A stretch of DNA of 64,000 nucleotides from NCBI GenBank assembly GCA_025464975.1, contig JAODMT010000009.1, forward strand, positions 1 through 64,000, written 5' to 3'. The notes beneath the pieces are model-generated. The model had not been told where the DNA came from and made no database searches. It saw only the letters and a list, made by a program, of their open reading frames with translations. The translations under genes and the position numbers were made by a program. Shown one piece after another: positions 1 to 64,000 of the stretch (position 1 is the first letter of the stretch; every line of letters starts with the position of its first letter). The DNA comes from Microbacteriaceae bacterium. GTDB taxonomy: Bacteria; Actinomycetota; Actinomycetes; Actinomycetales; Microbacteriaceae.

Positions 1-2551
1 GGATGACCCGCGCCTTGGCGTTCCTGGTGATGATTCCCGAGCGGACCAGCACGCCGGCGATGTTGCCGACCTTGGAGGAGCGGAAGATCTCGCGGATCTC
101 GGCCACACCGGACAGCACCTCTTCGAACTCGGGCTTGAGCATTCCCTTGAGGGCGTTTTCGACGTCTTCGAGGGCCGCGTAGATGACCGAGTAGAACCGC
201 ACGTCCACGCCTTCGCGCGCCGCACGTTCGCGGGCCTTCGGGTCGGGGCGCACGTTGAAGCCGATGATGATGGCGTTGTCGACGGTGGCGAGGTTGACGT
301 CGCTCTCCGTGACCGCACCGACACCACGGTGGATGATGCGCAGCTGAACTGAATCGTCGACCTCGATCTTGAGCAGCGACTCTTCGAGCGCTTCGACAGC
401 ACCCGAAACGTCACCCTGGATGATGAGGTTGAGCGATTCGACCTTGCCGTCTTCGAGGGCCTTGGTGAAGTCCTCGAGGCTGATGCGCTTGCGGCTACGG
501 GCCAGGAGGGCGTTCCGTTCGGCCGCTTCACGCTTCTCAGCGATCTGGCGGGCCGTGCGGTCATCATCCGTGACGAGGAACGTGTCACCGGCGCGGGGAA
601 CGGAGGTGAGTCCGAGCACCGAGACCGGGCGGGCGGGCGTGGCCAACAGCACTGCGACGCCGTTCTCGTCGAACATCGCCCTGACCCGGCCGTAAGCCGT
701 TCCCGCGACGATCGCGTCTCCGACCTCGAGCGTTCCCGACTGAATGAGCACGGTCGCAACCGCACCGCGTCCCTTGTCGAGCTTCGCCTCGATGGCGACT
801 CCTCGGGCGTCCTTGTTCGGGTTGGCACGCATGTCGAGTCCCGCGTCTGCGGTGAGCAGCACGGCGTCGAGAAGCTCGGGGATACCGATCTTGTTGAGCG
901 CCGAGACGTCGATGAACATGGTGTCCCCGCCGTACTCCTCCGCGACGAGACCGAACTCGGTGAGCTGTTGGCGAACCTTGGCCGGGTTCGCGCCCTCCTT
1001 GTCGATCTTGTTCACCGCGACCACGATCGGCACGTTTGCCGCCTGAGCGTGGTTGAGAGCCTCGATGGTCTGCGGCATGATCCCGTCATCCGCCGCGACG
1101 ACGAGGATGGCGATGTCGGTCACCTGGGCACCACGGGCCCGCATGGCGGTGAACGCCTCGTGGCCCGGCGTGTCGATGAAGGTGATGGCGCGCTCGATGC
1201 CCTCGTGCTCCGTTACCACCTGGTAGGCACCGATGTGCTGGGTGATTCCACCCGCCTCACCGGCGATGACGTTGGCGTTACGGATCGCGTCGAGAAGGCG
1301 CGTCTTTCCATGGTCGACGTGACCCATGACCGTGACGACCGGCGGGCGGGCCTGCAGGTCCTCATCGGTTTCGTCGTCGAGCTCCTGGTCGAGGTCGATG
1401 TCGAATCCGCTCAGCAGCTCGCGGTCCTCATCCTCCGGAGACACCATCTCGATCTTGAAACCGAGCTCCTCGCCGAGAATATCGAACGTCGCCTCGTCGA
1501 GTGACTCGGTCGCGGTCGCCATCTGGCCGAGGTGGAACAGAACGGTCACCAGGTTGCCCGGGCTCGTGTCGATCTTGTCGGCGAAGTCGGTGATCGACGC
1601 GCCGCGGCGCAAGCGGATGACGGACTTGCCGTCGCCGCGGGGCACACTGACGCCGCCGAGCGACGGGGCCTCGCGCAGTTCAAACTCTGCGCGCTTCGTG
1701 CGCTTGGACTTGCGCGCCTTGCTCTTGCCGCCTCCGCGACCGAACGCTCCGGCGGTTCCACCACCGGGGCCGCGGCCTCGACCGCCGCCACCGGCCGGAC
1801 GGTTGGGTCCGAAGTTCGAGCCGGGTGCGCCGGCTGGCGCTCCACCACCGGGACGGAATCCACCGGCACCGGCCGGACGGGCTCCGCCCGCTCCACCGGG
1901 ACGGAAACCGCCGGCACCGGCCGGACGCTGGCCGAAGCCACCGGGACGCTGCGGCGACTGGCCCGGGCCGCCGGGACGCGGTGCACCGGGGCGCGGGGCG
2001 GATGGGCGAGGAATCCCAGTGGGCGAGGCGGCCGGGCGGGTGTTCATGCCCTGCGTGCTCGCGTACGGGTTGTTCCCGGGGCGCGGCGCGCCGGGGCGCT
2101 GCATTCCCTGAGTGGACGCGAACGGGTTGTTGCCCGGGCGGGCGGCCCCCGGACGCGGAATGCTCGATGTCTCCGCCGCGGGCGCGGCGGGAGCGGCCGG
2201 AGCCGGGGTGGGAACGGCAGCAGCCGGAGCTGGGGAAGCCGATGCCGCCGGAGCCGGAGCTGACGCTGCGGCCGGAGCTGCGGCTGCCGGCGCCGGTGCG
2301 GCCGGAGCCGGAACGGTCACGGGGGCCTCGGCAACCGGTGCCGGGCGCGGGGCCGCGGCGGGAACGGCGACCTTCTCGGGTGCCTTGATTCCCTCGGCCT
2401 CGAGAGCCGCGCGAAGCTTGCGGGCTACCGGTGGCTCAATGCTCGATGACGGTCCCTTGACGAACTCGCCCATTTCCTTGAGCTTCTCAAGGGCCTTCTT
2501 ACTGTCTACGCCGAGCTCTGCTGCGATCTCGTGTACGCGTGGTTTTGCCAC
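1..2551 (-). CDS. infB: Translation initiation factor IF-2 (3' end outside window)
   Basis: GTPase that brings formyl-Met-tRNA to the 30S initiation complex and promotes subunit joining. The start is GTG at 2551 (reads [13 protein letters not shown]), preceded by AAGGAG four bases upstream. The N-terminus is a short IF2-N helical module, followed by a long low-complexity Gly/Ala/Pro/Arg-rich linker (about 1750-2380), as usual in actinobacteria. The G domain shows G1 GHVDHGKT near 1308-1332, G3 DTPGH near 1160-1176 and G4 NKID near 1005-1020. About 850 codons are present; the C-terminal tRNA-binding domains run off the left edge. It follows nusA and ylxR on the same strand. The 190-bp leader between ylxR and infB carries an unusual repeat (see 2594-2662). 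Confidence 0.98.
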
Positions 2552-2593
2552 AATTCTCCTTCTCGGGCCAACTTCCCGATCAGGAAGAAGGCC

Positions 2594-2653
2594 TTAGTTT
2601 TGGTGGGTCATTTCGAGCCACTCATTAGGCGGCGCTCATTAGTCGTTGCTCAT
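2594..2653 (-). other. Chain of four overlapping minicistrons in infB leader
   Basis: Reading the minus strand there are four consecutive tiny ORFs: MSND (2653-2639), MSAA (2639-2625), MSGSK (2625-2608) and MTHQN (2611-2594). The first two junctions are TAATG (one-base overlap) and the third is ATGA (four-base overlap). About 40 nt then separate the last stop from the infB GTG start. No Shine-Dalgarno sequence is obvious before the first ATG. The pattern follows from the 14-bp repeat, whose unit length is not a multiple of three. Whether it is translated is unknown; leader-peptide control of infB is an inference. Confidence 0.35.
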
Positions 2654-2662
2654 TAGTTGGTC
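2621..2662. repeat. 14-bp tandem repeat, three copies, in infB leader
   Basis: CTCATTAG recurs at 2621, 2635 and 2649, exactly 14 bp apart, so units 2621-2634, 2635-2648 and 2649-2662 form a short tandem array with variable second halves. It lies in the untranslated stretch between ylxR and infB. On the transcribed (minus) strand each unit reads CTAATGAG and so supplies a stop-start TAATG junction. Confidence 0.8.
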
Positions 2663-2741
2663 ACTGTGCCGATCAGCCTGTTTCGATTGAGGAACCGCGG
2701 GAGGCGATTCCAAACTGGTGGATTTCACTGCGAATTCGGTA

Positions 2742-2987
2742 CTACTGCGTCAGTTCCCGCTGGAGGCGGCCCATGTCGAGCGCGCCCTCAACCCGCAGCG
2801 CCCGGCCAAAAGCCTTGCGTGAGATCGATTTGTTGACGCACTCGAAGGTGGGATGCACCCAAGCGCCCCGACCGGGAAGGATCGCGGACTGGTCCACAAC
2901 CGCTTCGCCATCCCGAGCGACGACCCTCACAAGCAGGGACCGGTCGGCTCGTGCACGGCAGCCAAGGCAGGTTCTAACGGGTTTCAT
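2742..2987 (-). CDS. ylxR: YlxR family RNA-binding protein
   Basis: Small basic protein of the YlxR (DUF448) family, found between nusA and infB in many Gram-positive bacteria. It has been proposed to bind RNA or act as a nucleoid-associated regulator. The ATG at 2987 (MKPVRTCLGCRAR) is preceded by GGGGAT at a suitable distance, which favours it over an in-frame start at 3017. The family hallmark R-T-C-x-x-C is intact, as are the GRGAWVH segment and the C-terminal R-K-A-F-x-R-A-L-R. Length is 81 residues, normal for the family. The gap to nusA is 96 bp on the same strand, so cotranscription is likely. Confidence 0.9.
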   Translation of the reverse strand: MKPVRTCLGCRARADRSLLVRVVARDGEAVVDQSAILPGRGAWVHPTFECVNKSISRKAFGRALRVEGALDMGRLQRELTQ

Positions 2988-3083
2988 CTTATCCCCATAT
3001 CCAACAGCACGCCCCATCGCCGCATTCCGGCACCCGCCAATCCAATCCGAACCGCCGGTTCTGCTCGGTCCGGATCGAGCCGG

Positions 3084-4079
3084 TCAGTCCTGCTCGAGAA
3101 TTGAATCCGGCTGGATATCGATTCGAGCGCCCGTGAGTTTCGCGGCGAGGCGAGCATTCTGGCCCTCCTTGCCGATGGCGAGGGACAGCTGATAGTCGGG
3201 CACGAGAGCCCGCACGGCCTTCGTCGAGGCGTCGATCACATACGACGACGTCACCTTGGCCGGCGAGAGCGCGTTCGCGACAAAGGTCGCGAGGTCCTGG
3301 TTGTAGTCGACGATGTCGATCTTCTCGTTGTTGAGCTCGGCTGTGACCGCGCGAACCCGCTGACCGAGTTCGCCGATGCACGCTCCCTTCGCGTTCACCC
3401 CCGGCTCGTTGGCTCGCACGGCGATCTTGGTGCGGTGACCGGCCTCACGGGCGAGGGAGACGATCTCCACCACTCCGCTCGCGATCTCCGGAACCTCGAG
3501 CGCGAAGAGCTTGCGCACGAGCGACGGGTGGGTGCGGCTCACGGTGATCTGCGGTCCCTTCAGTCCCTTGCTCACGCTTGTGACGTAGACGCGGATGCGG
3601 GATCCGTGCGCGTACACCTCGCCTGGCACTTGCTCCTCCGGCGGAAGGATCGCTTCGATCGTGCCAAGGTCGACGTGGATCATCCGCGGGTTCGGCCCCT
3701 GCTGGATGATGCCGGCGATGATGTCGCCCTCGCGGCCCTTGAACTCGCCGAGCACCTTGTCATCGCCGATGTCACGCAATCGCTGGTTGATGACCTGCTT
3801 CGCCGCGAAGGCCCCGATTCGCCCGAAGTCTTCCGGCACGTCCTCGGCCTCGCCGATCACCTCGCCCTGCTCGTTCAGCTCGGGCACAAGAATGCTTACG
3901 TGCCCCGACTTGCGGTCGAGCACCACCCGAGCGGTTGCGTGGGCTTCCTTGAGTTCCGGGTCTTCGATGTGCTTGAGGTAGGCCGTGTGAATGGCCTGCT
4001 CAATGATCACGACGAGCTCGTCGAACGGAATTTCGCGCTCGCGCTCCATGAGGCGCAACACGCTCAGGTCTATGTCCAC
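3084..4079 (-). CDS. nusA: Transcription termination/antitermination factor NusA
   Basis: NusA binds RNA polymerase and modulates pausing, termination and antitermination. The start is GTG at 4079 (VDIDLSVLRLMERERE), with GGAGG seven bases upstream. The order is an N-terminal RNAP-binding domain (about 1-110), an S1 domain (RVVLDRKSGHVSILVPE onward, then IIAGIIQQGPNPRMIHVDLG), and two KH domains; GACIGELGQRVRAV and LAIGKEGQNARLAAKLTG are the GXXG loops. At 331 residues it is the short actinobacterial form without C-terminal acidic repeats. Upstream is proS, 105 bp away, with no rimP between, which is unusual. Confidence 0.98.
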   Translation of the reverse strand: MDIDLSVLRLMEREREIPFDELVVIIEQAIHTAYLKHIEDPELKEAHATARVVLDRKSGHVSILVPELNEQGEVIGEAEDVPEDFGRIGAFAAKQVINQRLRDIGDDKVLGEFKGREGDIIAGIIQQGPNPRMIHVDLGTIEAILPPEEQVPGEVYAHGSRIRVYVTSVSKGLKGPQITVSRTHPSLVRKLFALEVPEIASGVVEIVSLAREAGHRTKIAVRANEPGVNAKGACIGELGQRVRAVTAELNNEKIDIVDYNQDLATFVANALSPAKVTSSYVIDASTKAVRALVPDYQLSLAIGKEGQNARLAAKLTGARIDIQPDSILEQD

Positions 4080-4111
4080 TGAGGGGCCTCCACTATTCAG
4101 ATTGTCAGTCG

Positions 4112-4134
4112 TTTCCGCGTCTTTCGCGCGGAAA
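4112..4134. other. Perfect 8-bp inverted repeat between proS and nusA
   Basis: TTTCCGCG (4112-4119) and CGCGGAAA (4127-4134) are exact reverse complements around a 7-nt loop. It lies in the 105-bp proS-nusA gap. There is no clear U-tract on the minus strand, so it could be an attenuator, a processing hairpin, or a weak terminator separating proS from the nusA transcript. Confidence 0.35.
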
Positions 4135-4184
4135 GAAGTATCTGTCTAAGTTAGCAGCCCGGCAGGCACCCGCACCCCGGCCGG

Positions 4185-5957
4185 TCAGACCAGTGCGGCG
4201 ATGGCTCCCGCAATTTCAGCGACCGGAACGGGGGTCCGGTCGTTGCTTCGCCGGTCCCACAGCTCGACGTTGCCGTCGGCGATACCCTTTCCGACGATCA
4301 CGATGACCGGAACGCCGATCAGCTCGGCGTCGCCGAACTTCACGCCGGGAGACACCTTCGGCCGATCGTCGAACAGGATGTCGTAGCCGTTCGCCTCGAG
4401 ATCGACGACGACGGCCTCGGCTGCGGCGTGCACCTCGGGCTCCTTGGTCGCCGCGATGACGTGGATGTCGAACGGGCTGACGTTCTTCGGCCAGATGAGG
4501 CCCTTCGCGTCGTTGTTCGCTTCGGCGATGACCCCGAGAACTCGTGTGACGCCGATGCCGTACGAACCCATCGTCACGGTGACGAGCTTTCCGTTCTCGT
4601 CGAGCACCTTGAGGCCGAGTTGCTCGGCGAAGAAGCGCCCGAGCTGGAACACGTGCCCGATTTCCATTCCACGAGCGAGTTCGACCGGCCCCGAACCATC
4701 CGGAGCGGGATCCCCGACCACAACCTCGGCGACCTCGACAACGCCGTCGCCGCGGAAGTCTCGACCGGCGACCAGTCCGAAGACGTGCTGCCCGTGTTCG
4801 TTCGCACCGGTGATCCAGCCGGAACCGTCGGAGACTCGCGGGTCGAGCACGTAACGGATTGAGGTGCTTCCATCCTCGCCGAGCACCGCACCGCCGACCG
4901 ACCACGGGCCAATGTATCCCTTGACCAGCCGGGGATTGTTGGCGAAGTCCGCGTCGGTGGCGGCCTCGACTTCCGCCGGGGCGAAGGCCACCTCGGCGCG
5001 CTTGAAGTCGACCTCCCGGTCCCCCGGCAGTCCGACGACGACGAGATCACGCGACCCGTCGAGTTGCGTCAGGGCGAGTACGACATTTTTGAGCGTGTCC
5101 GCGGCCGTCCAGGCTCGACCATCCGGCCGGGGGTGCTTCTCATTGGCAACGGCGACGAGAGTCTGAATCGTGGCGCTGCCCGGGGTGGGGAGAACTTCCG
5201 GCGGGGTCAGCTTTTCGTAGGAGCGCGCCGGGGGCGCGATCGTTCGGAACGCCTCGACGTTGGCCGCATACCCGCCGGCGCTCCGCACGAAGGTGTCCTC
5301 GCCGACTGGAGTCGGGTGAAGGAACTCCTCGCTGCGGGCGCCGCCCATCAGACCGCTGTCCGCTGCCACGATCACGTAGTCGAGGCCGAGGCGCTGGAAG
5401 ATGCGCTCGTACGCGTCACGCTGCCGCTGGTACGACTCGTCGAGACCGGCATCCGTGTAGTCGAAGGAGTAGGCGTCCTTCATCGAGAATTCGCGCCCGC
5501 GCAGCAGGCCGGCGCGCGGCCTCGCCTCGTCGCGGTACTTGTCTTGGATCTGATAGATCGACAGCGGGAGGTCTTTGTAGCTCGAGTAGAGGTCCTTGAC
5601 CAGCAGGGTGAAGACCTCTTCGTGCGTAGGGGCGAGCAGGTAGTCGGCGCCCTTGCGGTCCTTGAGCCGGAAGATGCCGTCGCCGTACTTCACCCAGCGG
5701 CCGGTCTGTTCGTACGGCTCCCGCGGAAGCAGCGCGGGGAAGTGCACCTCTTGGGCCCCGGCGTTTGCCATTTCCTCGCGGATGATGTTCTCGATCTTGC
5801 GCCGGACCTTCAGCCCAAGCGGCAACCAGGCGAAGACACCTGGCGCTTGGCGCCGGATGTAGCCGGCTCGTACCAGCAGTCGGTGGCTGGCCACCTCGGC
5901 GTCGGAGGGATCTTCGCGAAGGGTGCGGACAAAGAGTTGGGAGAGGCGTGTTGGCAC
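4185..5957 (-). CDS. proS: Prolyl-tRNA synthetase
   Basis: Class II aminoacyl-tRNA synthetase charging tRNA-Pro. The start is set at GTG 5957 ([16 protein letters not shown]), where the family usually begins; an upstream in-frame ATG at 6011 would add 18 unconserved residues. Motif 2 is clear: [18 protein letters not shown] followed by SMKDAYSFD. Motif 3 is [17 protein letters not shown]. The middle of the protein carries the bacterial insertion (editing) domain. The C-terminus ends with an anticodon-binding domain (FDIHVIAAT onward). Length of 590 residues is normal for the long bacterial form. Confidence 0.96.
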
Positions 5958-6112
5958 CTGAGTAACTTTAGCCGGGAAGCCTGCGGACCAAATTCTTTCG
6001 CGAATCACCATCCAAATCGACCGCCGCTACGGATTGAGGGTAGAGGCACACCCGCGTGAATGACTTTCGGCACCGAATTTCTGTCCAGACGGGGTGCATC
6101 GGCAGTGTCGCA

Positions 6113-6143
6113 GGCTGGACCCCGACCCGAACGGGGTCCAGCC
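6113..6143. terminator. Strong hairpin downstream of ispG
   Basis: A perfect 12-bp inverted repeat (GGCTGGACCCCG at 6113-6124, its complement at 6132-6143) with a 7-nt loop, 39 bp past the ispG stop. There is no U-run, but actinobacterial terminators often lack one. The rest of the 5958-6181 spacer shows no gene. Confidence 0.65.
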
Positions 6144-6181
6144 AACACCCGATTCGGGAGCCGTCGACTCCCGGCGCTCGA

Positions 6182-7330
6182 TTACGCGGTGACGACCTGG
6201 GGCGAACCGACGGCACCCGGAGGCATCTCCGCCGCGATGCGGTTGGCTTCCTCGATGAGGGTGGCCACGATTTCCGACTCGGGAACGGTCTTGATGACCT
6301 CACCCTTGACGAAGATCTGTCCGCGTCCGTTGCCGCTCGCGACGCCGAGGTCGGCCTCCCTCGCCTCACCCGGGCCGTTGACGACACAGCCCATGACGGC
6401 GACTCGCAGCGGAACGGACATGCCCTCAAGGCCAGCCGTGACGTCGTTGGCGAGGGTGTAAACGTCCACCTGAGCGCGGCCGCAGCTCGGGCAGGAGACG
6501 ATCTCGAGCTTGCGCTCTCGCAGGTTGAGCGACTGCAGAATCTGCAGTCCGACCTTGACCTCTTCGGCCGGCGGCGCGGAGAGCGAGACTCGGATGGTGT
6601 CACCGATTCCCTCGGCGAGCAAAATGCCGAACGCGGTTGCCGACTTGATGGTTCCCTGGAAGCTGGGGCCGGCCTCGGTGACGCCGAGGTGCAGCGGCCA
6701 GTCGCCACGTTCGGCGAGCAATCGGTAGGCCTTAACCATGATGACGGGGTCGTTGTGCTTCACCGAGATCTTGAAGTCGTGAAAATCGTGCTCCTCGAAG
6801 AGGCTCGCCTCCCACACCGCGCTCTCCACGAGCGCTTCCGGTGTCGCCTTCCCGTACTTCTGCAGCAGGCTCGGTTCGAGCGATCCGGCATTCACCCCGA
6901 TGCGGATGCTCACCCCGGCCGCCTTCGCCGCGGCGGCGATCTTGCCGACCTGGTCGTCGAACTTGCGGATGTTTCCGGGGTTCACCCGCACGGCGCCGAC
7001 CCCGGCGTCGATGGCGGTGAATACGTAGCGCGGCTGGAAGTGGATGTCGGCGATCACCGGAATCTGGCTCTTGGCCGCGATGATGTGCAGTACATCGGCG
7101 TCATCCTGGTGCGGCACGGCCACACGCACGATGTCGCAACCGGTCGCGGTGAGTTCCGCGATCTGCTGGAGCGTTGCGTTGATGTTGGTGGTTTGCGTCG
7201 TGGTCATCGACTGCACGCTCACCTGGGCGTCACCGCCGACCTTGACCTTGCCGACCGAAATCTGCCGTGACTTGCGGCGCGGGGCCAATACGGGAGGGGC
7301 TAGTGGCATTCCCAAGTTGATTGCTGGCAC
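6182..7330 (-). CDS. ispG: 4-hydroxy-3-methylbut-2-en-1-yl diphosphate synthase (flavodoxin-type) IspG
   Basis: [4Fe-4S] enzyme of the non-mevalonate (MEP) isoprenoid pathway, converting MEcPP to HMBPP. The start is GTG 7330, with AGGA seven bases upstream; an alternative ATG is at 7309. The N-terminal TIM barrel begins after [17 protein letters not shown]. The C-terminal iron-sulfur domain carries CPSCGR near residue 285 and [11 protein letters not shown] near residue 323, which supply the cluster ligands Cys, Cys, Cys and Glu. Length of 382 is typical. It stands downstream of the site-2 protease and dxr genes, a conserved actinobacterial arrangement that pairs two MEP enzymes. Confidence 0.97.
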
Positions 7331-7395
7331 GTGACAATCCTAGGCGCGTCGGGCAGACCGATGCTCTGCGGCATTCAGCCGGTTAAGAGGCTGGA

Positions 7396-8709
7396 CTACT
7401 GGATAGTGATTGGCTTGACGATGTCCGCGTAGATGAGCAGGAGGCTCATGGCGCCAAGCACCATCACAACCCCGAGCGTGAGCGGAACGAGCCGTGCGAC
7501 GTCGACCGGTCCAGGGTCCTTGCGCTTGAACAGCTTGGCGAACGCGCGGCGGATGCCCTCCCAGAGCGCCCCGGCCACGTGGCCGCCGTCGAGGGGCATG
7601 AGTGGCACGAGGTTGAAGACGAAGAGCGCGACGTTGAGCGACGCGATGAGGCCAAGCAGGAAAGAGAAACGCTCGGCGAACGGGGTTGTCTGCGCACTGG
7701 TGACCTCGCCGGCGATCCGGCCGACGCCGACCACGCTGACCGGGCCGTTCGGGTCTCGAGCCTGGCTGCCGAAGGCGGCATTCGAGACTGCGACGAGTCG
7801 CTGCGGCAGGTTGAGGATGAGTTGCACGTCGGCGCCGATGTTGGCGCCGAGGGTCGGCAGGACGCGCGAAACCGGCTGCGTTGCCATCACGTACGCGGCG
7901 CCGATCCCGAGGAAACCGACCTCTTCGGTGACGGGCTTGCCGTCCTTGCCCTTGACGACGGCACCGCTTGTGGTCACGACATCCCGCTTGGTCAACAGCG
8001 GGACGGCCGTAAGCGTCAACGTCTTACCGTTGCGCTTGACGGTGAAGTCGACATTCTTGCCTGCCGAGCTTCGGATGATGGCGGTGGACTGCTCCCAGGT
8101 CGGGTAGGCGACGCCGTTGACCGCGAGAATTTGATCGCCAGGCTTGAGTCCCGCCACGGACCCAGGGGCGACCGGGTCATTCGGACCGCACGTCTGGCTC
8201 GTGCTTGACGCCGGCTGAACGCACGCCGAGACGCTGCCGATGCTGAGCTGCTGGGTTCCGAAACCGCTGAGCACGACAGCGAATAGTACGACGGCGATCA
8301 CGAGGTTCATGAACGGTCCGCCGAGCATGATGATAATGCGCTTCCAGATTGGGAGCCGGTAGAAAACCCGTTCCTCATGGCCGGGCAGCACCGAGTCGGC
8401 GCTCGCCGTCCGTGCGTCCTGGACGAGAGTCTGGAAAAAGCCGGTGCTCGCGGTTCTCGCCTTACCGCCCGCTCGAGCTGGCGGATACATTCCGGCCATG
8501 GAGATGTAGCCACCGAGCGGGATCGCCTTGAATCCGTACTCGGTCTCCCCCTTCTTGCGGGAGAAGATCGTCGGCCCAAAACCAATCATGTACTGGGACA
8601 CTCGTACGCCGAAGAGCTTCGCCGGAACGAGGTGACCGATCTCGTGCAGGCCGATCGACAGAGCGATGCCGATGAACACGACAACGATGCCGAGAATATA
8701 GAGCAGCAC
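7396..8709 (-). CDS. Membrane zinc metalloprotease, RseP/Rip1 site-2 protease family
   Basis: Intramembrane M50 protease that cleaves membrane-anchored regulators such as anti-sigma factors. The zinc-binding HEIGH motif sits in the first membrane helix (IALSIGLHEIGHLVPAKLFG). A PDZ domain follows (PGSVAGLKPGDQILAVNG). The third zinc ligand is in LVPLMPLDGGHVAGAL near the C-terminus. Four membrane segments are visible. GTG at 8709 is chosen because AGGTGG lies five bases before it; GTG at 8718 has no ribosome-binding site. It lies between dxr and ispG on the same strand, the usual actinobacterial context. Confidence 0.94.
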   Translation of the reverse strand: MLLYILGIVVVFIGIALSIGLHEIGHLVPAKLFGVRVSQYMIGFGPTIFSRKKGETEYGFKAIPLGGYISMAGMYPPARAGGKARTASTGFFQTLVQDARTASADSVLPGHEERVFYRLPIWKRIIIMLGGPFMNLVIAVVLFAVVLSGFGTQQLSIGSVSACVQPASSTSQTCGPNDPVAPGSVAGLKPGDQILAVNGVAYPTWEQSTAIIRSSAGKNVDFTVKRNGKTLTLTAVPLLTKRDVVTTSGAVVKGKDGKPVTEEVGFLGIGAAYVMATQPVSRVLPTLGANIGADVQLILNLPQRLVAVSNAAFGSQARDPNGPVSVVGVGRIAGEVTSAQTTPFAERFSFLLGLIASLNVALFVFNLVPLMPLDGGHVAGALWEGIRRAFAKLFKRKDPGPVDVARLVPLTLGVVMVLGAMSLLLIYADIVKPITIQ

Positions 8710-8786
8710 GGTATCCACCTAGCCAACAATAGCTATTACTGCCTTGCAACTGGCTGTGCGCCGAGTGTCCGCTGGGAACGGGAGGC

Positions 8787-9869
8787 CTAGCTCGCCGCAA
8801 TCATTCGGTCGGCGCTACGCCTTGCCGACAGTTCGGCTTCGACGAGCGACTCCCGGGTCAGTGTGCCAAGTCCGTCGTGCGCGTCGACGACGGCCGAGAC
8901 GATGTCAAGGATGTCGAGGTACCCGATCCGTCCGGCGTGGAAAGCGTGCACCGCTTGCTCGTTCGCGGCGTTGAATGCGGCAGGAAAACTGCCGCCGGCC
9001 GACCCCACCCGCTTGGCCAGCTCCACCGCCGGAAACGCCTCGGAGTCGAGCGGTTCGAAGGTCCAGGAACTCGGCTGACTCCAATCGAGCGGAACGCCGA
9101 CACCGGCGACACGGTTCGGCCAGTCGAGTCCGAGCGAGATCGGGAGGCGCATGTCCGGCGGGGAGCATTGGGCGATCGTGGATCCGTCGACGAATTCGAC
9201 CATCGAGTGAACTATCGATTGCGGGTGCACGGTCACGTCGATGGATGCGTAGGGAACGTCGAAGAGGTAGTGGGCCTCGATCACCTCGAGCCCCTTGTTC
9301 ACGAGGGTCGACGAGTTGGTCGTGACAACGAGCCCCATGTCCCAGGTTGGGTGCGCGAGGGCCTCGGCCGGAGTGACGAGCGCGAGCGACTCCCGGGAGC
9401 GGCCGCGGAACGGACCCCCGGACGCGGTCAGCACCAGTCGGCGCACCTCTCGATCGGTTCCGGACCTGAGTGCCTGCGCGATCGCGGAATGCTCCGAGTC
9501 AACCGGCACGATCTGCCCGGGGGCGGCGATACTCGTCACGAGTTCGCCCCCGACGATCAGGCTCTCCTTGTTGGCGAGCGCGAGGGTCATGCCTCGCTCG
9601 AGGGCGGCGATGGTCGGCCCGAGGCCGACGGAGCCCGTGATCCCGTTCAGCACGACATCGGCGTCGACCGAGCGAACGAGCTGCTCGGCCTCGGTCTCGC
9701 CGATGGCGAGCTGGTCGACACCGAACGACGCTGCCTGTTCGGCGAGCATGGTTCGGTTGCTTCCGGCGCCGAGCCCGACGATCTCGAACCGGTCCCGGTT
9801 GGCTGCGATCACATCGAGCGCTTGCACGCCGATCGATCCGGTTGACCCGAGGATGATGACGCGTCGCAT
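8787..9869 (-). CDS. dxr: 1-deoxy-D-xylulose 5-phosphate reductoisomerase
   Basis: Second step of the MEP isoprenoid pathway: NADPH-dependent rearrangement and reduction of DXP to MEP. The N-terminal Rossmann motif is [19 protein letters not shown]. The metal and substrate site is seen in [23 protein letters not shown] and ASGGPFRG. The C-terminus contains the helical domain with [22 protein letters not shown]. Length of 360 is slightly short of the 380-400 usual elsewhere but normal for actinobacteria. It starts at ATG 9869 and precedes the site-2 protease gene by 77 bp. Confidence 0.97.
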
Positions 9870-9880
9870 GTTGTTACGCT

Positions 9881-9903
9881 AGCCGGTCGCCGCGACCCCG
9901 GCT
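9881..9903. terminator. Hairpin just after the FKBP gene stop
   Basis: AGCCGG (9881-9886) pairs with CCGGCT (9898-9903); the loop itself holds TCG and CGA, which can extend the stem. It directly follows the stop at 9905 on the minus strand and could end FKBP transcription or form the dxr leader. Confidence 0.35.
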
Positions 9904-9904
9904 C

Positions 9905-10867
9905 CTAGGAGGTGGTGCCAAGGATGTCGATGACGAAGACGATTGTGTCTGTCGCCGCGATGCCGGCGCTCGGCTGCCCGCCAGACGGACCGTAGCCGTC
10001 GGCCGGGGCGATCACGACGAGAACCTGCGATCCGACCTTTTGACCGACGAGCGCCTTGGTGAAGCCGGGAATCACACCTGAGGTCGGAGTGGTAATCGGC
10101 GCTCCATTGGTCCAACTCGAATCAAAGACCTTGCCGGTCTGCCAGTCGACCCCGGTGTAGTTGGCGGTGACAGTGTCGCCGTCCTTGACCGTCGTGCCGG
10201 TGCCCTTCTTGAGCTCGGCGATCTGCGTGGTTGCGGGTGGGGCGGTCGCCGGGATGGTGATCGTCGGTGCGCCGCTCGCCGCAAGAGTGACTGTCGGCAT
10301 TCCGGCGACCGGCTTCTGTGGTACGCCGTTCGCCTTCGTGAGCGCCTTGACCGGGGCGGAGACCTTCGTGACGTCGAAGACGAAGAGGAGCGTGTCCTTC
10401 GGCTGGACTCCGAGACTCGTTGACCCGGCCGTGCCGAATCCGTCCGCCGGGGGGACGACCGCGACGACGCGGCTGCCGGCGGGCGAGCAGGTCAGTCCCT
10501 TGATCATGCCGGTGAGCAGCGGCGTCTTAAGGGTGAACGGCGAGGCACTGCCCGCTGCGTATTTTGTGACGCTCAGCTTCTTGCCCGAGGTTGCGTCGTA
10601 GATGGTGTAGTCGGCGTCGACGGTTCCATTCTTCTTCGCGACGGCTCCGCTGCCCGGAATGATCACGGACCGCTCTGTCGTCTTCGCGGTGAGCCCCTTG
10701 GGGAACTTCACTGTCGGAGCGGTGCCGAACTTGCCGGTGACCGTGACCTTGCCCGAACTCGCCCCCGACGGTGTCGGGGTGCAGCCGCTCGCACTTGTCG
10801 AACTGCTGCAGGCCGCGAGCGAAACGACGAGAGCCGCGGCTGCCAGGAGGGAGAGAGTTTTCTTCAC
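9905..10867 (-). CDS. Lipoprotein with two FKBP-type peptidyl-prolyl isomerase domains
   Basis: Predicted secreted, lipid-anchored prolyl isomerase. GTG at 10867 (VKKTLSLLAAAALVVSLAACSS) gives a clean lipoprotein signal with lipobox LAAC; TAGGG lies just upstream. Two FKBP-like domains follow in 320 residues. The C-terminal one keeps the catalytic pattern (NYTGVDWQTGKVFDSSW, GVIPGFTKAL, ADGYGPSGG). The N-terminal one has the fold pattern (DADYTIYDATSGK, ADGFGTAG) but lacks the FD(S)S and IPG signature, so it is probably catalytically weak or structural. It is divergent from the ABC exporter genes at 11019. Confidence 0.92.
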   Translation of the reverse strand: MKKTLSLLAAAALVVSLAACSSSTSASGCTPTPSGASSGKVTVTGKFGTAPTVKFPKGLTAKTTERSVIIPGSGAVAKKNGTVDADYTIYDATSGKKLSVTKYAAGSASPFTLKTPLLTGMIKGLTCSPAGSRVVAVVPPADGFGTAGSTSLGVQPKDTLLFVFDVTKVSAPVKALTKANGVPQKPVAGMPTVTLAASGAPTITIPATAPPATTQIAELKKGTGTTVKDGDTVTANYTGVDWQTGKVFDSSWTNGAPITTPTSGVIPGFTKALVGQKVGSQVLVVIAPADGYGPSGGQPSAGIAATDTIVFVIDILGTTS

Positions 10868-10918
10868 CGCCCTAGTGTGGGGGACACTCCTCGGATCAAC
10901 CTGACCAACACCTGAGTG

Positions 10919-10944
10919 TCGCGAGAGCGGTGCGACTCTCGCGA
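10919..10944. promoter_or_regulatory. Candidate operator, 9-8-9 inverted repeat
   Basis: TCGCGAGAG (10919-10927) and CTCTCGCGA (10936-10944) are perfect inverted repeats around an 8-bp spacer, in the divergent region between the FKBP and ABC exporter genes. A third copy of TCGCGA is at 10989-10994. The three TCGCGA cores start at 10919, 10939 and 10989, that is 20 and 50 bp apart, near whole helical turns. The arrangement suggests a dimeric repressor site; the regulator is unknown. Confidence 0.45.
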
Positions 10945-11018
10945 GCGTGACAATTGTCAGCCGTGGGTCGTGACACGAGTGTGCGATGTCGCGAGCGAGA
11001 GTACGGCAGTCTTGGCTC

Positions 11019-11993
11019 ATGACTCAGAATCAGACGCTTTCTTCACGGCAGACCGGCGCCGGAATTCCGGCCGCGGTCGACGCGGTTGGCCTCGTCAAGT
11101 CCTATGGCACGGTATCGGCGGTCGACGGAATCTCGCTACGCATCCAGCCTGGCGAGGTCGTTGCCTTTCTCGGGCCGAATGGGGCGGGAAAGACGACAAC
11201 GATCGACATGCTCCTCGGCCTCACTCGCCCCGACCGCGGCACGGTGAGCCTGTACGGCCGAAGCCCGCGAAGCGCGATCGCGCACGGGCTGGTGTCCGCC
11301 GTCATGCAGACCGGCGGTCTACTGCAGGACGTGACGGTGCGAGAGACGGTTCAGCTTACGGCGACGCTGTTCGCCGACTCACGCCCGGTCGACGAGGTAC
11401 TCTCCCGGGCCGGCATCCTCGACATCGCCGATCGGCTGGTGAAGAAGTGCTCCGGCGGTCAACAACAGCGACTCCGCTTCGCGATGGCCCTGCTGTCCGA
11501 CCCCGGCCTCCTGATTCTCGACGAGCCAACGACCGGCATGGATGTCGAGGGCCGACGCGACTTCTGGAAGGCGATCCGCGAAGACGCCGGCCGCGGGCGC
11601 ACCGTGATCTTCGCCACTCACTATCTCGACGAGGCGGACGCGTACGCCGACCGGATCGTGCTCGTTCGGCAGGGACGGATCGTCGCGGATGGCACCGCCG
11701 CCGAGATCAAGAACCTCGCGGCGGGGCGAACGGTGCGGGCGACCGCGGTTGGCCTGGACGAATCCGCGATCCTCGCCATCCCCGGCGTCGATTCGGTCGA
11801 GCTGCACTCGGACACGGTCCGGGTCAGGACCACCGACTCGGACCTCGTCGCGCGCTATCTCCTCACCGAAACGTCGGCCCACGACATCGAAATCACCTCC
11901 CACAATCTCGAAGAGGCCTTCATCGCCCTCACCGGAGACGACAGCCCGGCCACGGCGAGCGCGGCCGGCACCGGAAAGAAGAACCGCTCATGA
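11019..11993 (+). CDS. ABC transporter ATP-binding protein, DrrA/ABC-2 type
   Basis: Nucleotide-binding subunit of an ABC-2 exporter, likely for drugs, lipids or natural products. Walker A is GPNGAGKTT, the signature is CSGGQQQR, and Walker B is LLILDEPTTGMD. Switch His is in VIFATHYLDEAD. The C-terminal extension typical of DrrA-like proteins is present (about 225-324). The start is taken at ATG 11019 (MTQNQTLSS); an in-frame ATG at 10986 overlaps one of the TCGCGA repeats. The stop overlaps the permease start by four bases (ATGA), so the two are translationally coupled. Confidence 0.93.
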   Translation: MTQNQTLSSRQTGAGIPAAVDAVGLVKSYGTVSAVDGISLRIQPGEVVAFLGPNGAGKTTTIDMLLGLTRPDRGTVSLYGRSPRSAIAHGLVSAVMQTGGLLQDVTVRETVQLTATLFADSRPVDEVLSRAGILDIADRLVKKCSGGQQQRLRFAMALLSDPGLLILDEPTTGMDVEGRRDFWKAIREDAGRGRTVIFATHYLDEADAYADRIVLVRQGRIVADGTAAEIKNLAAGRTVRATAVGLDESAILAIPGVDSVELHSDTVRVRTTDSDLVARYLLTETSAHDIEITSHNLEEAFIALTGDDSPATASAAGTGKKNRS

Positions 11994-12811
11994 CAATCGC
12001 CGCTCCGGAATCATCCGGTCACCCCACGTCGGTCAACCTAAATCGAACGGTTCCGCCGTTCGGCGGGTTCAACCTCACCTTTCTCGGCATCGAAATCAAG
12101 CGTCGGATGCGCAACCGCCGCACCCTCGTTTTCACGGTCGCGATGCCGATAGTCCTCTTTCTCCTCGTCGGGGTTCAATTCCTTCACACCGCGCTCACCG
12201 CGACCCCGGTGGCAAAGGGCGGACTCTCCGTCGCCGCCTACATCCTCATCTCGATGGCCGTCTACGGCGCGATGGTGGCCTCGACCTCGGCCGGGGGTGC
12301 CGTCGCGGTAGAGCGGGCGACCGGCTGGAGCCGGCAGTTGCGCCTCACCCCGCTCAACCCGATCGCTTACATCGCGATCAAGGTGGTCTCGGCGCTCACG
12401 CTCGGCCTCATCGCCGTGCTCGGCACCTTCGCCGCCGGGATCATCGCCGGCGTTCGCATGCCCGTCTACGTCTTCATCCTTTCCGGGCTCGCCGCCTGGC
12501 TTGGGTCGCTCGTGTTCACCTCGCTCGGCCTCTTCATCGGCTACCTCGTTCCGTCCGAGAACGTGATGCAGTTCCTCGGCCCGATTCTCGCGATTCTCGC
12601 CCTGTTCGGCGGGCTGTTCAGCCCGCTCCCGGCCGGGACCCTCACGGACATCGCGAAGTGGACTCCGGTGTACGGTCTCGGCGAGATCGCGCGGGCTCCC
12701 CTCACAGGGCAAGCCTTCGACGGGTGGGCGGTCGTCAACATCGTCGCCTGGCTGCTCATCTTCAGCGCGGGCGCTGCGCTCGTCTTCCGCCGCGACACCA
12801 AGCGAGTCTGA
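11990..12811 (+). CDS. ABC-2 type transporter permease, DrrB-like
   Basis: Membrane subunit paired with the preceding ATPase. It is 273 residues with a cytoplasmic N-terminus (FGGFNLTFLGIEIKRRMRNRR) and six predicted membrane helices, starting with TLVFTVAMPIVLFLLVGVQF. It ends with the last helix (AWLLIFSAGAALVF) and a basic tail. The amphipathic region AVAVERATGWSRQLRLTPLNP is typical of ABC-2 permeases. The start is the ATG overlapping the ATPase stop. It is followed by a 207-bp repeat-rich spacer and the convergent OsmC gene. Confidence 0.92.
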   Translation: MTIAAPESSGHPTSVNLNRTVPPFGGFNLTFLGIEIKRRMRNRRTLVFTVAMPIVLFLLVGVQFLHTALTATPVAKGGLSVAAYILISMAVYGAMVASTSAGGAVAVERATGWSRQLRLTPLNPIAYIAIKVVSALTLGLIAVLGTFAAGIIAGVRMPVYVFILSGLAAWLGSLVFTSLGLFIGYLVPSENVMQFLGPILAILALFGGLFSPLPAGTLTDIAKWTPVYGLGEIARAPLTGQAFDGWAVVNIVAWLLIFSAGAALVFRRDTKRV

Positions 12812-12820
12812 CGAGTAGGG

Positions 12821-12855
12821 TCGAGGCGACTCTGCCAGTCGAGGCGACTCTGCCA
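12821..12855. repeat. 18-bp tandem duplication
   Basis: The 17 bases at 12821-12837 recur exactly at 12839-12855 (period 18), immediately after the ABC permease stop in the convergent intergenic region. Confidence 0.75.
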
Positions 12856-12873
12856 ATCGAGCGTGCTTCGATG

Positions 12874-12948
12874 AAACGCAGGAGATTCACCACTTAGCGT
12901 GGCCATTCGAGCGGGAGACGGTGCCGCGGTGGTGATTCTCCTGCGTTT
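12874..12948. terminator. Long inverted repeat between convergent genes
   Basis: Arms of 20 bp at 12874-12893 (starting AAACGCAGG) and 12929-12948 (ending CCTGCGTTT) are complementary except for one position, with a 35-nt loop. A T-run follows the right arm on the plus strand. It lies between the ABC permease and the convergent OsmC gene, so a bidirectional terminator is plausible; a decayed mobile-repeat palindrome is the alternative. Confidence 0.5.
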
Positions 12949-12956
12949 TCGGTCCC

Positions 12957-12996
12957 GGGGGCACGGCGCGGGCTCAGGGGGCACGGCGCGGGCTCC
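12957..12996. repeat. 20-bp tandem duplication, GC-rich
   Basis: Units 12957-12976 and 12977-12996 (core GCACGGCGCGGGCTC) are identical except for the final base. This is the third repeat in the same 207-bp convergent spacer (12812-13018), which contains no gene. Confidence 0.75.
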
Positions 12997-13018
12997 GGTG
13001 GGCGCGGGGCGGGCGCTC

Positions 13019-13495
13019 CTAGCGCGCAGCCGCGACGAGGATGCGCGGCTCGTGCCCGACCGGGAAGTTCATCGAACTCGCGATGAAGCACTTGAGGCTC
13101 GCCTCGTGGTGCAGCGCGAGGGCGACCTCCGGATCTCCCGATGAGATGGTTACGACCGGCCGAAGCGTCACGGAGGTGAAATGGCCGCCGCCGTTCGCCG
13201 TCTGCTCCATGGTGCCGACCGCGGCATCCGTGTAGTCCGTGACGACGATGCCGCGGGAGGCCGCGACATGCAGGTAGCTGAGCAGGTGGCACTGGCTGAG
13301 GGCGGCCACGAGCATCTCCTCGGGGTTCCAGCGGTCGACGTCTCCGTGAAAGACCCGGGCGGATGATCCGCGGATGTCATGCTTTCCCTCGGCCCGGATG
13401 ACGTGGTCTCGCCCGTATGCCCGGTAGTCACTCGTTCCGGTTCCCCGATTGCCGGTCCACTTGAGGGAGACGGCGAAGTGGTGTTCGTGGTTCAC
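13019..13495 (-). CDS. OsmC family protein (peroxiredoxin-like)
   Basis: Probable hydroperoxide-detoxifying protein of the OsmC/Ohr superfamily. The start is GTG 13495 (VNHEHHFAVSLKWTG), divergent from gabT with a 39-bp gap. Conserved features are NPEEMLVAALSQCHLLSYLH, with the first redox cysteine (SQCH), and ASLKCFIASSMNFPVG, with the second cysteine in the usual place. Length of 158 is normal. No strong ribosome-binding site is visible, so the start is less certain than the identity. Confidence 0.9.
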   Translation of the reverse strand: MNHEHHFAVSLKWTGNRGTGTSDYRAYGRDHVIRAEGKHDIRGSSARVFHGDVDRWNPEEMLVAALSQCHLLSYLHVAASRGIVVTDYTDAAVGTMEQTANGGGHFTSVTLRPVVTISSGDPEVALALHHEASLKCFIASSMNFPVGHEPRILVAAAR

Positions 13496-13534
13496 CCGCT
13501 CAACGCTACGCCCCGGCGTTAGGATTTTGACACC

Positions 13535-14884
13535 ATGACTGAGACTCTCGTTCCCACCGTGAACCGACTTCCCATCGCTCAGGAGCGACGCATCGTTACC
13601 CCAATCCCCGGGCCGAAGTCGCAAGCCCTCCAGAAACGGCGGCTCGCGGTCATCCCGGCCGGTGTGTCCTCGGCGCAACCGTTCTTTATCGAACGGGCGC
13701 ACGGGGCGATCGTCGTCGACGTTGACGGCAACCAATTCATCGATCTCGGCGCGGGCATCGGCGTCATGACGATCGGGCACACCGACGACGCCGTCGTCGC
13801 TGCCGCCTCGGCCCAACTCGCCGAGTTCACGCATGTGGTGTTCACGGTGACGCCGTACGAGGGCTACGTGCGCGTCGCCGAGTTGCTCGCGGAGCACACC
13901 CCCGGCGATTTCCCGAAGAAGACCGTGCTGTTGAACTCGGGAGCCGAGGCCGTGGAGAACGCGGTCAAGATCGCACGCAAGTACACCGGGCGATCCGGTG
14001 TCGCCGTGCTCGACCACGCCTATCACGGCCGAACCAACCTCACCATGGCGATGACGCACAAGGCGATGCCATACAAGCTCGGCTTCGGCCCGTTCGCGAG
14101 CGATGTCTATCACGCCCCGAACTCCTACCCATTCCGCGACGGACTGAGCGGGACGGATGCCGCGGCGCGCACCATCGCCTACCTGGACAAGGTGGTCGGG
14201 GCCTCCGACCTCGCCTGTCTCGTCGTCGAGCCGATCCAGGGTGAGGGCGGATTCGTCGTGCCTGCGGACGGATACCTCCCCGCGCTTCAGGAGTGGTGCC
14301 GGGCGAACGGGGTGGTGTTCATCGCCGACGAAATCCAGAGCGGGATGGCCCGCACCGGTCGGTACTTCGCGAGCGAGCATTCCGGCATCGTGCCCGACGT
14401 GGTGCTGAGCGCGAAGGGCATAGCCGGCGGCCTTCCGATCGCCGGGGTCACCGGGCGCGCCGAAATTATGGATGCGTCCCATCCCGGTGGACTCGGCGGA
14501 ACCTTCGCCGGGAATCCGGTGGCTGCCGCGGCCGCGATCGCCGTGTTCCACGAGATCGAGTCCCGCGGTTTGCTCGCAGAGGCGGAACGGATCGAGGCCA
14601 TCCTCCTCCCGGCCCTTCTCGGCCTCAAGGCCCGGTACGACGTGATCGGTGACGTGCGTGGCAGGGGCGCGATGCTCGCGATGGAGCTCGTGCTTCCGGG
14701 AACCTCCGAACCGAACCCCGGCGCGGTCGCTGCGATCACCGCATACGCGGCGCAGAACGGGGTGCTTCTGCTCAACGCGGGAACGTGGGGCAACGTCATC
14801 CGGTTCCTTCCGTCACTTGCGATCTCGGACGACCTGCTTCGCGAGGCGATCACGGTCATCGACGACGCGCTTGCCGCGCTGTGA
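13535..14884 (+). CDS. gabT: 4-aminobutyrate-2-oxoglutarate aminotransferase
   Basis: PLP-dependent class III aminotransferase converting GABA and 2-oxoglutarate to succinic semialdehyde and glutamate. The N-terminus (LQKRRLAVIPAGVSSAQPFFIERAHGA) is typical of actinobacterial GabT. Phosphate-binding NSGAEAVENAVKIARKYTGR, aromatic stacking DHAYHGRTNLTMAMT, Asp in FIADEIQSGMARTG, and Schiff-base lysine in LSAKGIAGGLPIAGV are all present. Length of 449 is normal. The stop overlaps the next gene by four bases (GTGA), so it is coupled to an asparaginase-family protein. No succinic semialdehyde dehydrogenase gene is adjacent. Confidence 0.94.
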   Translation: MTETLVPTVNRLPIAQERRIVTPIPGPKSQALQKRRLAVIPAGVSSAQPFFIERAHGAIVVDVDGNQFIDLGAGIGVMTIGHTDDAVVAAASAQLAEFTHVVFTVTPYEGYVRVAELLAEHTPGDFPKKTVLLNSGAEAVENAVKIARKYTGRSGVAVLDHAYHGRTNLTMAMTHKAMPYKLGFGPFASDVYHAPNSYPFRDGLSGTDAAARTIAYLDKVVGASDLACLVVEPIQGEGGFVVPADGYLPALQEWCRANGVVFIADEIQSGMARTGRYFASEHSGIVPDVVLSAKGIAGGLPIAGVTGRAEIMDASHPGGLGGTFAGNPVAAAAAIAVFHEIESRGLLAEAERIEAILLPALLGLKARYDVIGDVRGRGAMLAMELVLPGTSEPNPGAVAAITAYAAQNGVLLLNAGTWGNVIRFLPSLAISDDLLREAITVIDDALAAL

Positions 14885-15852
14885 GCCACTCCCTGGACCG
14901 GGCCGGAGTCGTCGAACTCGCAATCCTCGAGCGGTCGGGGCTCGATGAGTCCCGCCACCTCGGAGCCGCCGTCGTCGTCTCCCCCGACGGCTCGGTGCTT
15001 CGCGAGCTCGGTGACGGGTCGGCACTCGTCTACGGCCGATCTTCCCTGAAACTGTTTCAGGCAATCGCAGTGCTTCGCTCCGGAGTCTCCCTCGAAGGAG
15101 CTGAGCTGGTTCTCGCGACCGCAAGTCACGCCGGCACGCCGGCGCACGTCGCCGTCGTGAGGTCGGTGCTCGATCGGGCCGGCCTGGATGAGAGCGCACT
15201 GCAGTGCCCGCTCGACTGGCCGCTGGATTCCGCCTCTCGGCACGCGGCCGCCTCCCCGTCGCGAGTCACGATGAATTGCTCCGGCAAGCACGCCGCATTT
15301 CTGCTCGCGTGCGTGCACAACGGCTGGCCGACCGACACCTACCTCGAGCGGGACCACCCGCTTCAGCAACTCATCCGGTCGACGGTCGAGGAGTTCATCG
15401 GCGAGCCGATCGGCCGGACCGGTGTCGACGGCTGTGGCGCGCCGGTCTTCGCGACGACGCTGCGCGGGCTCGCGACCGGCGTCGCCAACGCCTGCTCGTC
15501 GACCGATGGTGAGGCCGCGCTTCTCGTCAGAGCGATCCTTGGTGACCCGTGGGCCATCGACGGCCCGGGCAGGGCGAACACCGTCGTCGCCGAACAGTTG
15601 GGGCTCGTGACAAAGGGCGGCGCGGAGGGCGTCATCATCATGGCCGCTCCGGGCGGCGCCGCGGTCGCCCTCAAGATGGTGGATGGAAGCAATCGGGCGA
15701 CGACGCTCGTCGCGCTTCGGCTGCTCGCTTCGGTCGGCGTCATCTCCGAGGACGACGCGGCGCGGGTTGCCGGCCTGACCACGGAACGCGTGCTCGGCGG
15801 GGGTGTGCCCGTGGGAACCATCCGCGCGTCCGAGCTTGTGACTCAGGGTTGA
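14881..15852 (+). CDS. Asparaginase family protein (AnsA-like, COG4448 type)
   Basis: Member of the bacterial asparaginase II family distinct from the E. coli AnsA/AnsB fold, expected to hydrolyse L-asparagine to aspartate and ammonia. The start is GTG 14881 overlapping the gabT stop. Visible family blocks are ERSGLDESRHLGAAVVV, YGRSSLKLFQAIAVL (conserved RSSLKxxQ), LATASHAGTPAH, MNCSGKHAAFLLAC and GVDGCGAPVFA. Length of 323 fits. Coupling to gabT suggests a nitrogen-scavenging operon; the substrate has not been shown. Confidence 0.85.
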   Translation: MSHSLDRAGVVELAILERSGLDESRHLGAAVVVSPDGSVLRELGDGSALVYGRSSLKLFQAIAVLRSGVSLEGAELVLATASHAGTPAHVAVVRSVLDRAGLDESALQCPLDWPLDSASRHAAASPSRVTMNCSGKHAAFLLACVHNGWPTDTYLERDHPLQQLIRSTVEEFIGEPIGRTGVDGCGAPVFATTLRGLATGVANACSSTDGEAALLVRAILGDPWAIDGPGRANTVVAEQLGLVTKGGAEGVIIMAAPGGAAVALKMVDGSNRATTLVALRLLASVGVISEDDAARVAGLTTERVLGGGVPVGTIRASELVTQG

Positions 15853-15855
15853 CCC

Positions 15856-15909
15856 CCGCGGAGGACCCAACGCGAAATCAGAGCTGACCGCGGAGGACCA
15901 AACGCGAAA
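15856..15909. repeat. 32-bp period direct repeat between convergent genes
   Basis: The 22-bp segment beginning CCGCGGAGGACC occurs at 15856-15877 and again at 15888-15909 with one mismatch. It fills most of the 89-bp gap between the asparaginase gene and the convergent aminotransferase gene. No U-tract or clear hairpin accompanies it. Confidence 0.7.
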
Positions 15910-15941
15910 ACGAGGCCCGAGCGAACGCGACGGTCGCCGGC

Positions 15942-17297
15942 TCAGGCGTACAACGCGACGATGGCCTCGCGGAACGCGGCGGTGTGCCGCTCCACGTCCG
16001 CCGCGGTCGTCGTCGGCGCCATGAGCGCCATGTTGTGGAACGGCGTGATCAGGATGCCCCGGTTCAGGGCATGCAGGTGCAGGAACTGCTGCAGCTCGAA
16101 GTCATCCGCCGCCGCGGCTTCGGCTCCGTCGCGGGGTGGGGTCGCCCGGAAGCTGTACTCCGATCGCGCGCCGAGCTGGGTGACCTGCCACGGCACGGCG
16201 AACTCGTCGAGCGCCGACTGCACCCCGACGGTCCACTCGGTGGCGCGGTCGATCATCCCGGCGAAGCTGTCGGCCGTGAGCACCTCGCCGAGAGTCGCCC
16301 GGATTCCGGCGAGGGATAGCGCGTTTCCGGCGAGGGTTCCGCCGACTCCCCCGACGTCGATGTCCTCGAGGTGCAGCGATGCGCGCACGAGGGCCGCGAA
16401 ACTCGCCGTCATCCCGTAGGCCGCGGCCGGTATTCCCCCGCCGATGCTCTTCCCGACGACGACCGCGTCGGGGTCGAGCCCGTCGCGGGCAATCATTCCG
16501 CCGGGGCCAGCGCACAGGGTGTGCGTCTCGTCGATGATCAGGATCACGCCGTACCGGGTGCAGAGCGAGCGGATCGCCTCGTGATAACCCGGTTCGGGCA
16601 GCACGATTCCGATGTTCGTGAGCGCCGGTTCGATGAGCATCGCCGCGATCTCGCCGGACGCGAATGCCCGCTCGAGGGCCGGAACGTCGTTGAACGGCAC
16701 GACCGCGGTCGTGAGCGCCGGCGGAACGGGCGCCCCGATCGTGCCGCGCCTCTCGACCACAGCGCCGGTCTCGTCGAGGGTCGCGTACGCCTCGTCGACG
16801 GTGCCGTGGTAGCAGAAGTCGTGCACGACGATCTTGGGTCGGCCGGTCACCTGCCTCGCGTAGCGGATGAGGCTGCGGTTCGCGTCCGTGGCCGAGAGGC
16901 TGAATTGCCAGCTCGGCACCCCGAATCGCTCGGCGAGCAGTTCGGCTGCGGCCGCGGCATCCGCGGTGGGAAGCATGAAGGTCGAGCCGCGAGACAGCTG
17001 GGCCGAAATCGCGGCGACGGAGGCCGGTGGCGCGTGCCCGCACATCGCCCCCGTATCGCCGAGGCACAGATCGACGTGGTCAATGCCGTCGACGTCCCGA
17101 AAGTGCGAACCGGCCGCGCTCTCCACATAGACGGGCCACGGGCCTGGCCACTTTGCCATCCACAGCATCGGAACGCCGTCCGGCAGGTGCGGCGTCGCCG
17201 CCGTGAAGAGTTCGCGTGAGCGCGGCCGCGCCGCAGTGAACGTCTCCGTTTCGATTCGCCAGACCTCGTCGAGTCTCTCCCTGTCGGGGTAGGCCAT
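15942..17297 (-). CDS. Class III PLP-dependent aminotransferase, function unassigned
   Basis: PLP enzyme of the glutamate-1-semialdehyde aminomutase/class III aminotransferase family. DFCYHGTVDEAY matches the aromatic-His-Gly element, ILIIDETHTLCAGPGG supplies the PLP-ring Asp, and VVVGKSIGGGIPAAAYG the Schiff-base Lys. The N-terminal half has GAMCGHAPPASVAAI and STFMLPTADAAAAAELLAERFG. Length of 451 is normal. Its start codon overlaps the permease stop (TGATG), so it ends a polyamine-type transporter operon. It probably deaminates the imported amine or a product of it; the substrate cannot be read from sequence. Confidence 0.85.
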   Translation of the reverse strand: MAYPDRERLDEVWRIETETFTAARPRSRELFTAATPHLPDGVPMLWMAKWPGPWPVYVESAAGSHFRDVDGIDHVDLCLGDTGAMCGHAPPASVAAISAQLSRGSTFMLPTADAAAAAELLAERFGVPSWQFSLSATDANRSLIRYARQVTGRPKIVVHDFCYHGTVDEAYATLDETGAVVERRGTIGAPVPPALTTAVVPFNDVPALERAFASGEIAAMLIEPALTNIGIVLPEPGYHEAIRSLCTRYGVILIIDETHTLCAGPGGMIARDGLDPDAVVVGKSIGGGIPAAAYGMTASFAALVRASLHLEDIDVGGVGGTLAGNALSLAGIRATLGEVLTADSFAGMIDRATEWTVGVQSALDEFAVPWQVTQLGARSEYSFRATPPRDGAEAAAADDFELQQFLHLHALNRGILITPFHNMALMAPTTTAADVERHTAAFREAIVALYA

Positions 17298-18166
17298 CAG
17301 CCGACCCGCGTCAGCCGCTTGCGCCGCGATGCGGCGGTGACCTGCTGGCCGATGACGAGAACAATCGCGAGCAGGAAGACCGCCGATGCGATGACATTCG
17401 CCTCCGCGGGGATGCCGCGAGCCGCGGAGATGTAGACGAACTTGGGGAACGTGGTGGCCGAACCGGAGTTGAAACTCGTGATGATGAAGTCGTCGAAGCT
17501 CAACGCGAAGGAGAGAAGGGCCGCGGCAATGATGCCGGGGAGCAGAAGCGGGAAGGTGATCCGCCAGAACACCTGGGCAGGCGAGCCATACAGGTCCCTC
17601 CCGGCCTCTTCGAGGGCGGGATCGAGGCTCGAAACCCGCGCCTTGACGGTCACCACCACGAAGCTGATGCAGAACATGATGTGGGCGACGATGATCGTGC
17701 CGATCCCCTTCTGCACTCCGGCTCCGAGGAACTCGGAGGCGAGACCGGCGCCGAGCACAACCTCCGGGGTGGCCATCGGGAGGAAGAGCAGCAGGCTGAT
17801 CGCGGACCGGAACCGGAACCGGTAGCGCACTAGCGCTATCGCGATGGCGGTCCCGAGCGCCGTCGCCACGACGGTCGCGACGACACCGATCAGGATGCTG
17901 TTACCGAACGCCGCACAGACGTCTTGCGCGTTGCAGACATTCGTCCAGTTGTCGAGGGTGAACCCGCGCCACGAGATGTTGGACTTCAGCGAGTTGTTGA
18001 ACGAAAACACGAACGTGTACGCGATCGGGATGAGAAGGAAGATCAGGGCGAGCGCGGTGTAGACGGGGAGCAACCAGCTCCCCAGACTGAACTGTGCGCG
18101 GCGGGCGCGGGGCGGATGCGGAGCGTCGGCCGCGCTCGCGATGACGAGCCCCTCCTGCACGGTCAC
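17297..18166 (-). CDS. potC: Polyamine-type ABC transporter permease, PotC-like
   Basis: Inner-membrane subunit of a spermidine/putrescine-family importer. It is 289 residues with six predicted helices (first: LLPVYTALALIFLLIPIAYTFVFSF). The binding-protein-dependent transport EAA loop is LEEAGRDLYGSPAQVFWRITFPLLLPGI. FSFNNSLKSNISWRGFTLDNW is a PotC-type periplasmic loop. It overlaps the upstream permease gene by four bases and the downstream aminotransferase by one, which indicates one operon. Confidence 0.9.
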   Translation of the reverse strand: MTVQEGLVIASAADAPHPPRARRAQFSLGSWLLPVYTALALIFLLIPIAYTFVFSFNNSLKSNISWRGFTLDNWTNVCNAQDVCAAFGNSILIGVVATVVATALGTAIAIALVRYRFRFRSAISLLLFLPMATPEVVLGAGLASEFLGAGVQKGIGTIIVAHIMFCISFVVVTVKARVSSLDPALEEAGRDLYGSPAQVFWRITFPLLLPGIIAAALLSFALSFDDFIITSFNSGSATTFPKFVYISAARGIPAEANVIASAVFLLAIVLVIGQQVTAASRRKRLTRVG

Positions 18167-19074
18167 AGCAGGTCCTCCGTTCCGCTGCGACGAACGTACG
18201 CGGTGACTATCGCGAGGATGACCACCATGAGGATGATGGACAGCGACGCGGCCGCCGGGTAGTTGAGCAGGATGAGGAAGTTGCTCTCGATGACGTTTCC
18301 CATCATCGCTGTGCCCGTCCCGCCGAGGAATTCGCGACTGGCGTTGACATAGTCGCCGGCGGCGGGGATGAAGGTGAGCAGCACGCCTGAGACGATCCCC
18401 GGCATCGACAGCGGGATCGTTACCTTGCGAAAGACGGTGGACGGCCGGGCGTACAGGTCGCTTCCGGCCTCGAGGTACTGGGTATCGAGTCGCTCAAGCG
18501 CCGCGTACAGCGGGAGAGTCATGAACGGGATGAAGTTGTAGGTGAGTCCGAAGACGACGGCGACGGGCGTGCCGGTGATGTGGGCATCCGGGGCAAGCAG
18601 CGAAAGCGCTTTGAGCCCGGTGACGAACCCGGACTCGTCCGAAAGCAGCGACTTCCATGCGAGTGTTCGCAACAGGAAGCTGATGAAGAACGGCGCAATC
18701 ACGAGCACCAGCATGAGGTTCTGCAGCAGCGGCCAGGGGCGCGCCGTCACTCCGATGAAGTAGGCGAGCGGATAGCTGAACAGCAGGGCGAAGACCGTTG
18801 CGAGCACCGCGTAGAAAAACGAGCGGACGATCTGGTCGCCGTACTGCGTTATTGAAACGACGTAGTTGTTCCAATTGAAGGCCGTCTGGTACGAGCCGAC
18901 GTCGCCGAACGCGGACGGCGCCTGAAGGGACGTGATGACGAGAGAGACGAGCGGAACCAGGAAGAACAGCACCAGATAGAGGATGCCCGGCAGGAGCAGC
19001 AGGAGCGCGACACGGCTCTTGCGGCGCGGCACCTGCTCCCGCGCCGTACCGGTCGCGAATGCGGAGAACGCCAT
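18163..19074 (-). CDS. potB: Polyamine-type ABC transporter permease, PotB-like
   Basis: Second membrane subunit of the importer. A cytoplasmic basic start is followed by a first helix (VALLLLLPGILYLVLFFLVPLVSLVITSL) with the PotB-type PSAFGDVGSYQTAFNWNNYV loop. The EAA loop is LEAGSDLYARPSTVFRKVTIPLSMPGI. Length is 303. It starts at ATG 19074, three bases after the ATPase gene stop, and overlaps the next permease by four bases. Confidence 0.9.
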   Translation of the reverse strand: MAFSAFATGTAREQVPRRKSRVALLLLLPGILYLVLFFLVPLVSLVITSLQAPSAFGDVGSYQTAFNWNNYVVSITQYGDQIVRSFFYAVLATVFALLFSYPLAYFIGVTARPWPLLQNLMLVLVIAPFFISFLLRTLAWKSLLSDESGFVTGLKALSLLAPDAHITGTPVAVVFGLTYNFIPFMTLPLYAALERLDTQYLEAGSDLYARPSTVFRKVTIPLSMPGIVSGVLLTFIPAAGDYVNASREFLGGTGTAMMGNVIESNFLILLNYPAAASLSIILMVVILAIVTAYVRRSGTEDLL

Positions 19075-19077
19075 CCC

Positions 19078-20277
19078 CTAGGCTTCCTCTAGTTCCGACA
19101 TGAGGGCACGCTTCTTCTGCACCGCGATCGTGGCTGTATCGTCGTCTGCGGTGAATCGCGGCGCGGCGCTCGCCTCGTCCTCCAGCCCGAATCCGTGTTC
19201 GACCTTCCATGACACCCAGGTCTCGGCGCCCTCCGGGGCCATCGGACCGGCTCCCATATTCTGGGCGAAGACGATGATGGAGCCGAGTCCCGGCACGGCC
19301 ACGATGTATTGACTGCTCACCCCGCTGAACGACACGTCGATGACACGGCCTGGCCCGAGCACATTGGTTTCCGCTGTCTTCTCCGGGGCGGTCAGGTGCA
19401 GACTCAGTTTCTCCGGTCGAACACCGATCGTGACCTGCCCGGAGTGACGCTTGGCACGCGCCCTCGGCACGACGATCTTGCTTCCCGCGATGTTCACCGA
19501 GATGCTGTCGGCCGTCGTATCGGCGACCGGGCCGGTGAAGAGGTTGGACTGGCCGAGGAAGTTCGCGACGAACGCCGTTCGCGGAAGCTCGTAGAGAACC
19601 TCGGGGGCGCCGAGTTGCTCAATTTGCCCCTTGTTCATGACCGCGACGGTGTCGGCCATCGTCATGGCCTCCTCCTGGTCGTGGGTGACATGAAGGAAGG
19701 TGAGTCCGACCTCCTCCTGGATGGACTTCAGTTCCAGTTGCATCTGGCGCCGCAGCTTGAGATCGAGTGCACCGAGCGGCTCGTCGAGAAGCAGAAGCGC
19801 CGGCCGGTTCACGATCGCGCGCGCGAGCGCGACCCGCTGCTGTTGCCCGCCGGAGAGCTGGGACGGCCGCCGGGTCGCGAGGTGGTCGAGTTCGACGAGG
19901 CTGAGCGCCTCGTGGGCCTTCGCTGTGGCATCCGCGATCCTGCGCCGGCGGAGGCCGAACGCCACGTTTTCAATGATCGACATGTGCGGGAACAGCGCGT
20001 AGCTCTGGAAGACCGTGTTGACCGGCCTCTGGAATGGCTTGGTGTCGGTCACGTCCTTCCCGCCGATCAGGATCCGGCCGGCGGTCGCCTCCTCCAGCCC
20101 GGCGACGAGGCGGAGAGTCGTGGTCTTGCCGCACCCGGAGGGTCCAAGCAGCGCGAAGAACGAACCGGCCGGAATGGTGAGGCTCAGGTCCTCGATCGCC
20201 GTAAAACCGGGGAACCGCTTGTGCACCCCGACGAGCTCGAGGTCCGCGCCCGCCTCGGCGAATGCTGCGGTCGCCAC
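19078..20277 (-). CDS. potA: Polyamine-type ABC transporter ATP-binding protein, PotA-like
   Basis: Energy-coupling ATPase of the importer. Walker A is GPSGCGKTT, the signature LSGGQQQR and Walker B LLLLDEPLGALD. The H-loop is LHVTHDQEEA. The C-terminal TOBE-type domain (about 285-380) is present. GTG at 20277 (VATAAFAEAGADLELVGVHKRFPGF) is chosen because it overlaps the binding-protein stop by one base and reaches the conserved N-terminus; the frame is open further upstream, but that stretch overlaps the binding-protein gene. Length is 399, slightly longer than E. coli PotA because of an extended tail. Confidence 0.92.
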   Translation of the reverse strand: MATAAFAEAGADLELVGVHKRFPGFTAIEDLSLTIPAGSFFALLGPSGCGKTTTLRLVAGLEEATAGRILIGGKDVTDTKPFQRPVNTVFQSYALFPHMSIIENVAFGLRRRRIADATAKAHEALSLVELDHLATRRPSQLSGGQQQRVALARAIVNRPALLLLDEPLGALDLKLRRQMQLELKSIQEEVGLTFLHVTHDQEEAMTMADTVAVMNKGQIEQLGAPEVLYELPRTAFVANFLGQSNLFTGPVADTTADSISVNIAGSKIVVPRARAKRHSGQVTIGVRPEKLSLHLTAPEKTAETNVLGPGRVIDVSFSGVSSQYIVAVPGLGSIIVFAQNMGAGPMAPEGAETWVSWKVEHGFGLEDEASAAPRFTADDDTATIAVQKKRALMSELEEA

Positions 20278-21491
20278 TACGAGCCCAGCAGAACGGCCTG
20301 GAAGGCGGCGTTGTACTTGCTCTCCTCCGCGCTCGAGAGAGTGCGGAAGACTCGCGCCTTGGAGAGCGTCTCCTCGTTCGGGAAGATGAGCTGATTTTCG
20401 GCGAGTGCCGGGTCGATGTTTTGCATCGCCTCCTTCGCTCCGACAACGGGGGTGATGTAGTTCACCCAGGCGGCGACCTCTGCGGCCACCTCCGGCTGGT
20501 AGTAGTAGTTGATCAACTCCTCGGCCGCAGACTTCTTCTGCGACCCGATCGGAATGAGGAAGTTGTCGTTCCACAGCGTGCCGCCCGCTGTGGGGATGGC
20601 GAACTCCCATTTGTCGCCGGCCTCGGCGTTGATCACCGTGATGTCGCCGGACCAGCAGATCGCCGCCAGCGTGTCTTCGCTCTTGAGGTCCTCGAGGTAG
20701 GCGTTTCCCTTGATGTTGCGGATCTGACCGTCGTTCACCTGCTTCTTGAACTCGTCGATCGCGGCGTTGAATTGGCTATCGCCCCACTTCGTGCTGATGT
20801 CGACACCCTGCTGAAGCATGATCAGGCCGATGGTGTCGCGCATCTCGGACAGCACTCCAACGCGCCCCTTCAACGACTTGTCCCAGAGGTCGTTGACCGA
20901 CTTCAGCCCGCCGGGAACCTTTTCTTTGTTCCAGCAGATCCCCGCGAAACCGCCCTGCCAGGGCAGCGACTTTTTGCGACCGGGATCGAAGTCGACATTC
21001 TTCAGGTCAGGGGTGAGGTTCTTGGCGTTCGGGATCTTGCTGAGGTCGAACTGCTGCACGTAGCCGAGGTTGATCATGCGGCTCACCATCCAGTCGGTGA
21101 GGCAGACGACATCGGCGCCGATGTCCTGGCCGAGCGCGAGTTGGTCCTTCACCTTGCCGTAGTAGGTGTTGTTGTCGTCCACGGCCACGTCGTATTTGAC
21201 CGTGATCCCGGTCTGCTTTTGGAAGGCATCCAGGGTCGGGTGGCGCTTGCCGCTGTCATCCTCGTCGAGGTACGCCGCCCAGTTGTCCCAGCGGAGGGTC
21301 TTGTCCGTTGCCGACTTGTCGGGGGCTGCCGTCGGTTTGCCGGCCGGCCCACCGGGCGAGCAAGCGGCGAGCGTGAGAGCCGCGGCTCCGATTCCCACGC
21401 CTTGCAGCACCGATCGCCGAGAGAACTGCGCGGCCCGCGCGTTCTGAATCAGGCGCTGAATCATCGGATCGGTAGGAATTGGTCTGGCCAT
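20277..21491 (-). CDS. potD: Polyamine-type extracellular solute-binding lipoprotein, PotD-like
   Basis: Substrate-binding component of the importer. The N-terminus carries a twin-arginine-like and lipobox signal: FSRRSVLQGVGIGAAALTLAACS. The mature part begins TLRWDNWAAYLDED, the usual PotD/PotF opening (LRWxNWxxYxD). ATG at 21491 is preferred over 21509 because the AAGGAG motif lies inside the longer version. Length is 404. It is the first gene of the operon binding protein-ATPase-permease-permease-aminotransferase and is divergent from ald. Confidence 0.92.
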   Translation of the reverse strand: MARPIPTDPMIQRLIQNARAAQFSRRSVLQGVGIGAAALTLAACSPGGPAGKPTAAPDKSATDKTLRWDNWAAYLDEDDSGKRHPTLDAFQKQTGITVKYDVAVDDNNTYYGKVKDQLALGQDIGADVVCLTDWMVSRMINLGYVQQFDLSKIPNAKNLTPDLKNVDFDPGRKKSLPWQGGFAGICWNKEKVPGGLKSVNDLWDKSLKGRVGVLSEMRDTIGLIMLQQGVDISTKWGDSQFNAAIDEFKKQVNDGQIRNIKGNAYLEDLKSEDTLAAICWSGDITVINAEAGDKWEFAIPTAGGTLWNDNFLIPIGSQKKSAAEELINYYYQPEVAAEVAAWVNYITPVVGAKEAMQNIDPALAENQLIFPNEETLSKARVFRTLSSAEESKYNAAFQAVLLGS

Positions 21492-21519
21492 GGCGGGCGA
21501 CTCCTTCACGACGTGAGCA

Positions 21520-21534
21520 TGTGTGCGAACACAA
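21520..21534. promoter_or_regulatory. Candidate regulator site near potD start
   Basis: TGTGT (21520-21524) and ACACA (21529-21533) form an inverted repeat. The segment TGTGCGAACACAA at 21522-21534 closely matches a second site at 21606-21617 in the same divergent region. Confidence 0.4.
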
Positions 21535-21603
21535 CGCGAACCGCGTTGCTAGATACTCGCACGACGAGGGCCCATTTCGCATCAACTATGGGGCAAATCG
21601 ATC

Positions 21604-21618
21604 ATTGTGCAACACAAT
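21604..21618. promoter_or_regulatory. Candidate regulator site in potD-ald divergent region
   Basis: ATTGTG (21604-21609) and CACAAT (21613-21618) are a perfect inverted repeat with a 3-bp centre. The core TGTGCAACACAA resembles the site near potD apart from one inserted base. The rest of the 226-bp spacer shows no gene. Confidence 0.45.
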
Positions 21619-21735
21619 CTTCACTAAATCAGCATGATCTGGGCGCTTTTGGTGCGGAATCGTGCGTCACCCGACGCTACGCTTGACCTGCGCCGACAGT
21701 GTGGTTGAGCGCAGGACCCACAAGACAGGAGCACC

Positions 21736-22851
21736 ATGAAAATCGCCGTGCCCGCCGAGATAAAGAACAACGAATTCAGGGTTGCGATAACCCCGGCCGG
21801 GGTGCACGATCTGGTTGCTCACGGCCACGAGGTGCTCATTCAGAGCGGTGCCGGACTTGGCTCCTCGATCTCGGACGAGCGGTATGCCGCGGCGGGGGCC
21901 GCGATCGCGCCGGATGCCGACTCGACCTGGGACTCGGCCGACCTGCTGCTGAAGGTCAAGGAGCCGGTTGCCAGCGAGTACCGGCATTTCCGGTCGGACC
22001 TCGTGCTCTTCACTTACCTTCACCTCGCGGCGGAACGCGAGCTGACCGAGGAACTTCTCGAACAGCGGGTGACCGGCATCGCGTACGAGACCGTGCAGTT
22101 GCCGACCCGCGCCCTTCCGCTGCTGGCTCCGATGAGCGAGGTCGCCGGGCGGCTCGCGCCGCTGGTCGGCGCCAACGCCATGTTGAAGCCGAACGGTGGA
22201 CCAGGACTCCTCGTTCCCGGTGTCCCCGGCACGCACCCGGCGAAGATCGTCGTGCTCGGCGGCGGTGTCGCCGGCACGAACGCGCTCTCGGTGGCGGTCG
22301 GCCTCGGGGCCGAGGTGACCGTGCTCGATACCAACCTGCAACGGCTTCGCGAGCTGGATGCGCTGTATGCCGGTCGGGTGAAGACCATCGCCTCCAATTC
22401 CTTCGAAATCGATAAGGCCTGTGTCGAAGCGGACTTGGTGATCGGGTCGGTTCTGGTGCCGGGCGCCAAGGCTCCCAAGCTCGTCAGCAACGAGCTGGTC
22501 TCGCGGATGAAACCGGGGAGCGTGCTCGTGGACATCGCCGTGGATCAGGGCGGATGCTTCGCGGACTCGCACCCGACCACTCACGCCGATCCGACCTTCA
22601 CCGTGCACGGATCGCTTTTCTATTGCGTCGCCAATATGCCGGGCGCGGTACCGAACACATCGACCTATGCCCTGACCAACGCGACCCTCCCGTTCGTGCG
22701 GGAGATTGCCGACGGCGGTTGGCGTAAGGCCCTCCTCGCCGATCCCTCTCTTGCCCTCGGGCTGAACACCTATGACGGCCAGGTGGTGAGCGAACCAGTC
22801 GCCGCCGCGCACGGGTTCGAGTTCCGCGCGCTCGACAGCGTTCTGGCCTAA
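21736..22851 (+). CDS. ald: Alanine dehydrogenase
   Basis: NAD-dependent oxidative deamination of L-alanine to pyruvate and ammonia, or the reverse. The start is ATG 21736, with AGGAG four bases upstream. The family N-terminus is MKIAVPAEIKNNEFRVA, followed by catalytic LLLKVKEP and LFTYLHLAA. The NAD site is IVVLGGGVAGTNALSVAVGLGAEVTVLD. Later blocks VDIAVDQGGC and NMPGAVPNTSTYALTNATLP are diagnostic. Length of 371 is exact for the family. It is divergent from the polyamine importer, so the two may share control: alanine is the usual product of pyruvate-linked amine transamination. Confidence 0.97.
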   Translation: MKIAVPAEIKNNEFRVAITPAGVHDLVAHGHEVLIQSGAGLGSSISDERYAAAGAAIAPDADSTWDSADLLLKVKEPVASEYRHFRSDLVLFTYLHLAAERELTEELLEQRVTGIAYETVQLPTRALPLLAPMSEVAGRLAPLVGANAMLKPNGGPGLLVPGVPGTHPAKIVVLGGGVAGTNALSVAVGLGAEVTVLDTNLQRLRELDALYAGRVKTIASNSFEIDKACVEADLVIGSVLVPGAKAPKLVSNELVSRMKPGSVLVDIAVDQGGCFADSHPTTHADPTFTVHGSLFYCVANMPGAVPNTSTYALTNATLPFVREIADGGWRKALLADPSLALGLNTYDGQVVSEPVAAAHGFEFRALDSVLA

Positions 22852-22868
22852 CCCACTCGCCACGGGGA

Positions 22869-22890
22869 CGCCCCCTCAGCGGTCGGGGCG
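22869..22890. terminator. Weak hairpin between ald and the EccC-like gene
   Basis: CGCCCC (22869-22874) pairs with GGGGCG (22885-22890) around a 10-nt loop in the 70-bp gap between two convergent genes. There is no U-run. Confidence 0.3.
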
Positions 22891-22921
22891 CCTCGGCCGG
22901 CGGCGCCGCGGACAGGAGCGC

Positions 22922-25900
22922 CTAAGCAGGGAGCGTCGCGGCTGGGAGCGTCGCGGCTGGAGGCGCCGCTGTGGGTCCCATCATCGTGGGCCCCATCGTC
23001 GGCGCAAGCACCCGTCCGATGGTGCCCTCGGGATCGAGCGACCAACACTGTCCGGAGTTGTGAGCGAGCGGCGGCGGCAGAGCCCTACCCCCGCTGATCG
23101 CCCGAAAGTCGGCGAGGCTGCAGCGGTCGAAGACCATGAGCGCACTCGAGCGAAGCGACCCGAGCAGTGACCAATTTGCCTGCCACGACTCGGGGTCTCC
23201 CACAATCGTGGTCGGTGCCGCCCCGTCCGAGACCAGGCGCGGGTCGGCACTCACCCGGCTCATCAGTCCCGCATGCCGACCTGCTACGCGCACAGTGTTG
23301 CCGGCCGCTCCCGCACCCCAGTTTCTGGTGGCGTCGTCGGGCCGGGTCGTCACGACCACGAGAGTCGGATACCGCTGCCGATCGGGCGCCGCCACGGGTG
23401 CTGTGCTCGAATCCGGCGACGCTGTCGGCTCGAGCGCCGAACGGACCGCGGCCGTCCCGGGAACGGCGACCTGAATTCGGGAGCCGCGCCACTCTCCGGA
23501 ACCGGGTGGCGCGGTCGCCGAGTAGCCGGACGGTGAACCTCCGGCCATGAGGCGATCCTGGCGGGTCGGCATCCGAAGCACGATCCTCGACTCAAACAGT
23601 CCGGCCAGCGTCTGCAGGTGCGGCGTAACCCTTCGGACGGCGACGGCGAGCGCGAGCCCGCTAGAGGCGCCCTCGCGGGCGAGTTCGGCAAGCCGATCGA
23701 CGAACTCGGCGCGGTATTCCTCGGGGAAGCGGCCCACGAGTGCGTCGAGGTCGTCGATCGCGATGACTCGCGGGCCGGGAGCCGCGGCACGAACCAGCCG
23801 GAGTGCCCTCTCGACCGCATCCCAGCTTCCATCGACGGTAGTCGGCATCCGCGCGACGTTCGAGGCGCCGGCGATCGTGGCAAGCACCGTGCTCTTGCCG
23901 GACTGCTGGCCGCCGATGACGAGCAGATTGCCATCCGCCTCGGGGCGGTAGCGGGCGACGGCGCGGGTCTGTCGCTCGGGAAGATCGAGAAGTCCAAACG
24001 GGATGCCGGCGTTCTGGTCGTCCGCATCGGGGTGGTCAACGCCCGTGGCACCGGGATTCCGGGCGTCCGCATCGAGGGACCCGACGTACACGAGAGACGG
24101 GAGCTCGTCGCACCACGGCCGGCGGATCCGGTCCGCTCCGACAGTTCGGATGTCCCGAACTCGCGCGATGTCGTCCGCCGCGGCAAGGGCGACGCGCACG
24201 CCGATCGGCTCCCCTCCCCCGATGCTGACGAAGGCGTGGCCGGGCCCGTCCGCCGACAGTTCCGCGGCGTGCGTTGTGCCGAGGACGGCGATGCTGTCCG
24301 CTCGGTTATTGACCCGGAGCGAGACGCGCAGCGCGGCGTTGGCCAGAACGGAGTCCCGAATCGCACCGGCCGGTCGTTGGGTGCAGAGGATCAAGTGAAG
24401 GCCGAGCGATCGGCCGCGCGCGGCGAGATCGGCGAACAGTTCGTGGAGCTCCGGGAAGTCTGAGGCCATCGCGGCGAACTCGTCGACGACAATGACCAGG
24501 CGGGGAAGGGTGACCCGGTGGTCGTCGACGTGTCTTGCTCCCGCATCCGCGATGATCCGCTCCCGGTAGCGAAGTTCGGCCCGCAGACTGACTAGCGCCC
24601 GGTTGGCCGCTCGATCGTCGAGATCGGTGACAACGCCGACCACGTGAGGCAGCTCCTGAATGGGTCCGAACGCCGATCCGCCCTTGAAATCGACGAGGAG
24701 AAAATTCACCGCCGCCGGTTCGTGCGCGGCGGCAATCGCCAGAATCCAGCTGACCAGCAGCTCGCTCTTTCCGCTTCCGGTCATTCCGCCGACGACGGCG
24801 TGCGGGCCATGGGCGACGAGGTCGATTCGAACCGGTCCGGTGTCCGACCAGCCGAACGTGCACGCAAGAGATCCGGGGGCGCCCGCCTCAACCGGAAGTG
24901 CGCTGAAGGCGCGTGGCAGGCCAGCGCCGTCGGATGGCGGCGAGATCCCGCGGGAAACTGCCGCCCTTGAGAGCAGGTCGGCGTGGGCTGCCGCCTCCTC
25001 GACGGAAATGAGCTCCACGGCAAGCGGGACCGGCACAGCTGATGCGGCGCCGTGATCGACCGTCGCCCGGCCGCCGGTCACCCTCAGGATCACCCTGCAC
25101 CCGCCGGGAACTGACTCGGGATCGTCGGTCACCGCGACGAGAACACTGTGGCTCCCGGCTCGCCACCGAACGGTCTGCACCGCGGACTCGTTGGCGATCG
25201 GCACCAGCCGGTGCGGCAGCTCGCCGAGCCAGCGGAGGCCTTCCCCGCCGGTCGATTCGATCCGCCATTCGGCTGGCGACAGGAGGTTGGCCAGCTGCAG
25301 GAGGATCCCGCGGGCCGCCGAGGAGCCGACACCGAGCGGGCCGCAGATTCCGATTCCGAGGCGAGCGTCGGAGACGGCCGGTACGGCCGGAATAATGGCC
25401 GCGTGCAATCGCAGACGCTCGAGATCAGCGCTAACGGCATCAACAGTCGGCCGCCTCGCGGCGGGGAGCCCCTCAATACGGAGCGAGCTTGACCCGGCGC
25501 CGAGACCGAGTCTTACCGGAACGGCCACCCCCACGCCGGTGAGCCACCGCTCCGGGTCCCTCACCGGCCGGTCACCGAGCTGCCGAGCTCCCGGGTTCGC
25601 GACGGACAGCAATTTTCGCTCCGTCGCATGACGCTCGTCGATGGCCTCGCGAGTCAGTTCGATCTCGCGCCTGAATCTCGAGGCCTCCAGACGCCGCGCT
25701 CTGCGGCGGTTGATGTGCGCGTCGACGAGGCTCGCCACGGCCACCACTGGTCCGAGAAACGCAAAGGCGAGGGCCATGGCCGACTGGGTGATTGCCCAGA
25801 TCACCACGGAACCGGCCACCGGGGCCAGGCTCGCGATGACGGGAAAGGGATGGCGCTGGGGCGGCGCCGGGGCCAACGGAGCGGCGAGCGGCAAAAGACC

Positions 25901-25939
25901 CGATCCGGGCGGCGGGAGGTCGAGGGCGGAATTGATCAC
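22922..25939 (-). CDS. FtsK/SpoIIIE-family ATPase, EccC/EssC-like
   Basis: Membrane-anchored multidomain ATPase resembling the motor of type VII secretion systems. It has 1005 residues. Two N-terminal membrane helices lie near 44-77. A first ATPase has Walker A GGMTGSGKSELL near residue 383, FLLVDFKGGSAF, Walker B LVIVVDEFAAM, and the FtsK-type LILCTQRPAG. A second ATPase has VIGGQQSGKSTVL near residue 673 and VIAIDDLDALVG. EssC proteins carry N-terminal FHA domains; none is seen here, but the next gene upstream (26032-27303) encodes one. The start is GTG 25939 without a strong ribosome-binding site. It is last in the 22.9-41.2 kb same-strand cluster. No WXG100 gene was found nearby, so the exported substrate, if any, is unknown. 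Confidence 0.85.
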   Translation of the reverse strand: MINSALDLPPPGSGLLPLAAPLAPAPPQRHPFPVIASLAPVAGSVVIWAITQSAMALAFAFLGPVVAVASLVDAHINRRRARRLEASRFRREIELTREAIDERHATERKLLSVANPGARQLGDRPVRDPERWLTGVGVAVPVRLGLGAGSSSLRIEGLPAARRPTVDAVSADLERLRLHAAIIPAVPAVSDARLGIGICGPLGVGSSAARGILLQLANLLSPAEWRIESTGGEGLRWLGELPHRLVPIANESAVQTVRWRAGSHSVLVAVTDDPESVPGGCRVILRVTGGRATVDHGAASAVPVPLAVELISVEEAAAHADLLSRAAVSRGISPPSDGAGLPRAFSALPVEAGAPGSLACTFGWSDTGPVRIDLVAHGPHAVVGGMTGSGKSELLVSWILAIAAAHEPAAVNFLLVDFKGGSAFGPIQELPHVVGVVTDLDDRAANRALVSLRAELRYRERIIADAGARHVDDHRVTLPRLVIVVDEFAAMASDFPELHELFADLAARGRSLGLHLILCTQRPAGAIRDSVLANAALRVSLRVNNRADSIAVLGTTHAAELSADGPGHAFVSIGGGEPIGVRVALAAADDIARVRDIRTVGADRIRRPWCDELPSLVYVGSLDADARNPGATGVDHPDADDQNAGIPFGLLDLPERQTRAVARYRPEADGNLLVIGGQQSGKSTVLATIAGASNVARMPTTVDGSWDAVERALRLVRAAAPGPRVIAIDDLDALVGRFPEEYRAEFVDRLAELAREGASSGLALAVAVRRVTPHLQTLAGLFESRIVLRMPTRQDRLMAGGSPSGYSATAPPGSGEWRGSRIQVAVPGTAAVRSALEPTASPDSSTAPVAAPDRQRYPTLVVVTTRPDDATRNWGAGAAGNTVRVAGRHAGLMSRVSADPRLVSDGAAPTTIVGDPESWQANWSLLGSLRSSALMVFDRCSLADFRAISGGRALPPPLAHNSGQCWSLDPEGTIGRVLAPTMGPTMMGPTAAPPAATLPAATLPA

Positions 25940-26031
25940 CGGACAAGCTGAGCAGGCGAGTTACCGCGCCGGGGAAGGAACCGTCGGCTCGTGGACTACC
26001 GCCGAGGGTGCCGACTGCTGAAGGAGTGGAC

Positions 26032-27303
26032 TCAGCTGACGATGAAGAACTGTTCGCCCATCTCGACCCGGGTTCCTCGTGCGACGCGGAATCTTCTCTC
26101 CGGCTCACAGCGCATCGGCCTCGACTCGGGTTCGCGCACGATCGTCCCGTTGCCGGAGAACCGGTCCTTCACCCAGAACGACCCGGCTTCCTGTCCGAAT
26201 TCGAGGTGCACCTTGGAAACGGAGCGACTGGGATCCAGCACCCTGACCAGCTGATCGAAATATTCGCCGGGTTCCGGTTGCGGGTTTCGCCCGATTAGTC
26301 CGGTGCCGTAGACGGTGAAGCTCTCGCCGGTACTGAACTGCAGCACGAAGCGCTCACCACGGTGTTGGCCGGAGCGCACAATGCGGGTAGCCTCGAGATC
26401 CTCGGCGTCATCGAATGCGCCAGGGGCCGGATTGTTCGACGTCGGTTTCGACGCAGCCGGTTTCGACGCGGCCGGATTCGACGCGGCCGGATTCGACGCG
26501 GCCGGTTTCGAAAAGATCGAGGCGGATGCCGTCGGAGCCACAGAAGCGCCAGCACCGGGGGTGTCGGAGAGGTCCCGCTCGCTCGGGCGCGACACCGCGT
26601 CCGGCGCCGGTGGGACGTTCGGCTCTGGCTCGTAGAAAACCGGTCGGACCGGGTTCACCAGCGGCGGCACCGAGAGGGAATCGACATTGATCACCACGGT
26701 GTCTCGTGAACGACCAAAGTCTTCGCTTGCCGCGCGGGAGACGTGGCCGCATTCGCCACAAAAAATGTCATTGATCGCCATCGGCGATCCGCACTGGGAA
26801 CAGACCTGCGGCGTTGACCCGCTGTTGGGCGCGGAGGATGCCCCGCTGTTGCGTGCCGGTTCGGCGAGCGGCGCCGACGGTTCGGCGGAAACCCGATTGC
26901 GGAACCCGCGTCGGACTGGAGCGTCGGACGAGCCGGTCCGCGCGCCGGCTGAGTCAACGGGCGACGGTTCAACGGCCGACGGGTCAACGGTCGACGGGTC
27001 AACGGTCGACGGTTCAGCCCCGGATGCCTGAGCGGACGCCGGAACCGCGCCGGATGGGACGGCGGCCGCCGGGTCACCGCCGGAAGAGTGAGCGCCAGCC
27101 GGCCGGGCGGTAGACGGTCGAGCAGGGGCCGGGCGAGCAGTGGCGGGCCGAGGAGTGACCGAGCGATCAGCGGCCGAGCGGGGCGGCGCGGCCGAGGATG
27201 GAGTCGCTGACGAAGCCGCCGACGCGGGAGTGACGGCCCTCCCGCACTCGCCGCAGAAGAGCGCGCCAATAGGCAGTTCCGTGCTGCAATACGGGCATCT
27301 CAT
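26032..27303 (-). CDS. Double zinc-ribbon, FHA-domain protein
   Basis: 423-residue adaptor-like protein. ATG 27303 has GAGGGGAG upstream; GTG 27309 is an alternative. A zinc ribbon opens the protein (CPYC, then CGEC: Cys 3, 6, 17, 20). A Ser/Thr/Pro/Ala-rich linker of about 130 residues follows, with repeats of the type TVDPS. A second zinc ribbon is CSQCGSPMAINDIFCGEC. A second low-complexity linker contains five-residue repeats (AASNP, AASKP). The C-terminal FHA domain has GLIGRNPQ, SVSKVHLEF and FSGNGTIV, the phosphothreonine-binding pattern. It likely reads phosphorylation by the kinase encoded at 38037-39452. It has no membrane segment. It lies 92 bp before the ATPase gene. Confidence 0.82.
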   Translation of the reverse strand: MRCPYCSTELPIGALFCGECGRAVTPASAASSATPSSAAPPRSAADRSVTPRPATARPAPARPSTARPAGAHSSGGDPAAAVPSGAVPASAQASGAEPSTVDPSTVDPSAVEPSPVDSAGARTGSSDAPVRRGFRNRVSAEPSAPLAEPARNSGASSAPNSGSTPQVCSQCGSPMAINDIFCGECGHVSRAASEDFGRSRDTVVINVDSLSVPPLVNPVRPVFYEPEPNVPPAPDAVSRPSERDLSDTPGAGASVAPTASASIFSKPAASNPAASNPAASKPAASKPTSNNPAPGAFDDAEDLEATRIVRSGQHRGERFVLQFSTGESFTVYGTGLIGRNPQPEPGEYFDQLVRVLDPSRSVSKVHLEFGQEAGSFWVKDRFSGNGTIVREPESRPMRCEPERRFRVARGTRVEMGEQFFIVS

Positions 27304-27327
27304 GGTCACACTCCCCTCGTTGAGCCG

Positions 27328-29724
27328 TTAACGCCGTCGCGTGAACAGACTCTTGACACTATAACCACGGAGAGATCGCAATGAGATGGCAGCCCTGAGC
27401 TTCTCTCGCCGGGAGCGTCCGGCGCCGAGCGACACCCGCAGGTCGTGAACCGCGCGCCACACCTGATCGGCTTCGTCGCTGTGCGGCTCGGTCGGTGCGA
27501 ACGCAGCACGGTCGGCAACCGCGGCGAGGACGAGCGGCCGGCTGCCGCCAACGGTCGCCGCGACCTCCGTGCGAGTTGGATGCGGCGGCGGGATGAACCC
27601 GTGATCCAACACGGCGTCTTCGAATTCACGCCAACCACCGCTGATGCGCTGAGCCGCGCTCGAGGCATACTTGCGTCGTCTGCGCCGCTGAAGCTTTGCG
27701 ACCACGATTGCAAGGAATGGGGCCAGCACTATGGCGACGCCGAGTGCCACGAATCCGGCGACGCGGAGAGCAGCGAGGATGATCGCAACGACCGGGTCGG
27801 GTGCGTGGGAGGTGTCCTTGGTCGTGCCGGGAGGAAGCTGCGAGGCAGGAGTCTGAGGCTGCTGTTGCGGTGGTTGCACCGGGGACTGTGGGCGGGTGAC
27901 GGTGATCGGTTTCTGCGGCTGCGCCTGCGGGATCGGTCGAATCGCCGGCGTCGGATCGATGGTCACCCATCCGTATTGACTCGTGTCGACCTCGATCCAC
28001 GCGGAAATGTCTGAGCCACGCACTTCGGTGGTGCCGCCCGAATGGACCGAGCCGGGGGCGAAGCCAAACACGACGCGGGACGGGAACCCGAGCTGCCGTG
28101 CCATGATCGCGGCGGTCACGGCGAATTGCTCCTGGTCTCCGATCATCCGCTGATCGGTGAGCAGCTGGGTGATCCGGTCCGCGGAATGGCCGGATCGACT
28201 CAACGGCTCGTCGGGCGAAACCCCGTGACTGACGTACCCCGTTGTCTTGATCGCCGCGATCATCGCCTGGAGCTTTGCCCCAGGCGTCGTGGCCGATTTC
28301 ACCCAATCGTTCAGCGTTGAGGAGAGGCCGTCCGGCACAACGGGCATCGGCGGCACGGGCGCCAAGCCAGGGCGAAGCGCATCGAGTTGGCCTTGTCCCG
28401 GCTGCCGCGGCACGACGGCGCTGAGGGTGTACGAGTCGCCGGCCGCGACAGGGCGAACCACGGCGGCGGTGCCGCTCTCGTTGTTGTAGAAGAACGAGTC
28501 CCGCAGGGCCGCCGCATCGGCACCGCCGAAGCTCACGGCGGTGAGCTTTCCGATGGTCGGAAGCCACACTCCGGCGTAGTGGTCAACGGTGATCTTCACG
28601 GTGACGGGGCTGCCACGAACGGCGGATTGGTCGTAGGTGTATGGCACCCGGGTGAACGAGCCGGATTCGCTCGTCACGAGGGAATCGCCGACCGAGAACA
28701 CAATCCCGTCGTACGTGTCGAGGGTCGCGATCCGGATGCGGCCGCCGGAAGGCAGCCCGGTTACTGAGAGCATCGCGCTGTCGGCCTGCGTGGGCTCCTC
28801 GTACCGACGGAAGCCGCTTAGTGGGCTCGGGTACTGGCGTGGATCGAAGGGCTGTACCACTGCCTGACGCAACACGTGTCGCTGTGCGGTCGGCGGAAGT
28901 GCGAGGGTGGCCGCCACGGCGCTGCCGCCGACAAGCACGACGATGAGAATGGCGCCCACAATGGTGCGGAAGCCCGCGGAGCTGGGACGGCTCGCCGCCC
29001 CGGCCGGGTCGAGGACCACCCCGGACAGGAGCCGGATGGATGCCCGCCGACGGTACCAGCGTCTCCAGACCAGCCAGCCAAGCGCCGACGCGAGCAAGCC
29101 GAGGGACAGCTCGAGCGGAAAGGTCGCCGTGTCCGGGCCAAACCCGATTGCGGCGACGAACAGGGTGATCGGTGCGATAACGCCGAGCTCGCCGACGCGA
29201 GCGCGAAGCCCGACCGACAGTCCGATCACCGTCGTGGCAAGCACGAGCAAGAATGCCGGCACAAGCAACGACTGGTAGGAGCCGACCGGAAGGGTAACGG
29301 TGAGCAACTCCTTCCACGCGAGGGCGGTGGCTTTCAAGAGTTCAATCTCCCCCGCAAGCGTCGGGAACACCACGTTCGTGGCTTCAGCGGGCACCGCGAG
29401 CGGCACACCGAGAACGAGATAGAGCCCGATGGTTGCGAGACACACGGTCAGTGACGACCAGCGAAAGAGTGCGCCGATCGTCGCCACGAGCGACCCCGTG
29501 ATGATGCTCACCCCGACGAGCACGATGAGCTGCACGCTCTGGTAGATGGGCCACAGCGCCGCGGCAGCGACCGAGGTCGTGAGCCAGAGGAAAGCCGTCG
29601 TCAACGCGAACAGCCCGAGCGGGAGCCGCCTCGGCACGCCGCCGACGACGCCCGGCCGGCGAACGGCCGGCCGCACGACCTTGCGCTCACGGGAAACGCT
29701 GTTCGCTCCGAGGTCGGCGCTCAT
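27328..29724 (-). CDS. Transglutaminase-like membrane protein (TgpA type), probable pseudoenzyme
   Basis: 798 residues. Several N-terminal membrane helices span about 25-240. A large extracytoplasmic region follows, with a transglutaminase-core domain near 500-600, a C-terminal helix near 690-720, and a cytoplasmic tail with RRRRRK. The start is ATG 29724, overlapping the DUF58 stop by four bases. In active family members the triad is Cys in GxCxxFA, His in HAWVEV and Asp in DPTP. Here the corresponding residues are Gln531 (GDQEQFA), Ser574 (SAWIEV) and Asp590 (IDPTP), so the thiol and the base are both missing. The fold is retained, which suggests a binding or scaffold role. The gene sits in the DUF58-MoxR context usual for TgpA. 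Confidence 0.88.
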   Translation of the reverse strand: MSADLGANSVSRERKVVRPAVRRPGVVGGVPRRLPLGLFALTTAFLWLTTSVAAAALWPIYQSVQLIVLVGVSIITGSLVATIGALFRWSSLTVCLATIGLYLVLGVPLAVPAEATNVVFPTLAGEIELLKATALAWKELLTVTLPVGSYQSLLVPAFLLVLATTVIGLSVGLRARVGELGVIAPITLFVAAIGFGPDTATFPLELSLGLLASALGWLVWRRWYRRRASIRLLSGVVLDPAGAASRPSSAGFRTIVGAILIVVLVGGSAVAATLALPPTAQRHVLRQAVVQPFDPRQYPSPLSGFRRYEEPTQADSAMLSVTGLPSGGRIRIATLDTYDGIVFSVGDSLVTSESGSFTRVPYTYDQSAVRGSPVTVKITVDHYAGVWLPTIGKLTAVSFGGADAAALRDSFFYNNESGTAAVVRPVAAGDSYTLSAVVPRQPGQGQLDALRPGLAPVPPMPVVPDGLSSTLNDWVKSATTPGAKLQAMIAAIKTTGYVSHGVSPDEPLSRSGHSADRITQLLTDQRMIGDQEQFAVTAAIMARQLGFPSRVVFGFAPGSVHSGGTTEVRGSDISAWIEVDTSQYGWVTIDPTPAIRPIPQAQPQKPITVTRPQSPVQPPQQQPQTPASQLPPGTTKDTSHAPDPVVAIILAALRVAGFVALGVAIVLAPFLAIVVAKLQRRRRRKYASSAAQRISGGWREFEDAVLDHGFIPPPHPTRTEVAATVGGSRPLVLAAVADRAAFAPTEPHSDEADQVWRAVHDLRVSLGAGRSRREKLRAAISLRSLRGYSVKSLFTRRR

Positions 29725-31124
29725 GCCGCCGCCGCGCGGGCGAGGGACTTTTGCAAGTCCTCGAGAAAGCCGATAGTGAGTACGCTGAGCCCGGCCAGCC
29801 GGCGAAGGCCCGGGATGGTTTCCGGGTCGCACACGACGGCGACCACCTCGACACCGGGAGGAAACTTGGCCGAGGCCGCCCGAAGCTCGGTCGCCGTCAC
29901 GAGGGATCCGCAGACCAGGAAGGCAACCGAGATGCCGGCAACCTCGTCGGCCGCAACCCGCGCGACATCCGCGATCCCAAGGGCCGATTCGGCCAGCTGA
30001 ACGACGGCGAGGTCGTCGAGCAGGCGAGCGCGGGTGAGCGTGTCGAGGTGCTTGACCGCGAGAACCTTTCGTTTCGCGAACTCGGGGGTCTTCTCGCTGA
30101 CGACAACCGAGACGTTCCGCGCGTCCCGGATGGCTCGCGCCCCGAGAGACCCGGTTACGCTGACCGCCATCTCGAACTCTTCGTCGGTGGCGTAGTTGGA
30201 GCCGGCAAGGCTGAGGGCGATCACGAGATGACTTCGGCGGGTCTCCTCGAACTGGCGCACCATGTGGGTGCCCGTCTTTGCAGTGCTCTTCCAGTGGATG
30301 TAGCGCCGCTCGTCTCCGCGCACATACTCGCGCAGCGCGTGAAAGGAGACGTCGCTGTTAGACAGGTCACGGGTCGGGTTGCCCTCGAGGTCGCGAATGA
30401 ATCCCGTACTCGTCGAGGGGATGGCGATCGTGCGGGGGTGCACGAACAGCTCCTTCGAGTCGGTCCAGACCAGCTCGCGGCGGACGAGGCCGACGAGGTC
30501 GGCTTTCACCGTTCGCGCCGGCCCGATCGACAGGATGCCACGGTGTGTGGTCGGCACGGGAAACTCGTGCCGGAACCCGGCGCCGCGCGCGAGCCCGGGC
30601 ATCACGATCTCCGCGAGACCGCGGCCGACCGGCACCTCGACCGTCACCCCGACGAGTCGCCGTCGAGTGGGGTTCGTGACCACGATCGCGCCGTGAGCCG
30701 GTTCACCGACGACGACCCTGGAGTGCGGAACGCTCAGTTCGATGGCGAATGGGTTTCGCCCGATGAGGGAGACGCCGGCGACGACGATGAGTGCCGAACC
30801 GGCGTAGGCGACAGCGACAAGCTCGACCCAGCCGAGCCGGTAGCCGAGAGCGAAGGCCAGGGGAACGGCAATGAGCATGACCCAGCCGAGAGGGGTCACC
30901 ACCGTTGATATCCGCCGCAGAACAGCGGCGACGAGCCGGCCGAGTGCGCGGACGACGCGCACAAGGGTGATGGTCACCTCCGCGAACGCCCCGGTCCGAT
31001 CTCCGACAATCCGAGTTCGGACGTTGGTGAGGCCGACGCTCGGCGTCGAATTGGCGGTCTCGGAGAGCGACGTCGGTGCGGCCGCGCTCGTCCGGGCGGC
31101 GCTGCTCCCGGCGGGGGCCCTCAC
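29721..31124 (-). CDS. DUF58 domain-containing membrane protein
   Basis: 467 residues. GTG 31124 overlaps the MoxR stop by four bases (GTGA). Two membrane helices lie near 75-115 (WVMLIAVPLAFALGY and VAYAGSALIVVAGVSLIG). The DUF58 signature is LREYVRGDERRYIHWKSTAKTGTHMVRQFEE, followed by a von Willebrand A-like region (SHLVIALSLAG). DUF58 proteins are regularly encoded with MoxR AAA ATPases and TgpA-like transglutaminases and are thought to act with them in envelope functions, although the exact role is unproven. It is coupled on both sides by start-stop overlaps. Confidence 0.9.
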   Translation of the reverse strand: MRAPAGSSAARTSAAAPTSLSETANSTPSVGLTNVRTRIVGDRTGAFAEVTITLVRVVRALGRLVAAVLRRISTVVTPLGWVMLIAVPLAFALGYRLGWVELVAVAYAGSALIVVAGVSLIGRNPFAIELSVPHSRVVVGEPAHGAIVVTNPTRRRLVGVTVEVPVGRGLAEIVMPGLARGAGFRHEFPVPTTHRGILSIGPARTVKADLVGLVRRELVWTDSKELFVHPRTIAIPSTSTGFIRDLEGNPTRDLSNSDVSFHALREYVRGDERRYIHWKSTAKTGTHMVRQFEETRRSHLVIALSLAGSNYATDEEFEMAVSVTGSLGARAIRDARNVSVVVSEKTPEFAKRKVLAVKHLDTLTRARLLDDLAVVQLAESALGIADVARVAADEVAGISVAFLVCGSLVTATELRAASAKFPPGVEVVAVVCDPETIPGLRRLAGLSVLTIGFLEDLQKSLARAAAA

Positions 31125-32092
31125 ACCGCCTGCCGGTCGTTCGGCGGAGGCGTCTGGATGAGGAGCTGGCTGATGATGCTTGAGGAGGTCACACCGTCGA
31201 ACTCGGCCTCGGGATCAAGCACGAGCCGGTGCGCCAGCACCGGCTCAGCAAGCGCCTTGATGTCGTCGGGGATGACATAGTGGCGAGCGTTTGCCGCGGC
31301 GAGCGTCTTCGCGGTGCGGACCAGAGCGAGGGCGCCGCGAACGCTCGCGCCGAGCCGCACCTCCGGAGCCGACCTGGTCGCCTCGACGAGGCGGGACACG
31401 TAGTCGTTGATGCTTGCATCGACGTGCACCGTTCGCGCCAGGGCCGCCATCTCGATGATCACCCGGTCCGTCGCGATGGCCGGAAGAATCGTGTCGTGGG
31501 CCCTGATTCCGGCGCCTTCGAGGATGCGCACCGTTGAGGCGTGGTCGGGGTAGCCAATGGATGTCTTGATCAGGAATCGGTCCAGTTGCGCCTCCGGGAG
31601 GCGATAGGTGCCGGCCTGTTCGATCGGGTTCTGGGTCGCGATCACCATGAAGGGGCTTCCCACCGGATGGGAGATGCCGTCCACCGTGACCCGGGACTCC
31701 TCCATCACCTCGAGGAGCGCCGCCTGGGTCTTCGGGCTGGCACGGTTGATCTCGTCCGCAAGAACGATGTTCGCGAATACCGGCCCGCGGTGGAATTCGA
31801 AACTGCCGATGCCCTGGTCGTAGATGCTCACGCCGGTGATGTCCCCGGGCAGCAGATCCGGGGTGAACTGGATGCGGGTCGTTGAGCCCTGCACGCTCTG
31901 CGCCATCGCCCGAGCGAGCGAAGTCTTTCCGGTTCCGGGAAAGTCTTCGAGCAGCAGGTGGCCATCGCTCAGAAGGGCCGTGAATGACAGCTTGATGACA
32001 AACGTCTTTCCGAGGAGCACCTGGTCGACATTCGCGACGAGGCGATTGAATACCTCGGAGAACCAGGTTGCCTGCTCCGGTGTCATTGTCAT
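31121..32092 (-). CDS. MoxR family AAA+ ATPase
   Basis: Chaperone-type AAA+ ATPase of 323 residues. Walker A is FPGTGKTSLARAMA, Walker B VLADEINRASPKTQAALLEVMEE, sensor 1 FMVIATQNPIEQAGTYRLPEAQLDRF. The C-terminal lid domain is VRLGASVRGALALVRTAKTLAA. These ATPases usually pair with a von Willebrand A/DUF58 partner, here the next gene, overlapping by four bases. The start is ATG 32092, with GAGAGG upstream; an ATG at 32086 is also possible. The gap to the large upstream gene is 58 bp. Confidence 0.94.
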   Translation of the reverse strand: MTMTPEQATWFSEVFNRLVANVDQVLLGKTFVIKLSFTALLSDGHLLLEDFPGTGKTSLARAMAQSVQGSTTRIQFTPDLLPGDITGVSIYDQGIGSFEFHRGPVFANIVLADEINRASPKTQAALLEVMEESRVTVDGISHPVGSPFMVIATQNPIEQAGTYRLPEAQLDRFLIKTSIGYPDHASTVRILEGAGIRAHDTILPAIATDRVIIEMAALARTVHVDASINDYVSRLVEATRSAPEVRLGASVRGALALVRTAKTLAAANARHYVIPDDIKALAEPVLAHRLVLDPEAEFDGVTSSSIISQLLIQTPPPNDRQAV

Positions 32093-32150
32093 TCAGGTGC
32101 CTCTCGTGTCGGACTCGTCGGCCGTGGGTTGGTGGACAGTACTAGCAGCG

Positions 32151-35100
32151 TCATTGCACGTTGCCGGCGGCGTCATACCGGATGTCGTACGAGTGCCCGC
32201 CATTGGCGAAGACTCTGATGGTGAGGGTGGGACTGGCCGTCCCGACCGGAACCTGACAGCTTCCACCCTGCGTCGTGTCCGCCTTCAGGAAGACCTGGTT
32301 GGGCGCGGCGCAATCGTATTCGATTTCTTGGTACGTTCCGGATGGCCAGGTCGGCCACGTGAACGTGCCGGCCGAAACGAGACCGTCGGTTGTCGGGGAG
32401 TAGCTAACCGAACCAACTCTCGGGTCGACCGGGGTGCCGACTTCGAATGAGGCTGACCACTGGGACTGGCACACCGGGCCACCGTTACCGACCGTGCGGC
32501 ACGCTCGAACCTGCACGGAGACGTCCTGCCCGTACTGCTGCCCCTCGGCGGTGAGCAGACCGCCGAAAGCGATCGGACCGTATTGGGTCGACGGCACGGA
32601 CGCGCCAGACAACCGATAGTAGAACGTGTACTCACTGCCGAGACTCGTGCCGCCGATGGAGGCTCCGGTGAGCTGGAAGTCGAAGGTTTGCCCGTTTTGC
32701 GTCGGGCCGGTCGTCGTGACCGCGGTGACGACGCCGGGGCTGGTTCTGGCCACCACCGCCGAACTCGGAGTGCAGCCGATGCTGTTGCGGGCGAAGACCA
32801 GCACCGAATAGCTCGAATCGCTCGCGAGGCCGGAGAATGCCGCCGAGGTTGCGGTGCCCACGGATTGAGCCGTCGCCCCCGGCGGTTCGGGAGTGTCGCA
32901 GGTCGGCTGGGCGCCCGTGTAGGCGACAGCGGTGTACCCGGAGATGTCCCGACCGTTGCCCGTGAATGCCCCAGCCCACGAGGTCGCGATGGTGCTGTCC
33001 GTGGCGGTGGCCGTCGGCGTCCCCACGGCAAGCGGCTTCCCCGCCGGTGTTGCGCTGGTCTCGGAGGAGTTCCAGGAGGCGAGGGTGGCGAGGGCCGAAT
33101 TCCGCGCGCTGACCGTGACCGGAATGGCCTGCCCGTTGGTGAGTCCGAGCACGGACGTGCTGCACGTGCCGTCGACGCACTTCGAGGGATCGACGTCGAC
33201 ACTGGTCGACCCGGCGGTCACCCGGTACTCGGTGACGGCGCTTCCGCCGGAGGGCACGGACACTGCCTGCCAGAAGATCTTCAGGCCGCCGTCGAGGGGT
33301 GTCGCACCCAGCCCGGCCGGTGCCGGCGGGATGATGTCGGACCACACGGTGGGACCGAGTCTCGTCGGGTCGGACTGACCGATGCTGTTCTTCGCCACCA
33401 CCCTCAGATGCACCCCGTTGTCCGGCCCATTCCCGGCCGTGGCGAGGTCGCATACCGTCGCCCCGCAGGATGTGGTCGACAGCGGGTCGCCGGCGGCCGA
33501 GGTCATGACAACGTCGTAACCGGTGATCGGCGAGTTATTCGACGAACCAGGGCTCCAGCGGAGGGTCAGCGTCCGGTCTCCGAACGAACTGACCGACAGC
33601 GCGGTGACCGGATCCGGTCGGTCCTGCACCGACACGGTCACCGAGCCCCACACGTACCGGTCGGGGTCACCGGTAGCGTCGGCGACCTCGTACTGAAGGC
33701 TGGTATCTGTCGGTTGGGCGGTGGGTGACACGCTGACGGTGAGCTTCTGATTGTCGGCACTCGGGGTGATGGTCACACCGTTCGGGGTCGATCCGCCGTC
33801 GAGGCCCCGGATGGCGATGACCTTGAGAGGCCTGCCGGGGAACGGATTGGTAGCCTCGTCGTTCGCCAGCACGTCCACCGTCGTCGACTGGCCACGGGGC
33901 ACCACGACGGAGTCCGGTGCCGGTCTCGCGAGCGGTCGGCTCGAGGCGACAACATTGAGCCGGATCTGGCCCGATTGGCCAGAGGTCAGGGCGTCCTTGA
34001 CCCCGAGCACGATGGCTGTGGTGGAGTTCTTCGGCGCGTTCTCGTTCGCTCTCAGACTCAGGATGTGCCCGGTGAGGGTGTAACTGAACCCCGTTGGCAA
34101 GGGGGTGAGCACCGTGTAGGAGAGCTCGCCGACATCCTTGGGGTATGGATAATTGGTGAGCCTCAGGAGGTCTATGTCGCGCGAACTACCCGGCTCGAAG
34201 TCGATGTCCCCTCCGACAAAGAGCGGCGGCTGATTCTGGCGTGGCGTCACCTGGATCGGGAGAACGAGGGTCGCCTTTCGGCCGTTGGGGTCGCTCGCCG
34301 ACGTGCCATCGGTCACCTCGAACGAGATTGAGGCCGGCCCGAAATACTTATCGGCCGAGGTGAACCGAAGGGTGTGGTCGCCCGACACCAGACTCGCCCC
34401 GTTCGAGTGGGTCGCCTGTACGCTCGCGGCCGAGGTGAGTCGCACTTGCTTGCCGCCGATGGCGAGCACGTAGTCATTGAGATTGATGGTCAGTTGCGAC
34501 TCGCTTGCGACGGTCAGCGGCGGGGCGTCCCGATTGAGCTGAGGAAGGGCATCGTCGAGGCCGGGAACCCAGACGAACCCGTAGGAGACCACGTTGGGGT
34601 CAGCGGGGTGCGCAACCGCGAACGGGATGATCTGGCTCTTGTTCCGCACGGTGACGTGGATTCGCTTGTTCGACAGGACGTGCGCCTGCGAGGAGTACGA
34701 GGGAAGAACGGAGACGTCGAGCTGGCTCGCGTCACCGTCGGCGAAAAACACGTTTTTCAGCACGTTGACATCGAGCGTCGATCGTCCAAGCACGTCCGAA
34801 AGGGTCAGCACCGTGTCGCTGACAACGGGATAGGCCCGAGGAGCGTCCGCTCGCACGTCGACCGTGATGAACGCGGAGCTCGCCCCGCCGAATTCGTTCT
34901 GCACCGTGTAGACGAGCCCGTACCGACCGGCCTGTCGCGGAGGGGTGACCCTGACGATGTCGCCCCGGATTGAGGCGACGATGTTTTTCGCGTTGGGCTG
35001 CACCTTGGTGATGGTGAGCTTTCCGCCGTCGGGATTCGAATCGTTGGCGAGGACCTGCACCGACACGGTGCCGCCGGGACGCACGGCGACCTCGTCGGGC

Positions 35101-38027
35101 ACGGCAACGGGATTGCGAGCGCCGGCAAGCTTCGCGCTGATCCCCACCCGAATGGTGCCGACGGCTCGCGCCCCGAGGGCATCGATGACGGTGTAGCTGA
35201 ACGAGTCGGTTCCAGCGGAGTAGTCGCCGGCGAGGAAGTCGAGGTAGTCGGGCCCGACCGCGGTCACCGATCCCTTCGTCGGGTTGGTTGCCTGTCCGAG
35301 GAACTGCACCGAGTCGCCGTCGGGATCGATGCCGGTGAGAGGGATCGGGATGCGCACGGTCTGGCCGGCCAGCACGCGAGCCACGACGGTCACGGGGACC
35401 GGCGGGTTGTTGGTCGCGAGCACGGGTTCCCGCACCGAGATCTTGACCTCGGCCTGTGCCGCCTGACCGCTCGAGTCGGAGACGGAGTACACGGCGGTGT
35501 AATCGCCGGTCCGCTTGGGAGCGAGGTAGCGCAGCAGATTTCCGGAGGCGAAGAGCAGCCCCGAGCCTGCGGCTAGGTTTTTCGACAGCTGCGGATTGAG
35601 GGTGAGGGTTTCACCATCCGGCTGCACATCGTTGTTCAGCACGGGAATGTTGATCGCATCGCCGACTCTGACGGTCACGCTGTCGTCGTTCGCAATCGGG
35701 GGCTGAAGCCTCGTCGGTGAAATCTCGATGACCGTGACCGTGCCCTCTGCTTCGGCGAGGCCGTTGCTGATCCGATAGTTGAAGCTCACCGGCCCCGAGT
35801 CGAGTGGTCCAGTCAGGTTCACTCGGATCGAGCGCTCGTCGATGACCTCTGCCTGCACACCGGATGCCGGGGAGACGTTGTAAACGCCGGTGACCAGGAG
35901 CACCGCGCCAGCCGGATCGTAATCGGTGTCCGCGACGTCGATCGTCTGGGTGCCCAACGACCGAACGAAGACGGTCTTCGGGATGGTGATCGGCTTGGTG
36001 TTCACGTTCGGCGGCGCCGCAACGTCGATTCGAACGACCCCGTCTGCGGTCTGATCGCCGTCGTTGACCACGTAGTCGATGTAGTGGGTGCCGACCTGGT
36101 CGCTCTCGAAGGTGAAGGTTCCGGCCTCGATGCTCGCGACGATCGTCGCACCGGTCTTGCCGGGAACACTCACGAGGCGCAGCGTTCCGGTGCCCCCGCG
36201 CACGTGGCTGAGCGGATCGACGGTCAGCTGCTGTCCGGAGTACGCCAGCTTGATGAACGGGTCGGCGATGATGGGAACCTGACCGGCCGGCTTGACGGTC
36301 ACGGTGAGTGAGCCGGTAGTCTCCGCCTTGCCGTCGGAGACCAGGACGGCGACCGAACGAACCCCAGGCACGGCACCCCCATCGGTGAACACTACGGTTC
36401 CCTCCGGCCGAGAGCTCACCGTATCCGGCGGTGCGGTTGATGCGGAGGTCAGGTAGATGGGGTCCCCGTCGGGGTCGACCCAGTCGGCAAGCACCGGGGT
36501 CGTCACCCGGCCACCCGCGGCTACCACCGCGCTGGACTGCCGCACCTGCTGCGGCGGTGAATTCTGCGAGGGGAGACGCACCTGAACCGTGACCCGCGCA
36601 CTTGCCGTTCCGCCGCGGCCGTCGCTGATCGTGTAGCCGAAGGACACCGCCCCACTCGCGGTGGAGGCGAGAGTCAGCTGCACCTGCTGGTTGTCATTGA
36701 TCAGGTCGAGATGCCCGACCGCCGCGTCAACGGGGGTCACGTCGGAGATGACGATGACATCACCGTTCGGGTCGTAGTCGTTGAGCAGAATCGGAAGAAC
36801 CGACGAGCGACCGGGGCGGGCGCCGAAGGAGTCGTTGACGGCAACCGGCGGCAACTCGGCCTTCTCAAACTGGGGAGGGGTGGCGTTGTTGTTGTCGACG
36901 ACCTGCTGTGTGTTCTGCGGAACCGCGATGAGGTCCGACCAATTGTCGATGAGTTCACCGTGCTGCTGCACGGCCCACGCGCCACCGCCGTGAACATCGT
37001 TGAGCACGACGTGACCGCCGTTCGAGGCGAAGGTCAAGCCGGCTGCCGGGGGCAGGTTGGACAGCGAAAGGGTCGCCGGCGAGGCAGGACCGCATTTGCG
37101 CCAGGCGGTGCCGATCGACCAGGCCGCGTAGGTGCACGAGCCGATGACCGCGGGCGGCGCGGGGGTCCCACCGGTTCCGTGAACGAGCGTGACCACCGGG
37201 CCACCGCCGAGCGGAACACTGAGCAGGCCGCCGGAGTAGGAGAGCAGGATGCCGTCGCCCGTGTCGCTCGGCTGTTGCAGCACCGGGCCGGAATCGGCCG
37301 GGATCTTGGAGGCAAGATTCACCGTGCCGCCCGATGTCAGCATGGTTCGGCTGGCCACGTCAAAAAGCGCCCAGGTGCCCCCGACCGAAGTGATCGCGAT
37401 CTTGGATTTCGCGTTACCGAGGTGGGCTTTCACCGTCTCGGACACGGCCTGCGAGTGGGCGGCGTCGACCCGGTAGACCTCTCGCGCGGCGGCCGAATAG
37501 GCGAACAGCACACCGTCGGGTGTCACGCTCGCGACGGAGTCTCCGCCGAGGCTCAGCGTCGGTTGAGACTGGGCATCAAATCGCGCGAGTTGGCTCAGCG
37601 GCGTGATCCAGAACTGCCCGGTTCCGCCCGACCCAACGACGACATTGTCGCCGGCGAGCATGAGTTCGGGATTCTGCGGGGGAAGCGGCACGCTGTCCAG
37701 CACCTTCGAGGTCGCCGGATCGACGATGTCGACCTTTCCGTTGCTGCGGTCGAACAACAGAACCGTTGAGCCGTGCTGAATGACGTCGATGTCGGTTCCG
37801 GTGCTTGCCACCACCGTGTTGAGTTGGAGCACTTGCGGGTTTGCCCGCCCGATGGCGCGAGCGGACCCATTGGCCACCCACACCGAGCCGTCATTGAGGT
37901 CGAGCCGCTGCGCCGTGTAGCCACTCGAGACGATCGCGACCGTCGCGATGAGCGCCGCAATGACCGATCCGCTTGTCGCCGTCGCGACAAGGGATCGGTG
38001 ACGGAAGAACCACTGTTTCACCGACAT
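32151..38027 (-). CDS. Giant membrane-anchored Ig-like/FN3 repeat protein
   Basis: 1958 residues. A short basic N-terminus and one membrane helix (about 13-33) are followed by an extracytoplasmic remainder. Residues about 38-385 look like a beta-propeller-type region (repeats such as TVLLFDRSNGKVDIVDP and GVLFAYSAAAREVYRVD). About eleven cadherin/Ig-like repeats of 90-100 residues follow (about 390-1465), marked by ND-DP-GD patterns such as LPILLNDYDPNGD and IPVLNNDVQPDGE. Several fibronectin type III domains follow from about 1470 (PDPVTALSVSSFGDRTLTLRWSPGSSNNSPITGYDV). No LPXTG sorting signal is seen. It lies directly after the Ser/Thr kinase gene (9-bp gap). This matches the FN3 partner in bifidobacterial kinase-FN3-AAA clusters. 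An adhesive or wall-sensing role is inferred. Confidence 0.88.
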   Translation of the reverse strand: MSVKQWFFRHRSLVATATSGSVIAALIATVAIVSSGYTAQRLDLNDGSVWVANGSARAIGRANPQVLQLNTVVASTGTDIDVIQHGSTVLLFDRSNGKVDIVDPATSKVLDSVPLPPQNPELMLAGDNVVVGSGGTGQFWITPLSQLARFDAQSQPTLSLGGDSVASVTPDGVLFAYSAAAREVYRVDAAHSQAVSETVKAHLGNAKSKIAITSVGGTWALFDVASRTMLTSGGTVNLASKIPADSGPVLQQPSDTGDGILLSYSGGLLSVPLGGGPVVTLVHGTGGTPAPPAVIGSCTYAAWSIGTAWRKCGPASPATLSLSNLPPAAGLTFASNGGHVVLNDVHGGGAWAVQQHGELIDNWSDLIAVPQNTQQVVDNNNATPPQFEKAELPPVAVNDSFGARPGRSSVLPILLNDYDPNGDVIVISDVTPVDAAVGHLDLINDNQQVQLTLASTASGAVSFGYTISDGRGGTASARVTVQVRLPSQNSPPQQVRQSSAVVAAGGRVTTPVLADWVDPDGDPIYLTSASTAPPDTVSSRPEGTVVFTDGGAVPGVRSVAVLVSDGKAETTGSLTVTVKPAGQVPIIADPFIKLAYSGQQLTVDPLSHVRGGTGTLRLVSVPGKTGATIVASIEAGTFTFESDQVGTHYIDYVVNDGDQTADGVVRIDVAAPPNVNTKPITIPKTVFVRSLGTQTIDVADTDYDPAGAVLLVTGVYNVSPASGVQAEVIDERSIRVNLTGPLDSGPVSFNYRISNGLAEAEGTVTVIEISPTRLQPPIANDDSVTVRVGDAINIPVLNNDVQPDGETLTLNPQLSKNLAAGSGLLFASGNLLRYLAPKRTGDYTAVYSVSDSSGQAAQAEVKISVREPVLATNNPPVPVTVVARVLAGQTVRIPIPLTGIDPDGDSVQFLGQATNPTKGSVTAVGPDYLDFLAGDYSAGTDSFSYTVIDALGARAVGTIRVGISAKLAGARNPVAVPDEVAVRPGGTVSVQVLANDSNPDGGKLTITKVQPNAKNIVASIRGDIVRVTPPRQAGRYGLVYTVQNEFGGASSAFITVDVRADAPRAYPVVSDTVLTLSDVLGRSTLDVNVLKNVFFADGDASQLDVSVLPSYSSQAHVLSNKRIHVTVRNKSQIIPFAVAHPADPNVVSYGFVWVPGLDDALPQLNRDAPPLTVASESQLTINLNDYVLAIGGKQVRLTSAASVQATHSNGASLVSGDHTLRFTSADKYFGPASISFEVTDGTSASDPNGRKATLVLPIQVTPRQNQPPLFVGGDIDFEPGSSRDIDLLRLTNYPYPKDVGELSYTVLTPLPTGFSYTLTGHILSLRANENAPKNSTTAIVLGVKDALTSGQSGQIRLNVVASSRPLARPAPDSVVVPRGQSTTVDVLANDEATNPFPGRPLKVIAIRGLDGGSTPNGVTITPSADNQKLTVSVSPTAQPTDTSLQYEVADATGDPDRYVWGSVTVSVQDRPDPVTALSVSSFGDRTLTLRWSPGSSNNSPITGYDVVMTSAAGDPLSTTSCGATVCDLATAGNGPDNGVHLRVVAKNSIGQSDPTRLGPTVWSDIIPPAPAGLGATPLDGGLKIFWQAVSVPSGGSAVTEYRVTAGSTSVDVDPSKCVDGTCSTSVLGLTNGQAIPVTVSARNSALATLASWNSSETSATPAGKPLAVGTPTATATDSTIATSWAGAFTGNGRDISGYTAVAYTGAQPTCDTPEPPGATAQSVGTATSAAFSGLASDSSYSVLVFARNSIGCTPSSAVVARTSPGVVTAVTTTGPTQNGQTFDFQLTGASIGGTSLGSEYTFYYRLSGASVPSTQYGPIAFGGLLTAEGQQYGQDVSVQVRACRTVGNGGPVCQSQWSASFEVGTPVDPRVGSVSYSPTTDGLVSAGTFTWPTWPSGTYQEIEYDCAAPNQVFLKADTTQGGSCQVPVGTASPTLTIRVFANGGHSYDIRYDAAGNVQ

Positions 38028-38036
38028 GGTGGCGCG

Positions 38037-39452
38037 TCACCCGCCAACGCTGAGGCATTTTTCTCGCGGGGCGCCGGTCTTTCCGCCGCGGGTGACGGAG
38101 ACAATGATGCACACCCTGTCGCCGGCGACGGCATCCTGAGTGAAGTCGGTGGCCGTCTGCACCGAAACCCCGCCTCCGGTCGTGATCTCGTAGGAGTCGC
38201 TCGCGGCCAGGCCCGGGTTGCTCCAGCTGAACCGGACCGACGCGGCACCGGCCGACGCCTGGATCGCCGCAACCCGCGGGATGCCCTCGGAGTTCGATCG
38301 AACGAGCACGACTGTTGCCGCGATGCCAAGAACGATCACGATCACGAATCCCACGATCAGGGCCACGATCCAGGCCGTTGCCGGTCTGCCGCGGTTGAGG
38401 GTCGGCACCCCGCTCGGCGATCCCGCGGCGCTCGTGTGGGGCCGTCGGGAACCCGGCTCGACGGCCGACTCCTGACCGGCGGGCCTTTTCCGGCGCCGGT
38501 TGGGCGAATGCGGAGGGGCGCCAACCGCGCCACGGATCCTGGTGCGATCCTCGAGGTCGGAAACGCTCGGTCGCGCCCACTCGTCCATGGCGACCTCGAT
38601 CGCGGTCTGCGGCAGGCCGAGCTCGCTCTCGATCGCTTGCAGCTCGCGAACGAGCTCCAGAACGGACTGCTGTCGCGCCTCCGGCTTGCGGGACATGGCT
38701 CGAGCAAGTGCGCGCTCGAGCGTCGGCGGGACATCCGATCGTCCGGTGGGATGCACTCGAGCCCGGAGGATTCGCGACGTGAGCTCGGCCGTCTTGTTCG
38801 GCTCGCCGGCCATCTCGAATGGCGAGCGGCCGGCGAGGAGCGAGTAGACGGTTGCCGCGAACGACCACACCTCGGAGGAGATCGTGCCTGCAGTCTCGTC
38901 GGACAGCACCTCCGGGGCGGACCACGGGATACTCAGTCCGACCGATTCGCTGGTGTGCACCTCGCTCACCGTTGACGCGATGCCGAAGTCTGACAGCACC
39001 GGATGGCCATAGGCGGTGAGCAGGATATTGGACGGCTTGATATCACGGTGCAGCACGCCCGCGCGGTGGGCCGTCTCGATCGCGCTGCCGATCTTGACGG
39101 CGATTCGAAGCACTTCGGCAACGGGGATTCGTTCCCGCCGATAGCGTTCGCTCAGAGCGGCCGAGCACAGTTCCATCACGAGGTACGGCCGGCCGTCGGA
39201 CGACACGCCAGCCTGATAGACGGTGAGGATAGACGGGTGCGAACTGAGCTGAGCCATCAGGTTGGCCTCGGCCTGAAACATCCGCCTCACGTGGTCATCG
39301 ACGACCTCGCTCAGGAGCACCTTGACGGCCACCTGCCGTCTCGGCATGTTCTGTTCATAGAGAAACACGTCGGCGAATCCGCCGGAACCGAGAATGTTTA
39401 TGGTCGAGAAGCCAGGCAGCACCGGAGGCTGGGACGGCAAACGTCGTGCCAT
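38037..39452 (-). CDS. Membrane Ser/Thr protein kinase with FN3-like extracellular domain
   Basis: 471 residues. ATG 39452 is preferred; an in-frame GTG at 39467 would include the GGAGGGGGAG ribosome-binding site. The kinase domain (about 15-280) has glycine loop GSGGFADVF (22-30), Lys44 in VAVKVL, catalytic HRDIKPSN (Asp137), DFG at 155-157 and APE at 179-181, so it should be active. The usual SD(I/V)xS Asp of subdomain IX is Glu (SSEVWSF). A Pro/Arg-rich juxtamembrane linker leads to one helix (about 358-385) and an 86-residue extracytoplasmic FN3-like domain, instead of the PASTA repeats of PknB. It likely phosphorylates the FHA proteins of the cluster. Confidence 0.92.
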   Translation of the reverse strand: MARRLPSQPPVLPGFSTINILGSGGFADVFLYEQNMPRRQVAVKVLLSEVVDDHVRRMFQAEANLMAQLSSHPSILTVYQAGVSSDGRPYLVMELCSAALSERYRRERIPVAEVLRIAVKIGSAIETAHRAGVLHRDIKPSNILLTAYGHPVLSDFGIASTVSEVHTSESVGLSIPWSAPEVLSDETAGTISSEVWSFAATVYSLLAGRSPFEMAGEPNKTAELTSRILRARVHPTGRSDVPPTLERALARAMSRKPEARQQSVLELVRELQAIESELGLPQTAIEVAMDEWARPSVSDLEDRTRIRGAVGAPPHSPNRRRKRPAGQESAVEPGSRRPHTSAAGSPSGVPTLNRGRPATAWIVALIVGFVIVIVLGIAATVVLVRSNSEGIPRVAAIQASAGAASVRFSWSNPGLAASDSYEITTGGGVSVQTATDFTQDAVAGDRVCIIVSVTRGGKTGAPREKCLSVGG

Positions 39453-39578
39453 CGCTCCCCCTCCCACGCCAGTGGACGGCCCCCGCGACCGTCGTAAGGG
39501 CTGACCCCCGCTCTTATTGTAGGCATGCTCCCAATCCGTCTCGCGGAGCGAATCCGCTGATCACGACGGGTTTGTCGG

Positions 39579-39619
39579 CCCCCGTTTGGGGGGACGGCCG
39601 CCCCTGAAGGGGTGGGCCG
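39579..39619. terminator. Double hairpin between phosphatase and kinase genes
   Basis: CCCCC/GGGGG with a GTTT loop (39579-39592) is followed by CGGCC-G-CCCCT/AGGGG-TG-GGCCG (39595-39619). It lies in the 234-bp gap 39453-39686, the largest in the cluster. A TACAAT -10-like element on the minus strand is at 39521-39516, upstream of the kinase start, so the cluster may be two transcription units. No gene is seen in the gap. Confidence 0.45.
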
Positions 39620-39686
39620 GTGCGAAATTCTGGCCTTCACGTGTTCCCCGCGAACGCTAGCGGCGATCGGTTCGCGCAGCGGCGTC

Positions 39687-40532
39687 TCAGCCCCGCATAG
39701 TGGGAGTGGGCCCGGTGCGCGGAATCGTGTTGTCGGTCTCGCCGATTCCCGTGCTGTCGACCACGTCGACGACGATGGCCGTGATGTTGTCGCGGCCACC
39801 GGCCGCGAGGGCGGCTCCAACGAGGTCGAGCGCCGTCTCCTGCGCGGAACGGGCGGCAGCCAGGTGCAGCCGCAGGCCCTCGCGGTCGACCTCCTTGGTG
39901 AGCCCGTCGGAGCAGATCAGCAGCCGCAGACCACGGCGAACGGGCACAACCCAGTAGTCCGGGATCGCGTCCATGTTGAACCCGACCGCGCGGGTGATGA
40001 CGTTGCTGTCGGGGTGGGACTCCGCATCCTCCGCCCGGATCACGCCCGCGTCGACGAGTTCTTGCACGACCGAGTGATCGATGGTCACCTGAACGAGTTC
40101 GTTGTGTTCGAAGAGGTAGACGCGCGAGTCCCCCACGTTGAACACGGTCCAAGACGGTTCTCCGTCCAGCAACGAGAGCGCCGCGCCGGTGACCGTCGTG
40201 CCAACGCCGAGCTCCTTCTCGTCGAGCGCGAGCGCGATATCGTCGGTGGCTGCCCGAAGCCCCCGTTCGATGGTGTCAACGTCGGTGAAGTCGCCGATGA
40301 TCCCTTGGGAGAGTCGATCGACGACCGCCGCGCTGGCCACGTCGCCGGCGGAGTGCCCACCCATACCGTCGGCCACGGCGAAGATCGGCGAACGAGCAAG
40401 AAAGCTGTCCTCGTTGTGCGACCGGCGATTGCCGGTGTCCGTCGCCGCGCCCCAGGCGAGCACCAAAACGGCGTCGGGGCGCTCCGGAATGGCGACGGGG
40501 TACTCGGCAACGCTTTGGCCTATCTCGGTCAC
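39687..40532 (-). CDS. PP2C-family Ser/Thr protein phosphatase
   Basis: 281 residues, cytosolic, of the PrpC/PstP type. All metal-binding motifs are present: NRRSHNEDSF, VADGMGGHSAGDVAS, NVGDSRVYLF, LLICSDGLTKEV and GGRDNITAIVVD. Unlike mycobacterial PstP it has no membrane segment. GTG 40532 overlaps the upstream FHA gene stop by four bases. Its expected role is to reverse phosphorylation by the adjacent kinase. Confidence 0.94.
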   Translation of the reverse strand: MTEIGQSVAEYPVAIPERPDAVLVLAWGAATDTGNRRSHNEDSFLARSPIFAVADGMGGHSAGDVASAAVVDRLSQGIIGDFTDVDTIERGLRAATDDIALALDEKELGVGTTVTGAALSLLDGEPSWTVFNVGDSRVYLFEHNELVQVTIDHSVVQELVDAGVIRAEDAESHPDSNVITRAVGFNMDAIPDYWVVPVRRGLRLLICSDGLTKEVDREGLRLHLAAARSAQETALDLVGAALAAGGRDNITAIVVDVVDSTGIGETDNTIPRTGPTPTMRG

Positions 40533-41182
40533 AGAAGCCTTTCGCCAGTCGCGAATGTTCCGGTGCCATTGGACACCGCGCGCTGGATGGGAAGTATTTC
40601 GACAATGTTGCCGTCACCAATATTTACCACTGCGCCGACCGACACGACAACTGACTCGCCCTGTCGCAGGGTCAGTGGCACGGATCCCGGCATAGTGACA
40701 ACGGTGCCGTTGGTGGATCGGAGATCGGTAACGACGACGGATGGGCCGTGCTGGCGCAGTTCGATATGAGAGCCCGACACCTCCCGCGCAGGCGACGGCA
40801 CGCGCACGAGGCGTGCCGGCTGGCCGGTCGGAATTCGGGATTGTGCGGGTTGCCTGCCGACGACGATCGGAACTTCGAGGGCGATTGGCTCCCCGGAGTT
40901 GATGGCGACGCGGTACAGCGCGAACCGCGCGGGCGCGACGGGCGGTGACTCGACCGACGCCGGTGGCCGCCCGGCGAGTGCCGTCGTCTTTATTACCGTC
41001 GCCTCGGTCAACACCGTCGCCTCTGTCAACGCGGCGGACTCGTCACCGCGCACCGTGCGGCTCTCCCGAAGGATGGTGTCCGCGTCCGGGTCTGCGTCCG
41101 CGGTCGGGTCGGAGAGGTCGGGTGCCGGGCGCGGCGACCACAGAACCGTGTCCTCCGCCTCATCCGTTGCCATGCTCCCCAT
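40529..41182 (-). CDS. FHA-domain protein with Thr-rich N-terminal tail
   Basis: 217 residues. The C-terminal FHA domain shows IVVGRQP, REVSGSHIEL and DLRSTNGTVV, the phosphothreonine-binding pattern. The N-terminal half is acidic and disordered and contains the duplicated motif TEATVLTEATV before the FHA domain. GarA/OdhI-type regulators have a phosphorylatable Thr motif in the same relative place that folds back on the FHA domain; a similar switch here is an inference. The start is ATG 41182 or 41173. It is the first gene of the cluster and begins 43 bp after the aldehyde dehydrogenase stop. Confidence 0.85.
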   Translation of the reverse strand: MGSMATDEAEDTVLWSPRPAPDLSDPTADADPDADTILRESRTVRGDESAALTEATVLTEATVIKTTALAGRPPASVESPPVAPARFALYRVAINSGEPIALEVPIVVGRQPAQSRIPTGQPARLVRVPSPAREVSGSHIELRQHGPSVVVTDLRSTNGTVVTMPGSVPLTLRQGESVVVSVGAVVNIGDGNIVEILPIQRAVSNGTGTFATGERLL

Positions 41183-41225
41183 TCTGGTCGCTCACGATCG
41201 TCAGGTCGGCATTGACGGCCGAGAA

Positions 41226-42662
41226 TCAACGACCGATGAAGCTCATGACGTGCTTGACCCTCGTGTAGTCCTCGAATCCGTAGGAGGAGAGGTCCTTGCC
41301 GTAGCCGGAGTGTTTGAATCCCCCGTGCGGCATTTCGGCGACGAGCGGAATGTGCGTGTTGATCCACACGCAGCCGAAGTCGAGGTGCTTGGCGACTCGC
41401 ATCGCCCGACCGTGATTCTCGGTCCACACGCTGGAAGAGAGTCCGTACTGAACTCCGTTGGCCCAGCGAACCGCCTCGTCCTCGTCGGTGAACCGCTGCG
41501 CGGTGATCACCGGGCCGAAGATCTCGTTCTGGATCGCGTCATCCGTCTGCTCGAGGCCGGAGACGATGGTCGCCTCGTGGAAGTACCCGGAACTGCCCTG
41601 ACGGTGGCCGCCGAGCTCGATCACGGCGTTGGCCGGCAGCCGGTCGATGAAGCCCTCGACCTGGGCGAGTTGGCGGGCGTTGTTGACCGGACCGAACAGG
41701 ATGCCTTCCTCGTTCGGCGCTCCCGTCTTCGCGTTGTCACGGGCGTAGGCGGCGAGCGCGGCGACGAATTCGTCGTGGACGCCAGACTGCACGAGCACGC
41801 GCGTGGCCGCCGTACAGTCCTGTCCGGCGTTGAAGTAGCCGGCCGTCGCGATCCCCTCGACGGCGATTTCGATGTCGGCGTCGTCGAAGACGATAACGGG
41901 CGCCTTGCCACCCAACTCGAGATGTACACGCTTGAGGTCGGATGCCGCGGCCCGCGCGACCTCCATGCCGGCGCGAACCGACCCGGTGATCGACACCATC
42001 TGAGGAATTCTGTGCTCGATCATCGCCGCCCCGGTCGACCGGTCACCGGTGATGACGTTGAGAACGCCGGCCGGCAGGAACTCGGAGGCGACCTCGGCGA
42101 GCAAGAGGGTCGATGACGGGGTCGTGTCGGACGGCTTCAACACCGTCGTGTTGCCAGCGGCGATCGCCGGGGCGAACTTCCACACCGCCATGTTCAGCGG
42201 GTAATTCCACGGCGTGACCTGCCCGATGACCCCGATCGGTTCTCGGCGAATCTGCGAGGTGTGGTCCTTGAGGTACTCGGCCGAGGCCATTCCATTCAGA
42301 TGGCGTGCCTCGCCGGCGAAGAATCGGATCTGGTCGACCGAAAGCAGAATTTCATCGGCGACAAGTGAGGCCCGCGGCTTTCCGGTGTCCTTCGACTCGA
42401 GATCGGCGAACTCCTCGGCCCGCGCCTCCATCGCGTCGGCGATGCGGAACAGCGCGAGCTGCCGCTCGGCGGGGGTGGTCTCCCCCCACACCTCGAACGC
42501 GGTCGCCGCGGCGCTGAACGCCGCGTCAACATCCCCCGATCCGGAAACCGGGGAGGCCCCGTACACCTCCTCGGTGGCCGGATCGATCAAATCGAAGGCG
42601 GAGTCTGTTCTCGCCTCGACATACTCGCCATTGATAAAATTGCGAAGTTCGGCTGCGCTCAT
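41226..42662 (-). CDS. Aldehyde dehydrogenase, gamma-aminobutyraldehyde dehydrogenase-like
   Basis: NAD-dependent aldehyde dehydrogenase of 478 residues. The cofactor region is GVIGQVTPWNYPLNMAVWKFAPA, followed by SITGSVRAGMEVARAA. Catalytic Glu is in HLELGGKAPVIVFDDAD and catalytic Cys in FNAGQDCTAATR. The C-terminus is AEMPHGGFKHSGYGKDLSSYG. The overall pattern resembles PatD/YdcW, which oxidises 4-aminobutanal to GABA. Its neighbours support amine catabolism: a divergent Lrp-type regulator, then an aminotransferase and an FAD amine oxidoreductase. The precise substrate is inferred. Confidence 0.88.
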   Translation of the reverse strand: MSAAELRNFINGEYVEARTDSAFDLIDPATEEVYGASPVSGSGDVDAAFSAAATAFEVWGETTPAERQLALFRIADAMEARAEEFADLESKDTGKPRASLVADEILLSVDQIRFFAGEARHLNGMASAEYLKDHTSQIRREPIGVIGQVTPWNYPLNMAVWKFAPAIAAGNTTVLKPSDTTPSSTLLLAEVASEFLPAGVLNVITGDRSTGAAMIEHRIPQMVSITGSVRAGMEVARAAASDLKRVHLELGGKAPVIVFDDADIEIAVEGIATAGYFNAGQDCTAATRVLVQSGVHDEFVAALAAYARDNAKTGAPNEEGILFGPVNNARQLAQVEGFIDRLPANAVIELGGHRQGSSGYFHEATIVSGLEQTDDAIQNEIFGPVITAQRFTDEDEAVRWANGVQYGLSSSVWTENHGRAMRVAKHLDFGCVWINTHIPLVAEMPHGGFKHSGYGKDLSSYGFEDYTRVKHVMSFIGR

Positions 42663-42740
42663 GGTCCCAATCTACCCAGCCGTCCGGCCGTCCACCAGAT
42701 CGATTTTCTACCGATTCCGTCGCTATAACCGGAAAAGCGT

Positions 42741-42750
42741 GCGGATCCGC
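42741..42750. promoter_or_regulatory. 10-bp palindrome in dehydrogenase-lrp divergent spacer
   Basis: GCGGATCCGC is a perfect palindrome, 36 bp upstream of the Lrp-type gene and 79 bp upstream of the aldehyde dehydrogenase gene. It is a candidate binding site for that regulator, but short enough to be chance. TATAAC, a -10-like hexamer on the plus strand, lies just before it. Confidence 0.25.
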
Positions 42751-42785
42751 TTGTTCAACGCGGCTCTCGCTGACAGAATCAGGGG

Positions 42786-43253
42786 ATGAGTCCGAATTCG
42801 AAGCCCACGCAACTTGACGACGTCTCCAAGGCGATCATCGAACAGTTACAAGCGGACGGCCGACGAAGCTACGCCGAGATTGGTAAGGCCGTAGGGCTCA
42901 GCGAGGCCGCGGTGCGGCAGCGGGTGCAGAAGCTCACGGATTCCGGCGTCATGCAGGTGGTGGCGGTCACCGACCCGATGCAACTGGGTTTCTACCGCCA
43001 GGCCATGATCGGAATCCGGGTGACCGGCGACTCGACGATCGTCGCCGAGAAGCTCAGCACCATTCCCGCCGTGGACTACGTCGTGCTCACCGCCGGGAGC
43101 TTCGACATCCTCGCCGAAATCGTCTGCGAGAACGACGACGACCTGATGAGCCTCCTCAACAAGACCATCCGGATGATCCCGGGAGTGCTGTCGACCGAGA
43201 CCTTTGTCTACCTGAAATTGCAGAAGCAGTTCTACAACTGGGGAACCCGCTGA
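42786..43253 (+). CDS. Lrp/AsnC family transcriptional regulator
   Basis: 155 residues. The N-terminal helix-turn-helix is LDDVSKAIIEQLQADGRRSYAEIGKAVGLSEAAVRQRVQKL. A C-terminal ligand-binding RAM domain contains VVLTAGSFDILAEIVCENDDDL. The start is ATG 42786. It is divergent from the aldehyde dehydrogenase and 59 bp upstream of the aminotransferase on the same strand. It is probably the local sensor of an amine or amino acid, controlling both directions; the ligand is unknown. Confidence 0.93.
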   Translation: MSPNSKPTQLDDVSKAIIEQLQADGRRSYAEIGKAVGLSEAAVRQRVQKLTDSGVMQVVAVTDPMQLGFYRQAMIGIRVTGDSTIVAEKLSTIPAVDYVVLTAGSFDILAEIVCENDDDLMSLLNKTIRMIPGVLSTETFVYLKLQKQFYNWGTR

Positions 43254-43312
43254 GCCGCGGCTCCTCAGTTCCGACCGGGGCGATCCGCCCGCAAGAGAGA
43301 AGGCAGAAGAAG

Positions 43313-44731
43313 ATGACCATGCCGACACCGGTTACAACGACCGAGACGCCCAGTTTCGACGAGGCCGAGCTGCAGCGAAAGGCGAAGGACCACCTCTGGA
43401 TGCATTTCGCCAGGCAGTCCGTCATGGAGGACGGCCACGGAGTCCCGATCATCGTCAAGGGAGACGGCCACCACATCTGGGACTCGACGGGACGACGCTA
43501 CTTCGACGGGCTGAGTGGACTGTTCGTCGTGAACGCCGGGCACGGTCGCCGCCGCCTCGCCGAGGTCGCGGCCAAGCAGGCCGAGGAACTCGCCTTCTTC
43601 CCGATCTGGTCCTATGCGCATCCAAACGCCATCGAACTCGCGGACCGGCTCGCCTCCTACGCACCCGGAGACCTGAACCGGGTCTTCTTTTCCACCGGCG
43701 GCGGTGAGGCCGTGGAAACCGCGTTCAAGTTGGCCAAGTATTACTGGAAGCTCCAGGGGCAGCCGACCAAACACAAGGTGATCTCCCGCAACGTCGCGTA
43801 TCACGGCACCCCACAGGGGGCGCTCGCGATCACCGGAATTCCGGCGATGAAGGCGATGTTCGAACCGGTCACCCCCGGCGGATTCCGCGTTCCGAACACC
43901 AACTTCTACCGGGCAAGCGAGATGGGAGCACCGAGCGACGACCTCGCGGCCTTCGGCCTCTGGGCGGCAAACCGCATCGAGGAAATGATCCTGTTCGAGG
44001 GTCCGGAGACCGTCGCGGCCGTGTTCCTCGAGCCGGTGCAGAACAGCGGCGGCTGCTTCCCCCCGCCGCCCGGATACTTCGCGCGCGTGCGCGAGATCTG
44101 CGACCAGTACGACGTACTTCTCGTCGCCGACGAGGTGATCACCGGTTTCGGGCGCATCGGCAACTGGTTCGCATCCACCACCTACGGCTTCCAGCCCGAC
44201 ATGATCACCTGTGCAAAAGGAATGACGAGTGGCTACTCCCCGATCGGGGCGACCATCGTGAGTGACAGACTTTACGAACCCTTCAAGCACGGCGACACGT
44301 CGTTTTATCACGGATACACGTTCGGCGGTCATCCGGTTTCCGCAGCGGTCGCCCTCGCCAATCTCGATATCTTCGAGGAGGAGCGGCTCAACGAGAACGT
44401 GCGCGAGAACTCGCCGGCCTTCCGGGCGACCCTCGAGAAGCTGCTCGACCTTCCGATCGTCGGCGACGTTCGCGGTGATGGCTACTTCTTTGGAATCGAG
44501 CTGGTGAAGGACAAGGCGACGAAGGAGACCTTCACCGACGAGGAATCCGAACGGTTGCTTCGCGGCTTCATGTCCAAGGCCCTGTTCGACGCCGGCCTGT
44601 ATTGCCGCGCGGACGACCGGGGAGACCCGGTCGTGCAGCTCGCCCCTCCGCTGACCGTCGGCCAGCCCGAGTTCGATGAGATCGAGCAGATGCTTCGCGG
44701 CGTGCTCACCGAGGCGTGGACCCGGATCTAG
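43313..44731 (+). CDS. Class III aminotransferase, putrescine/omega-amino acid-pyruvate type
   Basis: 472 residues with an N-terminal KDHLWMHFARQSVMEDG segment characteristic of SpuC-like and omega-amine:pyruvate aminotransferases. PLP elements are FFSTGGGEAVETAFKLAKYYW, NVAYHGTPQGALAITG, LLVADEVITGFGRIG and the Schiff-base Lys in ITCAKGMTSGYSPIGA. It is expected to move the amino group of putrescine or a related amine to pyruvate, giving alanine, consistent with ald elsewhere in the window. It is preceded by the Lrp-type regulator and followed after 10 bp by the FAD oxidoreductase. Confidence 0.9.
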   Translation: MTMPTPVTTTETPSFDEAELQRKAKDHLWMHFARQSVMEDGHGVPIIVKGDGHHIWDSTGRRYFDGLSGLFVVNAGHGRRRLAEVAAKQAEELAFFPIWSYAHPNAIELADRLASYAPGDLNRVFFSTGGGEAVETAFKLAKYYWKLQGQPTKHKVISRNVAYHGTPQGALAITGIPAMKAMFEPVTPGGFRVPNTNFYRASEMGAPSDDLAAFGLWAANRIEEMILFEGPETVAAVFLEPVQNSGGCFPPPPGYFARVREICDQYDVLLVADEVITGFGRIGNWFASTTYGFQPDMITCAKGMTSGYSPIGATIVSDRLYEPFKHGDTSFYHGYTFGGHPVSAAVALANLDIFEEERLNENVRENSPAFRATLEKLLDLPIVGDVRGDGYFFGIELVKDKATKETFTDEESERLLRGFMSKALFDAGLYCRADDRGDPVVQLAPPLTVGQPEFDEIEQMLRGVLTEAWTRI

Positions 44732-44741
44732 GACCGGCAGA

Positions 44742-46151
44742 GTGACCGCCGCCGAACGCCGAACCGGCGCCGTCGCCCGTCCATACCGGCAGTTGAGCTT
44801 CTGGTTCGACTCGATGGCCGAGGCGGGGGCGGATGATTTCCTCCCCCGCCCGGCGCTGGCCGGCGACCTCGCAGCGGACGTCGCGATCGTCGGAGGCGGC
44901 CTCACCGGTCTCTGGACCGCGTATTACCTCGCCATCGCCGACCCGAATCTGCGCATCGTGGTCCTGGAGAAGGAGATAGCCGGGTTCGGGGCCTCGGGGC
45001 GGAACGGCGGCTGGTGCTCCGCCCTTTTCCCCGCCACGACCGCCGCGCTCGCGAGACGACATGGCAGGGCCGCGGCGCTCGGGATGCGACGCGCCATGAT
45101 CGACACCGTCGACGAGGTCCGGCGAGCGACCGAGTCTCTGGGAATCGAGTGCGACTACCGTCGGGGAGGAACGGTGACGATGGCCCGCGGGTCGGCTCAG
45201 CTTGCCGCCGCGAAGGCGGAATTCCGCGAGGCGGAGACCTGGGGCGTCGACGAGATTGAGCTGTGGGGCGCCGACCGCGTGCCGCGCGGGGCGGCCGGGG
45301 CGCTCGGCGCGACCTTTGATCCGGCGTGTGCCAGGGTTCATCCGGGAAAGCTCGTGCGGGGCCTCGCCCGGGCGGTTGAGGGCCTCGGCGTGCTGATTCT
45401 CGAGGGAACCGAGGTCGAGAGCTGGCGCCCGCGAGCCGTGACGACGAACCGCGGCGTGGTGACCGCCGAGACGATTGTCATCGCCGTCGAGGGCTATGCG
45501 GCGGCAATCCCGGAGACCCACCGGAGGGTGCTTCCCCTGTACTCGCTCATGATCGCGACGGAACCACTGTCCGAGGACACCTGGCGCGAAATCGGGATCT
45601 CGCACGGAGAAACCTTCACGGATTTCCGCCACCTCCTGATCTATGGTCAGCGCACCGCCGACAATCGCTTCGCCTTCGGCGGGCGGGGCGCCCGCTACCA
45701 CTGGGGCAGCAGCATCCGGCCGGATTACGACCGGATTCCGGCGGTGTTCGCGCATCTCGAGCGCACTCTCGGTGAGCTTTTTCCGGCATCCCGAACGGCG
45801 TCGGTCACCCATCGGTGGGGCGGACCGCTCGGCGTACCGCGAGACTGGCATGCCAGCGCGAGCTTCGATCCGGCGACGGGGATCGCGCTCGCCGGCGGGT
45901 ACGTAGGCGACGGGCTCAGCACGACCAATCTCGCCGGTCGCACCCTCACCGACCTCATCTTTCGGCGCGACACCGAGCTCACTGCCCTGCCGTGGGTGAA
46001 CCACCGTTCGCGCCGCTGGGAGCCGGAGCCGCTGCGATTCCTCGGGGCGAATGCCGGCCTCGCTGGAATGAGCTTCGCCGACCTGGAGGAACGAGTGACC
46101 GGGCGCCCGTCGGTCACCGCGCGGGTGCTCGGCCCGTTCACCGGACACTGA
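44742..46151 (+). CDS. FAD-dependent amine oxidoreductase, PuuB/DAO family
   Basis: 469 residues from GTG 44742, with AGGA upstream overlapping the end of the previous gene. The FAD-binding Rossmann motif is DVAIVGGGLTGLWTAYYLA, followed by LEKEIAGFGASGRNGGWCS, the DAO-family flavin segment. The C-terminus has HRWGGPLGVPRDWH and GYVGDGLSTTNLAGR. It is related to gamma-glutamylputrescine oxidase and similar enzymes, but no gamma-glutamylputrescine synthetase is present, so a free amine or amino acid may be the substrate. The same strand and 10-bp gap indicate an operon with the aminotransferase. Confidence 0.88.
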   Translation: MTAAERRTGAVARPYRQLSFWFDSMAEAGADDFLPRPALAGDLAADVAIVGGGLTGLWTAYYLAIADPNLRIVVLEKEIAGFGASGRNGGWCSALFPATTAALARRHGRAAALGMRRAMIDTVDEVRRATESLGIECDYRRGGTVTMARGSAQLAAAKAEFREAETWGVDEIELWGADRVPRGAAGALGATFDPACARVHPGKLVRGLARAVEGLGVLILEGTEVESWRPRAVTTNRGVVTAETIVIAVEGYAAAIPETHRRVLPLYSLMIATEPLSEDTWREIGISHGETFTDFRHLLIYGQRTADNRFAFGGRGARYHWGSSIRPDYDRIPAVFAHLERTLGELFPASRTASVTHRWGGPLGVPRDWHASASFDPATGIALAGGYVGDGLSTTNLAGRTLTDLIFRRDTELTALPWVNHRSRRWEPEPLRFLGANAGLAGMSFADLEERVTGRPSVTARVLGPFTGH

Positions 46152-46168
46152 CGGCCGAGCCTGCCCGA

Positions 46169-48061
46169 CTAGACCGCCTCCTCCGCCGCCTCCGCGAACT
46201 GCGCGTTATACAGACGGTAATAGGCGCCCTCCGCGGCAAGCAGTTCGACGTGCGTTCCCTGTTCGACGATGCTCCCCGCCTCCATCACGAGGATGAGGTC
46301 GGCGTCGCGGATGGTCGACAGCCGGTGCGCGATCACGAAACTGGTCCGATCGGTGCGCAGCGCCTTCATCGCCTTCTGTACCAGAATTTCGGTCCGGGTG
46401 TCGACCGAACTCGTCGCCTCGTCGAGAATCAGCACGCTCGGCCGGGAGAGGAACGCGCGCGCGATCGTGAGCAGCTGCTTCTCCCCCGCGCTGACGTTCG
46501 AGGCCTCGTCATCGAGAACGGTGTCGTAGCCGTCGGGAAGCGAGTGCACGAAGCGGTCGACATAGGTCGAACGGGCCGCCTCGAGGATGTCCTCCTCACT
46601 CGCGTCCGGTCGGCCGTAGGCGATGTTCTCCCGGATGGTTCCGCCGAACAGCCAGGTGTCTTGCAGCACCATTCCCATCCGTGACCGAAGATCATCGCGA
46701 GTCATAGTCGCGGTGTCGACGCCATCGAGGGTGATCCGCCCGGAGTCGAGTTCGTAGAACCGCATCATCAGATTGACCAGGGTCGTCTTCCCCGCCCCGG
46801 TCGGCCCGACAATCGCGACGGTCTGGCCGGGCTCGGCCTCGAGCGACAGGTTGTCGATGAGCGGGGTCTCCGCGGCGTAGCGGAACGACACCGCCTCGAA
46901 CGCGAGCCGGCCCGCGGTCGCCGATCCCGGGGTCTCTGCCGGGGCCGGATCCGCCGACTGCTCCCCGGCATCCAGAAGCTCGAATACTCGCTCCGCCGAC
47001 GCGACGCCAGACTGCAACAGATTGGCCATGCTGCCGAGCTGGGTGAGCGGTTGAGTGAACTGCCGCGAGTACTGGATGAACGCGGTGACGTCACCGAGTC
47101 CAAGGCCGCCGGATGTGACGAATAGCCCTCCGACAACCGCGATAGCCACATAGACGAGGTTCCCAACGAACATCATCGCCGGCATGATGATCCCGCTGAC
47201 GAACTGGGCGCCGAAACTTGCCCGGAATAGCTCGTCGTTCTTCTCGCTGAATTGCTTCTCGACCTCACGGTGACGCCCGAAGACCTTCACGAGGGCGTGC
47301 CCGGTGAAGGTCTCCTCGATCTGGGCGTTGAGCTCACCGGTGTGCTTCCACTGCGCGACGAAGAGCTTTTGCGAACGCTTGGCGATCATGCTGGTGATCA
47401 AAACGGTGAGCGGAATGGTCACGAGCGCGATGAGAGCGAGAAGCGGGGAGATCAGGAACATCATGACCATCACCCCGACCACCGTGAGCACAGAGGTGAG
47501 CAGTTGGCTCAGGGTCTGCTGAAGGCTCTGCGACACGTTGTCGATGTCGTTGGTGACCCGGCTGAGAAGTTCACCGCGCTGCATCCGATCGAAGTAGCTG
47601 AGCGGAAGCCGGTTGATCTTCAGCTCGATCTCGGACCGCAAGCGATACACGGTGCGTTGCACGACCCCGTTGAGCACGAGCCCTTGCACATAGCCGAAGA
47701 CTGACGCGAGAACGTAGAACAGCAGGAGCAGCATGAGGATCCTGCCGACCGCGGCGAAATCGATGCCGGGACCGGGCGTCGGCAGGTTGGCCGAGACGAA
47801 CCCGTTGTAGATGAGATTGATCGCCTCGCCGAGCAGCTTGGGACCGATCACCGTGAAGAAGACGCTGACGACCGTGAGCACGGCGACGATTGCCAGTCGG
47901 GCCGCCTCCGGGCGAAGGCGTCCCGCGAGCCGTTTGGCCGATGGGCCGAAGTTCTGCGACTTCTCCACCGGCATCCCGGCGCCAGCGAACGGGCCACCGC
48001 CTCCGGGTCCGCGCCGCATCGGCGGCCGGTTGGGGATCCTCGTGTCTTTCGAGTCGCTCAT
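46169..48061 (-). CDS. ABC exporter half-transporter (TMD-NBD), second of pair
   Basis: 630 residues. A Pro/Gly-rich N-terminal tail (MSDSKDTRIPNRPPMRRG) leads into six membrane helices (about 55-340) and a nucleotide-binding domain with GPTGAGKTTLVNL, signature NVSAGEKQLL and Walker B VLILDEATSSVD. The signature reads SAGEK instead of SGGQ. ATG 48061 overlaps the stop of the upstream half-transporter by four bases, so the two probably form a heterodimeric multidrug or lipid exporter. Confidence 0.92.
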   Translation of the reverse strand: MSDSKDTRIPNRPPMRRGPGGGGPFAGAGMPVEKSQNFGPSAKRLAGRLRPEAARLAIVAVLTVVSVFFTVIGPKLLGEAINLIYNGFVSANLPTPGPGIDFAAVGRILMLLLLFYVLASVFGYVQGLVLNGVVQRTVYRLRSEIELKINRLPLSYFDRMQRGELLSRVTNDIDNVSQSLQQTLSQLLTSVLTVVGVMVMMFLISPLLALIALVTIPLTVLITSMIAKRSQKLFVAQWKHTGELNAQIEETFTGHALVKVFGRHREVEKQFSEKNDELFRASFGAQFVSGIIMPAMMFVGNLVYVAIAVVGGLFVTSGGLGLGDVTAFIQYSRQFTQPLTQLGSMANLLQSGVASAERVFELLDAGEQSADPAPAETPGSATAGRLAFEAVSFRYAAETPLIDNLSLEAEPGQTVAIVGPTGAGKTTLVNLMMRFYELDSGRITLDGVDTATMTRDDLRSRMGMVLQDTWLFGGTIRENIAYGRPDASEEDILEAARSTYVDRFVHSLPDGYDTVLDDEASNVSAGEKQLLTIARAFLSRPSVLILDEATSSVDTRTEILVQKAMKALRTDRTSFVIAHRLSTIRDADLILVMEAGSIVEQGTHVELLAAEGAYYRLYNAQFAEAAEEAV

Positions 48062-49791
48062 GCTGCCTCCTCCGCAGTCAGTTGTGATTCGACGATTTCC
48101 CGGTAGGTAGGCGACGTGCCGAGAAGTTCATCGTGCGTTCCGCGACCGACGACGCGGCCGTCCTCAAGCACGATGATTTGGTCGGCGTCGATGATGGTCG
48201 AAATGCGTTGCGCGACGATGATCATGGTTGCGCCGTCGACGTTTCGGGCGAGGGCCTGCCTCAACCTGGCATCCGTGGCGAGATCGAGGGCGGAGAACGA
48301 GTCGTCGAAGACGTAGATCTCCGGGCGCTTCACGAGCGCCCGTGCGATTGCGAGACGTTGCCTCTGTCCTCCGGAGACGTTGGTGCCGCCTTGCGCGATT
48401 GTCGCATCGAGCCCGCCCGGCATCTCGGTCACGAAATCTGTGGCCTGGGCGATGTCGAGGGCGGTCCAAAGCTCGGCGTCCGTGGCATCCGGCTTGCCGT
48501 AACGAAGGTTGCTCGCGACCGTCCCGGAGAACAGGTACGGCTTCTGAGGGACCAGACCGATTCGACCCCAGAGCAGGTCCGGGTCGAGCCGGCGAACGTC
48601 GACCCCGTCGACAAACACGGTGCCGGAGGTCGCGTCGAACAGTCTCGGAAGGAGATTGACCAGTGTCGTCTTGCCGGCGCCGGTGCTTCCGATGATCGCT
48701 GTGGTGCGGCCCTGCGGCACCGTGAAGGTGAGACCGCGCAGCACGGGCTGCTCCGCTCCTGGATAGGCAAAGCCGACGTCCCGCAGTTCGACCCGGCCGC
48801 GTCCCTCCAGAGTCGTCACCGGATCCGCCGGCGGCACCACCGTCGTCTGAGTGTTCAATACCTCGCCGATTCGATCGGCGCTCACCGAGGCGCGCGGGAT
48901 CATCATCGCCATGAAGGTGGCCATCATCACCGCCATGAGGATCTGCACCAGATATTGCAGGAACGCGGTGAGGGTTCCAATCTGCATCGATCCGTCACTC
49001 ACCCGGAACGCTCCGAACCAGATGACCGCGACGCTCGACACGTTGAGCACGAGCATCACGATCGGGAACATGAGCGAACTGAGCCGGCCGACGCGGAACG
49101 CGGTCGCGGTCACCTCGTCATTTGCCCTACGAAACCGGTTGACCTCGACATTCTCCCGCACGAAGGCTCGAACTACGCGAATGCCGGAGAGCTGTTCCCT
49201 GAGGATGCGGTTGATCACGTCGATGCGCTTCTGCATGAGTCGGAACTGCGGCACCATGCGGGAAATCACGAGGCTGATCGAGATGATGAGCACCGGAATA
49301 CTCACGGCCATGAGCCAGGACAGCTGCAGATCCTGCTGGAGTGCGAGCACAATACCGCCGATGGCGAGGATGGGCGCCGAGACAAGCATGGTGCAGGTCA
49401 TGAGCACGAGCATTTGAATCTGTTGCACGTCGTTGGTGCTGCGCGTGATCAGCGACGGGGCTCCGAAGGAGGTCACTTCTCGCTCCGAGAACTCCCCGAC
49501 ACGATGGAATACTGCCGAGCGCAAGTCACGCCCGAGCCCCATCGCCACTCGCGCGCCGAAGTAGACGGCGGTGATCGAGCAGGCGATCTGAAGCACCGTG
49601 ACACCGAGCATGATCGCGCCGAAGTCGAGAATGTAGCCCGTGTCGCCCTTCGTCACGCCGTTGTCGATTATGGCGGCGTTGAGGGTCGGCAAATAGAGGG
49701 ACGCGATCGACTGGAGCAGTTGAAAGAAGATGACACCGCCGAGAAGCCGGGCGTGGGGTCGCAGGTAGCTACGCAACAGAGTGACGAGCAT
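48058..49791 (-). CDS. ABC exporter half-transporter (TMD-NBD), first of pair
   Basis: 577 residues. ATG 49791 has GAAGGA nine bases upstream; a TTG at 49797 would leave too short a spacing. Six membrane helices (LGGVIFFQLLQSIASLYLPTLN onward) precede a nucleotide-binding domain: GSTGAGKTTLVNL, signature VSGGQRQRLAIARAL, with YVFDDSFSALD as Walker B. Here Walker B is followed by Ser instead of the catalytic Glu, the pattern of the degenerate site in heterodimeric exporters. The TetR gene ends two bases before. Confidence 0.92.
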   Translation of the reverse strand: MLVTLLRSYLRPHARLLGGVIFFQLLQSIASLYLPTLNAAIIDNGVTKGDTGYILDFGAIMLGVTVLQIACSITAVYFGARVAMGLGRDLRSAVFHRVGEFSEREVTSFGAPSLITRSTNDVQQIQMLVLMTCTMLVSAPILAIGGIVLALQQDLQLSWLMAVSIPVLIISISLVISRMVPQFRLMQKRIDVINRILREQLSGIRVVRAFVRENVEVNRFRRANDEVTATAFRVGRLSSLMFPIVMLVLNVSSVAVIWFGAFRVSDGSMQIGTLTAFLQYLVQILMAVMMATFMAMMIPRASVSADRIGEVLNTQTTVVPPADPVTTLEGRGRVELRDVGFAYPGAEQPVLRGLTFTVPQGRTTAIIGSTGAGKTTLVNLLPRLFDATSGTVFVDGVDVRRLDPDLLWGRIGLVPQKPYLFSGTVASNLRYGKPDATDAELWTALDIAQATDFVTEMPGGLDATIAQGGTNVSGGQRQRLAIARALVKRPEIYVFDDSFSALDLATDARLRQALARNVDGATMIIVAQRISTIIDADQIIVLEDGRVVGRGTHDELLGTSPTYREIVESQLTAEEAA

Positions 49792-49793
49792 GG

Positions 49794-50378
49794 TCAAGCG
49801 TCCTTCTCTCGATTAGCGGCGATGCCGTGGAGGATTAGGTCGGTCAATTCGTCGGTAGTGAACGGGGCCTCCCGATTGAGGTGGCCGATCGATGATGCGA
49901 AGGCGACGAGTCGGATGAAGTGGGTCGCGTGGGTGACGTCGATCCGCAGACGCGGAATCTCATCGGCGAGCACGTCGGCGAGGAGTTCGGCGAAGCCGCT
50001 TCGCACGTCGAGACCGGGTGGGCGGCCGGTCATCCCGCTCGCCGCCATGATGCCGATCACTCCCTCGAACCGAGCACGCAGGTGGAACACAATGTCGTGG
50101 ACCTTCTGCTCGAGCGGGAGGTCGGTGTCGATGGAACGCAACATTGCGCGCAGTGGCAGGGGGTCCATGAAGCGCTCGACGGCGGCGCGGATGATGGAGT
50201 CCTTGTCGCCGAACGCGCGGAACAGGGTTCCCTCGGCCACCCCGGCTCGCTCGGCGATCTGCCTGGTCGTGACCTCGCTGCCGAACTCGAGAAGGAGCGG
50301 TACGACGACATCGACGATCGCCTCTCTTCGGTCTTCGACGGAGAGCGGCTTGGCTCGGTGGGTCTTCGTTGTCGGCAC
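49794..50378 (-). CDS. TetR family transcriptional regulator
   Basis: 194 residues from GTG 50378 (VPTTKTHRAKPLSVEDRREAIV). The helix-turn-helix is TTRQIAERAGVAEGTLFRAFGDKDSIIRAAVERF. The C-terminal domain is variable, as in the family. A frame extending to GTG 50414 would include the palindromic operator at 50394-50409, so the shorter start is preferred. It leads an operon with the two ABC exporter genes, which it probably represses. Confidence 0.92.
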   Translation of the reverse strand: MPTTKTHRAKPLSVEDRREAIVDVVVPLLLEFGSEVTTRQIAERAGVAEGTLFRAFGDKDSIIRAAVERFMDPLPLRAMLRSIDTDLPLEQKVHDIVFHLRARFEGVIGIMAASGMTGRPPGLDVRSGFAELLADVLADEIPRLRIDVTHATHFIRLVAFASSIGHLNREAPFTTDELTDLILHGIAANREKDA

Positions 50379-50393
50379 CGCTTCAGCATAGTG

Positions 50394-50409
50394 GAGTGAG
50401 CGCTCACTC
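50394..50409. promoter_or_regulatory. TetR-type palindromic operator
   Basis: GAGTGAGCGCTCACTC is a perfect 16-bp palindrome 16 bp upstream of the chosen tetR start and 59 bp before the divergent oxidoreductase gene. Its shape is typical of autoregulated TetR operators, and its position allows control in both directions. Confidence 0.75.
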
Positions 50410-50468
50410 ACCACCGTTCGCTCGAGTCAGTCTGGATGCCGCTCCTGGTCGCTGCGTAAACTGGCAAA

Positions 50469-51383
50469 ATGTCGAGAATCGTGCAGTACAGCAGCTACGG
50501 CGGCCCGGAAGTGCTCGATATCGTCGAGGTGGACGAGCCACACGCTGGTCACGGCCAGGTGCGGGTCGCGGTGCGAGCGGCCGGCCTCAACGCCTTCGAT
50601 TTCAAGGTGCGCCAGGATCCGCAATACATGCCGAGCCACTCGCTTCCGAGCAAGCAGGGCAACGAGTTCGCCGGCGTGATCGACGAGATCGGCGACGGTG
50701 TCGAGGAGATCGAGCCCGGGTTGGAAGTGCTCGGCTGGACCAGTTTTGGCGCCCAGGCGGACTACGTGGTCGTGCCTGCCTCCCACGTTGCGCCCAAACC
50801 GGCCGCGCTCGACTGGGCGACAGCCGGCGGGATCGGACTCGTCGGCAACACGGCGAACCGGGCCACCATCGCCGTCGATCCGAAGCCCGGAGACACCGTG
50901 CTCGTGAGCGCGGCGGCCGGCGGTGTTGGGCTGTTCGCGTGCCAGTTCGCGATGCTCGACGGCGCCACAGTGATCGGAACGGCGAGCGAGCGGCACCACG
51001 AGGTCCTCCGCCGGATGGGGATCATCCCCGTGACCTACGGGGTTGGACTCGTCGACCGACTGCGCATCGCGGCGCCTCAGGGCATCACCGCCGTGATCGA
51101 CAACGCCGGGCAGGAGAGCGTTGAGGCGGCAATCGAGCTGGGAGTCGACCCGTCACGCATTAACTCGATCGTGTGGTCCGAGGGTGCCGAGAGGTACGGC
51201 ATCTCTACCGTCGGAGGCGGCGGGAAGACCGCAGAGAATCTGGCCCAGCTTGCGGAACTCGTCGCCGTGGGCCGTCTCGTGATGCCCATAGCCGCGACCT
51301 ATCCGCTCGCCGAGGTCCGGCAGGCCTACGAGCACCTCGAGACCCGCCACCTCCTCGGCAAGGTCGTGCTCACCGTCCCCTAG
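50469..51383 (+). CDS. NADP-dependent oxidoreductase, quinone reductase-like MDR family
   Basis: 304 residues of the zinc-independent medium-chain dehydrogenase/reductase family. The N-terminal GroES-like domain is IVQYSSYGGPEVLDIVEVDEP and AAGLNAFDFKVRQ. The nucleotide-binding motif is TVLVSAAAGGVGLFACQFA. Zinc-ligand residues of alcohol dehydrogenases are absent. Divergent from tetR across the palindromic operator, it may be part of the same stress or xenobiotic response. The substrate is unknown. Confidence 0.88.
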   Translation: MSRIVQYSSYGGPEVLDIVEVDEPHAGHGQVRVAVRAAGLNAFDFKVRQDPQYMPSHSLPSKQGNEFAGVIDEIGDGVEEIEPGLEVLGWTSFGAQADYVVVPASHVAPKPAALDWATAGGIGLVGNTANRATIAVDPKPGDTVLVSAAAGGVGLFACQFAMLDGATVIGTASERHHEVLRRMGIIPVTYGVGLVDRLRIAAPQGITAVIDNAGQESVEAAIELGVDPSRINSIVWSEGAERYGISTVGGGGKTAENLAQLAELVAVGRLVMPIAATYPLAEVRQAYEHLETRHLLGKVVLTVP

Positions 51384-51444
51384 GAACCCCGTGGGTCGAG
51401 TAGGTCGCGCAGCGATCGTATCGAGACCGTTCGATGCAAAGGGA

Positions 51445-51472
51445 GCACCCGCAGGCTCTGGCCCGCGGGTGC
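51445..51472. terminator. Bidirectional hairpin between convergent genes
   Basis: GCACCCGC (51445-51452) and GCGGGTGC (51465-51472) form a perfect 8-bp stem with a 12-nt loop, in the 119-bp gap between two convergent oxidoreductase genes. TTCGAT at 51430 and ATCGAA at 51484 form an outer inverted repeat. Confidence 0.6.
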
Positions 51473-51502
51473 ACCAACGTCAGATCGAAGGGGCGAGCAG
51501 CG

Positions 51503-52474
51503 TCAGCTCGGGTTGGCGAAGAGCGCGGAGATCTCGGCGACCTCGGCCGCCGTGGGGGTCCATTCCGTTGCCGCGGTCGCGTTCTGCACGATCTGCTCGG
51601 GCTTGGTCGCACCGGCGATCACGCTCGTCAGACCGGGCTGCGCGAGAAGCCACGCGAAGGTCGCGGAGAGCATGGACACACCGCGCTCGGCACAGAACGC
51701 CTCGTACTTCTCGATGGTGTCCCACGGAGCGGTTTCGAGCAGATGCGGACGCAGCGACATGATGCGGCTGTCCGCCGGGCCGCCGGAGCGCGAGAACTTT
51801 CCGGTGAACAGCCCGTTGTAGAGCGGGAAGAACGGCAGGAATCCAAGACCGTACGCGTTTACCGCCGGAAGTACCTCTAGCTCCGCCCCGCGAACGAGGA
51901 GCGAGTATTCGTTCTGGGCCGAGATGAATTTGGGATGCCCGCCGAGAGCGGCCTTGTACTCGGCATCCGCGATCTGCCAGCCGCTGAGGTTGGAGTGACC
52001 GATGTAGCGCACCTTGCCCTCGGTGATGAGGTCATCGAGCACCGAAAGGGTTTCCTCGATCGGCGTGGTGTGGTCCGGGGTGTGCAGCTGGTACAGGTCG
52101 ATCCAGTCGGTCTGGAGGCGGCGAAGGGATGCCTCGACCGCGAGTCGCACGTAGCGCCGAGATCCGCGGGCTCCCCAGTCCGGTCCGTTGGCCCCGGCCA
52201 TGTCCATTCCGAACTTGGTGGCGAGCACGATGTCGTTGCGCCGGCCCTTGAGGGAATTCCCCATGAGGGTCTCGCTCAGTCCGCGCTCTCCCCCATAGAT
52301 GTCGGCAGTATCGAAGAGCGTGATGCCCGCATCGATGGCGGCGTGAATGACCGCGTCGGTTCCCGCTTGGGTCTCGCTCGCCGTGTTCGGTCGTCCGAAG
52401 TTGTTGCACCCCAATCCGATGGTCGAGACGACGAGTCCGGAGTTGCCAAGAGTGCGGTATTCGATGTTAGCCAT
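51503..52474 (-). CDS. Aldo/keto reductase
   Basis: NADPH-dependent oxidoreductase of 323 residues with a TIM-barrel fold. EYRTLGNSGLVVSTIGLGCNNFG opens the protein, LFDTADIYGGERGLSETLMG carries the catalytic Asp and Tyr, and VLATKFG the Lys. Later YIGHSNLSGWQI and QNEYSLLVR match the cofactor region, and SVIAGATKPEQIVQN the C-terminal phosphate-binding part. It probably acts on small aldehydes or ketones. It is convergent with the quinone-reductase-like gene. Confidence 0.93.
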   Translation of the reverse strand: MANIEYRTLGNSGLVVSTIGLGCNNFGRPNTASETQAGTDAVIHAAIDAGITLFDTADIYGGERGLSETLMGNSLKGRRNDIVLATKFGMDMAGANGPDWGARGSRRYVRLAVEASLRRLQTDWIDLYQLHTPDHTTPIEETLSVLDDLITEGKVRYIGHSNLSGWQIADAEYKAALGGHPKFISAQNEYSLLVRGAELEVLPAVNAYGLGFLPFFPLYNGLFTGKFSRSGGPADSRIMSLRPHLLETAPWDTIEKYEAFCAERGVSMLSATFAWLLAQPGLTSVIAGATKPEQIVQNATAATEWTPTAAEVAEISALFANPS

Positions 52475-52594
52475 GGTTCAAGCCTAGGGTGCGATTGGTC
52501 GGTGTCTCCTCACCCACAACCGGGGATCGGATGCGCTATCCCCGTGTCCGAAAAGCGCCAGAGGGGCGTCGGATGTCCCGGCTACAGTCGAACC

Positions 52595-53128
52595 ATGACC
52601 ACGAGCACACTCCTCAACACAGACCCACAGTTCCTCATGGACCCGCAGTCGTTGTGTCGGCTCGAGAGCCCGATCGGCCGAATCGAGCTCGTCGGCAACG
52701 GCACTGCCGTCACATCCCTCACGATCGAGAGGGGCGGCCACCTCCCGCTCGAGGCGCTGCCCGAGCACAGCGACGCGGTGCTCGACCGTGCCGCGGCCGA
52801 ACTCACGGAGTACTTCTCCGGACAGCGGAAGAGCTTCGACGTGCCGGTCGTGCTCACAGGTACCGCGTTCCAAATGTCGGTGTGGGCCCTACTCGATGCA
52901 CTGCCCTTTGGCGCCGTCACCTCCTACGGCGAGATCGGCTTTGCCACCGGGCGGCCGACCGCGGGCCGAGCGGTCGGCGGAGCGATCGGAGCGAACCCGG
53001 TCCCCATCCTGGTGCCCTGTCATCGCGTACTCGCCTCGAACGGCAGAATCACCGGCTACAGCGGCGGCAACGGAGTGCCCACCAAGATGTGGCTGCTCGA
53101 CCACGAGGGAATTGAGCATCGAGCGTGA
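52595..53128 (+). CDS. ogt: Methylated-DNA-[protein]-cysteine S-methyltransferase
   Basis: Suicide DNA-repair protein that removes O6-alkyl groups from guanine. The start is ATG 52595. The active-site motif is ILVPCHRVLASNGRITGYSGG, with Cys in PCHRV. The DNA-binding part is FQMSVWALLDALPFGAVTSYGEIGFATGRP. Length of 177 is normal for Ogt without an Ada domain. The stop overlaps the next repair gene by four bases (GTGA). Confidence 0.95.
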   Translation: MTTSTLLNTDPQFLMDPQSLCRLESPIGRIELVGNGTAVTSLTIERGGHLPLEALPEHSDAVLDRAAAELTEYFSGQRKSFDVPVVLTGTAFQMSVWALLDALPFGAVTSYGEIGFATGRPTAGRAVGGAIGANPVPILVPCHRVLASNGRITGYSGGNGVPTKMWLLDHEGIEHRA

Positions 53129-53721
53129 CGGAGGTTTCAGAAGCGGTGGTTCTCGGGGAGGACGGCCGCTCGCGATGCGTCTGGAGCGCAAAGGACGAAG
53201 AATATCGCCGCTACCACGATGAGGAGTGGGGCGCCCCGCTGCACGGCGACCGGGCGCTGTTCGAGAAGCTGAGCCTCGAGGGATTCCAGGCCGGTCTGTC
53301 CTGGATCACCATTCTTCGCCGCCGGGACCGGTTCCGTGCGGTCTTCCACGACTTCGACATCGACCGGGTGGCGCAGATGGGACCGAACGACGTGGAGCAG
53401 CTGATGCTCGACCCCACGATCATCCGCAATCGGGCGAAGCTCGAGGCGGTGCTGTCCAACGCACGTATCGTGCGGCGACTCGTTGCGGAGAGCCCAGGCG
53501 CGCTCGACACGCTGCTCTGGAGCTTCGCACCGCCGCCCCAGTCGCGGCCACGACCGAGCCGGTTCGGTGACCTTCCGGCGGTGACTCCCGAGTCGACGGC
53601 GATGAGCAAGCACCTCCGCGGCCTGGGCTTCACGTTCGTCGGCCCGACGACGCTGTACGCCCTCATGCAGTCCGCCGGCATGGTGGACGACCATTTCGAG
53701 GGCTGCTGGCGGGCTGCCTGA
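53125..53721 (+). CDS. tag: DNA-3-methyladenine glycosylase I
   Basis: Base-excision enzyme removing 3-methyladenine. 198 residues from GTG 53125. Family blocks are CVWSAKDEEYRRYHDEEWG, LFEKLSLEGFQAGLSWITILRRRDRFR, IRNRAKLEAVLSNAR and LGFTFVGPTTLYALMQSAGMVDDH. Zinc ligands of the Tag snap (Cys near the N-terminus, His and Cys at the C-terminus: DDHFEGCW) are present. Overlap with ogt makes a compact alkylation-repair operon. Confidence 0.96.
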   Translation: MTEVSEAVVLGEDGRSRCVWSAKDEEYRRYHDEEWGAPLHGDRALFEKLSLEGFQAGLSWITILRRRDRFRAVFHDFDIDRVAQMGPNDVEQLMLDPTIIRNRAKLEAVLSNARIVRRLVAESPGALDTLLWSFAPPPQSRPRPSRFGDLPAVTPESTAMSKHLRGLGFTFVGPTTLYALMQSAGMVDDHFEGCWRAA

Positions 53722-53744
53722 GGCACGGTGACGTCCGCAGGCGC

Positions 53745-53828
53745 GGCGAGAGTCCGCTCAGCGCACTCCGCTTGAACAGTCCGCCCAGCGCATTCCGCTG
53801 TGCGCACTCCGCCGTGCGCACTCCGCCG
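53745..53828. repeat. 14-bp tandem repeat, about six copies
   Basis: In the 111-bp gap between the convergent tag and yaaA genes, 14-bp units run from 53745 to 53828. The last two (53801-53814, 53815-53828; TGCGCACTCCGCCG) are identical and the earlier four are degenerate but keep the TCCGC core in register. The unit length equals that of the unrelated infB leader repeat. Confidence 0.7.
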
Positions 53829-53832
53829 TGAC

Positions 53833-54576
53833 CTACACGGTCAGCAGGAGCTCCCCCGGCTCACCCGGTTCGAGCCGGATGCCAGAGGCCGCCGCCCAGT
53901 CGAGCAAAGACTCGACCGTGGAGTGCTCGATTCCGGCGCTGGCCACGGCCCGAGAGAACAGGCCCTTGCCCTTCTTGTTGAAGTGATTGAGGGCGCGCTT
54001 TCGCCCGTCCGGTCCCTCGGCAACCACGCGAAGGAAGAACGAGTCGCCGTGGGGCACCGGGCCGAGTTCGACGTAAGCCTCGGACCGCAGGTCGAGAATC
54101 AGTCCGTCGCGGGCTCCGAGAATCGCCGAGATCGGCGGCTGCCAGGTGCGCCGCAGCGAGACGTCGGGCAGCCGGGAGTTGTGGGACAGCCGGTAGGCGG
54201 GTATCGGGTCATCCGCCCCAACGAGTCCGAACATCGCGGAGTGGATCTGGATGCTGTGCCGCGCAAACTCGCGAGCATCCACCGAGAGGGTCGGCGCGTC
54301 CAGCGCGTCGTACAGCACGCCCGTGTACCGCTCTATGGCCGGAAGCGTCGCGGAGGAGCGAAGCTCCCGGTTCCGAATCAACTCGTCGCGCTGACCCGGA
54401 CCGAGCCGCAGGGCGGCCGACATGGCGGCAAGGTTCCGCGACAGTTTTCTCGTCGCCGACAGCACAACCCTGCGCTGCCCGGTGAGGCTCGGATGACTCA
54501 GGAGTGAGAGGTCGAGCGCCGTGCCGTCGACTCCCCCGTGCCGCTTGGTCTCGGACGGCGGAAGCAGAAGGAGCAC
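53833..54576 (-). CDS. yaaA: Peroxide stress protein YaaA family
   Basis: 247 residues. The N-terminal LLLPPSETKR and the later RLSHNSRLPDVSLRRTWQP, DLRSEAYVELGP and RALNHFNKKGKGLFSRAV blocks identify the YaaA (DUF328) family, which limits iron-dependent oxidative damage in E. coli and binds DNA. GTG 54576 overlaps the stop of the upstream P-loop kinase gene by one base (TAGTG), so the two are cotranscribed, probably behind the ATP synthase operon. Confidence 0.92.
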   Translation of the reverse strand: MLLLLPPSETKRHGGVDGTALDLSLLSHPSLTGQRRVVLSATRKLSRNLAAMSAALRLGPGQRDELIRNRELRSSATLPAIERYTGVLYDALDAPTLSVDAREFARHSIQIHSAMFGLVGADDPIPAYRLSHNSRLPDVSLRRTWQPPISAILGARDGLILDLRSEAYVELGPVPHGDSFFLRVVAEGPDGRKRALNHFNKKGKGLFSRAVASAGIEHSTVESLLDWAAASGIRLEPGEPGELLLTV

Positions 54577-55097
54577 TAGTTTTGCAGGAAGGCGAATGCG
54601 AGGTCGACGTTGACGCCAAGCGGTTGTACCGAGTCAAGGGTGATGCGGGCAACTGCGGCGCTCGGCCCGCTCCAGTCCGCGTAGTCGTCGAGACTCTGCT
54701 CCACTGCATGCCAGGTCGGTTCGTCGACGTGCGGATGCCGCTGGCCGCGGGTCTCGAGCCGGCGGCGGTGCACGTCCACGTCCGAGCAGACCACCTCGAT
54801 GAATCTCACCTGCTCACTCTGCTTCGCCGCGAGGTTCACCCACTGCTCGCGCGCCGGATTCACCGCGTTTACGGCATCGACGATCACGTGGTGCCCGGAG
54901 TCCAACACGAGCTCCGCCATGGTCTCCGCCACCAGATAGGCGGCGAGGCCCGTCGGCTGATCGCTGTCGATCCCGGCGGCGAGAATGGCCGACTCGATCG
55001 GATCGACCGACACTACCGATGCATTGAGACGACCGCCGAGGATACCGGCGATCGTGCTCTTTCCAGCGCCGGGAAGCCCGGCCATCGCTATCAGCAT
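54576..55097 (-). CDS. AAA/P-loop nucleotide-binding kinase-like protein
   Basis: 173 residues. Walker A is MAGLPGAGKSTIAGILG at the very N-terminus, followed by VSVDPIESAIL and VIVDAVNAVNPAREQW, the pattern of small P-loop kinases related to gluconate kinase, chloramphenicol phosphotransferase and zeta-toxin-like proteins. Near the end, CSDVDVHRRRLETR supplies LID-type arginines. No antitoxin-like partner is adjacent. It starts 14 bp after the atpC stop and overlaps yaaA by one base. The substrate is unknown. Confidence 0.85.
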   Translation of the reverse strand: MLIAMAGLPGAGKSTIAGILGGRLNASVVSVDPIESAILAAGIDSDQPTGLAAYLVAETMAELVLDSGHHVIVDAVNAVNPAREQWVNLAAKQSEQVRFIEVVCSDVDVHRRRLETRGQRHPHVDEPTWHAVEQSLDDYADWSGPSAAVARITLDSVQPLGVNVDLAFAFLQN

Positions 55098-55111
55098 CGA
55101 GTCGCTCGCAC

Positions 55112-55381
55112 TCAGCCGCGCACGAGTTCGGCGTTGCGGGCCACGATGGTCACCGTGTCATGCTCGACCGAGAGGAACCCGTCCTCGGCGTTCGCCTTGA
55201 TCGCGGCCGCTCCGGCCGACTCGGTGATCCGCACTTCGCCGGCGCTGAGAATCGCCAGCAGCGGCTCGTGACCGGGAAGAATTCCTATGTCGCCCTCGGT
55301 CGTTCTGGCGACGACCATCGATGCCGTGCCGGTCCAGATTTCCTGGTCTGCCGACACGACACTCACCTGGAGTTCGGCCAT
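55112..55381 (-). CDS. atpC: ATP synthase F1 epsilon subunit
   Basis: 89-residue central-stalk subunit. ATG 55381 (MAELQVSVVSADQEIWTGTA) is preceded by AAGGAGA within the end of atpD. The beta-sandwich blocks TEGDIGILPGHEPLLAIL and FLSVEHDTVTIVAR are present. The C-terminal helical hairpin found in longer homologues is missing, so the inhibitory helix that regulates ATP hydrolysis in E. coli is absent. Two bases separate it from the atpD stop. Confidence 0.95.
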   Translation of the reverse strand: MAELQVSVVSADQEIWTGTASMVVARTTEGDIGILPGHEPLLAILSAGEVRITESAGAAAIKANAEDGFLSVEHDTVTIVARNAELVRG

Positions 55382-55383
55382 TT

Positions 55384-56874
<1,491 letters not shown>

Positions 56875-56877
56875 CTA

Positions 56878-57774
56878 CTACTTGACCGAGAGGGCGTCGG
56901 CGCCGCCGACGATCTCGGAAATCTGCTGGGTGATTTCGGACTGGCGCGCGTTGTTCGCGAGCCGGGTGTAGTCGGTGATGAGCTTGTCGGCGTTGTCGCT
57001 TGCCGACTTCATCGCCTTCTGGGTGGCCGCGTGCTTGGCCGCCGCGGACTGCAGCATCGCGTTGAAGATGCGGCTCTCGATGTAGACCGGGAGCAGAGCG
57101 TCGAGCACATCCCCTGCCTCGGGCTCGAACTCGTACAGCGGGAGCACCTCGTTGTCGCCGGGCTCCTCGATGCCCTCGACGACCTCGAGGGGCAACAGCC
57201 GCACGACCTCCGGCGTCTGCGTCAGCATGCTGACGAAACGGTTGTAGACGATGTGGATTTCGTCCACTCCGCCCTCGGCCGCCGGCTCGAGGAACTTCGC
57301 GACGAGTGTGTCGCCGATCTCTTTCGCCGTCTCGAACACCGGGTTATCGGTGCCGCCAACCCAGTTCTGCACCGAGTCGCGTCGGCGGAAGGCGAAATAG
57401 CCGACCGCCTTGCGTCCGACGAGATAGTAGACCACGTCCTTGCCCTGAGACCGAAGCAGCGTGCTCAGTTCCTCGGCTTCCCTCAGCACGTTCGAGTTGA
57501 ACGCGCCGGCGAGGCCACGGTCGGAGGAGAAGATCACGATTGCCGCGCGCTCCACCGTTTCCGGCTCGGTGGTGAGCACGTGATCGACGTTCGAAAACGT
57601 CGCGACGGCCGAGACCGCTCGCGTGATGGCACGAGAGTACGGGCCGGATGCCGCGACCCTCGCCTGCGCCTTCTGAATGCGCGACGCGGAGATCAGCTCC
57701 ATGGCCCGAGTGATCTTCTTGGTCGTCTGGGCAGACTTGATCTTCTGCCGATAGACCCGAAGTTGCGCTCCCAT
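56878..57774 (-). CDS. atpG: ATP synthase F1 gamma subunit
   Basis: Rotary central-stalk subunit, 298 residues. The N-terminal coiled coil is [32 protein letters not shown]. The conserved block [16 protein letters not shown] and the C-terminal [41 protein letters not shown] are both intact. It follows atpA after 98 bp on the same strand. Confidence 0.97.
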
Positions 57775-57872
57775 GTCCCTAACTTTCTTTTTGAATTCCC
57801 GCGTAATCGCGGTCGAGCGTGTCCAGACCCGGCCGGCCGAACCCTGTTAGGAACTCGGCCGCCGCGATCCGC

Positions 57873-59510
<1,638 letters not shown>

Positions 59511-59563
59511 TCGTGTTTCCTTGTCTTCGCGAAGCCCTGCGGCTTCGAGGGTATTGTGCTCGC

Positions 59564-60358
59564 CTAGCCAGCGAGTTGAAGTCTGAGTTCCTTGAGCTTC
59601 GAGGAGACGCTGTCGTCGATAACATTGTCGCCCACTTGCACGCGCAAGCCACCGATCAGGCTCGGATCGATCACAAGGTTGAGCTTGAGGTCACGGCCGA
59701 ACTTGACAGCGAGTGCCCGTTGCAGCCGATCGAACTGGTCCGCGGCCATCGGCGTGGCGCTCGTGACCGTCGCGACCGCGAGGCCGGACTGGTCGGCGAC
59801 GAGGGATGCCGCGGTACGAAGCAGCTCGCCGATGCGGCGGCCTCGCGGCTGCTGCATGAGGTGCCGCACGATCAAGAGGGTCTGCGGAGAGACCTTCTGC
59901 GCGAGCAGTGTTTCGACGAGTGCAACCTTTGACTCGACAGTGCCGAGCTTGCTGCTCACGGCGAGTTCGAGCTCCGGATTGGAGTTGACCGCCGAACCGA
60001 ACCCGAAGAGCTCGGCGTCGATGTTGACCTCGGCCGGAGCCGATTCCGCGGCGGCGCGAATGCCAAGCTCTTCGATGCCCGCGAGCAGATCATCGGCGCT
60101 CGACCAGCGATTGGCGACCGCAGCTCCGAGGAGCGTCACCGTCGTCTCGCTCAGTCCGGCGCCGAAGACAGCCTTCAACACGGCGAGCTTCTCGTCGGCG
60201 TCGGTCGACGTGTCTGCCAGCATCGAGGTGAGCTGGGCGGATCCGCCGATGATTCGGCCGGCCGAGAACAACTCTTCCGCAATGGCCAGATCGACTTTGC
60301 CGAGGGACGAAAGCTCCGCCCGCGCGGCGGCAAGCGCTTCTCTGGTCGCTGAACGCAT
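59564..60358 (-). CDS. atpH: ATP synthase delta subunit
   Basis: Peripheral-stalk subunit linking F1 to the b subunit, 264 residues. The order is an N-terminal helical bundle ([18 protein letters not shown]), a central region, and the conserved C-terminal [29 protein letters not shown]. It begins two bases after the atpF stop. Confidence 0.95.
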
Positions 60359-60360
60359 GG

Positions 60361-60905
60361 TTATCTAGCCATCTTTTCTGACTCTTCCAAGTCTGCAAGG
60401 AACTGGTCGACAAGGCTCGCGGCCTTTTCGTCGTCGGTCAGGGTCTGACCGATGACTCCGGCGGCCAGATCGATCGCGAGCGAGCCCACCTCGGCACGAA
60501 GCGACACAAGGGCTGCCTGACGCTCGGCTTCGATCTGCACCGATGCGTTCGCGGTGATGCGAGCCGCCTCGGCGCTCGCCTGCTCCTTGAGCTCGTTCAA
60601 AATCTTGATGCCATCCTGGCGAGCGTGGTCTCGGATTCGGGCCGCCTCGGCGCGAGCCTCCGCAAGCTGTTCGTTGTACTTTTCAAGCGCGGCAGCAGCC
60701 TCGGCCTGGGCGATCTCCGCCTTCTTGATGCCGCCCTCGATGAGCTCGGCGCGCGCGTCAAGCGTGCGCTGCACCGCCGGCAGCACCTTGAACCAGAAGA
60801 ACAGCAACAGGACGATGAAGCAGACTGCCGACCAGATGATGTCGGGAATCCCGGGAATGAGCGGATTTTCGGCCGCCGCCGCCGCCGCAACGATTACCGG
60901 GAGCA

Positions 60906-60906
<1 letters not shown>
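60361..60906 (-). CDS. atpF: ATP synthase Fo b subunit
   Basis: Peripheral-stalk subunit of 181 residues. One membrane helix near 22-43 (IIWSAVCFIVLLLFFWFKVLPAV) is followed by a long coiled coil rich in Ala, Glu and Arg. The ATG overlaps the atpE stop by one base (TAATG). Standard actinobacterial b-subunit with no duplication. Confidence 0.95.
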
Positions 60907-62011
<1,105 letters not shown>

Positions 62012-62104
62012 CGCTATCTCCTGAATCGGGGCGTGAAATCACGCGGCGAGAATGAGGGGGGCGTTCGTCACAACTCTATCAATAGATTGACAGCTCCCGG
62101 ACCT

Positions 62105-62596
62105 CTATCGGGGTTGGTCGGGCGCATCTGCCGAGTGTGATACGCCGTCTGGCGCAGGGTCAGAGCGGTCTCCGGGGAGCTCGACATCGCTCACGTAGGG
62201 CAGGCGAGAACGGGCGATAACGACCACATCCACCACGAGGGTGCCGATCACCGCGACGACCACGGTGAGGAAGAGAACCTGCGTCTGGATCCACTGCTGG
62301 TCCTTCAAGAGGACGATCAGGACGATGAAAATGATCAACTTGAGCAGCCACGCGCCCATGACGATTCCAAAGAACGCGACGCTCAACAGGTCGCCCTTCG
62401 CCACCCGCGTGGCCAGCACGATGCTCGCCGCGGTGATCCCGAGAAAGACGACGGCCATCACCGTGCCGATGATGGCGCTCACGAGTCCGACGCTGCCGGC
62501 GACGAGAAATCCAACTATTGAACCGACGATGGCGATGGCAATGGCAAGGATGCCGCCGTAGGCGAGGATCCGCTTGAGGATCGGGATGGCGCTCAT
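62105..62596 (-). CDS. Small membrane protein in the atpI position
   Basis: 163 residues with four hydrophobic segments (ILAYGGILAIAIAIVGSIVGFLVAG; GLVSAIIGTVMAVVFLGITAASIVL; VAFFGIVMGAWLLKLIIFIVLIVLL; VLFLTVVVAVIGTLVVDVVVIA) and a hydrophilic C-terminal tail. Its position ahead of atpB and its topology fit an AtpI-like assembly factor or an actinobacterial equivalent; direct homology is not certain from sequence alone. ATG 62596 overlaps the wecA stop by four bases. Confidence 0.8.
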   Translation of the reverse strand: MSAIPILKRILAYGGILAIAIAIVGSIVGFLVAGSVGLVSAIIGTVMAVVFLGITAASIVLATRVAKGDLLSVAFFGIVMGAWLLKLIIFIVLIVLLKDQQWIQTQVLFLTVVVAVIGTLVVDVVVIARSRLPYVSDVELPGDRSDPAPDGVSHSADAPDQPR

Positions 62597-63876
62597 GTTG
62601 CTTCCTTCTTGGTCAGTGCGTCGATCGCCGCGCGCTTGGCCGCGTCGATCTCGGCCCGCGCCGGCTCGGTCTCGGGCTGAGCCTGATCGTTCGCGGCTGC
62701 GTCGAGCGGATCGAAGCGTGACGCGTTGGCGCCCGCCGCGGCATCCGGACTCGCCGACTGCACGGCGGCCTCCACAGCCTTGCGTCTGGTGAGCGGCGCG
62801 AGCGTGAACGCCGTGCAGATCACGAGGCCGACGGCGACGAAGGTGACGGCCCAGACCGCGTCGAAGAAGAGGAACAGCAGGCAGCCCACCGAGACGACCA
62901 TGGTCCAGGAGTAGAAGATAAGCACCGCGTGCACGTCGGAGTGCCCCATGTCGAGCAAACGGTGGTGAAGGTGCTTGCGGTCCGCGGAGAACGGCGACTT
63001 GCCGGCGCGCAACCGGCGGAACACGGCGAGCCCGAAGTCGAGAAGCGGAATGACGAGAATCGCGAGCGGCAACAGGATCGGGATGAACGCGGGAATGTAC
63101 TGCTTGGCGAACGGCAGGGCGGCGAGATCGACCTGCCCGGTTACCGAGATGGCCGACGTCGCCATCATGAGACCGACAAACAGCGCACCGGCGTCGCCCA
63201 TGAACAGTTTGGCCGGGTGCCAGTTGAGTGGAAGGAAGCCGACGCAGGCTCCGATCAACACCGCGGAAATGAGCAGCGAGAGGTTGAAGTACTCGCTCGC
63301 GGCGATGCGCGAGACGAGGGTGTAGCTGTAAATGAAGAACGCGCCGTTCGCGATGATCGCGACCCCAGAGACGAGACCGTCGAGACCGTCGATGAAGTTG
63401 ATCGCGTTCATCACGAGCACTATCGCGAGCACCGTGATCACGAGGCCGCTGTAGGAGGAGAGCAGGATGATTCCGCCGACGATCGGCAGACTAGTGAGCT
63501 GCACCCCCTGCCAGGCGAGCAGCCCGGCGGCAATGATCTGGCCGGCCAGTTTGGTCACCCAGTCGAGGTCCCAGATGTCGTCGGCCACACCGATCAGCAC
63601 GATGATCAACGCGGACCCGAGGATGGCGAATATCGGACCGGGTTTCGCGAAAATGAGGTGGAACTGCGGAAGCTGCGAGGCGACGATGAAGGCAGCAAGA
63701 ACGCCGATGAACATGGCGATTCCCCCGAGCCGCGGGGTGGGTCGCTTGTGAACGTCGCGTTCCCGGATGGCCGGATACAGCCGATACTTCATGCCGAGCC
63801 TGGCGATCACCATGGAGAGCACGTAGGTCACCACCGCTGAGAGGGCCCCGGCCGCTACATAGATGAGCAGTCTCAC
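62593..63876 (-). CDS. wecA: Polyprenyl-phosphate GlcNAc-1-phosphate transferase (WecA/MraY-like)
   Basis: 427-residue membrane enzyme that transfers a sugar-1-phosphate to decaprenyl or undecaprenyl phosphate, starting cell-wall glycopolymer synthesis. Motifs are KRPTPRLGGIAMF, GVADDIWDLDW (metal-binding Asp pair), NAINFIDGLDGLVSG and HPAKLFMGDAGALFVG. About eleven helices are seen. A charged C-terminal tail of about 60 residues is extra. GTG 63876 overlaps the upstream stop (GTGA). Confidence 0.93.
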   Translation of the reverse strand: MRLLIYVAAGALSAVVTYVLSMVIARLGMKYRLYPAIRERDVHKRPTPRLGGIAMFIGVLAAFIVASQLPQFHLIFAKPGPIFAILGSALIIVLIGVADDIWDLDWVTKLAGQIIAAGLLAWQGVQLTSLPIVGGIILLSSYSGLVITVLAIVLVMNAINFIDGLDGLVSGVAIIANGAFFIYSYTLVSRIAASEYFNLSLLISAVLIGACVGFLPLNWHPAKLFMGDAGALFVGLMMATSAISVTGQVDLAALPFAKQYIPAFIPILLPLAILVIPLLDFGLAVFRRLRAGKSPFSADRKHLHHRLLDMGHSDVHAVLIFYSWTMVVSVGCLLFLFFDAVWAVTFVAVGLVICTAFTLAPLTRRKAVEAAVQSASPDAAAGANASRFDPLDAAANDQAQPETEPARAEIDAAKRAAIDALTKKEAT

Positions 63877-64000
63877 GAGGGCGACTCCGCGGTGCGCTCC
63901 GTTGCGAACGTCGCGAGCACCGATTCGATTTCCCGGTCGGTAATGACCCCGTGCCGCACGATCCGCAGCTCGCCGCCCTCGTGCAGCAGTCCCGTGGCGT
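63873..64000 (-). CDS. Probable C-terminus of threonylcarbamoyl-AMP synthase (Sua5/YwlC), partial
   Basis: Only the last 41 codons are in the window (ATGLLHEGGELRIVRHGVITD, then REIESVLATF). The LRIVRHGVITDREIESVL segment resembles the end of the YrdC/Sua5 domain, and this gene usually precedes wecA in actinobacteria. The identification depends on that context and on a short stretch. It is translationally coupled to wecA. Confidence 0.6.
   Translation of the reverse strand, partial: ATGLLHEGGELRIVRHGVITDREIESVLATFATERTAESPS

Follow-up and report, generated by a model that had tools for sequence, protein, structure and literature searches.

The PFNA operon and the type VII secretion systems (T7SSs) are the closest described counterparts of the locus analysed here. 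In Bifidobacterium, PFNA comprises pkb2, fn3, a MoxR-type aaa-atp, duf58 and tgm in this order, together with prpC and fha as its last genes, and the MoxR protein has been reported as a substrate of Pkb2 (PMC8430577). In the portions of the PFNA literature available to us, no EccC-type ATPase is named (PMC8430577) and type VII, FtsK and WXG are not mentioned (PMC6803598). T7SSd, found in Olsenella and Bifidobacterium, is described in the accessible part of its source as combining an EssC-type ATPase, one WXG100 protein, a Ser/Thr kinase and a large Ig-like protein; the last is secreted, and control by phosphorylation has been proposed. The T7SSd ATPase, TsdC, has four NTPase domains preceded by an N-terminal FHA domain, a WXG100 gene lies in the cluster, and MoxR, DUF58 and Tgm are not among the parts named there (PMC11217815). 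T7SSa EccC and T7SSb EssC both start with two N-terminal helices, after which come FtsK-like domains.

The window, a 64,000-nucleotide stretch of a Microbacteriaceae genome, contains nine ORFs between positions 22922 and 41182, all on the minus strand (Table 1). In order of transcription, the gaps in nucleotides are -4 (FHA/PP2C), 219 (PP2C/kinase), 9 (kinase/FN3), 58 (FN3/MoxR), -4 (MoxR/DUF58), -112 (DUF58/Tgm; -4 with a Tgm start at 29724), 18 (Tgm/ZnFHA) and 92 (ZnFHA/ATPase). A promoter and terminator scan was uninformative, with 1 and 11 sites where shuffled sequences gave 1.3 and 8.7. The first seven genes form a PFNA-type cluster, with pkb2-fn3-aaa-duf58-tgm in the fixed order, and the ZnFHA and ATPase genes then follow. 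A first-pass annotation had likened seven of the genes to PFNA, and they indeed comprise its five core genes along with prpC and fha. The window departs from the Bifidobacterium operon, as far as the latter is described in the part of the source consulted, in having prpC and fha first and in the added zinc-ribbon FHA protein and EccC-type ATPase (PMC8430577).

Table 1. Genes of the cluster, in order of transcription
Feature	Position	Strand	Profile matches
FHA-domain protein of 217 aa, at the start of the cluster	40529..41182	-	PF00498 1.1e-6
PP2C-type Ser/Thr phosphatase, 281 aa	39687..40532	-	NF033484 4.2e-58 (under its cut-off), PF13672 1.5e-8
Ser/Thr kinase, conserved ~80-aa ectodomain with two Cys	38037..39467	-	PF00069 7.5e-40
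FN3 protein, 1958 aa	32151..38027	-	Pfam Big_9 1.2e-70, fn3 (PF00041) 5.7e-13
MoxR AAA+ ATPase, 323 aa	31121..32092	-	PF07726 4.4e-61
DUF58 protein, 467 aa	29721..31124	-	PF01882 2.4e-10
TgpA-like protein (Tgm), transglutaminase-type core	27328..29832 (start perhaps 29724)	-	PF01841 1.4e-13
ZnFHA, two zinc ribbons and C-terminal FHA, 425 aa	26032..27309	-	PF13240 1.7e-9 (two stretches), PF00498 3.6e-4
EccC/EssC-type ATPase, 1005 aa	22922..25939	-	PF01580 2.7e-32, TIGR03928 263 bits

HMM searches of the nine proteins, which the same annotation had proposed, matched the families it had assigned from the letters alone, with two corrections. No Pfam fn3 domain was found at E<=0.01 in the kinase, which had been described as FN3-ended. 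The kinase has one membrane-helix-like stretch (by eye), its ectodomain is conserved with both Cys invariant in 25/25 rows, and its HRD and DFG motifs are intact in 27/28 alignment rows, the remaining one having a gap. The second correction concerns the 'transglutaminase' Tgm: taking the usual motif positions of the Cys-His-Asp triad, its catalytic Cys and His are both missing in 26/26 rows, and the protein would not be an active transglutaminase. In both FHA proteins, S-x-x-H is present in 28/28 rows. The FN3 protein consists of an N-terminal helix, a beta-propeller (about 44-370), Big/cadherin repeats and FN3 domains; it thus has the domains and the signal or anchor of a PFNA fn3 protein, the helix being modelled at low confidence. 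The AlphaFold model of its residues 1-500 (pLDDT 85) matched beta-propellers in Foldseek.

The ATPase had been called type VII-like, and its TIGR03928 score and predicted structure bear this out: the best solved match of its AlphaFold model (pLDDT 84) is EccC of T. curvata (4nh0, E 1e-29), and 4nh0, 4n1a and 4lya are the best Foldseek entries. It is therefore of the EccC/EssC type, with scores far under the curated cut-offs of the full-length EssC and EccC models. Two N-terminal helices precede a first motor domain, D1 (about 350-600), whose Walker A/B and Arg residues are invariant in 32 rows, and a second, D2 (about 650-835). Unlike in T7SSb EssC and T7SSa EccC, there is no full third motor domain; a short remnant (about 855-980) stands in its place, a feature that speaks against the exporter model proposed below. 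The third ATPase domain of EccC binds the signal peptide, and entry 4n1a carries the title of an EccC third-domain/signal-peptide complex. Compared by published description, the present genome resembles T7SSd in having an EssC-type ATPase, one WXG100 protein, a Ser/Thr kinase and a large Ig-like protein, and differs in its ATPase of about 1000 aa, composed of D1, D2 and the remnant with no FHA match in Pfam and thus without the N-terminal FHA and four NTPase domains of TsdC, and in its unlinked WXG100 gene. In an unrooted tree of D1 domains with several long branches, the short ATPases of the family form one side of a branch with support of 100/96; membership of other families' ATPases in this short clade was considered and rejected. 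The genome holds one TIGR03928 match at E<=1e-40. Besides it, an 838-aa frame without class assignment contains a weak FtsK-type domain.

No WXG100-like gene had been seen in the cluster, which had for this reason been set apart from a standard ESX locus. This was confirmed with a model of the genome's own WXG100 protein, which retrieved none at E<=1 in the window and in the 20-kb ATPase loci of 39 relatives (9634 frames). The genome-wide search gave a single PF06013 match (58.9 bits), located on another contig (G000:C19:28204-28488) between a two-component regulator pair and groEL. Its product carries both WxG and YxxxE, with W43, G45 and Y83 invariant and E87 present in at least 90% of 32 rows. 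The ATPase and WXG100 genes are unlinked in the family genomes whose ATPase loci were fetched. They nonetheless co-occur: of 150 genomes of the family, both genes are present in 105 and neither in 36, with 8 having only the WXG100 gene and 1 (75% complete) only the ATPase gene (Fisher p 1e-25, uncorrected for kinship). In seven genomes (G003, G004, G017, G019, G047, G087 and G098), the sole match fell short of 1e-10 and the WXG100 orthologue was scored as absent. Six of the eight WXG100-only genomes encode short single-motor ATPase frames of 318-363 aa (four read; ATPases were classed as short by eye, on match extent and frame length), and the other two (83% and 97% complete, the latter being G066) have no ATPase frame. 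At the fetched groEL loci, WXG100 was found in 36/36 positives and was missing in 24/24 negatives. On a GroEL tree of 61 genomes, picked by WXG100 status with G039 and G066 left out, the ATPase changed 11 times and WXG100 11 times, and 8/8 supported independent pairs were concordant (p 0.008). The same test for the ATPase and the FN3 protein, the latter counted as present at a match of about 1e-92 or better to residues 1-500, showed no association, with 1.3 pairs changing in the same direction, 1.6 in opposite directions and 5.1 without difference, of 8. ATPase presence follows the groEL-side WXG100 gene, not the FN3 protein. Co-variation of ATPase and WXG100 distances beyond that of GroEL was weak (partial r 0.28, with 195/5000 permutations as high, 19 genomes).

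The first-pass annotation had read the kinase, the PFNA proteins and the ATPase as one phosphorylation-controlled secretion or envelope machine, a reading that we consider rather unlikely, and had made it depend on the ATPase being conserved beside the other genes. Such conservation was found in part. The STPK-FN3-MoxR-DUF58-Tgm block lies upstream of the ATPase in 27 of the 39 relatives' loci, 26 of which also match the FHA, PP2C and ZnFHA genes (at L048, where the fetched stretch ends inside PP2C, ZnFHA accounts for the FHA match). Genes were called with a codon-usage script trained on this family, which performs poorly in AT-rich genomes. The recurrence is far beyond chance, and the cluster is real and common in Microbacteriaceae. 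In T7SSd too, a kinase and a large Ig-like protein accompany the ATPase in the part of the description consulted (PMC11217815). However, the block is missing beside the ATPase in 12/39 loci, an objection weakened by its presence elsewhere in some of these genomes (e.g. G033, L328), and PP2C stays next to the ATPase in 9 of the 12. Conversely, PFNA genes remain in some relatives where the ATPase is gone or shrunk to a motorless stub; at L312, L313, L316 and L330, PFNA is retained as far as ZnFHA but no ATPase follows. In addition, three genomes with ATPase and WXG100 (G016, G097 and G100) show no match to FN3 residues 1-500 at E<=1e-8. The modules separate both ways, either being lost without the other. 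Because of these separate losses, and because the ATPase follows WXG100 and not FN3, one obligate machine is unsupported. In part, the earlier reading stands: the linkage in 27/39 loci and the occurrence of PFNA beside a second, long class of EssC with WXG100-like genes indicate that PFNA and T7-type ATPases frequently go together. PFNA paralogues lie within the same 20 kb as a long EssC in 7/20 fetched loci (L174, L175, L176, L178, L179, L186 and L190), about half of the 20 having been chosen for a nearby FN3 match. As in the window, FN3-MoxR-DUF58-Tgm and often PP2C-FHA-STPK occur there near a T7 ATPase; unlike in the window, the ATPase has 1446-1503 aa, with an N-terminal FHA in the two scanned, WXG100-like genes are nearby and there is an extra gene (FHA-HTH-like by eye).

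The long EssC could itself be what the groEL-side WXG100 protein serves, the match with the short ATPase then being a by-product of genome type. EssC systems ordinarily take WXG100 proteins as substrates, and a long EssC is present in many of the genomes that have both genes. Nevertheless, 34/36 genomes with neither gene do hold one (32 plus G005 and G088), several long-EssC loci carry WXG100-like genes of their own, and 33 genomes with one WXG100 match have no TIGR03928 match at 1e-40 other than the short ATPase (with three candidates per genome scored), so that we regard this explanation as very improbable. Slightly less so is cooperation of the ATPase and WXG100 without export, for instance in an envelope-stress or septum checkpoint where WXG100 would gate the ATPase inside the cell. 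The regulator pair and groEL around the WXG100 gene form a stress-like context, other T7 parts or cargo are not known here, and at one locus outside the family the ATPase lies by FtsX, WhiB and a PdtaS-type kinase. Against it stand the conserved YxxxE signal and the fold, which is that of a secretion ATPase.

The unlinked groEL-side WXG100 gene, more than the adjoining kinase genes, appears to be what the ATPase is associated with, and ATPase and WXG100 together resemble a pared-down type VII secretion pair. We therefore propose that the window ATPase probably powers a reduced type VII-like exporter that has the WXG100 protein encoded beside groEL as its partner or substrate. The two N-terminal helices would hold the ATPase in the membrane, a WXG100 dimer would dock via the YxxxE signal at its C-terminus, and export would be driven by ATP turnover in D1, which is conserved, with help from D2. 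The unlinked genes, the third-domain remnant, the weak distance co-variation and G066 count against this model. The exporter may comprise more parts, e.g. of the EccB, EccD or EssB type. The PFNA module (kinase, PP2C, both FHA proteins, FN3 protein, MoxR, DUF58 and Tgm) is best read as a separable neighbour, putatively a phospho-regulated envelope module, which beside a T7 ATPase perhaps regulates the latter or supplies an envelope conduit. Since PP2C stays beside the ATPase in most block-less loci and both FHA proteins keep S-x-x-H, control of the putative exporter by the kinase is possible. More tentatively, a two-gene type VII exporter needing no other known T7 part might extend across much of the order (80/248 order genomes were re-examined in the order-level survey), reduced in the smallest genomes to a single motor of ~320-350 aa with two membrane helices and keeping WXG100 beside groEL, with PFNA as a regulator adopted by two T7 ATPase classes.

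A natural series of ever smaller motors that keep the same WXG100 partner would reveal the portion of a T7 ATPase that suffices for WXG100 handling. The PFNA operon of bifidobacteria, in turn, gains a setting in a second family, beside secretion ATPases. If the proposed pair is real, minimal type VII secretion is present in bacteria so far regarded as devoid of it. The available part of the genome paper of Pontimonas salivibrio states that there are no type VII systems (PMC6106888); the family genome that is putatively this species (G030) has both the ATPase and the WXG100 gene.

The partner of the 1005-aa EccC/EssC-type ATPase (the short ATPase) is likely to be encoded outside the window, which is the most valuable result of this analysis. 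The genome's single PF06013 gene is on contig C19, where 160 bp separate it from the 3' end of groEL and it follows genes for a response regulator and a histidine kinase. We regard this groEL-side WXG100 protein as the likely partner. Family searches retrieved both proteins in 105 genomes, the ATPase alone in one (G061, 75% complete), the WXG100 alone in eight and neither in 36; a long EssC-class ATPase was present in 34 of these 36. Six WXG100-only genomes (G010, G013, G081, G092, G095 and G144) contain frames of 318-363 aa matching the motor only, and the other two, G039 (83% complete) and G066 (97% complete), have no such ATPase frame. Among 60 groEL loci, sampled as 36 WXG100-positive and 24 WXG100-negative by family search, WXG100 adjoined groEL in every positive and was missing from every negative, at least nine of the latter retaining genes of regulator and kinase lengths. 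W43, G45 and Y83 were invariant in the 32-row WXG100 alignment, and E87 was present in at least 90% of rows.

On a GroEL tree of these 60 genomes and our own, ATPase and WXG100 presence changed 11 times each, and the two agreed in all eight supported independent pairs (the best tree has 11 pairs). The same test for ATPase and FN3 gave 1.3 same, 1.6 opposite and 5.1 no difference, of 8. Across 150 genomes, with divergent FN3 copies scored as absent, 67 had both, 39 the ATPase only, 16 FN3 only and 28 neither (Fisher p 0.004), a weak association that the tree test did not uphold.

The ATPase scored far below the cut-offs of both the EssC (263 bits, cut-off 778) and EccCa (206 bits, cut-off 509) models. 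Its AlphaFold model (pLDDT 84) has two N-terminal helices and a linker region, followed by D1, D2 and the short remnant of a third domain (domains named by comparison with EccC). The top solved structure was 4nh0, T. curvata EccC's cytoplasmic portion (E 1e-29); EssC and FtsK motors ranked next. Walker A of D1, the D486-E487 pair and R508/R510 did not vary across 32 relatives, unlike the D2 P-loop lysine. Four reduced genomes with a WXG100 gene encode a single-motor ATPase of 318-346 aa with Walker A, DE and GR-x-LG and an N-terminus that is hydrophobic by eye (see table). Our own genome also contains an 838-aa frame (L034, G000:C17:435048-435341) whose FtsK-type domain is weak (24-26.5 bits) and which had no further Pfam match at 0.001.

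Gene calls and domain searches confirmed the nine minus-strand genes that the first-pass annotation had placed at 22922-41182. Beyond the flanking dehydrogenase genes, ABC transporter genes, an AsnC-type regulator, a class-III aminotransferase and an FAD oxidoreductase are found at 17297-20277 and 42786-46151. The accompanying proposal that the cluster forms a single system is partly supported. In its favour, among 20-kb loci from 39 family genomes, drawn from 106 scored as ATPase-positive, STPK-FN3-MoxR-DUF58-Tgm (the PFNA block) lies upstream of the ATPase in 27. All nine proteins were matched in 26 of these, L056 being without FHA and the zinc-ribbon FHA protein (ZnFHA). Named relatives of the ATPase with adjoining PFNA or PP2C genes include Agromyces cerinus, Cryobacterium suzukii, Microbacterium hominis and Microbacteriaceae MAGs. 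Against it, 12 of the 39 loci keep the ATPase with the block missing at that place (L047, L052, L054, L055, L057, L064, L065, L067, L069, L070, L071 and L074); PP2C is retained beside it in nine, and the neighbours often resemble, by eye, atp synthase operon and alanine dehydrogenase genes. Conversely, no intact ATPase was found in 20 FN3 loci, 15 from genomes scored as lacking the short ATPase and five from genomes encoding it elsewhere. Four of these (L312, L313, L316 and L330) retain the block and ZnFHA, followed by an opposite-strand gene of 371-372 aa matching alanine dehydrogenase in length and direction. Three have a motorless ATPase-like stub of 144-320 aa directly after ZnFHA, L318 and L319 have unmatched genes there (93 and 279 aa), and the remainder have different neighbours. 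The PFNA and ATPase modules therefore separate in both directions. The stub-bearing genomes also lack the groEL-side WXG100.

Coordinates of cluster flanks and of ATPase-related and FHA-like genes
Feature	Locus	Coordinates	Strand
Alanine dehydrogenase, cluster flank	window	21736-22851	plus
Aldehyde dehydrogenase, cluster flank	window	41226-42662	minus
Single-motor ATPase	L212	10226-11182	
Single-motor ATPase	L213	9837-10877	
Single-motor ATPase	L214	9477-10493	
Single-motor ATPase	L215	9482-10504	
ATPase-like stub	L314	14836-15798	
ATPase-like stub	L315	15015-15449	
ATPase-like stub	L317	14725-15594	
FHA/helix-turn-helix-like gene	L172	16078-16887	
FHA/helix-turn-helix-like gene	L174	15653-16381	
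FHA/helix-turn-helix-like gene	L175	721-1428	
FHA/helix-turn-helix-like gene	L178	795-1511	
FHA/helix-turn-helix-like gene	L179	14194-14973	

PFNA genes and T7-type ATPases meet repeatedly. FN3-MoxR-DUF58-Tgm shared the same 20 kb with a long EssC-class ATPase in 7 of 20 family loci, about half of which were picked for a nearby FN3 match, and MoxR-DUF58-Tgm lies near a long-class ATPase in Demequina, Pseudoclavibacter and two Microbacterium species. This repeated neighbourhood keeps open a regulatory or conduit role that PFNA proteins might have for T7-type ATPases. Small genes near long ATPases matched WXG100 at E<=0.01 in 23 of 35 cases; in PFNA-bearing loci, the match passed the cut-off in L175, L176 and L190 and fell short of it in L174, L178 and L179. 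PFNA-bearing long-EssC loci (see table) also contain an extra gene of 235-269 aa, of FHA plus helix-turn-helix appearance by eye, whose product is possibly a phospho-responsive regulator.

At 1e-6, the WXG100 model matched 205 of 248 genomes of the order, including 18 from the family. In 6 of 12 loci from other families, WXG100 and groEL were no more than about 3 kb apart (closeness in L222 being taken from genome-search coordinates), and groEL was not called within the fetched stretch in the other six. Many WXG100-bearing genomes there have long ATPase frames only (e.g. G150, G167 and G195); the pairing with the short ATPase is therefore shown within Microbacteriaceae and only suggested beyond. 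Of five genomes examined from family f4, four combine a single WXG100 match with an ATPase frame of 622-668 aa and no other; this family is probably Bifidobacteriaceae, because the ATPases of Bifidobacterium subtile and B. tsurumiense are of the same size. Four genomes examined from family f12 have only 1384-1531-aa ATPase frames and no WXG100 match. In L208 (9948-19317), the single outside-family locus scanned with Pfam, a T7-type ATPase gene lies between FtsX permease and WhiB genes, with a PdtaS-type kinase gene further along; several further outside-family ATPase loci have similar gene lengths.

Among the types T7SSc-j, as presented in part of Garrett et al. 2024 (PMC11217815), T7SSd is the nearest to this system. 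Neither the operon section of a PFNA review (PMC8430577) nor the term matches in a second PFNA paper (PMC6803598) name such an ATPase or WXG100, and among the papers listed by searches of one open literature collection, no title or abstract opening describes a short ATPase together with a WXG100 linked to groEL. A 15-ORF type VII/WXG100 cluster is reported in a 2016 Bifidobacterium paper.

Two PFNA proteins have further features. Because the catalytic Cys and His of Tgm (window 27328-29832) are missing from 26 of 26 aligned rows, at what we take to be the motif positions, the PFNA-type 'tgm' product looks like a pseudo-enzyme in Microbacteriaceae. In the predicted structure of FN3 residues 1-500 (window 36528-38027), an N-terminal helix is followed by a beta-propeller, whose top structural match is an archaeal surface-layer YVTN propeller.
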